From: Sphaerolaimus hirsutus
Taxonomy: Eukaryota > Nematoda > Chromadorea > Monhysterida > Sphaerolaimidae
Assembly: GCA_964036195.1 (NCBI GenBank)
Contig: OZ038453.1
Coordinates: 13,739,206-13,803,205 of the forward strand
Length of the DNA: 64,000 bases
Direction of reading: 5' to 3'
Shown: piece by piece, positions 1 to 64,000 of the stretch
How the letters are laid out: every line of letters starts with the position of its first letter
Position numbering within the stretch: position 1 is the first letter of the stretch
Program-made: the position numbers and the translations under genes
The notes under the pieces: generated by a model
Database searches by the model: none
What the model was told of the DNA's origin: nothing
What the model saw: only the letters and a program-made list of their open reading frames with translations

Positions 1-251
1 TTTGCTTTAAAGTAGACATAATAAGCAATTTGCTTGCGTTTTGAAGGTTAAATCGCCCATATGTAAGGCCGTTCTTGCCTAAAGAACAGCCCAGTCTACG
101 ACTACTGATATCTGAATTTGAATGATTACTTTGTTTGATAGAAATAAAATATAAACTGAAAACAACTTGAATAAAACCTTTTGGATAAAAGCTAAAGTTT
201 CTGCACTGTAGAACGCAGGAAAAGTAACCCCAAATAGTGTGAAACTTTACA
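1..251 (+). repeat. 5' LTR, 3' part only
   Basis: Matches 9005-9255 with two substitutions (near positions 36 and 110) and ends in TTTACA. It contains an AATAAA at 143-148, a plausible polyadenylation signal. The first ~215 bases of the LTR lie left of the window. Confidence 0.93.
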
Positions 252-269
252 TGGCGCAGCGGAAAGGAT
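252..269 (+). promoter_or_regulatory. Primer binding site of the BEL/Pao element
   Basis: The sequence immediately after the LTR CA end begins TGGCGCAGCGG. TGG complements a tRNA CCA end, as expected for minus-strand priming. I cannot name the tRNA with certainty. Confidence 0.75.
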
Positions 270-422
270 AGAATTAGTAATTCAGTCCTGCAAAAAATAG
301 AACCTGCACAACAGAAACCCCAATAACATCCAATTTTTTACAAAACACATAAACCAACATAAATTACTAAAATTTTATAATGCAGAAGCTAAATTCAAAT
401 CTAAAGCGAAGCGTAAAAAATC
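252..422 (+). other. Untranslated leader of the BEL/Pao element
   Basis: About 170 bp between the primer binding site and the first gag ATG. It is A-rich with no ORF; packaging signals would be expected here but none is recognisable. Confidence 0.6.
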
Positions 423-839
423 ATGAGCAAGGTCACCCCCACTGGACCGCTCAGGATGAGGCTCAACGCCTACAGAACCGACGCCTTGAAGATCCTACAG
501 GCCGAAATACCGTATTTTAAAGTGGACAAAGATCAAGATTACCACCACAACAAGGACACCGCAGAAGCAGCTACAACACAACAACAGATGCTGCTCACAA
601 AAATTCGAGACAAAACAACACTGTTACAAACCGCTACGGACAAATACGAAGAAGCTGTGGCTGAAATTCTAAAAGCTGCCAATGGGCCAAATGCTACACC
701 GGAGATGATCAGCGCAGCTAACAAGGAAAACGACAAACTGAACGACAAATTATATCGTGACGATGGCATCATGGCAATACTAGCAAAAATGCAAGAACGA
801 CAAAGCCAGCTGGATGCCCTGAAAGACAGCACGGAATGA
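423..839 (+). pseudogene. gag, N-terminal segment, ended by an in-frame TGA
   Basis: 138 codons starting at an ATG soon after the leader. The product is charged and helix-rich with a heptad-like Leu/Lys/Asp pattern around residues 40-135, typical of the N-terminal region of BEL/Pao Gag. The TGA at 837-839 lies in the same frame as the segment from 927, and the 87 bp between contain no further stop, so the two were one ORF until this codon arose (or the codon is read through). Confidence 0.8.
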
Positions 840-926
840 CAAATAAAAGACCTGAAAGAAGGTATAACGGGTGGATTAGAAAGGAAATTACAACATTTAG
901 ATAGTTCTAGCGATGACGAAGAATTA

Positions 927-3812
927 ATGAGGTTGCCAAAGATAAACGTGCCAAAATTCTCGGGCGACCCATTAGAATGGACTCGCTGGTGGAACATCTT
1001 CAAAACCCAGATCCACCAACGAAAGAAAATGAACGTCACTTTAAAATTCACCTATCTGAATGATTCACTCAAAGGTGAAGCCAAAAAATTACTTGGCGGA
1101 TTAAACATGGATGGCGCTGATTATTTGACAGCAATAAAACTTCTAAAATCCAATTTTGGCAATACAACATATGTCACCAACACATTATGGGAAAAATTAT
1201 ATAATTTACAACCCCCTACAATGAGAGGTGACAGTCTCATGACGTTTAGACGGGACGTCGGTACAACACTGACTCAACTCGCAGAGCGCGGAGAGAACAC
1301 GGAGTCCGGAGCGGTGCTGCGCGAACTGAGGAAATACCTCAGCCCAGAAATTCGCTTAGCAGTAACCGAAGACTTCAGGAGAGAAAACCCGCGCGACGAC
1401 GATGATGACGACGAAGATGGACCGGCAATGACCGTCAAAACGTTTGTTAAAGCTTTGGGAAATGTGGCCCAGGCCCGATTAGAATGCCAAACAGCAGCAG
1501 AAGCATCAAAACAAAATGATAACACTTCAAAGCAACAAAACAACAAAGTTAAATCTAAAGGAGTTCACAATACCGTTGCCTATTCCAGCTCCGAGAAACA
1601 AGTGGAGGAGGAAGACGAGGACAACACCACGTGCGCGGCTGCTACAACACAATGCCCAGCACCACGCACTTACGAAAAACGACAACAACAGAAACAAACA
1701 AAACCACACTCGAGCTACAGGTGTTTGTTTTGGTCTGGCAATGAACACTGGACGACCGACTGCGATCAGTGCCCGACGATCGAGGATCGCAAATTGGCGC
1801 TGAAAGCAATGGCGGACAGATGCCCGAGGTGCACAAAACTGGGCCACAACAAAGCCAATTGTCAGTCGGAACTAAGCTGTTATTACTGCCGAGCAAAGGA
1901 TAAGCACCATAGCACCATGTGCCCGGACCAGTTCGACAGAAGCTCCAACAACAAATCAACATCCAGCAGCAGCTCAAACACGAAAGAACAAAAAACGACA
2001 GCAAACGCAGTGACAAATTACTATGAAGAGCTGACGCCGGAACCAGACAGCAAACAACATTACCGAACAGAGACGGCAGCCGCGACTACAAAAGCAGCCC
2101 ACCAAGACAACAGTGAGTCTTTGTCTTTTAAAGTCGTGAGGTTGCAAATGGCCCAGTCACCAATTCTGAACAAAGAGACTGGAATCATGTCAGAACATGT
2201 GAACATTTTCTTTGACACTGGGTGTGAATATTCTTACATACGACAAGACCTAGCACACGAAATAGAATTAGACAACAAAGGGGATCTCATGCTGAGCATG
2301 AATGTGTTCGCAACTCCCCACCCACTTAAAGTGAAAGCAAAACTGGTAGAAATCACAATACCACAACAACACCTAGGGCATGAGGATTTGAGCATGTTAG
2401 TGAGGGCAGTCCCTGAACTGGCAACTTACTGTCAACCTCCCCCGCTGTCAATAAATGATAAAAACATGATATACAACACCTGGGGAATAAACGCCGATGA
2501 ACTGTTCGCCGAGAAATTTGAGACGGCGACACAATTAACGGGAACTAAATTGCGACAGCCAGCTGTCGTAATTGGACAAGACAATTTTTGGAAATTTGAC
2601 ATAAAACAAACTGGACTCCAATTACCATCGGGACTACTGGTGGTAAGCTCCACGCTTGGCTTCATGCTAGCAGGAGCAAGTGAACAACAAATTGATGACA
2701 ACCACATGGACTTCGCAATGTTGGCCACGTGTGGATCGACTGCGGTAGCCATTGGGAAAGAAACTTTACGACAATTTCACAGTTTAGAAGCCGTGGGAAT
2801 CACTGATGACCCCTACGCCATCGACGACGACATAGCTGAAAAAATGATACTGAATAGCATCAAATTTAATGACAGCGACAAACAATACTACATTAATTGG
2901 CCCTACAAAGAGAATATCGGCGACCTGCCAACAGGAAAAGCTGAGGCCCTGGCAAGGTTCAAATCGCTGATAAGAAGATTTACAAAAGACCCTAACTTAT
3001 TCGAACAATATCGAAAAGTGCTGGACGACCAATTAGAAAAGGGGATAATCGAAATATGTGACGACAAAACAGACAACAAGGGAGTCCATTACCTGCCGCA
3101 CCAGCCAGTCATCACACCGGGAAAGTCCACGTCATGCAGGATTGTGTATGATGGATCGGCAGGTAAGCCCAGTCTTAACGAATGTTTATTCAGAGGGCCA
3201 ATCACAACACCATTGCTTCTGGGCCTGCTCCTGAGATTCAGGGCAGGTAATTTAGCTTTAATTGCGGACATTGAAAAGGCCTTTTTGCAAATCGGATTGC
3301 ATGAACCCGCAAGGGATTACACCCGATTTTTTTGGCTGAAAGATGCCTCGAAACCGATAACAGAAAATAATCTTATGGTACTCCGATTTAAAAGAGTATT
3401 ATTTGGTCTAGTCTGCAGCCCATCAATTTTGGGAGTAGTTATAAAATACCATCTAGATTTGACAATAAACAACATGAACGAATATGAAGAAAATGAAGTT
3501 GAACGAAATCAAATCGCGATGATAATTAACAACATTTACATCGACAACTTCATTATGAGCGTCACCAATGAAAATGAGGCGCTGGAGCTGTACTACAAAG
3601 TCAAAGCCCTCTTCAACAAGTGCTCAATGAACATGAGAGAATGGCTATCGAATTCCAAAGCAGTCATGAAGGAAATAGCAGAGCATGACAGAAGCCCAAA
3701 AATGAATAAAATCGTAGCCGTCATGGGAATGAAATATAATCACAAAACAGACATGCTGGCAATATCGACACCAAAATTACAAATTGACAGCATTACCATA
3801 CCCACTAGATGA
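927..3812 (+). pseudogene. gag-protease-reverse transcriptase segment of the BEL/Pao polyprotein
   Basis: 961 codons. In order: Gag core opening with FSGDP at about residue 13; a Cys/His zinc-knuckle cluster at about residues 265-335 (CPRCTKLGHNKANC and CYYCRAKDKHHSTMC intact; the first knuckle reads CLFW, so its second Cys is lost); a retropepsin-like FFDTGC at about 428-433; then reverse transcriptase from about residue 690, with ADIEKAFLQI and the catalytic box YIDN (nt 3537-3548) where YVDD is commoner. It stops at TGA 3810-3812 inside pol. The frame resumes directly with conserved sequence, and related captured copies at 36.3 and 51.3 kb have CAA there, so the stop is a lesion in this copy. 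The ATG at 927 is only an internal Met of the old ORF. Confidence 0.9.
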
Positions 3813-3866
3813 AATCTGAACAAATTACTGGCATCAGCATACGATCCAATTGGATTCACAGCACCT

Positions 3867-6782
3867 GTGACACTAACTCTGAAGGCTCAGTTGTCGATGC
3901 TGTTGCAAGAGACAAAAACAACACAATGGGATGAACTAATTGAAGACAAAAGAGCACTCGAACTGATGACAATTATGAAAAATCATTTGGAAAAAATTGA
4001 CAGAGTGGAGTTTCCACGCTCCTATCAAAGAATGGGTATAAACGTGTTTGACGACGACAAACCCTTGGAATTGCATGTGTTCAGTGATGCCTCAAAATTA
4101 GGATACGCGGCATGTGCGTACATCCGACAACAAAAGAAGAAAGGAGCTGGAGACTACAATACAGCATTCGTGACAGCTCGAACAAAATTAGCACCACTAC
4201 CATCTAAATCTGGGGCCACAACACCAATTACCAGACTGGAACTGCTCTCGGTAACGATCGGTGCAGAGCTGGTCAATTACATCCATGAAGAGCTAAAGCA
4301 GCTGGGTGGATGGAAAATAAAATCAACAATATTGTGGACAGATAGTACAGTGGTGATTGGTTGGCTGAAAACAGCCAAACCACTTGCGACATTTGTCAAC
4401 AACGGAGTCAAAAGGATAAATGAACTCAGTAACAAATGCGAGTTTCTGGTAGCGAAAGTCGCTACCGAGGTAAACCCGGCCGACATCGCATCGAGGGGCA
4501 GCACAATCGATGAAATCATGCTGTCAACTTTGTGGAAAAGCGGACCAGAATTCATGAAAGTACCAATTACAAAAGAAATGAAAGATGTGTCACAATATCA
4601 AAAAGCGACCACAGAATTAGCAAAAGGAACAACAATAATACACAGGCCGATATGGGCTGGCGCCGCAACAGAAAACAAAGCGCACTACCTAGTAGAAGAA
4701 TCAAAGAGAAACTACAACCCATACGACCTGAACTTCGAGCGATACAGTAGCTTGACTAAGCTACTGAATATCGTCATCAGATTGAACAGGCTGCACAAAT
4801 TCTTCAGCAACAGCCTAAATCGAAAAGTGAGAGGATTTTTATCCCGACCGCTGGAGCCAGAAGAAAGAAATGCAGCATGGCAACACATTGTGAGAATTGC
4901 ACAACAACAACATTGTTGCAAACTGATACAACAGGTACGAAAAGAAAGCCACCAGGAACTGGCCTACGACAACAACGTCGACATCTTATACCGAGTGACA
5001 AGACTACCAAAAGATGCAGATAGAGTTCCGATAGTATTGTACTATCTACCGAAACATGCATACCTGACAACATTAGTAATAAATCATTACCACAAATATG
5101 TACAACATGAAGGGGCAGTGCACACATTAGCAGAAATAAGGGAACAATGTTGGATACCGGACGGCCGAAGAACAGTTGCTTCAGAACTCAGAAAATGCAC
5201 AACATGCCGAAAAGCAACGGGAGGCACGTTCGCGATGCCAGATTTCCACACGCTGCCAATAACAAGATTACAAGCTAAAATAAAACCCTTTCAACACTGC
5301 GGCATTGATTACATGGGACCGCTACAATACATGCACAACAATGAAAGGCACAAATTCCACATACTCCTGATTACATGCTTCTCAACGAGAGCTGTACATC
5401 TAGAATTTGCTGACACAGTAGCGACAAACGACACACTAATGGCCTTACAACGCTTCTTCTGCAGAAGAGGCATGCCGAAATCAATCTGGTCTGACAATGC
5501 GGGAGCATTCAAAACATGCGCAAAATCAGTTCCAGAAATAAAATGGAGATTCACAACAGCCACCTGTCCATGGCAAGGAGGTGTGTATGAGCGCATGATC
5601 GGCCTCGTAAAAAATCTTTTAAAGAAAGCAAGCGGGCGCCGATTGTTAACATGGAAAGAAATACACACAGTAATTCTAGACATAGAATTTGCTGTCAACA
5701 CAAGACCAATTACCTACGTATCGAATGACGACATTTCGGCAAAAATTCTCCGTCCCGTCCATTTTCTGTGGGGAACCCCCCCTGACGGAGTGGAAGAAAA
5801 TTTGGACAAAAACGAAAAAATAACATGTATGGATAAAATTGAACTAACAACAATTAATGAAAAAGAAAGAGACGACATGATGCAGTTATGGCAAACAATA
5901 AGTGATAACAGAGAAAAATTATGGAATGCATGGTCCAAAGGATATGTGGATATGCTAAGAGGAACAACAAGGAAAATAAACAACAGAGGAAAAGTGAAAG
6001 AAGAACCAATCGTGGGACAGGTTGTGCTCGTACAACATGATAAGATGCCAAGAGGAGCATGGCAAATGGGAAAGATAACAAAAGTCAACAGATCGACAGA
6101 CAACAAAATTAGAAGCGTGACCTTGAAAACAAACACTCAAAGAGAAATAGAAAGGTCACCGACACAGCTGTGCCCACTCGAAATTAGTGGAAAATATCAA
6201 GAACGAGAAAATATGAAAAAGGATGAAAATGAAAATTCACAACAAACTTCTAAACAAAAGAATGAAACAACACCCATCAAAGAAAGACCGAAACGAGGGT
6301 GCAGATATGCAGGATCATATACGTTCTGGGCGACAATGGCGATAGCCACGGCGGCAAACGTCATGGCAGCCAATGCAGAACAACAAACATGGATAAACAA
6401 ATACAACAGAAATTACAATGTGTGCCATAAAACAAGGACAGGACACCCGGTACAAATCCCGAAAACAGTCAACTGTCACTTTCCTGAACCACAAAAGATA
6501 ACCAAACAGGGAGTGAGAGTGTGGGCGCTGAAGACGGAACCACAACAAACACAAGTATACCGGTGTTATGAACAACAGCACGCAATAATCACATACATGA
6601 GTCTGGTGGGAGGCAAAGCAATGCTGCCGCCGGAAATTCTAAACAACAAGGTCGTGACCCTGTCCGAATGCATGAAAGCAATGGAAACAAAAATGTGGAA
6701 AGAACAAAATTTGACACAAATCAATAAAGCTATATGGAGCACAAACAACACCTTAACGATACAATATTGCTACTTTTGTTGA
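3867..6782 (+). pseudogene. RNase H-integrase segment of the BEL/Pao polyprotein, running into env-like sequence
   Basis: 971 codons in the same frame as the upstream segment. RNase H acidic residues sit in HVFSDAS (~72), RLELLS (~122), WTDST (~157) and NPADIASRG (~202). The integrase follows: a His-His-Cys-Cys zinc module (INHYHK ... CTTCRK, ~404-446), then the catalytic triad in GIDYMG (~479), WSDNAG (~543) and GGVYERM (~574). All catalytic positions are present. From nt ~6300 the frame continues into a hydrophobic Ala-rich stretch resembling a signal or membrane segment and then a Cys-containing region, which reads as the start of an envelope-like protein fused in frame. It ends at TGA 6780-6782. 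Confidence 0.92.
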
Positions 6783-6797
6783 AATTTCACAAATGAA

Positions 6798-7181
6798 GTG
6801 ACAAACTTTCACATTGAAATCGGCACAGTAGCAAGTTTAGATGGCAAACGCATTGTCTCGGAAATTCAAGATCTGTCGCATTGCGCGCCAGCCGCTGGCT
6901 ACTGCTTTGACAGTGATAACGCAGTGTCAGTGTGGGACGCTACAAAATTTGAAGGACAATGCGCATATGAAAATTTCGGAAATTTCAAAGCTCAGATATC
7001 CGAACAACACATCGTTATACAACAATTACAAGCAGCTTTCACAATAACAATACAAAAGGAAAGACCAGAAAATTCTGAGTGCGTTCCTGAACATGCAAAA
7101 TATACAGAGCAGGGATCGACATTCATCGAATTTGCAAAGTCAAAAGAAGATAGCATGACTGCACAACAGATAATTCCGTAA
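6798..7181 (+). pseudogene. env-like middle segment of the BEL/Pao element
   Basis: 127 codons in the same frame as the preceding segment, separated only by TGA 6780-6782, and closed by TAA 7179-7181. It is Cys-containing with no clear domain. I read it as the surface part of an envelope-like glycoprotein because of its place between integrase and a transmembrane protein. Identification is by position only. Confidence 0.55.
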
Positions 7182-7258
7182 ATCTGAAATATTTCAGGAC
7201 GGAACAGAGACAATATGTCATATACAAAATTGCAAGTTTAGAAAAACAACAATTCTCT

Positions 7259-8467
7259 ATGATATGGCAACAATTATGTTATTTGAGACAAAATCAAATA
7301 AACATAATCAATCAATTCATAACATTGAACCCCACCCTGGGATTGAGAGCCCTACTGGGCCGCAACAACATTTATGCAGAATGGCATGGAGATGTACTAA
7401 TGTTCTGGGAATGCCAAACAGTGACACCAGAACATATTTACTTCGACCACAAAATAAACGACACATGCTACAGATTCTTGCCAGTGAGACTTCTGGGACA
7501 CAGGCACATCATGTTCGTGTCCCCAGGAGGAAGCGACCTTATTACACAATCACCTGAGGAAAATTGTCATTACAAAGATCATAAATATTACATGCTGAAA
7601 AACAACAAATGGGCAAACGAAAATGGACCAACAAATCTGCATGTGACAAAACTCCCTCTGGAACTCATCTGGAATGGGACTTGGAGCCCCTTCCATTTGA
7701 ACGTCACTGGAATGCCAAGTCATACGATGACAGACGTAGCGTTCAGCATAACAGCCGCACGACATCAGTTCAACAAATTACACAACATTGAGAAAAAATT
7801 AGATAAAACTGTACAATATTTCTCAACCATGTCAAACGACCCCAAGGCTATCCAAGCTTTTGTGGCTGGAATAGGGCAAGGGGTCGGAGCCTACTTTGAG
7901 GGTGTAGGAAAAGAATTAGGGCACATAGTAAGCGGGACAGCAGAAGGAAGTGCTTCAGCACTAGACATCTTGCTGACTGGGCCATTGCAAACGACAGTGA
8001 ATGTCGTAATAATAATATTAATAATTGCGGTGATATGCTACTGTATCTATTTATATTTGCAGTGGCGAGCAGTCACGGGCCGCGCCGTTATGCCGAAGCT
8101 CGCGTGTTCTACAACACGACTTCGCGCCCGGTTAAACGATTGGCGAGTGCGCCAGAAGACCTCAGGAAGCGCATTCGCAGCCACCAACGAGAGGCGCGCG
8201 AGCCAGCACGACGAGGGCCGCGTACACCACCCCCTCCAGAGCCCAGGACCCCGCCAAGACATCACCGGTCTCGGTCGAGGAGGTCCCCCTCCTCCCGACG
8301 CCGAAGGGACAGAAGGTCTACAACATCTCGAAGCCATGACAATGACGACACCAACGACACTGACGGCCAGGCTGACAACAAACAGCCGAAGGTTAGCCGA
8401 CAGCACCGAATCAATGATATCATTGACAATATTGAGGCCAAGGCTACGACAAATAACAAGCCTTTGA
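7259..8467 (+). CDS. env-like transmembrane segment of the BEL/Pao element
   Basis: 402 codons in a different frame from the upstream env-like piece, so an indel or frameshift lies between 7182 and 7258. Seen: several Cys and potential N-glycosylation sites (NGT, NVT) in the first ~150 residues, a Gly-rich amphipathic stretch near residues 203-222 that could be fusion-peptide-like, a strong transmembrane segment rich in Ile/Val at about 247-268, then a basic Arg/Pro-rich tail. A third gene with a C-terminal membrane anchor is known in some BEL/Pao lineages. No family match is claimed. Confidence 0.6.
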   Translation: MIWQQLCYLRQNQINIINQFITLNPTLGLRALLGRNNIYAEWHGDVLMFWECQTVTPEHIYFDHKINDTCYRFLPVRLLGHRHIMFVSPGGSDLITQSPEENCHYKDHKYYMLKNNKWANENGPTNLHVTKLPLELIWNGTWSPFHLNVTGMPSHTMTDVAFSITAARHQFNKLHNIEKKLDKTVQYFSTMSNDPKAIQAFVAGIGQGVGAYFEGVGKELGHIVSGTAEGSASALDILLTGPLQTTVNVVIIILIIAVICYCIYLYLQWRAVTGRAVMPKLACSTTRLRARLNDWRVRQKTSGSAFAATNERRASQHDEGRVHHPLQSPGPRQDITGLGRGGPPPPDAEGTEGLQHLEAMTMTTPTTLTARLTTNSRRLADSTESMISLTILRPRLRQITSL

Positions 8468-8619
8468 GCAAAAATGATTTTCACTTCCAGAAGACAACAA
8501 CAACATTGGGGACAACATGCGTCGGTGGGAAAGCTCCAAATCTTCCTGCTGAGAAGAGCCATAAAAAGTCGAAGAAAAGATCCCCGACCCCGCTCTACAA
8601 CAGGCTCTTCCGACAATAA
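8035..8619 (+). CDS. Overlapping Arg/Ser-rich ORF of the BEL/Pao element
   Basis: 194 codons overlapping the tail of the env-like ORF in another frame and running 150 bp past its stop. It starts with a hydrophobic stretch (LLYLFIFAVA) that overlaps the env transmembrane codons, followed by a very basic RS/RR-rich region (residues ~45-95) and an acidic/polar tail. It is either the true C-terminal continuation of the env-like protein after a frameshift or a separate nucleic-acid-binding accessory protein. No homology is recognised. Confidence 0.35.
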   Translation: MLLYLFIFAVASSHGPRRYAEARVFYNTTSRPVKRLASAPEDLRKRIRSHQREAREPARRGPRTPPPPEPRTPPRHHRSRSRRSPSSRRRRDRRSTTSRSHDNDDTNDTDGQADNKQPKVSRQHRINDIIDNIEAKATTNNKPLSKNDFHFQKTTTTLGTTCVGGKAPNLPAEKSHKKSKKRSPTPLYNRLFRQ

Positions 8620-8789
8620 TAATAACAACACAGAGCCTATGGAGACGGATGGGACCAATGGAGCTGTCACCGATGATTTGCTGCCCCCAGAATGATACCT
8701 CTTTTTCATTCGTAAAGCCTCTTTTTAATTAAAACGTAAAAATATTAAATTTGTGATTTTAAAATTTTTCTTTTTTAATTTCTGGGGAG
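8620..8789 (+). other. 3' untranslated part and polypurine tract of the BEL/Pao element
   Basis: AT-rich, non-coding. CTGGGGAG at 8782-8789 directly before the LTR TG is the likely plus-strand primer. Confidence 0.65.
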
Positions 8790-9255
8790 TGTGCGGTTCC
8801 GCCTAATTTACCGTAACCTGCATTTTTGTTTCACTTGAATAATTCTTATTTCACTTAGAAATATTTGCCTTTTCTTGCCTGCTGTAAACAACGGGTGATA
8901 AAAGTAATGACATTCATAATATTTAATCTATGTTTTTATTAATCTTTATAATTCTTTATGTCAACCCATTTTCTAACGACATGCGACAGGTGCAAAACCT
9001 GATATTTGCTTTAAAGTAGACATAATAAGCAATTTGCTCGCGTTTTGAAGGTTAAATCGCCCATATGTAAGGCCGTTCTTGCCTAAAGAACAGCCCAGTC
9101 TACAACTACTGATATCTGAATTTGAATGATTACTTTGTTTGATAGAAATAAAATATAAACTGAAAACAACTTGAATAAAACCTTTTGGATAAAAGCTAAA
9201 GTTTCTGCACTGTAGAACGCAGGAAAAGTAACCCCAAATAGTGTGAAACTTTACA
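8790..9255 (+). repeat. 3' LTR of the BEL/Pao element, 466 bp
   Basis: Starts TGTGCGG after the purine tract and ends TTTACA, giving the TG...CA ends of LTRs. The last 251 bp repeat the window's first 251 bp with two mismatches. AATAAA at 9147-9152. Flanking host sequence begins at 9256. Confidence 0.9.
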
Positions 9256-9323
9256 GGAAGTACAGTCATATTCTAATATTCTATTGTATTGAATGTTGAT
9301 GGCTTTTTGTCAATTCTTTTTAG

Positions 9324-9406
9324 ATACATTGCTGTATCAGAGATTACCTTGACAATCCAGTGCTGACTACCTATGATTACATTGTTCCTCCAAATGGATT
9401 AAAAAG
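9324..9406 (+). CDS. DEG/ENaC exon A (just after TM1)
   Basis: Acceptor CTTTTTAG at 9316-9323. The frame reads HCCIRDYLDNPVLTTYDYI, the extracellular segment that follows TM1 in this family. The donor is ambiguous: GTTCCT after 9383 (phase 0, joining the acceptor at 9459) or GTTCAC after 9406 (phase 2, joining the acceptor at 9473). Both give an open join. The upstream intron contains the BEL/Pao element. Confidence 0.8.
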
Positions 9407-9628
9407 GTTCACACATAAAACTACTAAACAGTTGAAATCTTGAAAAAAATTTTTGCAGTTTTCAAATCCCAGACCCGAGGTGCTACTTTGTCCATCAATG
9501 CCGCTGCACATGGCTACAAGGGCTAAGCTGAATGTGGACACGGAATGGGAGGAGCTTTTTGTCATGGGTAATTGTTGTCACAGTAAACTTGGACCAGCGT
9601 CTTTGTGTCACGTACACATGACAAAACA

Positions 9629-9661
<33 letters not shown>

Positions 9662-12600
9662 CAGGAGAAGGTACCCTATTGAGGGGTTACCGATCTGGTG
9701 GAATCAGCATATTAATTGGGGAAAATGAATCCTTTCCTTTAGTTGGAAATGGGAGCTCAAAATTTCAAAGTGAACATCGGCCAAATGCAACCACGGGGGA
9801 GAAATGGAAGCCCAAAGATGCAATAGAATATTTGAAAGCAGCTGGGTACCCCCAGGATGTGTTTCTTCACGCTTGCTACCATACATTGCGTTTGCGTACT
9901 GTGAGTTGTTCTATTTTGCCGGGTTTTTTAAGTACTGAACTTGTTTCAAAGTATTATATATGTCAACGGGATTTGCAGCATAACGACAAATAAAATGTGA
10001 TATTTTCAGTCTCAACAAGTTACAAATACACAATAACGGTTAGAGACATCAACACCTAAACTGACATGTTGAAAGCAGAAACTGATATATCTATACATAA
10101 GCACATCCCGGTCAAGTTAGCAACCCATTTTTTTTTCACTTCGGTAGCTATATCTCGGGCCATGGTGGGGTTATAGAGCTGAAACTCTGTGAATCTATAC
10201 CGTATTTCCTCGAAATACCCCCCCCCCCTTGAAATACCCCCCCTCGTTTGACCCCCCCCCCTGTCGAGACCACTATGAAACAATCACCCCCCCCCCCTCG
10301 AAATACCCCCCCAAATTGAGTGTAAAGAGAACGTACATGACAAATACGGCAGTTTATGTTCTGCGTAGTGCAGAACACACGTTAAAACAATGTCGGAATC
10401 ACGTTAGAACAGTGTTTATACCATCTACGTACTAATATTAGTCTACAGAACCTTATAAATGGCAGTTTTTTCGACGTATGCGTACGTTTCAGACGACAAT
10501 TTCCTACTTGGTTTTCAAAAATTTTCTTGTGAAATAATAACCCCCCCCCTCGAAATACCCCCCCCTCGTTTAACCCCCCCCCCCTCTCGGGACCACTATG
10601 AAACAATCACCCCCCGGGGGGTATTTCGAGGAAATACGGTAGTTGTAACATCCCTCTACTCTGCATCAACGGGGGGAGGCATGGCGACTCACTAGAGGGT
10701 GGGTTGCCCTATATGCAACAATTTTTTGCGGGGTATTCAGTGTCCCAAACGAGTTCACCACCCACTTGATTAGCTACAGGGGCTGTATCTCCAGTTGTGG
10801 GGGTGGACGAAAGCTAAAAAATTTGGGGGTATTGTGGCAGCACCCACCCCTACTATAAATACACCAGTGCAGCCGCTCCCGACGACCCACTACAGTGTGT
10901 GCTGATGTGTATAAAGTTGTTGTTTTTAAAAAAACGACCAAAGTGTCCCAAACAAGTTCACCACCCAAACACATTAAAAAAAGTTTTGAGAACATACCTG
11001 ATATAAAAACTGAATCAGGTTTTAACCCTAGTTCTGCTAATTAGATTTTTTTCCACTGTTTAGCCACCCCCATCATAAATGGCAGACCAAAAATTTCACT
11101 TTGAACCAATTTTTTGTTCCACCCTTTGGTGTGTTGGTTTAGAAAGTTCAGTAGAGGAGGGTGTAAGTAGTGATGGAATGGCGCCATCGCGCTGGCGCCA
11201 TTGGCGCCTGGCGCCATTTTCTCTGGCGCCCTCTTGGCGCTGGCGCCATTTTTGCTGGCGCCAATTTGGCGCCCGGCGCCATTGTTTTTCATGGCGCCAG
11301 AAATGGCGCCAAAATGCCGCGATGAGTGCTGACATTATTCCATATACAAGTACCGTATCGGCTGAGTGACATCATTTTCTTATTTAGCATATTGAACCAT
11401 GTCATTTTTTTGCTTGAATTACAAGTTTGGCTTGCTGTTCATTGTTTTTATTCCACATAAACAGCAACACTATGCCCCCACGCTGAGATTAGCTCCAGAA
11501 TGTTTTCATTTGGCATGGCAAAAAAATGACACTAGTGCATTTACACAAGTTTTGTTACACTGTAGTGTGATAACTTCCATCTATGCTTGCTAGCATGTAA
11601 TAATCTGTGATAATGGTAGTAGCAGATATAACAACTAGTCAATTTCCTTCTATACAAAATACAAAAAATGAAACATCATTCTCAATGCATTCTTATTGTC
11701 TTCTGTCCTATTCTAAACACTACCCTATCTAATTTCATTTTTACATGTCACAAAATTTTCATTTGAAGGTGGTATAAATATGTGGCGGCAACTCAACATA
11801 AAATAGATTTTCTGTACAAATCACCAATTCAATGCTGTCTCATGTCACTTCAGGGTCAATTGTAAATTGTTTATAACCACAAATGACATTTGACATGAAT
11901 GTATTATATTTATCCTTGATTATGATGTTGTTGTGTTTTTATTCATCAGGTAACTGTTATAACATATTTCCCTTAACAAATAAATGCTTCTGTTAGAATA
12001 TACATGCTAAAATGGTGACTTTTATCGTTGGCGCCATTTTGGTGCCCGGCGCCATTGTTTCTGGCGCCCTTTGGCGCCTGGCGCCATTTTTTCAGATGGC
12101 GCCGTGGCGCCATTGGCGCCTGGTGCCATTTTCTCTGGCGCCATCTTGGAGCTGGCACCATTATTTTGAATGGCGCCATGGCGCCATTGGCGCCTGGCGC
12201 CATTTTTCCTGGCGCTTTTCCATCACTAGGTGTAAGCTTCATAGTTACATAAACAACATTAGCGCCAAAATGGCAACATAAGGAAATTTATTTGGGGTGA
12301 ATTCTATGATGTCATAATGATATCATTGCAGGAACAAAATTTTACAGAATTTTCACTTTTTCATTCCACACAAATAAATTTCCTTATGTTGCCATTTTGG
12401 AGGTCATGTTGTTTATGTAACTTTGAACCTTAGACCCTTCTCTACTGAACTTTGTAAACCAACTTTTAAAGTGTGGAACAAAAAATTGGTTTAAAGTGAA
12501 TTTTTAATCTGCCATTTATGATGGGGGTGGCTAAACAGAGGAAAAAATTTAATTAGCTGAACTAAGGTTAAAACTTGATTCAGTTTTTGTCAGGTATGTT

Positions 12601-15600
12601 CTCAAAACTTTTTTTAATGTGTTTGTGTGGTGAACTTGTTTGGGGCACTGACTTGGGTCGTTTTTTTAAAAACAACAACTTTTTACACAGCGGCACAAAC
12701 TGTAGTGGGTCATCGGAACTGCCGCACTGGTGTATAGTAGGGGTGGGTGTTGCCAAGATAGCCCCAAAATTTTAGCTTTCTACCACCCGCACAACTGGAG
12801 ATAGAGCCCCTGTAGTGTAGCTAATCAAGTGGGTGGTGAATAGTGATGTTAAAGGCACCAGGAAAAATGGTACCACACTGCACCGGCACCTTTCCCATCG
12901 CGTGAAAAGGGCGCCTGGCACCCTGGGGCACTGGCTAAAAAATGGCACCGCACTGCACCGGCACTGTGCCATTCTGAAAAAAATGGCACCGGCACCTAAG
13001 GGCACCGGAGGGTTGCCAGTGCTAGCACTGAAAGGCACCGCACCGGGTAAAATTTTGTGTAGTGATATTAAAAGTGCCAGGACCTTGGTGGGGAGCGCCA
13101 AAAGCCCTGGCACTTTTCCAGCCCCCAGCATCAAAATCTATAGCGCCAGGGCAGAATGGCACCATCTGCCATGGCGCTGAGCACTAACGATGGCAAACAG
13201 TCGAAAAAAAAGTATTTAAATTTTTAAGTGTTTTTTCTGAAATGAATTTTCGAATTTTCGAATTTTTCTTCAAAATAATTTTGAATTTCGAATTTAATTT
13301 TTGAATTTCGAATTTTCGAATCTTTTTTGGCAATTTTCGAATTTTTTTGGCTAGTTTTTGAATTTTTTCAAATAATTTTCAAATCTTTTTTGAAAAATAT
13401 TGAATATTAAGCTTTAAACACAGAATTTAGACTGTCTTCATGTTCTGCTCAGTTGTTATAACCTTATTTTAACCATAAATTAGCATTAAAAATGGACGAA
13501 GGAGTTATGCAAACCAGTGTGCTGCTTCATTTAATTCACACATTGATACATTTAATTCGCCAACAGAGTGAAGGCAATAAAAACAACAATTTAAAAGTTG
13601 GCATCAAATAAAATATCAGCAAAAAATACAAAATTGGCATCAAATACCATATTATTTTTTCAGAGTGGAAACTTGGGGGGGGGGTTAAACGAGGGTGGGT
13701 ATTTCGACGGGGTGTATTATTTAGCCAGAAATTTATCGAAATCCCAGTACTAAATTGTTGTTTTTAGGTAACACAGATGTCAACAAATGCAACAAAAACT
13801 GCCATTTATAAGACTCTATATACCGTATTTGCTTGAATAGTACCCCCCTTGAATAATTCCCCCCCTCGAATAATCCCCCCCTGTAAGACTAGTGAGGAAA
13901 TAATAATTCCCCCCCTCGAATAATTCCCCACTTAACGAATTTGCTCAATTTATTGTGCCCAATTTTAACAAAAATGGCACGTTTTTGTGTGAATAAAGCA
14001 GATTTCATCAAATGAGTTGATAGAAACATGGTTGAAAATGTTGACGAAACAATAATTCCCCCCCTCGAATAATTCCCCCCCTCGATTAGTTCCCCCCTCA
14101 AAATAGTCTGACGAAATAATAATCCCCCAGGGGGATTATTCAAGCAAATACGGTACTTATATAAGTACGTAGATGGTACTAAATTAGATGGTACTAACGT
14201 AGATGGTACTAACGCCATTTATAAGACCCTGTTCTAAACAACACAGTCATTGTTTTTGATGTGTGTTCTGTATTTCCCAGATCACAAACTGCATTACGTT
14301 CTCTATACACCAAATTGGGGGGTGGTATTTCGAGGGGGGTTTATAAATGTATAGTGAAAATTTTGAGGGGGTATTTCGAGGGGGGGGGGGGATATTTCGA
14401 GGAAATACAGTATAAAAAACGGATGCGTCGAAGTCCGCCTCTTCCGCCGTGGATGACATTTCAACGTTTTTTTGTTACGTTTCGCTTTTCGATACGCGCC
14501 GAGTATCAATCGTTGATTTATTTAGCACGTTGAACTTAACAGCGTGTTTTGTTGCCTTGAATTCCCTAAAAAATTCGAAAACTATTTTTGAATTTTCGAA
14601 TTTTCGAATTTTCGAATCTTTTGAAAAATAAATCGATTTTTAAGTGTTTTTTTCTAGGGCGAAATAAAAATTCGAAAATTACGAAAAAATTCGAAAATTC
14701 GAAAATGTTTTCGAATTTTCGAATCTTTTTTTGCCATCGTTACTGAGCACCAATAGTGCCACAACAAAATGGCACTTGAAACCAAAATAGTGATGGCACT
14801 TTTTGTGTTTGCGCCAGGCTAGCACCAATACCACGCACTTTCGCAGGTGCCAGGAGTACTCGGCGCCAGGACCAGGACATTTGTTTAATTTTAACAACAT
14901 CGCTTCTTTCTGACACATCGGAATCACTTTTATCCGACTCAGAATCAATCATTGTTTTGTTTAAAATCGCTAGTTTTTATGTTTGTCAAAAGAAAATCAA
15001 CCAAAAAATGGCCGTGGGCGCATGTTCAACGTGAATTTGATTGGGTCACTTTTTGTATGAAAACACATGTCCTGGAATAAACCACATTTCACGCCCTTGA
15101 AACCATGCCGGTGCCTTTCCCGGTGCACTACTTTTTCTGACCGGTGCTAGCACCTAAAGCACCCTCAAAAAAGGGCACCGCACCGCACCGGCACCGTTGC
15201 TATTCTGAAATAAATGGCACCGGCACCGGCAGGGCACCTCTGAAAATTTCGAGGGCACCGCACCAGCACTGGTTGTTGCATATAGGGCGCCCCACCCTGT
15301 AAATATAAATGGCACTTAGTCGCCTCGCCATGCATCCCCCCATTGATGCAGAGTAGAGGGATGTTACAACTAGGTATATATTCACAAAGTTTCAGCTCTA
15401 TAACACCATCATGGCCCGAGATATAGCTTCTGACGTGAAATAAATAAATGGCTAACTTGACTGGGAAGGTGTCTGGTAGCTCCGACTTGTAATCCAAAAA
15501 GCTCTGGTAGTTCTCGAGATATAAACATTAGGTACATCTAAATTTGAACAATTTTGTCAACAGATCCAATGAAAAATGTTGTTGACAAATTGTGAATGTT

Positions 15601-18600
15601 TGACATAAAATTTATCTTGAGAAATAGGTATACTCGGCATACATCACATTTAGTATGGAAACCTAACATAACCCATCTGAATAATGAACCAAATTTTTTT
15701 ACAGTTTTTCATCATAATGTTTTGTTATTACTATGGAATGATTAATTTCGAAATTTATCACAAGATTTTATTCATTAATTACGGTAAAGAAAGAGTGCAA
15801 AATTGCACTCGCCTCAGGCGGGAATCGAACCCGCACCTCTCGTATAGAACACGAGTGCCCTAACCACTAGACTACAGAGGCGGCTGGGCTCCTCTCTATT
15901 AGGGGCTGACATCCTGCGTCGGCAATGCCCTTAACACCTCGCGGCGTTGCGGAGATGTCATCCCTGACATCGTGTTGATGTAGGGGTAAGCAGCGGATCG
16001 CGGTCCGTGCTGTTTAAAGACCTGTGTTCGGACCACACTCGGCCAGCCATGTGTGATAGTCAGGCGTCATCGTATGATCCACGGTCGCGGCACCAGAAAG
16101 AGTGCAAAATTGCACTCGCCTCAGGCGGGAATCGAACCCGCACCTCTTGTATAGAACACGAGTACCCTAACCACTAGACTAGAGGCGGCTGGGCTCCTCA
16201 CTATTAGGGGCTGACATGCTGCGTCGGCAATGCCCTTAACAGTAAGATTCTGCGCATACTTTGCGGTCCGCCGAGTATACTATTGCAGAGTTGGAAAAAC
16301 GTATTTACGTTCACCCAAAATACCCGGTTATTTGGGTATTTATACTTACGTTTATGTTTACGTTTTCCAAAAATACCATTACGTTTTGTTACGTTTTCCT
16401 GGCGCAATTACCCGGGTACCAGAGAAAACGTAAAAATCCAGCTACATGAAACCACGCGTCTGTGAAATGTGCTGTACACTACCGTGCAGAATAGTTGAGA
16501 CTTTTCACACATAGAGAAACAGTAGGCTGGGGGTCCACCACACTTTTTTGCTTCCCAATTTCTTGTCCCTTGCCCAATTTTGATGCCGTTTGAGTACGTT
16601 GGGGTTCAATGCTGGGGCTACTACGAAAAAATTTTGTTTGCTCAAATAATCCCCCAGGCCTAAGATAAGGGGGGTCTATAAAAGGATGGTCAATAAATAT
16701 ACAAAAAAATGGGCAACCTGGATGAGTGTCTTTGAAGCTTAATAACTCAACCATTTCTGGGCTGATTTGAATCATTCAACACTTAAAATGATCGGGACAA
16801 TCTGCAGATTCTATTTTTGTGGTCGGTTTAGTGATGTCTAAATTCCGTATGTCAATTTGACCTAGTTTTTGAACATGAAAAAATAATTTTTTGAACATGC
16901 TATCATATACTTTAGTCAACGAGGATTCATTTAAAACAAAAACGAGTTCAATATCTATTTCCAATCAAAAGTTATGACACTTCAAAGTTTTTAATTGTGT
17001 CTAAATATTTTATGCTTATTTTACTGGGAAAATTTTGTTATGAAACAGTCTATAACATACTTTAGATAGAGATAATTAATCTGACAAAAACGTTTTTTCA
17101 ATATCTCTTTCGAATCAAAAGTTATAGCACTTACAAACTTCCATCTTCATTCCATCCAAAATAATTGCACATTACTCATTCACAGTTGGGCCAACTTTTC
17201 TCCCTAATAGAGCAAAGCCAAAACCTCAAATTTACACACCAAATAGCCCCACTCAGTAGTATGCCTACCCCCATCTCTGAGTTGCTGGCAATGGATGCAA
17301 AACTGCAGCAAAAATAAATAAATGCCACATTTCCATATATGCATTGCCATATGCTGTTCATGCTTGAATGTTTCTTGCTGCACACAGAGCTCAGCAATGC
17401 AGGCAAGCAGTTGCCATGGTGAAAATAGTGTTAAAAAATGAACATAGGAATTGGATATAGACTTTAAAGTGAGATACTGGGTGGCTACTGCCCAAAACAA
17501 GAAAAGTCTCAACTATTCTGAAACATGAACAAACTGAGTTAATATGTTTGTACACTAGGAATATATGCATATTTGAACTCGAGGGGCGGTCATCCCAGGC
17601 ATGTGTAGTCAACCCCCCAGGGTACCCATGTATAGTATCCAAATGTTGTGAATATCAAAAATTTCGAGAGTCTGGCAACATTAATCACGCAGCACAAAAA
17701 GTCTCAACTATTCTGCACGGTAGTGTATTACCGCAGTCACATATTGATTTTGGGTAAATAGTTATACAAGTGGACGTAAATAATGCCAATTTTGTTATGT
17801 AATATTTTTTTTTACAGTGGAAAAATTGCAAATAAATGTAATCAATGTGTCAATTTTGGAATATGAACAGTGTGAAGGAATGTGTTACCTATAAATACAA
17901 AGCAGAAAAATGGAATGTGTGTATGTATTTATTTGTGTTGTGTATTATACAATCATTCACTGTTTTGTTTCATTCAAATCCTGCTAAAGTTTTGCAGTTA
18001 TGTAATTTTTGATGAAGAAGTGTGCTTATCCATGAGTTTGCCAAACTGCGAGGACATCAGCACCAACATTCGTAAACAAATAGACAAAAATTTAAATAAG
18101 ATTTGATGTTTGCTATGAAACGTATGTGAAAAATGTGGATGGAAATGATGTAGGTATACATTGTTGAAAATGGCACAACAATAGGCTTTTTCAGAAGCTC
18201 TGCTCATATGGGGCACTTCTTGAAATTTTCACATTATGTTTTTTTACGTATTCCTTGGTATTTCAAAAATACCTTACGTTTTAGTATTTATACTTTAGAT
18301 TTGGAAAAGGTATTTACGTTTACGTTTTCCAAAAATACCAGTATTTGAACAACTCTGTACTATTTTAACAATGCTCTGGCCTGGCCGTAATGCTGCGATT
18401 ACAGCTCGACATAAAATCTTTCTTTCTTAGAATCTACCGTATTACCTCGAAATAGCCCCAGGGGGTTCATTATTTCGCCAGCAAAATTTGAGGGGGGATA
18501 ATTCAAGGGGGGGTTATTCGAGGGGGGCTCTATTATTTCGCCAGAAATTTTCGGAAATTCCCCATACTCATACGTAAAAAAATCAAACAATTACATATAT

Positions 18601-21600
18601 GTACATGTGTATTATTTTTGGTGCTAAGTTTAACCCTTGGTGCTTTAAGTCACCTCAGTGCTTTATTCACACCAGCGCTGTTTAGGTGCTTTGTTCACAA
18701 CTGCGCCACTTAGTTACTGCACCAGCATATAAAGGTCGACTGATGTGAGTGTCGCCTTTCGCTAGCTCTTCAGTGACAGGTTGAGCTTGATATTGCGAAA
18801 TGTCAACAATGTCTGCTGTGAAAGGTTCAGCGAAAAATGTTGGTCCTGTGAACCACATTGTTTCGATCATTAGTTGATCAAAAGTACATCCCCGCGACGC
18901 AATGTCAGCTGGATTGTCTTTTGTAGCAACTTTGTAACATAAACTGTATATACACATAAACCCTTCCGTAACATCACTCAATAATCAGTTTTAACATGTG
19001 TTCTGCATTGTAAAGATCACAAACTGCCGTATTTGTCATGTACGTTCCCTTTACACTCAATTTTAGGGGGGGATTTCAAGGGAGGGGGGGTCATTGTCAT
19101 GAATCTGTGTATTCAGCTGTTTTTTGGCTACACGATTCAGAGCGTTTTTACCGCGCTATCTTCCCTCTCACTCCACTTCACCGGCCGCTTGCCGCTGGTG
19201 TGCACTGCACTGGGCCCGGAGGTCCAGGTTATAAATGCGTGTGTAAATTTGAAGGAAACATGTCCGAAGACGGTATTTTTTGCAGAACATGCAGTGAACC
19301 ACTCGGGGTCCACGCTGTACCGTTTCCCGCAGCACGCACAGCGCCTACACTTAGTACAAGCAGCACAGTAATTAGAGCGGTTTGTTAATTAGCAAACTTA
19401 GGGAAAAACAGTTAGTACTTAGTGCCAATACAGAAAGGGGTCCAAGTTGGGTTTGAGAAGAGAGTTTATTTTTTAGGGCAATGGAAGAACACTAGCGGCA
19501 GAGTAGAAGCAAAGTCAATTTTCGTCACAAGTCGAAATATTGGTGAAAAAAACAACAATTTCAGCTACCATAATTGACATGAACTACCATAATTGACATG
19601 AACAAAAAGCTAAAAAAAGGCATAATGTCGGGAATGCACAGAATCACTTAAGCTCTGATGTAAGCACTTAATAAAATCGTAAGGTACAAATACTCATAGA
19701 AGCGTAACTAATTAGACTAATAAAATGTGCGGTAATAATTTAAGAATGGCTAATAGCAACAATTAAAAAGGCTTCATGTGACATGGGGCTTAATGTGCTA
19801 ATTAATAGCTTACTTGGTATGCCAATTATCTACTTCAGTAATTACCTACAAATCCCTACTTAATCTAATATAATCTAGAACAGGTAATAGCGCAGTGCAA
19901 TGCATATTTACAAAAGATGGGAATGGAAGAAATATGGCTAAAGGCTAATACAACATCATGAATTATCATAGGAAATCAAGCTAACAAGTAATTAAACAAT
20001 TAATACAAGCTTACAATCTAATACTAATAAATACGACTAACAAATGCGATTAATTAAGCTCATAGAAATGAAAGACACTGGCGTGAAACAACATGTACAA
20101 TTTTTTCTACATGTCACGTGGGGACTTTGCACGGGGGTTTTGTATTCATAAATTACAGTAGCTAACGGAATGCTCGCGGGCGCAAAATGCTTATCACCCT
20201 CAACTTTGCGACCCACTATTGTGACTATCCGGTTGGCTCGCGCCCGTGAGAAAGGTTTCAGCCCGATGGCCTCGCCCTCCCGAGCGTGATGGAATATTTA
20301 TGCTGGGGCGGCGGAAAATGTATTTTTTGGACTGCGACTTGTCACTTGGGGCATTATCAGAAGCTGTTCCTACCACCCACCGATACTAGATGACGCACGA
20401 CAATCTAGTCAACATGGGGAGGAACTATTTTTGGAATATTTTTGGTATTTTTGGTGAAATTCATTGTTCCTGGCTTCCGGTCGCCACCTACTTATCAGTC
20501 GTCAGTCTCCGCCTCTGCCCAAAGATAAGTAAAGGGTGGAATGTGCATTCAGCCACCCAGAAAGTCACAACAGTGTGCCGACGACTTCAAAGGCGTCCAC
20601 ACGCCGCGCCGTGGCATTTTAAAGTGAAAAATGTGAAATTCCCCTCTCACCTTGGGCCACGTGGAATGTAGTTTATACTTGGGCTAGACATAACTTGGCT
20701 AATTTTACTTAAGTTTAATTGGCGCACATTAAAATAATAAATTAGTGGGGGATAAGGAAACGAAATTGTGCAGAGCACTACAACCACTAAAAACGTGGTA
20801 AACTCGGTCTGCCAGTGTAGCGGCGTCGATCTTGCTGTGCAGTGCTCTGTCGGGGAACTGCGCAGCTCACTGCATGGCCGCGCATGCCGCGCAGGCCCCG
20901 TAGACTACAAAAAGCCGCAAAAATACCTGAGGGGATTTATTTAAATTTAATTTACAAAACACGTGACAGTTTACGTTCCGTGAATTATTATTGCATTTGG
21001 TTGTCTAAAAATTTGTGGGGTGGTGTCTTTCCCATCGTAAAAAACGCTCTTACAGTTATTATTTCATCAGCCAAATTTTAGGGGGTATTTCGAGGGGGGG
21101 TTAATTCACAGGGGGGGTTAATTCGAGGTAATACGGTATCTTTGCCATCGTGCACTATCATGCAATCAGATTATATTCAAAAAGGTTTCATCGAGAAAAT
21201 TTTGTTGAAAAAATTACGGTTGCTTTCACTTTCACAACACACGAATGCACATACCATAAATAGTCCAATAAGTCCCCAGGGGACTTATTTTTTGCCAGGC
21301 TCTTGATTGAGCAGTTATTTCAGGTAGGAAGTTATTTTAAAAAATATACCTATGGTATTTCGAGGAAATAAGGAAATACCTTGAAAAAAGTTCAGTAATT
21401 TTAACAACTCTGTGTCATAGTTAGTGATGTGAAAAGCGCCAGAGTTTTGGCGCGGCGCTTTTCATATTGCGGGCGTCAAGCGCCAATGGCGCCAAACGAT
21501 TTGAGCGCCAAGCGCCAAAAGCGCCATGGCGCTTTTCCAGACCGTAACGCCAATGGCGCCAGAGGACAATGGCGCTAAGCGCCAATAGCGTCAGCACCAA

Positions 21601-24600
21601 AAATTTCTCGTCCGATTTACAATTAGCCATGTACATCAATGTTTAAAGTTACATGGTACGTTTTATATGGATCGAACTGGATGCTCAATACACAAAGCTG
21701 TCCCTCTACTTGATGAATGAAACTGCGTGGAAATTAGTGCAAAAAAATTACTCGCAGTGAACGCAAGTGCCGTATATCCTCAAATTGGGGCAAATTACCT
21801 CAAAAATCGCTTCGAGTTAGATAGCTGCCGATTTGGGAGATATACATACCTAGATACAAAGCTGAGCGGCCCCGGGGATAGATAGATAGCTGGAGCGTTT
21901 GGGGCGGGGGGGGGGGTTACCGTGGGGAAAAATAATTGAGGCGTCCAATTCTAAAAGTCGACAAGTCCAAAATATGAAAATTTGGAGTTAGGCCCGGAAA
22001 CGTCATCTGGGGCTACTTCTGCACATTTTTCATCATTTTCCATAAATTTTTTGACCTCACATGCCCATATGGCAAAGTGCCAAATCTGACATTTTTGGGG
22101 AAAAATGCAAAAAGTTTGGGCAAGAAGTCGACAAGTCCACTTAGTTTTGGGCTAAAAGGCGACAAGTCCATCCTCCGCTTCCTTTTTTATGGGAAAAAAA
22201 CGCAAGAAATGTGATAAGTCCACTATGGAAACCGATTTCTAAAGGGCGACAAGTCCAACTTTTTCCCATAAGGCAGCCTCGGCTTCCCCGGGAACAAAAA
22301 TGTTCTCGCGTGCAAGAAGGCGACAAGTCCAATTCCCTCCCCGAAACAGTTTTGCTCTGACCGAATGGAATTTTATGGACATCCCATTTTTCAAATATAC
22401 GTTGAGATTAGGGGCTGAGAATTTGACACTTTATTGTCAACATATGGAACTTTATGAAAACCATGAGAGAGCCAAATTGGACATGCACCACGGGCCTGGA
22501 ATTGGATCGGAAACTTAAAATGCGATTTACTCAAAATCACATTTTGTGGACTTGTCGACTTTTAGAATTAGACGCCTCAATTGTCATATGATAGATAGAA
22601 TGTTTTTAACGTGTACATTCAGCATGCTATTTAGGTAGTTTAAGTTTCAGTAGGTTACTCTTTTAAAGCAAGTCAAGTTGTGCTATTTATATTAAAATGA
22701 TGAAATTTGGATGTGTGAACCATAATCGTTAGGTGATGGAAAAATTGGATGGAACAAAAAAAACGATCATCTCATATTTTTGATGGCATTTTTGATGCCA
22801 CCTAGCGAAATCGTACACAGATGGTATGGCGCTTTTTTGGCGCTTTTTAAAGTGTGAGCGCGAAGCGCCAATGGCGCCACGGCATTATAGCGCCAAGCGC
22901 CAAAAGCGCCATGGCGCTTTTGGAGGTCTCGGCGTCAAGCGCCAATGGCACCACTGCAAAAAGGCGCCAAGAGCCAAAAGCCCCATGGCGCTTTTTGGTT
23001 TGGCGCTTTTACATCACTAGTCATAGTTGTTAAAACATATTTACATTTACTTGATAAATGGTCCCGTACTGCATAAATATGTTTACAATTCCTCCCGAAA
23101 AAAGTACCGGTACTCACATACTCGTGTACTTTTTGAAAGTAATGAGAGAAACACATAATTTAGGTATGTATATTTCAGAGTAAAAATTGAAAACACACAC
23201 CAATTTTTACATAATTTTGTAAGAAAAACTAACGTTTACGTTTTCTGTGAGTAAAATACCCATTTTTACGTTTTCCCTGGAAAAATACTTATTTTTTACG
23301 TTTTCCCTTGAAAAATGTATTTTACTCACCTTTTATGCCGTGTAAAAGTAAAAATAAAATACTTTACGTTTTCTGTACTCAGGTGTGAGTAAAAAAAATT
23401 TATATTTTACATTTAAGTTTACCTTAAAAAATTCTGTACTTTTAACTACTCTGCTATGTATTGCACAATGCACATCTACCAAATCAAATGCCTCTCACTC
23501 AACAGGAATACATCCCCTGCACCAACATCACCACTGAAATAGTGCACATGGAATATGGGAAGTGTTTTTTAATAAGTTTAGATGACACAGAATACCAAAA
23601 TCAAACAGAAAGTGGAGCGAGTAATTCATTTTTTCTCGTGCTGAAATTAGACCCGCACAAAGCATACTCCAGGGAAAGAGTTCCGTTGGTCGATGGCGTT
23701 CGAATGTGGATCGGATCTAAATGGGAAGCGGGAGATGAGTGGGTTGTAGGGTTGGGAATTTCAATATTTTTAGTTGCTGTTCTTGGTTCGAAAAGATTTC
23801 TGTTCGGTTATCGGTTCTCGGTTTCTCAAAATTCGCGGTTTCGGTTTCAAAATGCACAAAATTACGGTTCTGGATAATAAACTAATTGGGTATTGAAAAA
23901 TGATAATCGTAAATCCGGTAGAAACACAATGATATAGTATAGTAAGCACCAGGGGCCAGATTTTATTATTGCGTAATGTACCCAACCCGAACGTAATGCA
24001 CCCGAAATCGGGCGCTGCCCTACAAATCGTTTACAGTTGCCCTACCGTATTTCTCCGAGTATAATTCCCGGGGCACTATACAAATTTGGGGGCTTTTTCA
24101 AACACTTTGCAAGTGCTGTGCATAGTGCCCGGGCACTATGCAATTCACCAAATGATGCAAGACTTATGTATCAAATACGTTTTTTATCGGATTGTGTATT
24201 GAATACATACCATCGAACCGAGACACTCGACCAGGTGCGCCAGATGCACGCGCACCACTTTTAGGTTCTTTGATCTTATGCAACAGGCGCTAGCATGAGA
24301 AAAATGAGGTGAGGGACTTAGTAATCCACTTTGTTTGCCAAATAATATTTGTGCATTGCACAGTGCCCGGGCACTGTGCATGGAACTTTTTGCAATGTAT
24401 AATGCCCCGGGCACTATGATCGGGGGGAATTATACTCGGAGACATATGGTACACAAAACGTCAGGCCCCCGACATGACAAAACGCAATTCAATTTTATTC
24501 AATTCAATGGTGTTATACAAAATTGACACTTTTCAGCAACCTTTCTTTAAACTTGTATAACATCCGGGTGTTAGGTCAATGGGGAACATGATTTTTTGTT

Positions 24601-27600
24601 GAAATTTTATAAATAAGAGGTATTTTAGGAAAGGAAAGTAGTTCAGATACTGTGAAGACTTCAATGGATATACCATATTTCCTCGAAATACCCCGGGGGT
24701 ATATTTTTTCAGAGTGGAATTTTTGAGGGGTATTTCGAGGGGGGCTTATTCGAGGGGGGGCTTTTTCGAGGGGGGGGGGGTTATTACTTCGCCAGAAATT
24801 TCCGTAAATATCGTAGTAAAGTATGGGCTTTTTCATACCCAGAACTGGTAATCAACGTCACCAAACGGACGTATTAGAACATATTTATAAACGTAGATAG
24901 CTTTACAAACTATTCTATGTATAGTAGTGATGGAATGGCGCCATGGCGCTGGCGCCCTTTAATGGCGCTAAAGGGCGCCAGCGCCATGACGCCATTGGCG
25001 CTTGGCGCCCTTTTCTCTGGCGCCATTATTTCGAATGGCGCCATGGCGCCCTTGGCGCCATTTTTACTGGCGCCAATTTGGCGCCCGGCGCCATTGTTTT
25101 GGATGGCGCCAAAAATGGAAATGAATTCCGCGATGAGTGTTTATGTTGTTCCGTATCTAAGTGCGTTATCTGCTGACTGATGTGATTGTGTATACCGTAT
25201 TTCCTCGAAATACCCCCCCCCCCTCGTTCTACCCCACCCCCCTCTCGGACAATCACCCCCGGGGGGTATTTCGAGGAAATACGGTAGGTATTTATCTGGT
25301 ATGTAATTTTTTCCTAGCATGACATGTTTGGATTTTTTATTCGGCATATACAAAATTACAATTATTTTAAATACCAATAATATAACACATCTTCAAATTC
25401 ACACTGCAATTGGCACAGGATGTTTTCATTTGGTGTCGCACAAATTGACATGATTGCATTTATCATGTTTTCTATAAAACACCCCAGGGGGTTTATTTTT
25501 TCGCCAGCAAATTTTGAGGGAGTTGATTCGAGGGCGGGGGCTTATTGGAGGGGGTTATTTTTCGTCAGAAATTTTCGCGGAGGATCGGAGTAAAGTATAT
25601 CTTTTTATGTACGTAACCAAAACTGGTAAGAATAATAAATGTGACCAAATAGGACATTTTTGGACATTTCATCGTATCGTTACACAAAGCACTCAATGTA
25701 CTATATTTCCTCGAAATTTGCGCTCTGAAAAGATAAAAACACCCTGAGGGGGGAATGGGGTATTACGAGAAAATACCGTACAGCTGTGATGTAAATTGAC
25801 AGCCATTCAAACATCATGTTCATTGCAAACATGTACCTATTTACCTTATTACAGACAAGGGGGTGTCGAGTTGGGGTTATTTTTCCCCAGCTCGCTCAGA
25901 CCTGGGGGTATTTCGGGGAAATACGGTAACATATTGCTCTTCTAAAAAAAGATTATCTAAAACAAGATTAACTTATTATATATGTGCTAAAATAGTGACT
26001 TTTATCGTTGGCGCCATTTTGGCGCCTGGCGCCATTTTCTCTGGCGCCCGGCGCCATTATTTTGAATGGCGCCATGGCGCCCATGGCGCCATTTTTCCTG
26101 GCGCTTTTCCATCACTAATGTATAGCTGCGATGAGATTGGACTCCAATAAATACATCATGTACATCGTATACATGATGTATATCATTCAAGAGGTGGGGG
26201 TATTTCGAGGGGGGTTTTTTTTTTCCTCAGCTCGTAAACACCTGGGGGTATTTTGAGGGGGGGTTGATTCAAGGGGGTATTTCGAGGAAATACTGTAGGT
26301 ACCTGTTCAAGCATAGTTGCAGTTCAAATCAATTCTGCAGTCTACCACACAGTGCACATCCATTGAAGAATATTGAAATACTGCATGAATTGTGTTGAGT
26401 TTGTTGAACATTTTGTTGATGCTGCTGTTTTTGTGTGGATGTATTCATTGTGGACATTTTTGTGGACTTTTTGTCAGTTGAATCAATATGCAGATGTTAT
26501 GTGGGATCAAAAGCTGTGCAAAACCAATATTCAATATGAAAACTGCTGTTTTCTCATCAAAATGCCGTAAAATGAAAATTAAAAAAAAAACTTATGTTTT
26601 GCAGATAAAATCGAAATAAAGCAGAGTTACTAAAGTTTATTTTCCGTGAAAAACTCAAAACACAGGTATTCATTTTTAAAAAACTCAAAACACAGAAAGT
26701 GTTTTTTTTCTGGAGAACCTACCCATCGTTGATTATACTCACACAACGTGCCCAAAGGGGTCCTACTATTTGAGAGGTCGCTTTATTGGAGATTTGTCGC
26801 CAAAGCAGAGAATTGAGGGTACCTATTTATTTTGAGCTATTTTCACCAACTTGATTTTTCTCTTTTTCTACCTTCTTCACCTTGAAACTTGGGGATTTCG
26901 AGGATATATTTACAGTGGTCAGTGGATATAATCAAGGACGTATCCAGGGGGGGGGGGGCGGGGGGGGGGCTGCAGCGACCCAGGCCTATTCCGAATGTAT
27001 ACCCGCCCCGAATGTAGACCCGCACCGCATGGAAGCATACCCGCTCCGAAGGTAAGCCCGGCCCGCAGGTAAATAAACACCTTCCCGGACAAGTTCACCA
27101 CTAGCATTGAAAAAAACGACCGATTTTGAGAAAATATAATTAAATTTAATCTCAGTAATTCTCTCAAGAAAAAAATATAATTAAATCTCTTGGGTCATTT
27201 TCGAAAATATAATTTAATCTCTGAGAAAATCTCTTGCAGTTCAAAAAATCTCATAAAATCTCTCAACTTGAAGTACCGTATTTGCTTGAATAATCCTACT
27301 GTGGGGTTATTATTTCATCAGACTTTTTGAGGGGGGGATTATTCAAGGGGGTGAATTATTCAAGCAAATGCGGTATGATTCAGTCGATATTTCAAGGTGT
27401 TTGAACATTTGTGACTAGATATTTAGCACATTATTATGATTTAGGTACATTGTTCCTCATAATAGAATACATAACTTTCACGTGTGATAATTCCCACATA
27501 ATTTATCGGATGTGTTTTTTCACCAAACTTTTGTAACTATATTTTCAAAGCATGAAGTCAACTCTATAGTTGTTAAACCATATTTACGTTTACTCAACAA

Positions 27601-30600
27601 TACATACACATACATACATACATACATACAACAATACATACACATACACATACATACAATGTAAATACATTTAAATTTCTCTGAAAAAAGTACCAGTACT
27701 CTCTTTTATATATACTTTTTGAAAGTACTTGAGTACTGAAAATGTATTTCGGATAGACTTTTTGTTGGCTCTTTCATGCCATAGAACAGAAAAATGGGAG
27801 AAAGAACTAAAAATGGGGGAAAATAGTCAATAATTGGTATATATATGTAGGCACATATATAAATAGTTTAAATAGATGAAAATTGGCAAAAAAAACAACA
27901 ACATATGAACTTGTGAATTTGAAAGTCAAAATAGACAAATATAGAGAGATTTTCTCAATAGATTTTCTCAATCAGAAGAAAATATAATTAAATCTCTCTG
28001 GAAAATTATGGAAAAAATATAAATCTCAGAAAATCTTATATTTTCTGAGATTTTCTGAGATTTTTTTAATATAAATCTCCCAGAGATTTTTTCAATGCTA
28101 TTCACCACCCATTTTTTTATTTCACTTCAGATGCAATATCTCTGGCTATGGGAACCGTATAAAGCTAATATTTGGTTGGTATATAGTCCTAACACTCCGC
28201 TACTCCATATTAATGGAGGGAGGTGCGGCGACTCACTACAGAGTGGGTCGCCCTACATGCAAACATTTTTTTGGCTTTTTTGGTGTCCCAAACAAGTTCA
28301 CCACTCACTTGATTGGCTACACTACAAGGGCTATATCTCCAGCTGTGAGGGCGATAGATAGCTGAAATTTGGGGGATGTTTTGCAAACAACCCCCTCTAA
28401 AAATTCATCAGTGGGTGGCCGCCGACGACCCACTACAGCATGGGTCGCTGCATATAAAGGTGTTCATTTTAGCCTAAGTCTCCCAAACAAGTTCGCCATC
28501 CGTCTGCATTATAAAAAAATGTTGTGAGAATGTACCTGATATAAAATTGAATAAAATTTGAACCCTAGTTCTGCTCATTAAAAATTTTTCAGTGCAGCAC
28601 CCACCCTGTCCCATAAACAGCAGACTGAAAATTTCACTTTAAACCAACTTTTTGTTTCACACTTAAAAAGTTGGTTTACAAAGTTCACTAGGGAAGGGTT
28701 TAAGGTTCAAAGTTATGTAAACAATATAACCTCTAAAATGCCTGCATAAGGAAATTTATTTGGGGTGAATGAAAAAATGGAAATTTTGTCAAATTTTGTT
28801 CCTGTGATGATGTCATTATGACACCATAATTTTCACCCCAAATAAATTTCCTTATGGAGGCATTTTAGAGGTCATGTTGTTTACAAAACTTTGAACATTG
28901 GACCCTTCCCTAATGAACTTTGTAAACCAACTTTTTAAGTGTGAAACAAAAAATTGGTTTAAAGTGAAATTTTCGGCCTGCTGTTTATGGGACGGGGTGG
29001 GTGCAGTACTGAAAATTTTTTAATGAGCAGAACTAGGGTTCAAATCTGACTCAATTTTATACCAGGTATGTTCTCACAACATTTTTTATAATGCAGTTTG
29101 ATGGCAAACTTGTTTGGGACGCTCGGGTAGTTTTGAAAAAATTAACAACTGTACATGCAGCAATGCATACTGTAGTGGGTCGCTGGCAGGCAGCCCCACT
29201 GGTGTATTGTAAGGGGGGCTGTTGGCAAGACATCCCCCAAATTTCAGCATCATACCAGCCTCACAGCTGGAGATACAACCCTTGAAGTGTAGCTAATCAA
29301 GTGGGTGGTGAACTTGTTTGGGACAGCAAAAAAGCCAAAAAAATTGTTGTGTATAGGGCAACCCACCCTGCAGTGAGTCGCCCCACCTCCCCCCATTGAA
29401 GCAGAGTAGGGGGGTGTTACAACTTTATATATTCAAAGTTTCAGCTTTATAACACCCCTATAGAAGGAGGTATTACATCCGAAGTGAAATAAAAAATTGG
29501 GTGGTGAACTTGTCCGGGAAGGTGTTTAGCATCAGTTACCTTCGGGCCGGGCTTACCTTTGGAGCGGGTATGCTTCCATGCGGTGCGGGTCTACATTCGG
29601 GGCGGGTATACATTCGGAGAGGCACAGGCTCGGCTGCAGCCCCCCCCCCCCTTCCTGGGGTGAGACCTAAAAAGTACCAGAAAATGCGCCTTGTCCTAAC
29701 TAATTTTTGATGTTTCTTTAAATTTTTGCGCGCAAGCACGCTATTTCTTCCCCATGCATTGTTTTTTCAGCATAAAGGTCCCTTTAAACCAATATCCTTG
29801 GAAATGAACACATTTTTGCGACTTTTCGCTGTAGATGTATGCATAATTACATACATATAAAGCGGTTTCCAGCGCTGTCGCCAACGCAAATAGCGCCACG
29901 GCGTGGCGCCTTTGTATGGCGCTAGCGCCAAAACACCTTTTCGAACCTATATAGGGAAAAAATTTAAGGGGGGGGGGGGGGTTCGCCGGTCCCCGTAAAC
30001 AAGCAGCCCCCCCCCCCGCTCAAAAATCCTGGATACGTCACTGGGTATAATACACCGTCAATTGAACAAAAACATTTTTCTCGATATTTTTCAGCCCCAC
30101 GATTCTCCTCAGTCCATCAACGTATATAAACGTGCAAATGGAGAGAAGAAAAACATTGATGATAAACCGACCAAAATGGGCGGAAAAGTTCTCAAATGTG
30201 CGCAGAGAGCAGTGCGTCAGGCCGAATGAAAAAAAGCTAGAGGTGTGCTTTACACAGAGTTGCGAAAGTGTCTTTATGCTTACCCAAAATATACTCGACG
30301 GACCGCAAAGTATGCGCCCAAAATTATTTATGTCTTGGTCGATAACACGCGAGCTGGTCGATAACACAAAAAGAAAAATATTTTCAAAACGAAAAAAGCG
30401 GAGGCGCGTAGAGACGAGGAATGCTTTTTTCCCGTCATGTTTTTTCTTTTTTTGTTGGAATTATTGTTATGTTATTAATGATGACGTCATGATGGAGTGT
30501 TTCCTTCAGAAAAATGCATAGCATGCAGTCCGCCGAGTATACCCAGGTATTATGGTGTTTCTATAGTCACGGATACGCTTACGTTTTCAGAAAACAACCT

Positions 30601-33600
30601 TACACTTTGTTACGCTTTCCTGGCCGAAATACCCGGGTATTGGGGAAGTGTAGAAATATAATGCACATGCTAATTTTACATTTTTGACAAGTATAACAAG
30701 TTTTGGTAAAACAAGGTGATGCATAGTGATGGAAAAAGCGGCATGATTTTGGCACCAAGCGCGCCAGGGGATGTTGTGGGTCAACGTTCAAGATACCGTA
30801 TAACCTCGAATGACCCCCCTCAAATTGGGCTGGGGAAATAATAACCCCCCTCGAAATACCCCCCCCCCCCTTCGGAATGATGTACGTCATGTACGTAATA
30901 AATACGTCATGTATGCAATGTACATGATGTATAATACTGCTAATTTCCATTGCAGCTACACATAGACTAGTTTGTGTAGCTATCTACGTCTTTATGTCCA
31001 AATATATCCTGTTTGGACACATTTATTACCTGCTTTGGGTACGCAAATGCGACTATTTACTACAATCCTTACAAAAATTTCTGACGAAATAATAAAACCC
31101 TCCTCGAATTAACCCCCCTCAAATTTTGCTGGCGAAATAATTAACCCCCATGGGGGTATTTCGAGGTAATACGGTACCCCTGTCACAAGCCTAGCTTTAA
31201 ATTTGTATTGTCTGCATACTTTTAGTGTGCACATCGTTTTATGGCATTGAATGCAAAGATTCCTATTTTTTTAGTAAAATGGGTTCTTTTTATTTTATCA
31301 ATGACATTTTGGAAGAGAACTAAGGAGACAATAAATTTGAAAAAAAATATATACAATTTCAATGTAAATATACTGAAAAGAATTTTTCTAAAAACCTACC
31401 CTGCTCAGAAAACAGAAAAGGATAGCAATTCTGTGCATCTTTGACTTATTTCGCTATCAAAAATTGCCTATTCATTCTCAGGCTATCAATGCCAATTATA
31501 ACAAAAGATCATGTCTGCTCGATTGTACAGTGAGAAAAGTTTACCAAGAGTGTGAGTGCACATTGGTAATGGATCCTTACATGTTCAAAGACAGATACAA
31601 GAACTTGTCAGCATGCACGGCACGTTCTGCTTTGAGATGCTTGCTTTAAATACACCACAAGTCCACAGCTGTCAAACGTTTACGTTTACTTGATAAATAC
31701 GGATACTCGAGTACTGCGTAAATACGTTTACGTTTCCTCCCCAAAAAATACCGGTACTCACTTACTTGCATACGTTTTGAAAGTCCGCGAGTACAGAAAA
31801 CGTATTTCAAACAGACTTATTGATCGGCTTTTTCAAGGCATAGAGGAAACAAAAGGAGAGAAAGGTTAAAAATAGGGTCAAAATACCCAAAATAGCATAT
31901 AAATAGGCAAAAACATATTAACTAGTGAATTTTCTGGTGAAAAAGTTCCAAAATTAGTGATTTTGAGCAAAAATTGGGTCAAAATTTGTTAAAAATAGAC
32001 ACTTTTACGTTTTCCGGGTGCAAAGTAATTTACTCACAAGCAGGGTTGGCAAAATCTCAGAAAAAAATAAAAATAAAATAAAAATAAAATGGAAAATTTG
32101 AGAATAAAATAAAATAAAATAAAATGGAAAATTTCAAAATAAAAATAAAAATTGTATAAAAATTAGAATTTTTGTAAAATTGTATACAAATTCATATTTT
32201 TGTAAAAATTGTATAAAAATTCATAATTTTTGTAAATTTTTTCGTTTCTTGCTTATGGTTCAACATGTTTATCCATGGAGCTGGATCAGTCCCAAGCCCT
32301 GTAAAGTGTCAAATGTCATATGAAATGTCATGCAAAGCATCAATTGTCATGACAAATGTTAAGTAAAGTGTCAATTGTCATGACAAATAACAATCAAAGT
32401 GGCACCTGTCACGCAAATTGTATTCAAATCTTGTTTTGTATCCAAATCTTGTTGTTTGTTTTGTATCCAAATCTTTTGTCAACATTTGGATACAAAAAAT
32501 AAGATCTGGATACAAAAACATCAGATTTAGATACAAAAACACAAGATTCGGATACACAATTGACACTGGATGACATTTTTCATGACAATTGACACTTTGT
32601 TTGACATTTGAGATGTCAATTGACTCTTTACTTTACATTCATCATGACAATTGACACTTTGCATGACATTTTACAAATGTCCCCGCACACTCCAGTACTC
32701 CTTCTACTGTAAATGCAAACGATTATTATCAATAATTGTTACTTTACACTTGCTACCTATTGCATGCAACTACCTACTGCATGTAAGTTCTGCAAAGTAA
32801 TGGAAAGATTTGTCACCCGTTTTTCATGTTTAGGTCTAATTATAAAGTTTTTCTGGCCTTGCATGCAAGATTCTGATTTTTTGTAAAATATCTGTACATT
32901 TTTGTAAAATTTTTGTAAAATGGTTCCATTTTATTATTTTATTATGATTTTGGAATAAAATAAAATAAAATGAAACAAGAATAAAATACAAATAAAATAC
33001 ATTTTTATACAATTTTTTTACAATTTGTATACAAATGATTTTTATAAAACCAACCCTGCTCACAAGTAATAGTAAAAAAATAAATAATTTACGTTTTCTG
33101 TAATCATCTGTGAGTAAAAAATAAATACTTTACGTTTACGTTTACTTTTGAAAAAGTTCAGTACTTTTAATAACTCTGCACGAGTCACTGAAGTCCAGAA
33201 AATGGTACCTATCATGCATCACTCTTTTTAATCCCTATCAGCGTTCCAAAAATAGCTGATTTCAAAAAATATATAGAATAAAATATAACTTCAGTACTCA
33301 TGGTGTTTGGACAACGCAGAGTAAATATGTATTCCATAAACTCTTATGTGTTGCTTCAACAGTTTTATTTGAAATTACAAACTACTGACTAGTGATGTAA
33401 AGGCACCGGGGCACCGGTGCCCCGGTGCTGGGCACCAGTGCTGGTGCGGTGCCATTGCAATATTCAGGGGTGCCCTGCCGGTGCCGGTGCCATTTTTTTC
33501 AGAATAGCACCGGTGCCGGTGCGGTGCCATTTTTTGCCGGTGCCAAAGGTGCTAGCACCGGGCCAAAGTGAAAGGCACCGGGAAAGGCACCGGCTAATAG

Positions 33601-36600
33601 GGTGGCAGACGGTACGGCCTTGCGGTAAACCGTACGGTACAGTAAATTTTCTCTTTTGCGGTAAACGGTACGGTACGGTAAATCTTCAATTTTGCGGTAC
33701 ACGGTACGGTACGGTAAATCTGAAAAGTGCGGTTTGCGGTACGGTAGGGTAAATTTTTGCTTGTCAGAAATGTACCAATGCCGGACTACAGACAACTTTT
33801 ACTTCATGAATTGACAGAAAATTGAATTATGCAATGTGTAAATGGACTTTAGAACACAATAACAGTGTGATAACATAGAATTACATTAACCACAATGCAG
33901 TGGCTCAATATATCGGCTTTTTTAAGGTTTAGAAGGAAGAAATGGAGAAAAATTGCTAAAAGTGGGTGAAAAATTGCTAAGTGGGTGAAAATGGTAAAAA
34001 GTATATAAGTGCATACATATGTACCTACAACAAATAAGCTCAAAACATTGAGGATGATGTAAAACAACTACAGTGCAATTTGAAGCACATGGCTTGATTT
34101 TAAAAACACATAAAACTAATGTAAATGAAGAGTTACAGCAATATTGCATGTGGAAATGGAAAGGTTTCAAATCAGTCCAAACAATGTTGTCAAATTTGCG
34201 CGCTTGCGCGCAAAAAATTTGCAGAACACCATATCTTAAAGTCAATTTTAAGGTGAATTTTTAAGGTCAATCTGAGTCAAATTTACCGCATTAACGCGGT
34301 AAATGAGTGCGGTACGCGGTACGGTACGGTAAATTTTGGAAAATGCGGTACGCGGTACGGTACGGTAAATTTCTAAAAGTGCGGTAAACAGTACGGTACG
34401 GTAAATTTTCCAAAAATGCGGTACGGTACGGTACGGTAAATTCTGCCACCCTACCGGCTAAGCCTTCATGTGCCGTGGCATATTTGTCCATAGTATGTGC
34501 TTATTCATATTTCAAAATCAGCGATATATTTACCCAACCGTTTTTTGCCTATTTTGTAAACACCCCATCAAATAAATATACCTACTGTGAAATCAATTAT
34601 ACCTGATACATCATCTGATGAGCGAATCTAAAATTTTGTTGAATTTTAAATCATATCTGGGTATATATTATATTTCTCTTACTTTTTGTTCAAAATTTGT
34701 TGTCAGTTTATGACAGAGTATAGTAAAAGTTCCATTCTATGTACTGCAATGACTCCGATCAGCAGACAATAGTGGCTATGGGCATTGTAGTGAATAAACT
34801 ATTTTAGCTTTCATTTGTAATCATTGTAATTGCTTCATAGAAGTGATCGCCACATCATTTTGATGATTTTTAGTGCTCAATCATCAAAATCGGTAGAAAA
34901 TTCATGGAAATATGCACTTCCGAAAGTGTGGCCACTGAGAAACTGCCTGATATTTATTTACTTCGGAAATTAAAGCACGGTGTGGTGCCTTTCGGTGCTA
35001 GCACTGGCAACTAGGGTGTCAAATTTCCGTTTTCCGTTTTCGTTTTCCGCAGTAAATTTTTTTTCCGTTTTCCGTTCCGTTTTCCGGCTGCCGAATTTTT
35101 TTTTCCGTTTTCCGTTCCGTTTTCCGGCAACTTTTTTTTCTGTTTCCGTTTTTCCGGCTCATTTTCCGTTTTCCGGCTAAATTTTCAGTTTTTCCGCCTT
35201 TTTTCCATTTTCCGCCTCAATTTCCAGTTTTTCCGCCTTTTTTCCACTTTCCGCCTCAATTTCCCATTTTTCCGCCTCATTTTAACTTTTTCTGGCTCAA
35301 CTTTCTGTTTTCTGATCAGCCAAACTGGTAAAAATTCATGCAGATTGTCAATGATTTAAAAAATGTTCTGTTTCCAACAAAATTACTGCAAATTTTTTCC
35401 ACTTCCAGCAAAATTTCAGCAAATTTCATCTGTTTTGTGGCAAAACTTCAGCAAGTTTTTCCATTTCTGTGCAAATTTTATTTTTCCGTTTCCGTTTTTC
35501 CGGCCTCTTTTTCCGTTTTCCGGCCGCTGAAATTTTTTTTTCCATTTCTGTTTCCGTTTTCCGCCAAGTGCAAATTTTTTTCCGTTTTCCGTTCCGTTTT
35601 CCGGCTGCTGAAAAAATTTTTCCGTTTCCGTTTCCGTTTTCCGTAAAAAAATTTTGTTGACACCCTACTGGCAACCCGCCGGTGCATTTAGGTACCAGTG
35701 CCATTTTTTTCTGAATGGCACCGGTGCCGGTACGGTGCGATGCCATTTTGTGGCTGGTGCCCTTTTCATGCGTTGGCAAAGGTGCCGGTGCGGTGCGGTG
35801 CCATTTCTCCCGGTGCCTTTAACATCACTACCACTAGGGTGTCAAATTTCCATTTCCGTTTTCCGTTTCCGCAGGAAAATTTTTTACCTTTCCGTTTTCC
35901 ATTTTCCGGCAGCTGAAAAAATTTTACCTTTCCGTTTTCCGGCAGCCAAAAAAATTTTACCTTTCCGTTTTCCGTTTTCCAGCAGCTGAAAATTTTTTAC
36001 CTTTCTGTTTCCGTTTTTCCGGCCCATTTTTCCGTTTTCCGGCTGAAAAATTTTTACCTTTCCGTTTCCGTTTTACCAGGCCATTTTTCTATTTTCTGGC
36101 TTGATTTTCAGTTTTCTGGCATTTTTCCATTGTTTTTCCAATCTGTATTTATCTTCAATTGGCTCATCCCATTGTGTTGTTTTTGTCTCTTGGAGAAGCA
36201 TTGACAACTGGGATTTCAGGGTCAGTGAAACAGGTGCTGTGAACCCAATTGGGTCATATGCTGACACCAATAATTTATTCAAGTTTTGTCTGGTTGGTGT
36301 TGTGATGCTGTCAATTTGCAATTTTGGTGTTGATATTGCCAGCATGTCCATTCGGTGATTTTATTTCATGCCCATTACTGCGACAATTTTATTCACCTTT
36401 GGACTCCTGTCGTTTTCTGCTATTTCATTCATGACTGATCAGGAGTTTGACAGCAATTCCCTCATGTTCATAGAACATTGGTTAAATAAAGCTTTGACTT
36501 TGTAATATAGTTCTAAAGCTTCAACTTTATTCATGACACTCATGATGAAGTTATCAACGTAAATGTTGTTTATTATCATTGCCAACTGGTTTTGTTCCAC

Positions 36601-39600
36601 TTCATTTTCTTCATATTCATTCATGTTGTTTATTGTCACATTTAAATGGTATTTTATGACTGCTCCCAAAATTGCTGGGCTGCAGACAAGTCCAAACAGT
36701 ACGCTTTTAAAACAAAGTACTACTAAGTTGTTTTCAGTTACTGGTTTTGAGGCATCTTTCAGCCAGAAAAATCGTGTGTAATCTCTAGCTTGGTCATGCA
36801 ATCCTATTTGCAAAAATGCCTTTTCAATATTGGCAATTAATGCTAGATTGCCTGCCCTGAACCTCAGGAATAGGCCCAGTGTTGGAGGTGTTGTAATTGG
36901 TCCTCTAAAAAGACACTCGTTGAAACTGTTCTCACCTGCCGACCCATCGTACACGATTCTGCATGATGTCGATTTGCCCGGCGTGATTACCGGCTGGTGT
37001 GGCAGGTAATGAATCCCCTTGTTGTCTGTTTTGTTGTCACAGATCTCAATTATTCCCTTTTCTAGTTGGTCGTCCAAAACTTTCCGGTATTGTTCGAATA
37101 AGTTTGGATCTTTGTTGAATCTTCTTATCAGTGATTTAAACCGCACCAAGGCTTCTGCTTTTCCCGTGGGCAGGTCACTGATACTCTCTTTATACGGCCA
37201 GTCAATATAGTATCGTTTGTTGTTGTCGTTGAATTTTATGCTATTTATTATCATCTCCTCTGCAATGTTGTCATCAATTGCATAGGGGTCAGTGATTCCC
37301 ACTGCTTCTAGAATGTGAAATTGTCGTAGTGTTTCCTTTCCTATGGCCACTATGGCTACTTTTTGATGATTTTTTGTTGGTTCAGTGAGGCCTGAACTAC
37401 AAGTGAAGTTACAGGCATGATCCATAGTTGCAGAATGTACAGCTACCACAATCAAAGCCAAACAGGCAAACCCACATGCAGGTTTTCCTTCTGCAAATTT
37501 GTCTATTACCGTGCTAATTTCACTTTATTTTTTCCATTTCCGTGAAAATTTTGCTTTCCGTTTTCCGGCATTTCATTTTTCCGTTTTCTGGCCGACAATT
37601 TTTTTTACCTTTCCGTTTTCCGCTGAGTGAAATTTTTTTACCTTTCCGTTTTTCGGTTTCTGGCAGAAATATTTTTTTTTACCTTTCCGTTTTCCGTAAA
37701 GTGAAAAAATTTTACCTTTCCGTTTTCCGTAAAAAATTTTTTTTGACACCCTAACTACCACTGACACAACAATAAAATTTTCAAATAGAGTCACGTGAAA
37801 CTATGAAATCTCAATGCTACTTCAACACATCTTCAAAGACATCATGCCGTAGTCCTATCACTCAATATATTGAACATTTGAACCCCCCTAATTTTTTCAG
37901 CTATCTATCCTCGGAGGCATAGGCGGCGCAAGGTCCCAATTTGTGCTTGTGACATTCACAATCACATTGGCCAAAATTTGTATTTGTGCACTTTTTACTA
38001 GGTAAACATAGGTATTTCTGCTTGTGACATCGAAAATTCCGCTTGTGACATTCACAAGCGCACAAGCACTTACGCCGCCTATGCTCGGAGGAGCGATTCA
38101 CTATCTATATGAACCCCGCGGGGCAGGGGTCTCGAATGAGGGGGGGGGGGTTGGGAGGGGGTGGGGGGTTACCCCCCCATACCGCCCAGCTATCTATCTA
38201 TCCCGGAGGCCGCTCAGCTATCTAACCCGGCGGCAAAATTTTTGGCTACTACCCCCTAACCCCCTCCCCAAATCGCTCAGCTATCTACCTATCTGGAGCG
38301 ATTTTTGAGAAACTATACCACAATTTTCGCTCAAAATCGCTATTTTTTATGTCTTTTTATAGATTTCACGTCCAAAATACTAGTTGCTGTTCCTATTTAC
38401 CGTATTTCCTCGAAATACCCCCCTCAAAATGGGAACTATGTATTTGTGGCCCGGGAAATGCATAACAGACGTTCAAAACACTGTGTTACGTTAGAACATC
38501 GTTTATACCATCTACATCCTTATATAAGGCTGAAAAACTTATAAATGGTGGTTATTGTTGCATTTTTCACGTTTTTTCTCTTTCCCGCGGGGTCCAAATC
38601 TACAAAACCCCTGCTTTCAACTATCCAGACGGCAGAGATGCAACAATGCGTACGTATCAACGATGGCCAAGTTTACGATTTCACTCCGAAAATCAACGAA
38701 AAAATTCAAAATTGTTCGAAACAGTGCCACAGACCGCCCTGCTACAGCGACAAGATTGAAATAAAAACAATGTCATTTACTACGTACCCGTCAGTATATC
38801 ACGAGGATTACCTATCCACACTTCAAATAGTTTTAGAGATTGGTTTCGAAAATGTCGAATATTTGCATATGACGCAGGTATGAGCTGGGAGGGGGGGGGG
38901 GGGTCAATACGATGTTCACCAAACAAATTATGAACACATTATAAATACACAGCAAAAAATGGGCTCATGAAGCGCATGGAAGCGGCGCGCTCATAGCTGA
39001 AATCGGGGTTAGCATTTTGGGGGGAGGGGGTCGGCCTGCCAACACGTGCTTATAACTCGGGAACCGCTTGGCGAAAAAAGTTGAAATGTGGATATGATAT
39101 GGTTTCAGGTCGGGGCTCCCACTTTTTATCGAGAAAATTTTTCTCGGACCCCCAGACCGGAGATAGGGTGGGTCTATAAAAAGGTGGTAATTTGCGAAAT
39201 TTTTGGGTGTCTCCCAGAACATGCTAACGCTGCACATCTATAACTTAACTAGGTATTTGTGAATCGATTTTAGTCATTAAAATTTTAAAATGATCACAAT
39301 TCACAAATGGTTGGAGAGTTTATTTATGAGGTCAAATCGGTGATACACAGTTGTGTATATATCGATTTGGCGTGATTTCCCCAAAATTTACATAAAATTT
39401 TTTAAACATGCTATCTTATACTCCTGATCGAGAGAAACAGCATACCAAAAGTATAAGATCCATACCTCTCCGATGAAAAGTTATAGCACTTCAAACTTTC
39501 GCCTCATCCACGTAAATAACTGCATGAAGGTCAATGCGTTCAAATTCAAAACTCCATATCTCGACCATTTCTCAGCCGATTTTAACCAATGAACACTTAA

Positions 39601-41241
39601 AATGATCAGAATAACCTGAAGATTTCATTTTTATGTTCAAATCGTCAATATGCTTTTTCATAATGATAATTTCATACAAGAGTTTGCATTATTTTCTTGT
39701 GTGGGAAATTTAAGTGAGGATTTGAGTTAGGAAGTTCAACATTTTTCGCCAAGCGGTCCAGAGTTATAAGCACGTGCTGGCAGGCCGACCCACCTCCCCC
39801 AAAATGCTAACACGATTTCAGCTATGGCCCAACACACTCTAGTTGACATCGACACCAAATGTCAACTGGTCCCGTTCCTAATTCAAAGATTGCGTTTGAA
39901 CGTCGTTCGTCCACTCGTCAGCAAGCTGTGAATCGGGAGTCGCCAGTTGACATTTGGTGTCAATGTCAACTAGCGTGTGTGGGCCCAATGGGCGCGCTTC
40001 CACACGCTTCCACCAACATCACGAGATTCTGGGTGAAGTCTAGTCCACACGCTTCACCTAGCTTCCCCATTAGCTTCACGCGCATCCAAACATGTGGAAG
40101 ATACTTCACGCCGCTGATACTTCCACACGCTTCACTAAAATATACAGGGTGCGGCAATTTAGACGCACCCCATAAGTTTTCGAATAACTTCGATTGATGT
40201 CAAATTTTAGGTCAACATTCACAACTAAATAGGAAAACATGCCTGAAAATATGGCTGCGAAAGCTCCACTCGTTCTCAAGTTATTCATGCAGACGCGTAA
40301 TTGTCACTTTTCCACCACCTCCTCCAACGAGTGGAGATATCGCAGCCATATTATCAGGGATCCTTTCCTATTTGTTAATGTTGACCTAAAAGTTGACGTC
40401 AATCCGACCACCCAGTGACAAGTTATTCGAAAACTTATGGGGGGCGTCTAAATTGCCGCACCCTGTACGTTTGCGCGTCAGCGCCATATTAAAAAAGCGT
40501 GAAGTGTCTTCACGCTGATTTTTGTGATGTGTGGAAGCGCTAGCGTGCTTAGTGAAGCGTCAGCGTGAAGACACTTCACGACGCTTCACCGCGCATCCAC
40601 ACCGCAATTTTTTGCTGTGATACCGTAAATCCTCGAAAAACTCCCCCCTCTTTTGAGCGTGAAGGAAAAATAACCCCCCCCTCGAATAACTCCCCACCCA
40701 TGATCGATGCACAGCTGTGTATGCAACAATACACAAAAATTATGTTCTACCTACAGCGTCGACATAAGTATTTCAATCATTCCGATGCAGATTAACACTT
40801 ATTTTCGTTGTTAATGGCTGAAATATACTCAATAAAATGGGGCAATGAAGTTTATTTGACCTGTTCACACAACAAATCAATTAGAAACTTTTCTAGATAT
40901 TCTGATGAAAAAAAACTCCCCCCCCCCTCGAACAACTCCCCCCTCAAAAATTTCTGACGAAAAAATAACTTCCCTGGGGACTGATTCGAGGATTTACGGT
41001 ATATAAACTTCTAATATGCAATGTGTAATCGCTTGTGCCGACATTCGCTTGATGTTCTTTCTACACGCAGAGCAACTCAATGACACTTGCAACATTTCTG
41101 GGCAACATTGGCGGACACATAGGACTTTGGCTAGGTGCCAGCATTGTGTCAGCTATCAAAATGTTTGTAATCCTGATGTTTATAATGTGCCGGTATTGCG
41201 ACAAATCGAAGGCCAGAAGAAATAACACCATAAGAACATGA
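9324..41241 (+). CDS. DEG/ENaC-family sodium channel subunit, spliced gene, TM1 exon off-window
   Basis: Degenerin/epithelial Na+ channel family: trimeric plasma-membrane channels with two membrane helices and a large Cys-rich ectodomain. Exons: 9324-9383 or -9406, 9459 or 9473-9567, 9665-9900, 23506-23745, (30095-30187 probable), 31482-31623, 38636-38877, 41071-41241. Family landmarks appear in the right order: the post-TM1 CIRDYLDNPVLTTY, then PEVLLCPS, EYGKCFLI, the paired-Cys run SCLLDC ... CEC, the NCSKQC..PPC run, and finally GGHIGLWLGAS opening TM2. Phases agree at the large introns: 0 at 9900/23506, 1 at 31623/38636, 0 at 38877/41071. Introns of 66-97 bp sit beside ones of 13.6, 7.7, 7.0 and 2.2 kb filled with transposons. 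The conserved Glu that follows GxS in TM2 is Lys here (SAIKM). No clear poly(A) signal follows the stop. Confidence 0.92.
9459..9567 (+). CDS. DEG/ENaC exon B
   Basis: Acceptor TTTTTGCAG before 9459 (or CCCAG before 9473). Encodes PEVLLCPSMP, equivalent to the family FPxVTxCp signature after TM1, then a charged helix. Ends phase 1 at GTAATT. The following 97-bp intron ends in a CA/TA microsatellite running into its AG. Confidence 0.82.
9665..9900 (+). CDS. DEG/ENaC exon C
   Basis: Acceptor TATATACAG, entered in phase 1, leaving at codon boundary before a strong donor GTGAGT. Open throughout (about 79 codons). Encodes a variable finger-like region ending FLHACYHTLRLRT; the family has a Cys at this point that pairs across the next exon. 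Confidence 0.8.
10198..10641. mobile_element. MITE, TACCGTATTTCC-ended, C-run interior
   Basis: Inverted ends TACCGTATTTCCTCGAAATA / its complement at 10641. Interior has C-runs alternating with TCGAAATAC and a small internal duplication. Same family as 25193-25286 and many partial copies. Confidence 0.8.
10738..12838. mobile_element. Foldback element with a hAT-like insertion at its tip
   Basis: The arm 10738-11160 (TGTCCCAAACGAGTTCACCA ...) recurs as reverse complement at about 12240-12838, including the CCATCATAAATGGCAGA and GGAACAAAAAATTGG segments. The centre is occupied by the 11168-12228 element. The right arm is cut by a TAGTGATG-type element at 12841. A related foldback is at 26935-30043. 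Confidence 0.75.
11168..12228. mobile_element. hAT-like non-autonomous element, GGCGCCA motif family
   Basis: Ends TAGTGATGGAATGGCGCC and complement; flanked by a perfect 8-bp duplication GGTGTAAG (11160-11167, 12229-12236). Both subterminal zones are packed with TGGCGCC-type palindromes; the middle is AT-rich and unrelated. No transposase ORF. Confidence 0.88.
12841..13184. repeat. Left part of a GGCACCG-motif element
   Basis: Begins TAGTGATGTTAAAGGCACC, like the intact element at 33390, with repeated GGCACCG and TGGCACC. Interrupted at 13185; matching debris continues at 14743-15300. Its right terminus is not clear. Confidence 0.6.
13185..14742. mobile_element. hAT-like element, TTCGAATTTT motif family
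   Basis: Ends TAACGATGGCAAA and complement, perfect duplication CTGAGCAC (13177-13184, 14743-14750). Subterminal TTCGAATTTTCGAA arrays at both ends. It has interrupted an older GGCACCG-type element and itself carries a TACCGTATTTGC MITE (13821-14155). Confidence 0.85.
13821..14155. mobile_element. MITE, TACCGTATTTGCTTGAATA ends
   Basis: Inverted ends TACCGTATTTGCTTGAATA and TATTCAAGCAAATACGGTA. Interior repeats CCCCCCTCGAATAATTC. Ends differ from the TTTCCTCG family but match each other. Confidence 0.8.
15811..15881 (-). tRNA. tRNA-like sequence, anticodon UCU (Arg), possibly a SINE head
   Basis: On the minus strand: acceptor arms GCCTCTG / CTGAGGC with one mismatch, A box TAGTCTAGTGGTTAGG, anticodon stem CTCGT/ACGAG around a GTTCTAT loop (UCU), T arm GCGGGTTCGATTCCCGC. 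TTTT follows 14 bp downstream. A near copy 310 bp away with shared flanks suggests a tRNA-derived repeat rather than a plain gene. Confidence 0.6.
16118..16186 (-). pseudogene. Second tRNA-like copy, degraded
   Basis: Same as the 15.8-kb copy, but three bases are missing at the acceptor/D junction and the anticodon stem has a C-A mismatch. Flanks on both sides (GAAAGAGTGCAAAATTGCAC; GGCTGGGCTCCTC...) are shared with copy one. Confidence 0.65.
16477..17725. mobile_element. TA-flanked inverted-repeat element
   Basis: Inverted ends CACTACCGTGCAGAATAGTT and complement, each bordered by TA. A third copy of the end sits inside near 17497. The middle contains paired segments like CAAAAGTTATGACACTT. 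No ORF. Confidence 0.7.
18690..18945 (-). pseudogene. BEL/Pao pol fragment (RNase H end) of a second element
   Basis: Minus-strand frame contains DNPADIASRGCTFDQLM and LAKGDTHISRPLYAGAV, both clearly alignable with NPADIASRG and the following region of the element at the left end but diverged. It is a short, flank-less remnant of another BEL/Pao lineage. Confidence 0.8.
21422..23019. mobile_element. hAT-like element, GGCGCCA/AAAGCGCC motif family, with nested CGACAAGTCC element
   Basis: Ends TAGTGATGTGAAAAGCGCC and complement; perfect duplication GTCATAGT (21414-21421, 23020-23027). Subterminal GCGCCAATGGCGCC arrays. Within it, 21935-22583 is a second inverted-repeat element (AATTGAGGCGTCCAATTC ends) with the motif GGCGACAAGTCCA repeated. 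Confidence 0.85.
23027..23456. repeat. TATTTACGTTTACG-motif element, directly before exon D
   Basis: Inverted ends near AGTTGTTAAAACATA and TTTTAACTACTCTG; repeats of TTTACGTTTTCC. Related sequences at 16280-16430, 18235-18360, 31670-33185 and 42731-43235. It ends 49 bp before the exon D acceptor. Confidence 0.6.
23506..23745 (+). CDS. DEG/ENaC exon D (GKC motif region)
   Basis: Acceptor CACTCAACAG, phase 0, fitting exon C. Contains EYGKCFLI, matching the family (Y/H)GxCY/F motif, then FFLVLKLDP and GVRMWIGSKWE, matching the palm strands before the H-x-P region. Donor GTAGGG after 23745 (GTTGTA after 23742 is possible). Confidence 0.88.
24043..24451. mobile_element. MITE, TACCGTATTTCTCCGAGTAT ends
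   Basis: Left TACCGTATTTCTCCGAGTAT, right complement ending CATATGGTA. Interior repeats GTGCCCGGGCACT palindromes. A third end-type of the TACCGTA MITEs. Confidence 0.7.
24925..26117. mobile_element. hAT-like element, GGCGCCA motif family, with nested MITEs
   Basis: Ends TAGTGATGGAATGGCGCC and complement; perfect duplication ATGTATAG (24917-24924, 26118-26125). Nested: complete MITE 25193-25286 and MITE remains at 25.5-25.9 kb. Confidence 0.88.
25193..25286. mobile_element. 94-bp MITE, nearly pure inverted repeat
   Basis: TACCGTATTTCCTCGAAATA, C-run, short centre, then complement. The smallest complete member of the family. Confidence 0.85.
26935..30043. mobile_element. Giant foldback element, 3.1 kb, with nested hAT-like insertion
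   Basis: Outer ends GGACGTATCCAGG and CCTGGATACGTCA with G/C runs inside. Arms mirror each other: TACCCGCTCCGAAGGTAAGC vs its complement near 29550, CCTTCCCGGACAAGTTCACC vs 29500, down to a centre near 28790 where GCATAAGGAAATTTATTTGG faces its complement. Removing the 27102-28100 insertion makes the palindrome nearly continuous. Lies in DEG/ENaC intron D-E. Confidence 0.8.
27102..28100. mobile_element. hAT-like element, AAATCTC motif family
   Basis: Ends TAGCATTGAAAAA and complement; perfect duplication TTCACCAC (27094-27101, 28101-28108). Subterminal zones repeat AAATATAATTAAATCTC. Carries a MITE (27274-27375) and an ACATAC microsatellite (27600-27660). Confidence 0.85.
30095..30187 (+). 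CDS. Candidate DEG/ENaC exon between D and E
   Basis: Family spacing requires roughly 20-35 residues between exon D (ends near GSKWEAGDEWV) and exon E (starts AINANYNKRSC). This interval has a good acceptor (ATATTTTTCAG), 31 open codons in phase 0 and a phase-0 donor GTTCTC, fitting both neighbours. It begins PHDSPQSINVY, then turns polar and basic. The protein pattern is not diagnostic, so this is inference from position and phase. It stops just before a MITE at 30292. Confidence 0.4.
30292..30541. mobile_element. TA-flanked MITE, ACTCGACGGACCGCA ends
   Basis: Inverted ends ATACTCGACGGACCGCA and TGCAGTCCGCCGAGTAT bordered by TA. A second copy at 53143-53404 shares the interior; a lone end lies at 16250-16280. 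TA duplication suggests a Tc1/mariner-type mobiliser. Confidence 0.8.
30794..31175. mobile_element. MITE, TACCGTATAACCTCGAA ends
   Basis: Left end TACCGTATAACCTCGAA; right end TTCGAGGTAATACGGTA. C-rich subterminal zones, AT-rich middle. Confidence 0.75.
31482..31623 (+). CDS. DEG/ENaC exon E (Cys-rich)
   Basis: Acceptor TTCTCAG, phase 0. Encodes NYNKRSCLLDC ... YQECECTLVMDPYM ... LSACTA, the family arrangement Y-x-K-x-x-C-x3-C ... C-x-C ... C. The best exit is GTTCTG after 31623 (phase 1), which restores the family spacing when joined to exon F. Reading on without splicing reaches TAA within nine codons. Confidence 0.88.
32041..33058. mobile_element. hAT-like element, AAAATAAAATAA motif family
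   Basis: Ends CAGGGTTGGCAAAAT and complement; perfect duplication CTCACAAG (32033-32040, 33059-33066). Subterminal AAATAAAATAAAATGG and TTGTAAAATT arrays; the middle has AATTGTCATGACAAAT palindromes. Nested in a TTTACG-motif element. Confidence 0.85.
33598..34453. mobile_element. hAT-like element, TACCGTACCG motif family (copy 1)
   Basis: Ends TAGGGTGGCAGA and complement; perfect duplication CCGGCTAA (33590-33597, 34454-34461). Subterminal GCGGTACGGTACGGTAAA arrays; internal palindrome GCGCGCTTGCGCGC. Confidence 0.88.
35012..35667. mobile_element. hAT-like element, TTCCGTTTTCCG motif family (short copy)
   Basis: Ends TAGGGTGTCAAATTTCCG and complement; perfect duplication CTGGCAAC (35004-35011, 35668-35675). 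Filled with TTTTCCGTTTTCCGGC. Lacks the pol cargo of the 35835 and 50767 copies. Confidence 0.88.
35835..37753. mobile_element. hAT-like element carrying a captured BEL/Pao reverse-transcriptase fragment (copy 1)
   Basis: Ends TAGGGTGTCAAATTTCC and complement; perfect duplication ACTACCAC (35827-35834, 37754-37761). Between TTTTCCG arrays lies 1.2 kb of BEL/Pao pol in reverse orientation. Inserted in the target duplication of the 33390 element. Confidence 0.9.
36120..37461 (-). pseudogene. Captured BEL/Pao reverse-transcriptase fragment (copy 1)
   Basis: Minus frame aligns with the 5' element from IGKETLRQF to TTQWDE (its nt ~2750-3960): ANIEKAFLQI, YVDN box and LEKGIIEICDNKTDNKG. Ahead of it a short unrelated stretch encodes a hydrophobic LALIVVAV segment. 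Stops: TGA after LLSNS and TAA after MGMK. It has CAA where the full element has its pol TGA. Confidence 0.9.
37918..38083. mobile_element. Small hAT-like element, CATAGGCGGCG ends (copy 1)
   Basis: Ends CATAGGCGGCG and CGCCGCCTATG; perfect duplication CTCGGAGG (37910-37917, 38084-38091). Repeats of CTTGTGACATTCACAA. Second copy at 45196-45556. Confidence 0.83.
38098..38420. repeat. CAGCTATCTATCTATC repeat with G/C runs
   Basis: Repeats of GCTCAGCTATCTATCTAT beside C- and G-runs, shared with 56265-56480. Termini not resolved; a partial TACCGTATTTCC end lies at 38399. Confidence 0.5.
38636..38877 (+). CDS. DEG/ENaC exon F
   Basis: Acceptor ACGGCAG, entered in phase 1. Reads MQQCV, then NCSKQCHRPPCYSDKIEI, matching the conserved C-x3-C-x3-PC element, then palm strands ending EYLHMTQ. 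Donor GTATGA at codon boundary. Confidence 0.87.
38990..39830. repeat. Inverted-repeat element in DEG/ENaC intron F-G
   Basis: TTAGCATTTTGGGGGGAGGG and AACACGTGCTTATAACTC near 39.0 kb recur inverted at 39.74-39.82 kb. AT-rich middle, no ORF. Confidence 0.65.
39827..39992. repeat. GTTGACA inverted-repeat element
   Basis: Left GGCCCAACACACTCTAGTTG, right complement ending GTGTGTGGGCCCAAT. Relatives at 47137-47365. Interior repeats TGTCAACTGG. Confidence 0.6.
40144..40469. mobile_element. TA-flanked MITE, CAGGGTGCGGCAATTTAGAC ends
   Basis: Long inverted ends CAGGGTGCGGCAATTTAGAC / complement, flanked by TA. Nearly all of the element is the two arms. Confidence 0.8.
40621..41001. mobile_element. 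MITE, TACCGTAAATCCTCGAA ends
   Basis: Left end TACCGTAAATCCTCGAA; right end TTCGAGGATTTACGGTA, sharing the AAATCC variant at both ends. Ends 69 bp before the acceptor of exon G. Confidence 0.8.
41071..41241 (+). CDS. DEG/ENaC exon G (TM2 and C-terminus)
   Basis: Acceptor TCTACACGCAG, phase 0. Encodes SNSMTLATFLGNIGGHIG, then LWLGAS with the G-x-S selectivity-filter triplet, a hydrophobic helix and a short basic tail ending RRNNTIRT before TGA 41239-41241. The Glu that normally follows GxS in TM2 is replaced by Lys in SAIKM. The cytoplasmic tail is short. Confidence 0.92.
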   Translation, partial: SNSMTLATFLGNIGGHIGLWLGASIVSAIKMFVILMFIMCRYCDKSKARRNNTIRT

Positions 41242-44200
41242 TAGCTCCGTGGTTTTTGGAATTTTTCTTTTGGGATTTCTAGGGTTTAAAAGTATTTACG
41301 CATGTCGGTTTGGAGCAGGCTGTCCATGAGATCCCGCACTATTTGGTATACCACGTACCACGCTTATAATTGCTACTGTACCCCGCGCAACACACGCCAA
41401 TTGTTTTATTATGTTATAAGAGGTCATCTGGAATCGATACCTATCCCGTCTAACGCGCAAATGAGCGCGGGCGAAAAAAATCGATGTTTGAATACCACAC
41501 AACAGGCGGGCGATACATATTTGTTTACCTCATTGTAAGGTAAGGCAAATATTGGATGCGCGCATAACAAAAACGTATCCCACGGACTGATTCAACAAAA
41601 AACGACAGGAACTTGGGATACCAACTAAATATACCACGTCAATTTTTTCTAACACAGTGTCAAATCAAAAGTTTTGTAAAATGTAATATGTCACGCAATG
41701 CGCCAAATCAAAGTCATGCAAGATGCCACTGTAGAATGTCAAAAAGTAACTAATTTTATAGCTAAGCAATAGTGCACACAAATAAGTTCCCTAAGTCGCT
41801 TGGGCGTCAAGGCCACCAGCCCGCAGGCCGCCGCAACCGCGTCACAAAGCACGGAAAAAACTTTGAAAAAAGGTGACCACTGGTTTTTCCTTTCGCGGCG
41901 CGCCAGAATGCCTGCGCGCGTGCCAATCCGCCGTGCGGGCACTGACGCAATTGTGGAGTGCCAGGTGCCAAGAGATATTTTTGATGTGATGCAAGCGTTT
42001 TTTATTGCATCACAATAGATAAAAGATGTTGCCGCAAATTTTTAATCGGTCACAGGCGTTTTGGCTGATCCGTTGAGAGCCGATCTCCGGCTTTCATGGC
42101 GCCATAAGGCAAACAGAGTTTTCGGCGCCTGGAAGTGGCAAATATACGTTTGCCATTTTACTGGGCATTTTCCATGACTTTTGACTATTTGCATGACATT
42201 TGACATGGAAGCCAGGCTGGAACTTCACAGGGGAAGCGCCGCCGAACTGAACAGATGGCCGCTAATCGATTTACAGTGGCACAAACTTGCACGGCATCAG
42301 TTGAATTTTTGAGTCTTTAATACTTTTTGAATTTTTTTGCATCAAATTATTGCATTAAGAATTTTGAGTCCTGCTCTTTGAATAGTATTTGTCATATTTG
42401 CACATTTATGTTTTGCCGTTACAAAAAATCCATGTGAAATTCATGTTTTGAGTTTATATTTTGAGCATTTTTTACTCACCTTGCCATCGTTAGGCTGCAC
42501 ATATGTGGGAATGGGATGTTGCATTTAGCGCTGCATTTTCCAGTTGACATTTTTTAAGTAAAACAATTATGCCTGGAGTTTGTGTTATCTTGTCACATTT
42601 TGACAGTAAGTGTTGCGTACTTAAACTAACATTTCAGCCATGCTTTTGAGATGTTTTGTGGGAAAGCCATACATTTGTATTTAGAAGTATAGCAGTATTG
42701 CCTTGCAAATGATAATCATGCTAATCAAGAGCATAGTTGTTATAACATATTTACATTTACTAAAAAATTACGTATACTCGAGTACTGAGTAAATACATTT
42801 ATGTATACTTTGAAAAAAGTAACTGTACTCACTTTTATGTATACTTTTTGAAAGTACTCAAGTACAGAAATTGTATTTTAGATAGGCTTTTCAAGGCATT
42901 GATTGGAAATATGGAGAAAAACTGCAAAAAATATGATAAAATTGCCAAAAATAGCTGAAAATAGGCTCATGACACATGAACTTGTGAAATTGAAGGTTCA
43001 AATTGTCAAAAAGTATGAAAATTAGTGATTTTGGTTGAAAATGTGGGGCAAAATTCCTAAAAAAAATACTAACTTTTATGTTTTACAGGGGTAAAAGTAT
43101 TTCACTCATGTTTGCTCATGAGTAAAAGTAAAAAAAATTACTTTACATTTTCTGTACTCACAGGGTGAGTAAAAAATAAATACATTATGTTTACGTATAC
43201 TTTGAAAAAAGTTCAGTACTTTTAACAACTTTGATTCCAAGAGTCCAAGACACTAAAATGGTGATATTGTGTATTTTTTATGCCATACAGATATTTTGGA
43301 TAGGTGATGTGTAAAAAGCTGACGCCAACTTTCGCAATTTCGATCCCCCCCCACTAACCAAACATGCACCCGTCATTCAGGAGACATTTGCTTTACACTA
43401 TTTAGCCTATTAAACATGTCTTTTTAAATTAGCGGGTGCCATTTCCCACGCAGCTGCGTCATGTGGACTCCCACTGTTTTCATAATTTATCTTCAAATTG
43501 TTTCTCTTCACAATATTATTTACATTGTTCTTACTACTTATCATCACTAACAAAATACCGCTTCTGCCGCCCATGATTTTACTCTGGTTCTATCAAGTTA
43601 TACCACGCTTATCTCGAAAAAACATTTTCATCCGTGGTATGCCAAATTTATGTCCCACGATTTGTTCCAAATGAGGTGTGTTAGTGAACACATGTACCGC
43701 GCTTAATGAATTGACCCCTGTTTTGCGCACCCCGCATAACCCGTAATGTGTCACGTTAGTGTAAATCAATGTAAACAAAACCGCGCAAAAAATTCACACT
43801 GCGTGCTAAACAAAATGATATTCCCGCCTTGTTTACCACGCTTGTATACCACGGGGTATACTTTCACAGACAGCCTGGTTTGGAGTTTCAATGTGATTTT
43901 TTTCTTATCGTTTTCTTAAACAGTTCGAAATAACACAACAAATTTTATTTTTCTAGTTTGCAACATAATCCTATTCCTAAAAGTAAACAAACAAAAACAG
44001 AATAACAAAAAAATAAATCACTTTACAATCGCACAAAAATGTCGCTTTTACCCTATGAGGTAAAAATTGGTCATACTGTAGATATAAATTCGACATTATA
44101 AAAAATACACGCCAGAAGTTAGGGTTTGTAGTCTTTAAAAATACCTAGATGCGATTAAGTTAAGAATCGAATTATTATATTTTAGAATGTCATTTTCCAA

Positions 44201-44469
44201 ATTTGAGATCATAAAGGAACTGCAGAAACATTTGTTATTACTGAAACAAAAACCTTGAAAAAAATAGACAAAAAGCTCATACGTATTTAGAAAAAGGGGG
44301 AAAATTGGCAGGTAAAAACAAAAAAAATACGTAAAACACCCGTTTCAAAACAGACAAAACCGATAAATGTTGTTGTATGTTATTTACTGCTGAAATGCAT
44401 TCAGCGACAACCGAATTTTCTTTACCCTAGACAAAAACCTGAGAGAAACTCTGAAGAGAAACCCGTTAT
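41242..44469. other. Region between the channel gene and the next element, no gene found
   Basis: Contains a TTTACG-motif repeat (42731-43235) and paired GTATACCACG segments (41.3 and 43.6-43.9 kb) that may be ends of one decayed element. Short ORFs show no domain. No poly(A) signal placed. Confidence 0.5.
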
Positions 44470-45101
44470 TAGGGATGGCCGGTGTGTTTTTTTACAGTTT
44501 TTTTAAAAAACCAGGCATCGAAACAGTTTTTTTTTTAAACAACAGCCAAATTTTTTTTGTACTATGTACTAGGTATTTTGCAATTTTTTTGCGCGCAAGC
44601 GCGCAATTTCACATACACTTTACCATTTGTGATTCTTTTAATTGGTTTTGAGGCATGTTTTAGTGTGAAAGGTTCCATTTGTTCTTGCTATTGTGTCATA
44701 ATAAGCCGTGATATGTTAGTGTAGCATATAATATCCAGCCAATGTGCTCCCACATACTTCTAGTGTGATCCATCACTGTCAATGGATTAGCCTTATATTA
44801 TAACCTTGTATAAGTGCTATTCCATGCAAAACTTGACTTGAAGTCACGAACATTCGACAAAATGCGGTATACGTAACAGGTCGACAAAAAAGGATATTTT
44901 GACAGAAATCACCACTTATAATGCTATCCCATGGCTCCACAGCCATTCTGTGGCTATATATAACATCACAAAGTACTGGCAATTGTTTGATATACCTGTA
45001 TTTATATGTTGACCCATAACCATATCTGGGAGCTTTTAAAAAAAACCCGTTTTTAATTTAAAAAACAGGGTCGTTAAAAAACGTTTTTTTGGCAATCCCT
45101 A
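44470..45101. mobile_element. hAT-like element, TAGGGATGGCC ends, TTTTTTAAA motif
   Basis: Perfect duplication CCCGTTAT (44462-44469, 45102-45109). Interior like the TAGGGTTGGCCGATG copies but diverged, including GCGCGCAAGCGCGC. Confidence 0.85.
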
Positions 45102-45195
45102 CCCGTTATGAGAATCTATAGTAATTTTGATCGAAAACGCTTCAATACCTGTGAAAATTGCAATTTTGGAAGAAAAGAAGCAAATAGATAAGCAT

Positions 45196-45556
45196 CATAG
45201 GCGGCGCATGGTCGCAATTTGCGCTTGTGACATTCACATTAGTCAAAATTTTACCTCGTGAAACCTTTTTATCGGAGCCCTTCTGTGAAGTTGGCAGCCA
45301 GCCAAAAATTTTGAAATTGCTATAAATATAGATAAATTTAGCTAAAAATAGGTATATAACCATGTATTTATAAAAATACATGAAAATAGCGATTATAAAG
45401 GTGAAAATTGACAATTGGAGCTAATTTTGAGCTTTCACTCTCGTTTGTACAATACACGCTTGTGAATGTCACATTGTGACAGTGAAAGTTCTGCTTGCGA
45501 CACAAAAAATTCCATTTGTGACATTCACAAGCGCACAAGCACTTACGCCGCCTATG
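45196..45556. mobile_element. Small hAT-like element, CATAGGCGGCG ends (copy 2)
   Basis: Perfect duplication ATAAGCAT (45188-45195, 45557-45564). Same CTTGTGACATTCACAAG motif as the 37918 copy, longer middle. Confidence 0.85.
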
Positions 45557-45928
45557 ATAAGCATACAAAACTAGCTATACTATTTTTATGTAAAATGCTG
45601 CTAAATGAGATCAAAAAGTAAACTGAAACAAAGACATGCGCACAAAAATCCCGTCTGTAATGATAAAATCTGAAAAATTTCTAAAAATGTGAAAATAATA
45701 AAAGAACGACAGGATCCAAAAAACACACTTTAAAAACGAAAAATCAGCGGGCGCGACCCGTCAGCAGCGCCAAAACATCACTTTTTGGCGGCTGAAATTG
45801 CGTGCGGGAAAAAGCTTTACAAACGGCGCAAAAATTTGAGTAGGCAACTAAATTTGAAATCTCCTCATAGTCAAATACTCAGAGATGCGCAGATCAAAAA
45901 GGCTTCAACTTAGGAAGCCACCGTTCCA

Positions 45929-48076
45929 GAGACGTAGCCAGGATTTTTGAGCGGGGGGAGGATTGAATACAGGGCCCGGCGAATGGGGGGGGTGGCGGCG
46001 CCCCCCCCCCCTCTAGGGTTGGCCGATGTTTTTTTTAAACGTTTTTTAAAAAAAACAACGTTTTTTTTATAAAAAAAACATGACGACCGAAATGTTTAAA
46101 AAAAAAAAAAAACATCGGCCGAAATTTTTAGTACTAAGCACTAGGTATTTTGCAAAATTTTTGCGCGCAAGCGCGCAATTTCACACACAAATTGACATTG
46201 GTGGTTGTTTTCATTGGTTTTGTTGCATTTTTAGTATCAAAACATCCATTTCTATGTGCTACCATGGGTGAATAAGCCGACATATGTTGCTGTAATATAT
46301 AATATTGAGGTAATGTGCTTCCATGTACCTCCACAGTGTGTAACTTCACTCCCAAAGTAACAACCTCCTTTTATAACCTTGTTTGATCACCATTCCGTGC
46401 CAAACTTTACCTGAAGTCACAAACATTCGACTATAAGGCGATATACGAACGATATGTCGACAAAAAATGGATATTTTTGACACAAATCACCACTTATAAT
46501 GCTATCCCATGGTTCCACAGCCATTATATGGTCATATTTAACATCACAGAGTATTGCCAGTGTCTGATATACCTATATATGTTGACACTAGGTCATATCT
46601 GGGAGCTTTTTAAAAAAACGTTAAAAAAAAAAAACGTTTAAAAAAAAAACAACAAACGGAAAAGAGCTATGGCGCCATGGTGTTGGCGCCGCGCCATGTC
46701 GTTGGCGTTGACGCCAATGTCTCCAATATGCCGCAGTTTTATACTTGCGCAGCATTTTATAATTTTACATAAGTATGAGAGGTTGTAAGGTGCGGAAATG
46801 CGGTGCGGCCGCCCCTAGGGTGGCAGAATTTACTGTACCGTACCGTACCGCAATTTTGGAAAATTTACCGTACCGTACCGTTTACCGCACTTTTAGAAAT
46901 TTACCGTACCATACCGCGTACCGCATTTTCCAAAATTTACCATACCGTACCGCGTACCGCACTCAATTACCGCAGAAAATGCGGTAAATTTGACTCAGAT
47001 TGACCTTAAAAATGCACCTTAAAATTGACTTTAAAATGCGGTGTTCTGCAAATTTTTGGCGCGCAAGCGCGCAGATTTGACAACATTGTTTCCACTGATT
47101 TGAAGCCCTTCCATTTCCGCATGCAATATTGGGCCCACACACACTAGTTGACTTTGCAAATTCGCGTCAACTCAGTGTCAATTGGATAAAACAAGAAGTT
47201 TGTAAAAAGCATCACACTTAACAGGAACAATGAAAATGAAGTGTCATGATGTAAAATTAACTATGCTCTATCAGATAGATAAGTTGAAATCACAGTATCA
47301 CTTAAATTCAGTTGACATTTAGTTGACACGAATTCAGTTGACATCCAGTGTGTGGGGGCCCAATACTGTAACTCTTGATTTACATTAGTATAATGTGTTT
47401 TGTAAATCAAGCTATGTGCTTCAAATTGCACTGTAGGTGTTTTACATCACCCTTAATGTTTTGAGCTTATTTGTTGTAGGTACATATGTTTGATGTAGGG
47501 TAGTATACAAAAGGTAATCAACAGAAAAATGAATTTTTAAATGAAATAACAACTTTGCTGTTGAATTAAAATCTGTTGCTATCCCATGGCTACACAGCAG
47601 GGGTCTCCAATGGGGGGTTGAAGTGTGTCCCCTAATTGAATTCATGGCGTATTGCCTATTTTCAACTATTTTTTATGTTATATATACTTTTTAACCATTT
47701 TCACCCACTTTTAGCAATTTTTCACCCACTTTTAGCAATTTTTTACCATTTCTTCCTTCTAAACCTTGAAAAAGCCTATATATTGAGCCACTGCATTGTG
47801 GTTAATGTAATTCTATGTCATCACAGTGTTGTTGTGTTCTAAAATCCATTAACAAATTGCAAGATCCAATTTAGTGTCAATTGATAAAGTAAAAGGTGTC
47901 TGTAGTCCAGCAGTGGTACATATCTGACAAGAGAAAATTTACCGTACCGCACTTTTCAGATTTACCATACCGTACCGTTTACCGCAAAATTGAAGATTTA
48001 CCGTACCGTACCGCACGGTTTACCGCAAGGCCATACCGTCTGCCACCCTAGCCGCCCCCCCCTGGCTACGTCCTTG
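45929..48076. mobile_element. GACGTAGCCAGG-ended element next to the F-box gene's last exon
   Basis: Ends GACGTAGCCAGG and CCTGGCTACGTC with adjoining G/C runs; 10-bp flanks CACCGTTCCA and CACTGTTCCA agree at nine positions. Contains a truncated TAGGGTTGGCCGATG copy (46014 on) and the complete 46816-48050 element. Ends resemble the giant foldback's GGACGTATCCAGG. Confidence 0.75.
46816..48050. mobile_element. hAT-like element, TACCGTACCG motif family (copy 2)
   Basis: Perfect duplication GCCGCCCC (46808-46815, 48051-48058). Same ends and motif as 33598; contains GCGCGCAAGCGCGC and a nested GTTGACA element near 47.14-47.36 kb. Confidence 0.88.
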
Positions 48077-48121
48077 CACTGTTCCAACTACAAAAAAACC
48101 CAACCCCCACAAAAAACAAAC

Positions 48122-48379
48122 CTGCCTCCCCTCACTGATCCCCTGCTGTAAGCCCATACTAGCCGCAACGAGCGCATTCATGCCGTGCTGCGTTTGCATC
48201 GCGCCACCATTCACATTGGGGGGTGCAGGGGGTTGCATCAAGTGCGCCGGGGGTGGCATCGGGGGTGCCATTGGCACGGGGGTGGCTGTTGGGTATACTA
48301 TGCTGCCGCTGGTGGTTGATGGCTGGATGGGGGGTGAATAAGGTAGAAGGGTGTTGACTTGGGAACGAGGTCTCCAGTC
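48122..48379 (-). CDS. F-box gene exon, tail, last confident exon
   Basis: 86 codons, phase 0 both ends (GGATTAG / GTTTGT). Pro/Met/Gln-rich with MNALVAASMGLQQGISEG, echoing the helix of the 49.5-kb exon. The protein end lies within the next ~40 bp or beyond, where a transposon (45929-48076) has inserted. Confidence 0.75.
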
Positions 48380-51300
48380 CTAATCCCGAAAAATAGAAAA
48401 GCTTAGAATTTTTTATTATCTAAAATAGACTAGAGATGGAAAATAAATTTTTATTAATGACCCCGTTTAAAAAACACCTTGTTTAACAAAATTTCACCAG
48501 CTGATAACCAAAATGGACCACAAATATTTAGATAAAAACGAAACCCACCTTAATAGGTTCCAAACTCAACCTCCCATAGGGAGGGTTGCCCTTGGTCCAC
48601 TTGTAGGCTTGCAGCGTATTTGGCTCGGTGCCAGGGGGGCTCCCATTTGGGTTGGGCCATAGAGCGCGCGGTGCCACTGAAGGGGGCACGGGTGGCAGAA
48701 ATGTGACTCCTGCTGTTTGGAGGAGCTTTTCGGTGTGAGAATAGATTTTATAAAAAAATTTTTTCAGGAATAGTCATGGTTTCGCAACGGAGATGGTGGG
48801 GTCGTTTTCAGGGCGAAGTTTCTTCCATTATAAAAAGCTTACATTCTCAGAATACGCGGGTACCTTCACACCTAAAAAAATGCAAAAATTACACCGTTTA
48901 CGTGAATACCGAACATAACATAAGTTACAAAGTCACCCAAAACACACTCAAAACCCACCCGGCAGCGGTATCCCATACGGGGGTGGCAGGCACAAATACG
49001 GCGGGGGCGGGGCCGGGGGTAACCCCCTCACCCCAACAGGTGGCCCCTGGCCCCCCATGGGGGGTGGCGGGGGTGGCAGGGGGCGCCCAAATGCCATCGA
49101 AGGAGGCAGGCCGAATGGAGGCATCGGCATGTACGGCGGCAGGTAATTGTTGTTGTTGTTGTTTTGCTGGGGAAGGGAAATCGTTGAAGTGTTTTAATTG
49201 ACCAAGGCAATAATTGGGTTCAGCGGTAGTAAAAAGTATCGAGACCGCGGTTGGAAAATCCGAAGTTACACTGAAAAGTTGCGACACTTTTTCTCGTTTG
49301 TCATAATCGGGACAAGATTTTCACCCTACGAGGGCTTCACGTAAAAACCAACACAACGAACCATATCAACTCTTTGCCCCTCGGTAAACTTCCCATTCAA
49401 ATTGCCATTCCCCTCCGCTCTCTCTCTGGGGTGCCCATTGTCACCCCCGGCCGGACCCCCCTGTCGCTGGTGCTGTTGCATAACGGCAGCCAAGCCCAGG
49501 GCCATAGCTTCGGGGGACATTTGCGACGAGGGTCGATTGAGATGGTCCCCCAAATTGAGCACCCCCTGGCTGAGCATGGTGGGCGGGGGCGACTGCAGGT
49601 TGCCGTGCGAACTGGCCGGGCGAGCGAGCGGCGTCGCGGGGCCTGTGGGGAAGATAGGGCTGGTAGATAGGGATGAAAAAAATGTTCCTTTTCAACGACC
49701 CAGTGACAAAAAAACGGTTTCGATGCTTGCGTTTAAAAAAGTTGTTTTTTTTAATTTAAATTTTCTTTTATTTGTTTAAAATGATATTCTACACGACACC
49801 CAAGATAGGGTTGGGACGATATGACTTTTCGATATCGATATTCGATATTTTTTTCTGAAAGTCGATATTCGATATCGATACGATATGGACCCTCGATATT
49901 CGATATCGATATTCGATATGAAAATATGCTCGATATTCGATATCGATATTTCGATATTTTAGTACAGCGGGCATATTGTATTTCCATTTGGTAACAAACA
50001 TGGTTGATAATCTTTTTAAATGGGCCTCAACAGTTGAAATGAGGTAATGAAATAAAAACAGGATGAATCAAATAATATAAGGTGAAAAATTATTAAGCAA
50101 ACACTTCAGGTCATACTTGTGACTAGGGGTGGCGGCTGGCTTTTTACATTTTTAAAAGCTTGGTATTTTAAAATAAACAGCCAAATTTTTGAGCCATGCT
50201 GCCATGCAAAGGTTTGGTGAAATGGTTTCCTTGTGATGCAGTTTGCTGTGTTAATATCATATATTTTGTAAGGATGTGTATACATTACCCTTGATATCCT
50301 ACTTTTGATAGCTCAATGTGAAAATGACATGACATTTATATGATATATTACTTTGTGCATTCATAAGCATGCATGTGTTTGGCTGCAGCGTCCACTTTTG
50401 GTTGGCTTCAGCCATTTTTATGGGATCACAAATACCTCAAAGAATACCAGAATATCGAAAAAATGGTCGATATTCGATATTTTTTCAACATTTTCGATAT
50501 CGATATTCGATATAAAATAATGGTCGATATCCGATATTCGATACGATATATCGTCCCAACCCTAACCCAAGATGTTAGCTATGCATTGCATTGTTTCAAA
50601 TTATTGATATCGTTATTCGATATAAAATGCTCGATATTTTTTCGATAATAACTTTGCGAAGCTACATGCAGGCGCGGTGCTTTTTGTTTATTTTCCCGGG
50701 GTGTAAATACTTGAATTCGTAAAATCATTATCATCTGAAAATGCAGGGTTCCACTTCAACTGTGAATAGGGTGTCAAATTTCCGTTTCCGTTTTCCGTTT
50801 CCACCTTTCCGCAGGAAAATTTTTTACCTTTCCGTTTTCCGTTTTCCGGCAGCCGAAAAATTTTTACCTTTCCGTTTTCCGTTTTCCGGCAGCAGAAAAT
50901 TTTTTACCTTTCCGTTTTCCGTTTTCCGGCAGCTGAAAATTTTTTACCTTTCCGTTTCCGTTTTTCCGGCCCATTTTTCCGTTTTCCGGCTGAAAAATTT
51001 TTACCTTTCCGTTTCCGTTTTACCAGGCCATTTTTCCATTTTCTGGCTCGATTTTCAGTTTTCTGGCTCTTTTCCATTGTTTTTCCAATCTGTATTTATC
51101 TTCAATTGGCTCATCCCATTGTGTTGTTTTTGTCTCTTGGAGCAGCATTGACAACTGGGATTTCAGGGTCAGTGAAACAGGTGCTGTGAACCCAATTGAG
51201 TCATATGCTGACACCAATAATTTATTCAAGTTTTGTCTGGTTGGTGTTGTGATGCTGTCAATTTGCAATTTTGGTGTTGATATTGCCAGCATGTCCATTT

Positions 51301-54300
51301 GGTGATTTTATTTCATGCCCATTACTGCGACAATTTTATTCACCTTTGGACTCCTGTTGTTTTCTGCTATTTCATTCATGACTGATCTGGAGTTTGACAG
51401 CCATTCCCTCATGTTCATAGAACATTGGTTAAATAAAGCTTTGACTTTGTAATATAGTTCTAAAGCTTCAACTTCATTTGTGACACTCATGATGAAGTTA
51501 TCGACGTAAATGTTGTTTATTATCATCGCCAACTGGTTTCGTTCCCCTTCATTTTCTTCATCTTCATTCATGTTGTTTATTGTCACATTTAAATGGTATT
51601 TTATGACTGCTCCCAAAATTGCTGGGCTGCAGACAAGTCCAAACAGTACTCGTTTAAAACAAAGTACTATTAAGTTATTTTCAGTTACTGGTTTTGAGGC
51701 ATCTTTCAGCCAGAAAAATCGTGTGTAGTCTCTAGCAGGTGTGGCAGGTCATGAATCCCCTTGTTGTCTGTTTTGTTGTCACAGATCTCAATTATTCCCT
51801 TTTCTAGTTGGTTGTCCAAAACTTTCCGGTATTGTTCGAATAAGTTTGGATCTTTGTTGAATCTTCTTATCAGTGATTTAAACTGCACCAAGGCTTCTGC
51901 TTTTCCCGTGGCAGGTCACTGATACTCTCTTTATACGGCCAGTCAATATAGTATCGTTTGTTGTTGTTGTTGAATTTTATGCTATTTATTATCATCTCCT
52001 CTGCAATGTTGTCATCAATTGCATAGGGGTCATCAGTGATTTCCACTGCTCCTAGACTGTGAAATTGTCGTAGTGTTTCCTTTCCTATGGCCACTATGGC
52101 TACTTTTTGATAATTTTTTGTTGGTTCAGTTAAGCTTGAACAACAAGTGAAGTTACAGGCATGATCCATAGTTGCAGAATGTACAGCTACCACAATCAAA
52201 GCCAAACAGGCAAACCTGCATGCAGATTTTCCTTCTGCAAATTTGTCTATTACCGTGCTAATTTCACTTTATTTTTTTCCGTTTCCGTGAAAATTTTGCT
52301 TTCCGTTTTCCATTTTCCGGCATTTCATTTTTCCGTTTTCCGGCCGACAATTTTTTTTTACCTTTCCGTTTTCCGTTTTCCGCTGAATGAAATTTTTTTT
52401 ACCTTTCCGTTTTCCGTTTTCCGGCCAACAATTTTTTTTTACCTTTCCGTTTTCCGTTTTCCGTAAAGTGAAAATTTTTTACCTTTCCGTTTTCCGTAGA
52501 AATTTTTTTTTGACACCCTAACTGTGAATCATCCCACGTTTAGAAATTTTTTCCCTATCTTTTTTGAAGAAAAAAAGATGGAAAGAAGCGCATCAACCTA
52601 CCAGAAAAAAGTAACTCACCCCTAAAAACCTCATGATCCCTGGCTCCATCATCACCCCTGCCTCTACCGTAATCCCCTCTCCTCTTACCGTAACCCGACG
52701 AATTAAAGTCCCGCCCACTTTCGCCCATTTCCTCGCTATTATTATCATCACCAGGCTGGTTATCGAACCTCGGCGGGCTAGCGGAATCGATCGAAAGCGT
52801 GTCGAATGCGGGCGCGCCGCGCAAAAGGCGGTACCGATTGCCCAGACGCAACCCGCCGCATAGCTCCGCCTATTTAGGTTGTTGGTTTTGTCGTTATGTT
52901 AGTGGGGTGCTAATAAAGGGCAATTCGAGATCAAAATAAGAGTGAAATGACATTTTGAAGTCGATTAAATCTGATAAATGGAATTATTTTTTAGTTAATG
53001 AAAATACAATGCGGTTCAGGGGACGGTTCTGCAAGTGGAGAAGTAAAATGGCAAATGCGAAGTGATATGGCAAATGCGAAGTGAAATGACAAAATCGAAG
53101 TGAATTGAGAAGTAAAGTGGCAAAGGGGAAGAAAAATTTACCATACTCGACGGACCACAAAGTATGCGCCCAAAATTATTTATGTCTTGGTCGATAACGC
53201 GCGAGCTGGATACTTATGTATGCACTTTCACAAAAAGAAAAATATTTAAAAAAAGAAAAAGGCGGAGTCGGGTACAAACGAGGAATGTTTTTTTCCCGTC
53301 ATGTTTTTATTTTTTTCCTGTAATTATTTTTATTTAATTAATGATGACGTCATGATGGAGTGTTTCCTTCAGAAAAATGCATAGCATGCGGTCCGCCGAG
53401 TATACTTATTCTTATATTTTTTTTACTTCGCTTTTGCAAAATTTACTTGCCATTTCACTTCACATTTGCCATTTTACTTCGCTGTTGCCATTTCACTTAT
53501 GCCACTTATCAATTGGCGGAACTGTCACCAGAAGACACCTCTAACCCAAAAAGACCTTCACTCAAAACCAAAAACGTCAAAATGGCAAATGGTGCCAACC
53601 CTAGGGTGGCAGAATTTACCGTACCGTACCGTACCATACCGCATTTTTGGGAAAATTACGGTACCGTACCGTTTACCGCAATTTTAGAAATTTACCGTAC
53701 CGTACCGCGTACCGCATTTTCCGAAATTTACCGTACCGTACCGCGTACCGCACTCATTTACCGCATTTTACGCGGTAAATTTTACTCAGATTTACCCAAA
53801 ATTTTTCAACATCTTGATGACAATTGATGTGGTGTTCTGCAAATTTTTTGCGCACAAGTGCGCAATATTCACAACATTGTTTTCACTGATTTTCAGCCCT
53901 TTCACATGCTATATTGTTCCCAAATTGCATTCATGCCTTATGGTATATTTTCAGCTATTTTTATACTATATGCCATTATATACCTATTTTTCAACTATTT
54001 AGCAAATTTTCACCCATTTTTACCTATTTTCTCTCTTTTCTTTCTTCTACACCCTGAAAAAACCTATATATTGAGCCCCTGCATTGTGGTAATGTAATTT
54101 TATGTCATCACACTGTTATTTTGTTCTTAAGTCCATTATGAATTGTGTAATTGAATTTGGTGTCAATTTATGAAGAAAAAGTTGTATGTAGTCCGGTATT
54201 GATACATTTTTTGACAATCGGAAATTTACCGTACCGTACTGCGTACCGCACTTTTCAGATTTACCGTACCGTACCATTTACCGCAAAATTGAACATTTAC

Positions 54301-57300
54301 CGTACCGTACCGTTTACCGCAAAATAGAAAATTTACCGTACCGTACGGTTTACCGCAAGGCCGTACCGTCTGCCACCCTTGCCAACCCCCCGCACCTTAA
54401 AATGTGCAAATGGCTGCGCGGTCTGATAAACCAGTCTCAATCTATCCTCGGGTCGAATTTGTTCACCCATGTCCATGTGCCGGCGGCGCCAATCTTCGGA
54501 AGTCGCCAAATTGATGTCCACCACTGTCACGGGGGCGGGGCGCTGAAAAATGTGGTTTTCTTCAGTTTTCAGTGTTTTTCAGCTTCAGTGTGAGGGTGAA
54601 AAAAAACCCCAAAATGGTTGAATAACTATAAGTTGGCGTAGAAAGCAGGCACCTGGTGCCAGTTCCATAAAATGAGAAGTGAGAAGTAAAATGGCAAATG
54701 CGAAGTGAATTGAGAAGAAAATTGGCAAAAGCGAAGTGAAATGGCAAGTGAATTAGCAAAAGCGATAAAATTCACTTCGCATTTGCAATTTTACTTACCC
54801 CTTCTCAATTTCCGGAACTGGCTCCAGTTGTCGGAATCAACACAATTACGATGAATAAGTACAAACCACGACATTACTGTATGTTTCATCAGCATAATAC
54901 ACTATGACAAAGTAATTTCACTCTTATCACACAAGTCCCTAAACAAAACTTTACAAATCCCGACAACCCCCACGAATGACACTTTAGTTCAACCCCCCAA
55001 AAAACCCCAACAAACATTCAAATCAGCTTTAGTCAACTGGTCCCGGACACACTCTGTGAGCCATTGTTTCGGGCGGTCCGTGATAACCACTAAAGGTCGG
55101 GCGGCGCGGGCGGCCACGCGCAGACAACGCTCAACTGCTAGCTGGATGTTGATTGATGTTATTTCTTGAAATGAAAAGAAGTCAGCAGGGGGGTTTAAAT
55201 GGGGTTTACTTGTCGGGATCGTAATGGGTTTTTTTAAAGAATTTTCGGGATTTAGGGATTAGGGTCGCGTGATGCGGATTTCGCACAAAGTTTGAAAATT
55301 TAAAATTTTATTTTTCAAGGACTAATTTTCAAAAAATTATAAAACACTATAATTCCAGAGTACTGGTATAAAGTGCACACTGGGGGGGGGGGTCCATTCA
55401 CGTTGGTCAGTGCAAAAGTGATTTTGAAAATTTGTAAAGTTTTTTGGGAAATTTTATCGGGGTTATAAAATTTTCGGGATCGGTGTCTCGAGATCGGAAT
55501 AAAAGAATACCGAAAATCGGAATTGGGGACCCTACTTGACATTGATGTCGGGAAAAAGGAGCTAAATCGTAAATCCCATCATTCCACTTTCAACACAACA
55601 TTCGTTCAGCAAAAAACCTGCGGCGGGGTGGCATCCCTCAAAGGGCAATCCGTAACATCCAACAATTGCAATTCGGGACATTCCGCAGCCAATCCAGCCA
55701 ATGCGCGGGAAACTGCGGCTGCTGACGAGGCTCGCCCGGCGCCCGCTAGGTACAACTGTAAAAATTTGGATTTTTTTGTTGACTTCTTAATGGGGATACT
55801 TTTAGTTTGGTGGAGGGAAAAGGAAGCAATTGTTCAGGCGGGGCAGGCGAACATTTTTCTTCCACGCGCATGGGCAGTGAGGATGAGAAAAATTTAAGAC
55901 GGCGGGGGCTCAACAACTGAAACTCACTTAAGCATGGATAGACGATTTTCCTAAAACTTTCAACTCTTACAAACTAATCATAACACACATAAACCACAAA
56001 TGACACCATAAATCATGACCAAAAATAACACAACCAAAAAATCTAACCTTTTTCAACAAATGCGTCTGGGCGGCGACAAATGTAATCGAATCGATCACAC
56101 CCCTCTTCACAACACCGTCCAAATTGAGTTCAGCCAAAGATGAGAGATTGGCTAATTTGCGCAGTGCAGGGGCGGAAACGTTGCCGCACCTACGTGGGTA
56201 GGGCTATATTTGCATTTGCAAATTGGGATTGAATTTGAGGAGGGTTTGTAAAGAAACCAAGACGCAGGGGTCTCCTAGGGGGGGGGGGGGCTGGGGGGGG
56301 CTGCCCCCCCCCAAATCGGCCAGCTATCTATCTATCCCGGAGGCCGCTCAGCTATCTATCTATCCCGAGGCAAATTTTTTGGCTACTACCCCCAAAGACC
56401 CCCCCCCCCAAAACGCTCAGCTATCTATCTATCTGGAGTGGTTTTTGAGAAATTTTGCCCAAATTTTCGCACAAAATCACCAATTTTTGCACCTTTTCAT
56501 AGTTTTTCACCTTCAAAATCGTGCTTTCCGGCTATATACATGGTTATATACCTATTTTTAGCCATTTTATACCTACTTTTGGCTACTTTTAACTGATTAT
56601 TAGCGATTTTTTCCCCTTTCTGCCTTCTTAACCTTGAAAAAGCCTATATATTGGGCCCCCGCCAGCCCCCCCCCCAGAAAATTTTTTCACCCAAAATCAC
56701 CTCACCTAGGCAACCCCAATTTGACCAAACCACTGGGCGCCCGTTTAGCCAACTCTGCCAAAAATCCATCCCCCGCTGCAGGGAGCCCATCCAAACACAA
56801 AGACTCCATTTTTGGCAGTCGGGTCAAATGCATCAGACCGTTCAGTGTTATGTGCGTGGCGTCGGTTTTTAGCACTGCTAGAGAGACGGTGCGCAGTTGA
56901 GTGCAGTGTGAACAGAGTTCCTGGGGTTAGAGGGGGTTGATATCAAGGACGTATGCGGGGGGGCGGGGGTCTGCAGCCCCCCTCCGCTGTTCCCAATAGT
57001 TTTTGAGGCACAAAAATTCGAGACAATTTTGCTCCAGAAACTACCGTGTTTGCTTAGGTGTAAAAAGTCATGTACAATGCAAAAACACACATGTGAATTT
57101 TTTCTCTTAGGGATAGGGTTGGCCGATGTTTTTTTTAAACGTTTTTTTTTTAAAACATGACGTCCGAAATGTTGTTTTTTTTTAAAAAACATCGACCGAA
57201 ATTTTTAGTACTATGCACTAGGTATTTTGCAAAATTTTTGCGCGCAAGCGCGCAATTTCACACACAAATTGACATTGGTGGTTGTTTTCATTGGTTTTGT

Positions 57301-60300
57301 GGCATTTTTAGTATCAAAGTATCCATTTATATATGCTACCATGGGTTAATAAGCCGTCATATGTTGCTGTAGTATGTAATATTGAGGTAATGTGCTTCCA
57401 TGTACCTCCACAGTGTGTAACTTCACTCCCAAAGTAACAACCTCGTTTTATAACATTGTTTGATCACTATTCCGTGCGAAACTTTACCTGAAGTCACAAA
57501 CATTCGACTATAAGGCGATATACGAACGATATGTCGACAAAAAATGCATATTTTTGACACAAATCACCACTTATAATGCTATCCCATGGCTCCACAGACA
57601 TTATATGGTCATATATAACATCACAGAGTACTGCCACTGTCTGATATACCTATATATGTTGACACAAGGTTATATCTGGGAGCTTTTAAAAAAAACGTTT
57701 TTTATTAAAAAACATCGAGTTAAAAAAAACGTTTTTTTCCAACCCTACTTAGGGATTTGATATTTATTTCTCATGGCTTGATATATTTTACACTTTGAAA
57801 AGTATTTTTCAGGGCCCGCGGGACATTTTCGATGATCGAGATAGGTTTAACTAGAATCACACAAAATCGCACCGAAATCAAGATCAGACAACCAAACTCT
57901 CCCCCCAAAAAACAAACCGCCAGTGCCTGATTAGTCAAGCATTCAAACCCGCTCAAATGTATAGTCCTCATCAAAGGGCTCCTTCTAGCCACGGAAACGA
58001 GTGCCTCATTACTCAGCCTTGAGCAACATTCCAATTCCAGACGTTTCAAAGGTGGGCAATGTGCCAACGCGTGTCCGGCCATGTAACTCGCATCCGCTAG
58101 GAGTTCGCGCATGTTGGGGCAGTTGGTGAAGATCTGGGGGGGTTAATGTTGTTCTTGTTAAAAAAAACTTTTTGTTTTTTTGGAGTGTTAATATGCGAAT
58201 GCGAATGCAATATCGAGGCACTAGGGTAAAGAACGATCCGAGCTAGGTTCAAACCGATCGAGGCTTGCGATTCAAACTAGACTAAATTTTTTTACAATTT
58301 CATATTGTATTTTAACTTGTAGGGTTCGTTAAAATAGAATTTTTAAGCCGCCCTATTTTGGCTAGGTATCTACATATATATCTAGCGATTTTTCCCCTTT
58401 TTCCTTCTAAAGCTTGAAAAACCTTACATATTGAACACCAGTGAACTACCTAGGGTTGGCCGATGTTTTTTTTTAAACGTTTAAAAAAAAAAAACACATG
58501 ACGTCCGAAATGTTTTTTTTTAAAAAAAAACATCGGCCGAAATTTTTAGTACTAAGCACTAGGTATTTTGCAAATTTTTTGCGCGCAAGCGCGCAATTTC
58601 ACACACAAATTGACATTGGTGGTTGTTTTCATTGGTTTTGTGGCCTTTTTATATCAAAGTATCCATTTCTATGTGCTACCATGGGTTAATAAGCCGTCAT
58701 ATGTTGCTGTAGTAAATAATATTGAGGTAATGTGCTTCCATGTACCTCCACAGTGTGTAACTTCACTCTCAAAGTAACAACCTCCCTTTATAACCTTGTT
58801 TGATCACTATTCCGTGCCAAACTTTACCTGAAGTCACGAACATTCGACTATAAGGCGATATACGAACGATATGTCGACAAAAAATGGATATTTTTGACAC
58901 AAATCACCACTTATAATGCTATCCCATGGCTCCACAGACATTATATGGTCATATATAACATCACAGAGTATTGCCACTGTCTGATATACCTATATATGTT
59001 GACACAAGGTCATATCTGGGAGGTTTTAAAAAAAACGTTTTTTATTAAAAAAAACGTTGTTTTTTTTAAAAAAACATCGAGTTAAAAAAAACGTTTTTTT
59101 CCAACCCTAGAAGTACCCCTCCAAAAACAACAAGTATACGTATGATTAGTGATGGAATGGCGCCATTAGAGGGCGCCAAAGTACGCCGCCCTTCACTTCT
59201 TTTGTTACTTGTGCACAGGGTAAACTTGTGCACCGGTACAGGGTCGTTTAAACCTCAAATCAAGGTAACCGACGATTTCTTTTCCGCGAATGCAGTAAAG
59301 CTCCAACAATTCGACCCAACAAATCACTCTCAAACACACACGAAACAAAACGAACATTGGCTAAATCCGTATCGCGCAACTTATGTCTCACATTGAACAG
59401 AACTTCCAATTTGGTCAGGTTGGCACAGTGCCCAGTGATGAAAGCGACTAAAGAGCGCCAGCGCCCTTGGGATGGCTGCTCCACTGCGCGCAGCATGTCC
59501 ACATTGAGCGAGTTTATCTATATTCGATGAATTATGGTGGGATGTGGATTATGACTTAGTTGAAATAAAAAAAAAGCGCAGAAGATATATTTTTATATAA
59601 ATGCATGTGTGATCTCTGTGAAACACCTATGTGATGGGTCAAGGACATTAAAGACATGTTTACCCAAACATGCTGAGGTAAAAACTGTGCTCCAAACCGA
59701 ACCTGCAAAAAAACCTGCTCACCACTTTTGCGAGCCACGGTCTACAAGAGAGGAAAAACCAAACCCAATAAAATTTGTGCAAATTTGAATGTCCAGAATT
59801 ATTCAAAAAGACATTTGAAACGTATCCAAAATCGTTTCCAAAAAAGGGAAGGCAAAATGACAATCGCCACAGGATTTTCCCAGCTTTAACTACCACAACC
59901 ATCACATTTTCGAGCATGCTCCACGCTCCAAAGCGTTGACTTACAACATCAACACAAGATGGACAACAAAAAATTGGGAGGTGTACAGCAGAGGTTCGGG
60001 TCGTTTTGGCAGGCGACACGACGGCCCCAGTTGTTCCTGACCAGAGACTGAAGAAGTTTTCTCCGGTCAAGAAAACCTGCGGCTGACAGTCGCACTGCAA
60101 AAGATTGTGCTCGGTTTTCAAACACAGGGCACGTCTCATGCCACTGAGCCAACTGAACACTTAACATTGATGCTGTTAAGTGTCGATAAATTGATATCTT
60201 TTTTCACCCGGTCACTGAATTCAGCGAGATTACCCCACCGACAGCATTATGACAATGTACGTTGCCCTGCACATGGCATTCGACAATGTACGTTGCCCCG

Positions 60301-60990
60301 CCAACGGCATTACACAATGTGCATTGCCCTTTTTATCTCTTTCAACGAATCCCAACGTGACTGAACCCAAAAAAAAAATCCGGGATTAGCTACGTGACAC
60401 TGGTAAACACGAGTTTGCACCCCAGTTCGTCACGCCAAACAATTGCGAAATATTTGTTTCATTATTTTTGGCGACTGCCCAAATCCAAAAAGAAATAATT
60501 GGCAGCCAGCTGTTTTGGGAAAAGATATTTCGAATCTCTGCCGTATCAACCCCCAAAAAATTTTACACTTCCATCAAAAAAATGTTTTTTAATTTATATT
60601 TTAAACCGACAAACCTGCGAACCATACTGGACCAAAAAATGCCTAATGTTCCCATCGGAACAGTCGCGCAGGGGCTTTTCGTGGAAAACTGCCCGTTTCA
60701 CGCTGCTTTCGGCCACACGGCTCCAACGACGATTTACCTATAAAAAATGAAAATCTTGGCCCTGTGCCAAAGCTTTAAAAATCATTAAATTTGAATTTCC
60801 TACGTTGGATCCTTACGCCAGGAATGTTTGAGAAAAAAATACCTCAGCAATAAAAAAATATCAAGATCTGCATAGAACAAACCAATCTGCATTTGTTCAC
60901 CCGGTCGGATAGCGGAACATACGCTAATATATATTCTAAAATAGAATCTTGGACTTTGTTTTCAACGTCAACGGACGATTTTTTTGACAT
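48122..60990 (-). CDS. F-box / leucine-rich-repeat protein with RG- and Pro/Gln-rich tail, spliced gene
   Basis: An F-box at the N-terminus (substrate receptor of an SCF ubiquitin ligase in the known family), Cys-type leucine-rich repeats, then a long low-complexity tail. Firm exons (high to low): 60883-60990, 60615-60737, 59664-59741, 59356-59517, 57918-58133, 56706-56920, 56048-56189, 55618-55755, 55016-55141, 54396-54542, 52620-52869, 49362-49642, 48959-49166, 48549-48709, 48122-48379. From 59741 downward every junction keeps phase (0, 0, 0, 2, 0, 0, 0, 0, 1, 0, 1, 0, 0...), which independently supports the model. The stretch 59.95-60.36 kb is coding but not resolved. Donors are often GTTTGT or GTTCGT. 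The 3' end is uncertain: a 2.1-kb transposon sits just past 48122. Introns contain several hAT-like insertions. Confidence 0.88.
48549..48709 (-). CDS. F-box gene exon, tail
   Basis: Two bases plus 53 codons. Acceptor AACAGCAG, donor GTGGGT. Encodes GVTFLPPVPPSVAPRALW, then NTLQAYKWTKGNPPYGRLSL. No domain recognised. Confidence 0.75.
48959..49166 (-). CDS. F-box gene exon, polyAsn and polyPro
   Basis: 69 codons plus 1 base. Acceptor CCTTCCCCAG, donor GTGGGT. Begins with a polyAsn run (CAAC repeats), then MPMPPFGLPPSMAFG and long proline runs, resembling SH3/WW/profilin-binding tails. Phase 1 exit fits the next exon. Confidence 0.75.
49362..49642 (-). CDS. F-box gene exon, Pro/Gln/Met-rich
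   Basis: Two bases plus 93 codons. Acceptor CTTCCCCACAG, donor GTTCGT. Encodes LSQGVLNLGDHLNRPSSQ, MALGLAAVMQQHQRQ and a Gly/Asn-rich end. Low-complexity tail with short amphipathic helices. Confidence 0.78.
49806..50564. mobile_element. hAT-like element, CGATATTCGATAT motif family
   Basis: Ends TAGGGTTGGGACGATAT and complement; perfect duplication ACCCAAGA (49798-49805, 50565-50572). Both ends are arrays of CGATATTCGATATCGATA. In an F-box gene intron. Confidence 0.88.
50767..52520. mobile_element. hAT-like element carrying a captured BEL/Pao reverse-transcriptase fragment (copy 2)
   Basis: Ends TAGGGTGTCAAATTTCCG and complement; perfect duplication ACTGTGAA (50759-50766, 52521-52528). Same TTTTCCG arrays and reversed pol cargo as 35835-37753, with about 230 bp of cargo deleted near 51738. 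In an F-box gene intron. Confidence 0.9.
51070..52205 (-). pseudogene. Captured BEL/Pao reverse-transcriptase fragment (copy 2)
   Basis: Collinear with copy 1 at 36.1-37.5 kb, including the TAA after MGMK and the upstream hydrophobic LALIVVAV stretch. It lacks the segment covering the first RT motifs and keeps AGA where copy 1 has TGA after LSNS. Confidence 0.88.
52620..52869 (-). CDS. F-box gene exon, acidic and RG-rich
   Basis: 83 codons plus 1 base. Acceptor CTAAATAG, donor GTGAGT. Starts AELCGGLRLGNRYRLLRG, then an acidic Ser/Asn/Asp run and repeated RG (KRRGDYGRGRGDDGARD), suggestive of RNA or protein binding. Phase 1 exit matches 49642. Confidence 0.78.
53143..53404. mobile_element. 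TA-flanked MITE, ACTCGACGGACC ends (copy 2)
   Basis: Collinear with 30292-30541 (ATTATTTATGTCTTGGTCGA, GATGACGTCATGATGGAGTG). It sits inside a GCGAAGTGAAATGGCAAA motif element (53.03-53.52 kb) whose two halves are inverted. Confidence 0.82.
53602..54380. mobile_element. hAT-like element, TACCGTACCG motif family (copy 3)
   Basis: Perfect duplication GCCAACCC (53594-53601, 54381-54388). Right terminal base changed. Inserted 15 bp downstream of the splice donor of F-box exon 54396-54542. Confidence 0.88.
54396..54542 (-). CDS. F-box gene exon, post-LRR
   Basis: 49 codons, phase 0 both ends (ATTTTTCAG / GTGCGG). Encodes VTVVDINLATSEDWRRRHMD... to PFAHFK; no domain recognised. A hAT-like element starts 15 bp into the following intron. 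Confidence 0.75.
54645..54835. repeat. GCGAAGTGAATTGGCAAA inverted-repeat element
   Basis: Short element: AGTTCC...GGAACT ends with repeats of AAATGCGAAGTGAA inverted around a centre near 54760. Related to 53.03-53.52 kb. Confidence 0.6.
55016..55141 (-). CDS. F-box gene exon, end of repeats
   Basis: 42 codons, acceptor CATCCAG, donor GTTTGT. Reads LAVERCLRVAARAARPLVV... to LTKADLN. If the donor is not used the frame ends at TGA 54989-54991 after nine more residues, giving a shorter isoform that would lack the whole tail. Confidence 0.78.
55618..55755 (-). CDS. F-box gene exon, leucine-rich repeats
   Basis: 46 codons, phase 0 both ends (TTTTTACAG / GTTTTT). Encodes LYLAGAG, then LAAECPELQLLDVTDCPL, a canonical Cys-type LRR. 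Confidence 0.9.
56048..56189 (-). CDS. F-box gene exon, leucine-rich repeats
   Basis: One base plus 47 codons. Acceptor CCACGTAG, donor GTTAGA. Encodes LRKLANLSSLAELNLDGV and THLLKK, leading directly into LYLAGAG of the next exon. Confidence 0.9.
56706..56920 (-). CDS. F-box gene exon, leucine-rich repeats
   Basis: 71 codons plus 2 bases. Acceptor CTAACCCCAG, donor GTGAGG. Encodes ELCSHCTQLRTVSLAV, LTRLPKMESLCLDGL and APSGLVKLGLP, further repeats. Phase 2 exit matches the 56189 acceptor. Confidence 0.9.
57114..57747. mobile_element. hAT-like element, TAGGGTTGGCCGATG family (copy 1)
   Basis: Perfect duplication CTTAGGGA (57106-57113, 57748-57755). Ends have TTTTTTAAACG arrays; conserved middle with GCGCGCAAGCGCGC and GCTATCCCATGGCTCCACAG. 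Confidence 0.88.
57918..58133 (-). CDS. F-box gene exon, leucine-rich repeats
   Basis: 72 codons, phase 0 both ends (CCCCAG / GTTTGT). Three repeats: IFTNCPNMRELL, ALAHCPPLKRLELECC and RSPLMRTIHLSGFECL. Spacing of Leu and Cys is that of FBXL LRRs. The downstream intron contains a 634-bp hAT-like element at 57114. Confidence 0.9.
58451..59109. mobile_element. hAT-like element, TAGGGTTGGCCGATG family (copy 2)
   Basis: Flanks GAACTACC and GAAGTACC (7 of 8). Collinear with copy 1. In an F-box intron. Confidence 0.86.
59356..59517 (-). CDS. F-box gene exon, leucine-rich repeats
   Basis: 54 codons, phase 0 at both ends (TATAG / GTTCGT). Encodes INSLNVDMLRAV and FITGHCANLTKLEVL, a Cys-type LRR of the FBXL kind, ending RDTDLAN that completes a repeat with the next exon. 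Confidence 0.82.
59664..59741 (-). CDS. F-box gene exon, repeat region
   Basis: Strong acceptor TCTCTTGTAG, 26 open codons in phase 0 (VARKSGEQVFLQVRFGAQF...), donor GTAAAC. Fits the next exon (59517) in phase. Confidence 0.6.
59957..60168 (-). CDS. F-box gene, coding region with unresolved exon structure
   Basis: Two frames are open over most of this stretch. One begins after a TTTTGCAG acceptor and leaves at a strong GTAAGT in phase 0 both sides (...CCPSCVDV). The other reads LAQWHETCPVFEN and RLSAAGFLDRRKLLQSL, which looks more like leucine-rich repeats but stops before GTAAGT. Transcript data would decide. Confidence 0.45.
60228..60322. repeat. Three-copy ~31-bp tandem repeat
   Basis: Three imperfect units around ACAATGTACGTTGCCC / ACAATGTGCATTGCCC, on + strand each followed by GGCATT or GCATTA. 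It lies in an F-box gene intron next to the possible exon 3. Confidence 0.7.
60316..60360 (-). CDS. F-box gene, possible small exon 3
   Basis: Acceptor TTGGGTTCAG, then SRWDSLKEIKRAMHI in phase 0, then GTGTAA or, two bases later, GTAATG. Leu/Ile spacing suits the linker into repeats. It abuts a three-copy tandem repeat (60.23-60.32 kb). Confidence 0.4.
60615..60737 (-). CDS. F-box gene exon 2
   Basis: Acceptor TTTTTTATAG, phase 0, 41 codons. Begins VNRRWSRVAESSVKRAVF, the C-rW-x-x-va end of an F-box, so the domain is assembled across a 145-bp intron. Donor GTTTGT. Confidence 0.88.
60883..60990 (-). CDS. F-box gene exon 1
   Basis: 36 codons from ATG at 60990. The second half, SILEYILAYVPLSDRVNKCRL, is the first two helices of an F-box. 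Donor GTTTGT at codon boundary. The only in-frame Met upstream of the F-box is this one. Confidence 0.88.
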
Positions 60991-61261
60991 TTTAGAATTT
61001 TGGTCGGGGTTCTTGATCTCCGGAATCCCGAAATCTGGAATGTGAAACGGCGTTTTTCAGTTTGATCGCAAACGGAAATATCGATGAATGAAATAACGCC
61101 GACCCGAAGAAGCAGCAAGGAAATCGAACGAAACGAATTTTCCTTTTTTCACCAAAATTCAAATTGCCACCATAAAAACCAGATTACTTCCTGAATCTCA
61201 ATGACACAAAAAAGGAATAACTCCGGAAATTGTGAAATTTGGCACGGTGCCCAGTAATGAA
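60991..61261. promoter_or_regulatory. Probable bidirectional promoter region
   Basis: 271 bp separate the F-box ATG (minus) from the first ATG of the + gene. The sequence is unique-looking and free of the transposon motifs that fill the rest of the window. No core element is asserted. Confidence 0.45.
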
Positions 61262-61388
61262 ATGAGAGAAATTCAAAAAAAGAAAATCGGGGATTCGCTC
61301 ATCGAAAGAGTTTTAATTGCATTGGGACAAAATGTGGTCGATTTCGTCTTTGGAAAGTCGATTGAGATGTCTACCGATATCTCAGATT
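61262..61388 (+). CDS. Unrecognised gene, exon 1
   Basis: 42 codons plus one base from ATG 61262. Basic start, then an amphipathic helix (IERVLIALGQNVVDFVFG). GTAAGG after 61388 is a better donor than GTTTTA after 61393 and gives phase 1, fitting the acceptor at 61482. Confidence 0.55.
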
Positions 61389-62291
61389 GTAAGGTTTTAG
61401 TACTTTTCTTGTGGCGCTATTTTACATTTGTCTTATTTGCAATTTTTGTCGTTTTTGGACAAATGCCAAAATGTTGTTCAGGTGTGCCATCGGACACAGA
61501 CGGCAACGTGCAGTACAGTCAATCGCATCGATTCCCAACAAAATGATTGCCCCATTCTGCGCCGCCAACGCCAAATTCTAAGCGGTCCGTACAATTGTTT
61601 CTTTTTCCCGAAAACGACGATTTATTTCGGTTAAGAGGCAAACAATTTGTCAGTGTTCGTTTACTAATTGGCTTAGGTCCAAATGACACTCGTACCTCCT
61701 TCCAGAGAATGAGCGCGTCACCAAAATACTCAGACCTAAGCCTTAGCAGAGCCTAAAATATTGTGAAAATAGGTATCGCAAATTTGTATGTAAAGTATGT
61801 GTATACGAAGTACAAACCGTATCTGAATACAAATTACAAAGAGATTCAAATCGAATTTTTGGCACTTTATAAAAAATCGTAAAAAAATGCCGATGAATTG
61901 TATCACTGATTGGATTGACATTTCTAATATCGTCAAATTTTTACAGGCCATAGATGTGCCTCGCTGCCAGTACCTTCACGTAGTGTTTATGTGGCTCGAA
62001 AAATCGGTTTGATTGTTGATGCGAGCAGACTTTACAATTTATTCGAACGAAAATCCGAAGCACAGTTTTCGAATGCTGCATTTAATGTATATAGAAGTGA
62101 GTTTGCGCGTGGTTTTTGCGTTATTAGTGTGTATTGGAACTATCGTGAAAAGTATCTATCATAAAATTTAAACGTTCGTATATTTGGGTGCTACTTTTTC
62201 GTGCGTTTTTTGATGCACGCGATTCTGAATTTCTGACGGGTGCAAAAATGGGGCAAACTAAAATTAATATACTGGATGGCAAACGTAAATA
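61262..62291 (+). CDS. Unrecognised spliced gene, head-to-head with the F-box gene
   Basis: Exons I can support: 61262-61388 (ATG, MREIQKKKIGDSLIERVL..., donor GTAAGG, phase 1), a segment from 61482 (acceptor TTGTTCAG), coding sequence around 61583-61690 (LFLFPENDDLFRLRGKQF, FVSVRLLIGLG) and 61947-62096 (acceptor TTTTTACAG, SVYVARKIGLIVDASRLY, LYNLFERKSEAQFSNAAF, donor GTGAGT). A further open stretch 62151-62291 after AAAAG ends LDGKRKYTME before TAA. The frame from 61482 to 61756 is open except for one TGA at 61544-61546, so either a short intron removes it or this allele is broken there. Codon use and Leu/Phe/charged pattern look protein-coding; I do not recognise the family. Confidence 0.55.
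61947..62096 (+). CDS. Unrecognised gene, internal exon
   Basis: Two bases plus 49 codons plus one base between TTTTTACAG and GTGAGT, open only in this frame at that length. Encodes LPVPSRSVYVARKIGLIV, then DASRLYNLFERKSEAQFSN. Well-formed splice sites at both ends. Confidence 0.6.
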
Positions 62292-62501
62292 CACGATGGA
62301 ATAATCACCGGCTAAATATCCCGGCTCAGCTGTTTTTGTCAAATCCCGCTGTTTTACAATCTGTGCAAAAATTTCAGATGCTCTAATTCACTTCAAATAT
62401 CCGCCAACTCTTACATCTACGAAATAAGCTTCACTCGTGTGTAGGGATGGCCAGCGCTTTAAAATAACCCCGCTTTTTTAAAAAAAGCGCAAGGGTCCCA
62501 G

Positions 62502-63129
62502 TAGGGTTGGCCGATGTTTTTTTTTAAACGTTTTTTATTTAAAAAAAACGTGTTTTTTAAAAAAAAACATGACGTCCGAAATGTTTTTTTTTAAAAAAAA
62601 CATCGACCGAAATTTTTAGTACTAAGCACTAGGTATTTTGCAAAATTTTTGCGCGCAAGCGCGCAATTTCACACACAAATTGACATTGGTGGTTGTTTTC
62701 ATTGGTTTTGTGGCATTTTTAGTATCAAAGTATCCATTTATATATGTTACCATGGGTTAATAAGCCATCATATGTCGGTGTAGTATATAATATTGAGGTA
62801 ATTTGCTTCCATGTACCTCCACAGTGTGTAACTAACAACCTCCTTTTATAACCTTGTTTCATCACTATTCCGTGCCAAACTTTACCTGAAGTCACGAACA
62901 TTTGACTATAAGGCAATATACGAACGTATCGACAAAAAATGGATATTTTTGACACAAATCACCACTTATAATGCTATCCCATGGCTCAACAGCCATTATA
63001 TGGTCATATATAACATCACAGGGTATTGCCACTGTCTGATATACCTATATATGTTGACACAAGGTCATATCTCGGAGCTTTAAAAAAAAACGTTTTTTAT
63101 TTTAAAAAAACGTTTTTTTTCCAACCCTA
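62502..63129. mobile_element. hAT-like element, TAGGGTTGGCCGATG family (copy 3)
   Basis: Perfect duplication GGTCCCAG (62494-62501, 63130-63137). Inserted in a related but different element whose left end TAGGGATGGCCAGCGC is at about 62443. Confidence 0.88.
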
Positions 63130-63256
63130 GGTCCCAGCGCTTTTAAAAAAAAAGAGCGCTGGCAAAATTGTTTGTACCTATGCACTAGGTATTTTTTTAA
63201 TTTTTTCACGCGCAAGCGCGCAATTTCACATGCACTTTACCGCTGGTGGTTGTTTT

Positions 63257-64000
63257 TAGGGTTCAAACGGGATTGACTTTTCGGGATCGGGATCGGGATT
63301 GGTTTTTTGAGATTTCGGGATCGGGATTGGCCGGGATTGGGGTCACGGGATCGGGATCGGGATAGGGTTCAAACGGGATTGACTTTTCGGGATCGGGATC
63401 GGGATTCACTTTTTGAGATTTCGGGATCGGGATCGGGATTGACTTTTCGGGATCGGGATCGGGATTGACTTTTCGGGATCGGGATCGGGATTGGTTTTTT
63501 GAGATTTCGGGATCGGGATCGGGATTGGCCGGGATTGGGGTCACGGGATCGGGATCGGGATAGGGTTCAAACGGGATTGACTTTTCGGGATCGGGATTCA
63601 CTTTTTGAGATTTCGGGATCGGGATTGGGGTTTCGGGATCGGGATCGGGATTGGTTTTTTGAGATTTCGGGATCGGGATTGGCCGGGATTGGGGTCACGG
63701 GATCGGGATTGGGATTGGCATTTTTCCGGGATCGGGATTGGGTTCTAGGAATAGAGATTTTGGCCATTTTTCTGGCATTCACAGTTGTTCATAAAGGTCT
63801 CAAAACACTGTTGGATGCCAGAAAAGTGGCATAAAATTGACGCTGGGGGTTAGCATGCACATTTTTGCATGCAAAAACGTCATTATTTCACTTTTTATAA
63901 TTTCCACTAATTTTTCCGGGATCGGTATCCCGGACTTGGGAGTTTCTCGGGATCGGGATAGGGATTTGATAATTTTCGGGATCGGGATTGGGATTGGTAT
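63257..64000. repeat. GGGATCGGGATT tandem array, runs off the window
   Basis: Begins TAGGGTTCAAACGGGATTG, an end-like sequence that recurs about 108 and 307 bp further on, followed each time by CGGGATCGGGATCGGGATT units. Looks like another motif-array element, here tandemly expanded. The right end is outside. Confidence 0.7.

Follow-up and report, generated by a model that had tools for sequence, protein, structure and literature searches.

Private motif arrays at the ends of non-autonomous hAT-like elements in a Sphaerolaimus hirsutus genome window run mostly direct, not inverted

In this work, we analysed 20 non-autonomous elements in a 64,000-nucleotide stretch of Sphaerolaimus hirsutus DNA (the window), and we consider it reasonably probable that they are hAT transposons, Ac-like by their tips and target sites, whose family-specific motif arrays are putative transposase-binding sites of opposite polarity at the two ends. 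An earlier note on this DNA had described the arrays as reversed in the other half of each element. We show here that the left and right ends match better in direct than in inverted orientation in 19 of the 20 elements and in 11 of the 12 families, and the claim of reversal therefore does not hold.

Results

All 20 elements are flanked by 8-bp target-site duplications (TSDs), which are perfect in 18 cases and carry one mismatch in the other two. The comparison of flanks was complemented by a scan of the window for inverted tips of 10 bp that begin with YA on both sides, differ at no more than one base and lie 100-3000 bp apart, simple sequence being excluded. Beside such tips the scan found 18 perfect repeat pairs at 8 bp and five at 6 bp, and no perfect repeats of 7, 9 or 10 bp. 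Ten dinucleotide shuffles of the window gave no pair at 8 bp, and on this comparison a chance origin of the TSDs was rejected. The scan picks up one element outside the set of 20 (F, 41316..43877; tips CAGGCTGTC, TSD GTTTGGAG, sparse TACCACG), in which neither direct nor inverted arrays are clear, and it overlooks A4, B1c and B4b. The duplications show a preference for nTnnnnAn, which we take to be the Ac-type hAT target site: T2 or A7 is present at 26 of 46 positions (n=23 elements, p=2.6e-4), and some sites do not fit.

Elements of the hAT superfamily have short inverted tips beginning with YA-G. Across the set the tips are TAGGG, CAGGG, TAGTGATG and TAGCATTG, and departures from YA-G are found in A5 (TAACG), in family C (CATAGG) and at the right tip of B1c (AAGGG). 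Inverted matching of the tips covers no more than 10-18 of their first 20 bases. The 11-bp Ac tips, C/TAGGGATGAAA, are present in none of the 20 elements; B5, whose tips begin TAGGGAT(G/T), agrees with them over the first 7-8 bases. A Pfam scan for transposase found none in the 10 ORFs checked out of the 41 in the window of at least 120 aa. The number of elements and perfect duplications given in the earlier note was confirmed by the flanks and by the scan against shuffles, and its hAT-like assignment is upheld by the 8-bp TSDs, the T2/A7 preference and the family-specific end arrays.

Eight of the 12 families carry a dense array of one private motif at each end. Tandem units measure about 32-40 bp, and a table of motifs by elements is close to diagonal apart from the weak signals of B4 and B5. 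The proposal that the arrays are private to families stands for most of them and fails for B4, B5 and C, in which arrays are weak or absent. When motif density was computed against distance from the ends, motifs were concentrated at the tips, at 20-90 per kb over the outermost 100 bp, and most cores were almost motif-free. Array reach was measured in the 17 elements other than B5, Ca and Cb; in 14 of these the arrays run inward for 109-263 bp, and no more than a single motif lies outside the arrays in any of the 14. The three B4 copies have a reach of 31-77 bp.

To assess array orientation, the outer 16-300 bp were aligned locally in direct and in reverse-complemented form, with shuffles, and ungapped 40-mers and strand counts were used as well. 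The direct score was at least 1.5-fold above the inverted score in eight of the 12 families, with a marginal excess in three more; in the eight clearly direct families the direct scores were 73-187, against control medians of 19. Strand counts agree, as TTCCG lies on one strand at all 100 sites across the three B2 copies, and TACCG in B1 lies on one strand at 83 of 88 sites, this strand being identical in both halves. A number of the remaining motifs, such as GGCGCC and TTCGAA, are palindromes and lack an intrinsic direction. On these measures inverted halves were rejected for the set and were retained for A5 only, the sole one of the 20 in which the inverted score is higher (13185..14742; tips TAACGATGGC, TSD CTGAGCAC, motif TTCGAA; direct 53 vs inverted 61). 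In A3 and B3 the ends are to some extent alike in inverted orientation (69-73% over 110-113 bp), and B10 (32041..33058; tips CAGGGTTGG, TSD CTCACAAG, motif AAAATAA) is direct by gapped score (74 vs 46) but not by its best ungapped 40-mers (29 direct vs 30 inverted). Outside the set, direct scores do not exceed inverted scores in F (24 vs 25), E1 (23 vs 28) or E2 (35 vs 40).

The remaining elements are given below with their direct vs inverted scores. The A1 family comprises A1 (11168..12228; tips TAGTGATGGAA, TSD GGTGTAAG, motif GGCGCC; 126 vs 41), in which the arrays reach 144 bp on the left and 200 bp on the right, and a second copy, A2 (24925..26117; TSD ATGTATAG; 120 vs 46). Tips of the sequence TAGTGATGT are found both in A3 (21422..23019; TSD GTCATAGT, motif AAGCGCC; 123 vs 51) and in A4 (33390..35830; TSD CTACTGAC / CCACTGAC, motif GGCACCG; 77 vs 25). 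A4 is the host of the nested B1a and B2a, and its right flank is split by B2b; removal of B2b and one TSD copy yields CCAC+TGAC, with one mismatch to CTACTGAC. A7 (27102..28100; tips TAGCATTGAAAAAA, TSD TTCACCAC) has the motif AATCTC (81 vs 36), and B3 (49806..50564; tips TAGGGTTGGGACGATAT, TSD ACCCAAGA) the motif CGATATT (77 vs 52). Family B1, with the motif TACCG, has one copy on the minus strand, B1a (33598..34453; tips TAGGGTGGCAG, TSD CCGGCTAA, motif in 36-bp units; 128 vs 22), and two in the opposite, plus orientation, B1b (46816..48050; TSD GCCGCCCC; 91 vs 20) and B1c (53602..54380; TSD GCCAACCC; 135 vs 27).

Family B4 lies on the plus strand and is represented by B4a (57114..57747; tips TAGGGTTGG, TSD CTTAGGGA, weak AAACGTTTT-type repeats; 39 vs 30), B4b (58451..59109; TSD GAACTACC / GAAGTACC with one mismatch; 36 vs 32), B4c (62502..63129; TSD GGTCCCAG; 50 vs 42) and, outside the set of 20, a fourth copy with its right end missing (B4d, 46014..46647). 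B4c sits inside the visible left end of B6 (62442..62501, plus strand; TAGGGATGGCCAGCGC, end motif AGCGCTTT by eye), which resumes at about 63130 past B4c. B5 (44470..45101, plus strand; tips TAGGGATGGCC / TAGGGATTGCC, TSD CCCGTTAT) scores 25 vs 23, with z of 2.5 and 0.9. Family C consists of Ca (37918..38083; tips CATAGGCGGCG, TSD CTCGGAGG), which has a 17-bp repeat in each half and no array, and Cb (45196..45556; TSD ATAAGCAT; 28 vs 26).

The families had been called unrelated, and this is correct only in part. Families B1, B4, B5 and B6 have core sequence in common beneath differing arrays, which led us to reject the claim for all families: the B5 core is 77-79% identical to that of B4 with different end repeats, and B6 carries a B4/B5-like core block past B4c. 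In addition, TAGTGATG or TAGGG tips are common to several families. Among A1-A4, the signs of kinship are tips and motif likeness only; the cores of A1 and A2 align weakly (75 bp at 75%), and no core match above the cut-off was found for A1-A3, A1-A4 or A3-A4, the A4 core being represented by its part at 34462-34970. Cross-family core matches between A5 and A7, A2 and A5, and A7 and F resemble other repeats nested in cores. A1 also has weak core matches to B4 and B5 (55-85 bp, 73-78%).

Family B2, with the motif TTCCG, is made up of B2a (35012..35667; tips TAGGGTGTCAA, TSD CTGGCAAC; 126 vs 20), B2b (35835..37753; TSD ACTACCAC; 125 vs 24) and B2c (50767..52520; TSD ACTGTGAA; 194 vs 21). Between its arrays B2b holds a captured piece of a BEL/Pao pol gene (36148-37350), which is 81% identical to positions 2745-3950 of the window in reverse orientation. 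The same captured piece is found in B2c with about 200 bp missing relative to B2b, and no similarity was detected between the B2a core and the cores of B2b and B2c. The B2 arrays include CCGTTT, the reverse complement of the Ac hexamer AAACGG; 57 of the 82 copies of AAACGG/CCGTTT in the window sit in B2 ends, all 57 on the same strand at both ends. Counts of TTACCTTTCCG at the two ends are 0/0 in B2a, 4/4 in B2b and 5/4 in B2c. Such variants, common to both ends of one subfamily, support a process that expands end motifs, as the earlier note had suggested.

Divergence between copies was compared in five pairs, though this is weak evidence on motif conservation because aligners favour repeats. 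In A1-A2 and B1b-B1c, motif sites are less diverged than both core and spacer, and in B1a-B1c they are less diverged than core only. For B2b-B2c (3.8 vs 3.2%, p=0.67) and B1a-B1b (p=0.56) there is no such advantage of motif sites over core, and the array spacers of B2b-B2c diverge more than the core (7.9 vs 3.2%). In B1, B4 and B2b/B2c, same-side arrays of separate copies outscore the two arrays within one copy. For A1, A2, A3, A4, A7 and B3, 40-mers matched between the left and right ends reach 31-38 of 40 at best and exceed the best direct repeat inside either array, and the right array of A7 contains an internal inverted repeat (33) that is closer than its left-right direct match (31).

Discussion

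Judged from the sequence, the best reading of the private arrays would be that many transposases with differing subterminal specificities have acted on these families. Each array would then provide the subterminal sites to which the transposase of the family binds through its BED zinc finger. As the tips are inverted while the arrays are direct, a directional motif would point into the element on one side and out of it on the opposite side; through direct arrays, one motif may therefore label two different ends. Recognition of the motif would confine each transposase to its own elements, and since tips and sometimes cores are common to families whose arrays differ, it is this recognition that would keep transposases apart. 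Changes in the motif would spread to both ends, probably via conversion or gap repair between the direct arrays, and the same repair could place foreign DNA between them, as in B2b and B2c. We put forward only tentatively, and with more doubt than belief, the wider rule that families in one genome repeatedly grew dense arrays of private binding motifs which were kept direct while the tips were shared, that a single motif encodes left versus right, and that motif, array and transposase finger turn over together with the catalytic tips unchanged, which would provide every family with a lock of its own. If direct arrays are a code for the unlikeness of the ends, the code could be read from any genome; studies on Hermes established that unlike ends matter and did not show such a general encoding. 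Families with common tips or cores and differing arrays would form a natural series for following shifts in transposase binding specificity, and direct arrays suggest a concrete repair route to short elements and to the capture of foreign DNA.

Several of these features have counterparts in known systems, for which we draw on parts of the cited papers. Ac/Ds elements have 8-bp TSDs, 11-bp tips and, at each end, AAACGG repeats in the outer 200 bp (PMC3260210), and thus resemble the present set in their duplications, the C/TAGGG start of the tips and the subterminal repeats, which in B2 are rich in the Ac hexamer itself. However, three hexamers alone are reported as required in Ac (PMC3260210), fewer than the arrays here hold. 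The present arrays are dense, family-specific and direct between ends, and the tips depart from the Ac tips after the first bases. The lengths of end needed in cis are 200/150 bp for Tol2, at least 200 bp for Ac, about 220 bp for Hermes and about 100 bp for Tag1 (PMC10368747), and the reach of the arrays is similar. In Hermes from the housefly, the sites are antisense in the left end (STR2-7) and sense in the right end (STR1-5) (PMC10368747); from the legend and the numbering we infer that this is counted from each tip, in which case the short sites at the tips face in opposite directions as they do here. End asymmetry is important for activity there, as symmetrised LE/LE or RE/RE transposons retain little or no activity, although RE-like sites in the first 50 bp of one end did not rescue LE/LE, and about 70% of activity is kept when putative inner left-end sites are mutated (PMC10368747). 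Hermes differs in being autonomous and in having a 4-bp site, with no tandem array reported in the parts of that paper used here.

In Herves from Anopheles gambiae, the motif CG/AATTCAT is repeated at both ends and is sufficient for transposase binding, and according to its authors specificity is secured by differences in the sequences that hAT transposases bind (PMC3143072). One motif at both ends and the tandem repeats of its left end are shared with our set, but in Herves the motif is present in several copies and does not form dense arrays, and the three tandem repeats of 100 bp are described solely for the left end. In Aedes aegypti, 10 of 12 families of long-TIR MULEs have short subterminal tandem repeats (PMC5225508). 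The likeness extends to many families in one genome, repeats of 9-15 bp and heterogeneous cores in derivatives; however, these elements belong to another superfamily with TSDs of 8-9 bp, and in Muta1 and Muta5, the cases described in detail, the repeats lie inverted within TIRs of 145-151 bp. Given the Aedes arrays and the Herves statement on specificity, the remark that no such general rule in one genome had been described was too strong. A search of open-access titles and abstracts found no description of direct subterminal arrays across hAT families. Foldback elements such as Tetris and those of sea urchin and Drosophila (PMC4079207) likewise have repeat arrays near the ends and a variable middle, but with long inverted repeats and TSDs of 8-10 bp.

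The direct orientation could instead be a trace of origin and not of function, if short tip-array-tip elements were split by filler during gap repair or if strand annealing between repeats allowed one end to serve as template for the other; in either event both arrays would necessarily have the same direction. We regard this as a serious possibility, somewhat short of an even chance. It accords with the BEL/Pao piece between the direct arrays of B2b and B2c and the lack of any detected core similarity to B2a, with left-right 40-mers that beat within-array repeats in six elements, as if blocks had been copied, and with the A1/A2 family, which is direct even though polarity is irrelevant for its palindromic motif, so that orientation may stem from how the ends were copied. 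Filler DNA is already known from Ds2 and Ds-l4 (PMC3260210), and its capture by template switching has been described in animal hATs, although the single-copy cases there fit breaks inside elements better than excision gaps (PMC8277862). A trace of origin leaves unexplained, however, why array reach is limited to 109-263 bp across families whose motifs differ and why motif sites are the least diverged in some pairs. The closer match of same-side arrays of separate copies in B1, B4 and B2b/B2c shows that exchange between ends is not constant, and the internal inverted repeat of A7 also speaks against copying.

Neutral satellite growth within old elements, to which the tandem units of 32-40 bp and the fast-diverging spacers of B2b-B2c would point, seems unlikely to us, as complete copies with perfect TSDs carry arrays and as the reach is alike at both ends and across families. 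Even less probable is that the motifs bind a host factor such as a repressor or DNA-bending protein rather than transposase: for Hermes, a cellular factor has been proposed to act on the region past 50 bp (PMC10368747), but it would be surprising for a single factor to recognise another site in every family. Foldback or Mutator-like elements whose long inverted repeats enclose the arrays have precedents in the Aedes MULEs, with their TSDs and heterogeneous cores (PMC5225508), and in Tetris, which has tandem repeats in its TIRs (PMC4079207), and the inverted similarity in A3 and B3 could be taken in the same sense. We rejected this as extremely improbable, since the scan found no 9- or 10-bp duplications, inverted matching of the tips is confined to part of the first 20 bases, and beyond them direct similarity prevails over inverted in all of the 20 elements except A5.

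Five element patterns of 17-28 bases gave no match in viral contigs apart from two for the 17-base pattern, probably due to chance, and one 26-base pattern gave none in bacterial and archaeal genomes; as these collections lack animal genomes, nothing is concluded from the scans. Regarding the BEL/Pao sequence, its first ORF had four protein matches at 21-29% identity among 7987 candidates scored, and the two that are named are both from fly.

Orientation and target sites of the elements

In the window, twenty hAT-like elements with 8-bp target-site duplications (TSDs) are found, which carry our own labels, a lowercase letter marking a copy: A1, A2, A3, A4, A5, A7, B1a-c, B2a-c, B3, B4a-c, B5, B10, Ca and Cb. 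An earlier note had placed their subterminal motif arrays in inverted halves. We show here that the arrangement is mostly the reverse of this: when the outer segments (16-300 bp) of both ends were compared, the similarity score was higher in direct than in inverted orientation in 19 of the 20 elements and 11 of the 12 families (sign test p=0.006). Eight families (A1/A2, A3, A4, A7, B1, B2, B3 and B10) have direct scores of 73-187, at least 1.5-fold the inverted ones, and with slightly longer segments the direct and inverted scores are 194 vs 21 in B2c, 135 vs 27 in B1c and 126 vs 41 in A1. The direct signal of B10 depends on gapped alignment, since its ungapped 40-base match scores 29 in direct and 30 in inverted orientation. 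In B4, C and B5 the direct excess is marginal, and A5 is opposite to the rest (direct 53, inverted 61). Among 400 random segment pairs from outside the elements, both medians were 19, the 95th percentiles 25 direct and 28 inverted, and direct exceeded inverted in 45.5%; the high maxima (225 and 198) presumably stem from other repeats. Left/right pairs taken across families (358) gave medians of 19 and maxima of 43 direct and 65 inverted. Outside the twenty, three further elements are not direct, namely F (41316-43877; 24 direct vs 25 inverted), E1 (26933-30043; 23 vs 28) and E2 (45927-48076; 35 vs 40), the latter two with tips of the form CA(A/G)NGACGTA(T/G)CCAGG and 8-bp TSDs that have one mismatch, whereas D1 (16286-18357; 8-bp TSD with one mismatch) is direct (51 vs 25). 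Because the arrays are direct, a directional motif, read from the tips, points toward the core at one end and away from it at the other.

The count in the same note of twenty elements with 8-bp TSDs, 18 of them perfect, was reproduced; B4b has one mismatch, as does A4 once the B2b insertion is removed from its right flank. A mechanical scan of the window, which takes in F and misses A4, B1c and B4b, yielded 18 perfect cases at 8 bp and five at 6 bp, with no case at 7, 9 or 10 bp. Ten dinucleotide shuffles combined gave four at 6 bp, three at 7 bp and none at 8 bp. Across 23 elements (the twenty with F, E1 and E2), the TSDs favour T in the second and A in the seventh position (26/46, p=2.6e-4), which we take to be the Ac-type hAT consensus. 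Nesting is clear, with A4 hosting B1a and B2a and its flank holding B2b.

Private arrays over shared tips and cores

Arrays of a family's own motif, said in the earlier note to occur in family after family, are present in nine of the 12 families (A1/A2, A3, A4, A5, A7, B1, B2, B3 and B10) and are weak or missing in the rest. In most families the outer 300 bp is enriched for the family's own motif; in B4 and B5 the commonest words there are A and T runs. When 12 motifs are tabulated against 21 elements (the twenty and F), the result is nearly diagonal, with weak rows for B4 and B5 (own motif <=5 per kb); the highest off-diagonal density is 6.7 per kb, for GGCGCC within A3, and outside elements the motifs occur at only 0-1.3 per kb. 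How far the arrays extend from the tips was measured in 17 elements, all but B5, Ca and Cb; in 14 of them the extent is 144-263 bp on the left and 109-244 bp on the right, and in the three B4 copies only 31-77 bp. CpG lies within the motifs used for eight of the 12 families (arrays of A1, A3, A4, A5, B1, B2, B3 and B4), and is likewise found in the hexamer of Ac and in one version of the Herves motif; the observed/expected CpG ratio of the window is 0.93.

The tips fall into groups: TAGTGATG in A1-A4, with TAACGATG and TAGCATTG close by; TAGGG in B1-B5, with CAGGG in B10; and CATAGG in C. No kinship is apparent from comparison of the A-group cores, and the A-group motifs GGCGCC, AAGCGCC and GGCACCG resemble variants of one another. 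The cores of B4 and B5 are 77-79% identical over ~465 bp, B6 matches B4/B5 at 80-85% across 79-92 bp, and B1 and B4/B5 have a block of 47-56 bp in common (82-87%), a 25-bp piece of which occurs eight times in the window at <=3 mismatches and never in 100 shuffles. A GCGCGCAAGCGCGC quasi-palindrome block, possibly an internal piece inherited from an autonomous ancestor, lies at 29723, 34192 (minus), 44586, 46158, 57235, 58576, 62646 and 63203, in B1, B4, B5, B6 and the E1 region. Over the common core the end motifs differ: B4 has AAACGTTTT, B5 has repeats that contain CAGG, B6 has AGCGCTTT (by eye) and B1 has TACCG.

Divergence per site in motif, spacer and core is 9.6, 25.7 and 51.6% for A1-A2 (core barely alignable), 5.9, 15.5 and 23.0% for B1b-B1c, 5.0, 9.7 and 21.8% for B1a-B1c, 5.6, 8.5 and 7.9% for B1a-B1b, and 3.8, 7.9 and 3.2% for B2b-B2c. 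The difference is significant for motif versus core in three of the five copy pairs and for motif versus spacer in two. We take the lower motif divergence as weak support for constraint on the motif sites, since repeat alignment favours matches.

Possible function of the arrays, or copying between ends

To what is directly observed, namely tips, TSDs, private arrays in direct relation, shared variants and capture, a mechanism may be added in which the arrays would be transposase-binding sites, their polarity would serve as a label telling the two ends apart, and the ends might exchange sequence via repair. These suggestions draw on parallels with Ac, Herves and Hermes and on one hexamer count. 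It has been reported that Ac transposase binds AAACGG repeats in the terminal 200 bp of Ac (PMC3260210); B2 ends hold 57 of the 82 AAACGG copies of the window, all 57 on one strand (in this count the A4 line includes the nested B2a). Herves transposase is described as binding a probe with four direct copies of the Herves motif (PMC3143072). In Hermes, the sites are given as antisense at the left end (STR2-7) and sense at the right (STR1-5), and symmetrised transposons are reported to keep little or no activity (PMC10368747). That sense and antisense are counted from the tips is how we understand the legend and the numbering; were the count made along a single strand, the Hermes sites would be inverted and the parallel would fall. 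For Kat1, the repeat polarity is reported as unlike at its two ends with the counting direction unstated (PMC4763223), and we give this no weight.

The direct arrangement may, however, not be purely functional and could reflect copying between ends. A1/A2, whose motif is palindromic, are also direct, which points to end-to-end copying. Hermes LE/LE with right-end-like sites in the first 50 bp of one end was reportedly not rescued, and mutating the putative inner sites is described as leaving ~70% activity, scrambling of the region leaving no or little mobility (PMC10368747); Ac reportedly requires just three hexamers (PMC3260210). In A1, A2, A3, A4, A7 and B3, the best left-right 40-base match (31-38 identical) is closer than the best direct within-array repeat, and therefore a block has seemingly been copied between ends. 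Within-array repeats are equal to or closer than the left-right match in B1a, B1c, B2a, B2b and B2c, and the two tie in B1b. Neither end of B2a has TTACCTTTCCG, which occurs four times at each end of B2b and, in B2c, five times at the left end and four at the right; the left and right arrays of B2a are 85% identical, and B2a arrays match those of B2b/B2c at 74-82%. In A1/A2, the left and right arrays of a copy score about as high against each other (120-126) as same-side arrays do across copies (125-152). In B1, B4 and B2b/B2c same-side arrays across copies outscore the two arrays of one copy, so that end-to-end exchange appears to be occasional.

Private subterminal motifs for each hAT element are known in principle from the Herves authors (PMC3143072). 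Subterminal tandem repeats have also been reported in 10 of 12 long-TIR MULE families of one genome, that of Aedes aegypti, where they lie, in the cases described in detail, within inverted repeats (PMC5225508). In the open-access literature searched, no account was found of many hAT families having a direct arrangement together with motif turnover over common tips and cores, as seen among the 12 families of this 64-kb window.

Captured sequence and other repeats

The DNA of the window is animal-like, with a BEL/Pao LTR retrotransposon, two tRNA-like sequences and many nested repeats. The BEL/Pao element (1-9255) is probably young, since its LTRs (1-251 and 9005-9255) are 99.2% identical; in Pfam, its Pao peptidase and integrase zinc-binding domains score above the cut-off and its reverse transcriptase just below. 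Between the arrays of B2b and B2c lies a BEL/Pao pol piece, 80-82% identical to 2745-3950 of the window in reverse, with ~200 bp missing in B2c; its source is a relative of the pol region of the 1-9255 element. As the TSDs of B2b and B2c differ, the element moved after capture. B2a has arrays in common with these copies and a short core, in which no similarity to the B2b/B2c cores or the BEL/Pao element was detected.

By eye, D1 groups with copies at 31670-33180, 42732-43230 and 23022-23454 into one family, marked by CAGAGTTG/CATAGTTG-like tips and by repeats resembling TTTACGTTTTCC; inspection by eye showed no clear TSD in these other copies. CGGGAT arrays with three TAGGGTTCAAACGGG starts run from 63257 to the window end at 64000 and are probably a further array family cut by that end. 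Of two long hairpin repeats, the one at 10640-12840 and the one at 28101-29508 (inverted match 82% across 1.4 kb), one is interrupted by A1 and the other adjoins A7. B10 contains a 349-bp palindromic region of TGTCATGACA-like repeats (32323-32671), and a direct repeat pair at 15788-15936 and 16095-16241 is 96% identical, with a tRNA match in each. Recurrent CCGTATTT(C/G)CT(C/T)GAA-type repeats, seen by eye at 10220-10640, 13830-14140, 24690-24780, 25190-25290 and 26200-26300, contain C runs and frequently lie within other elements.
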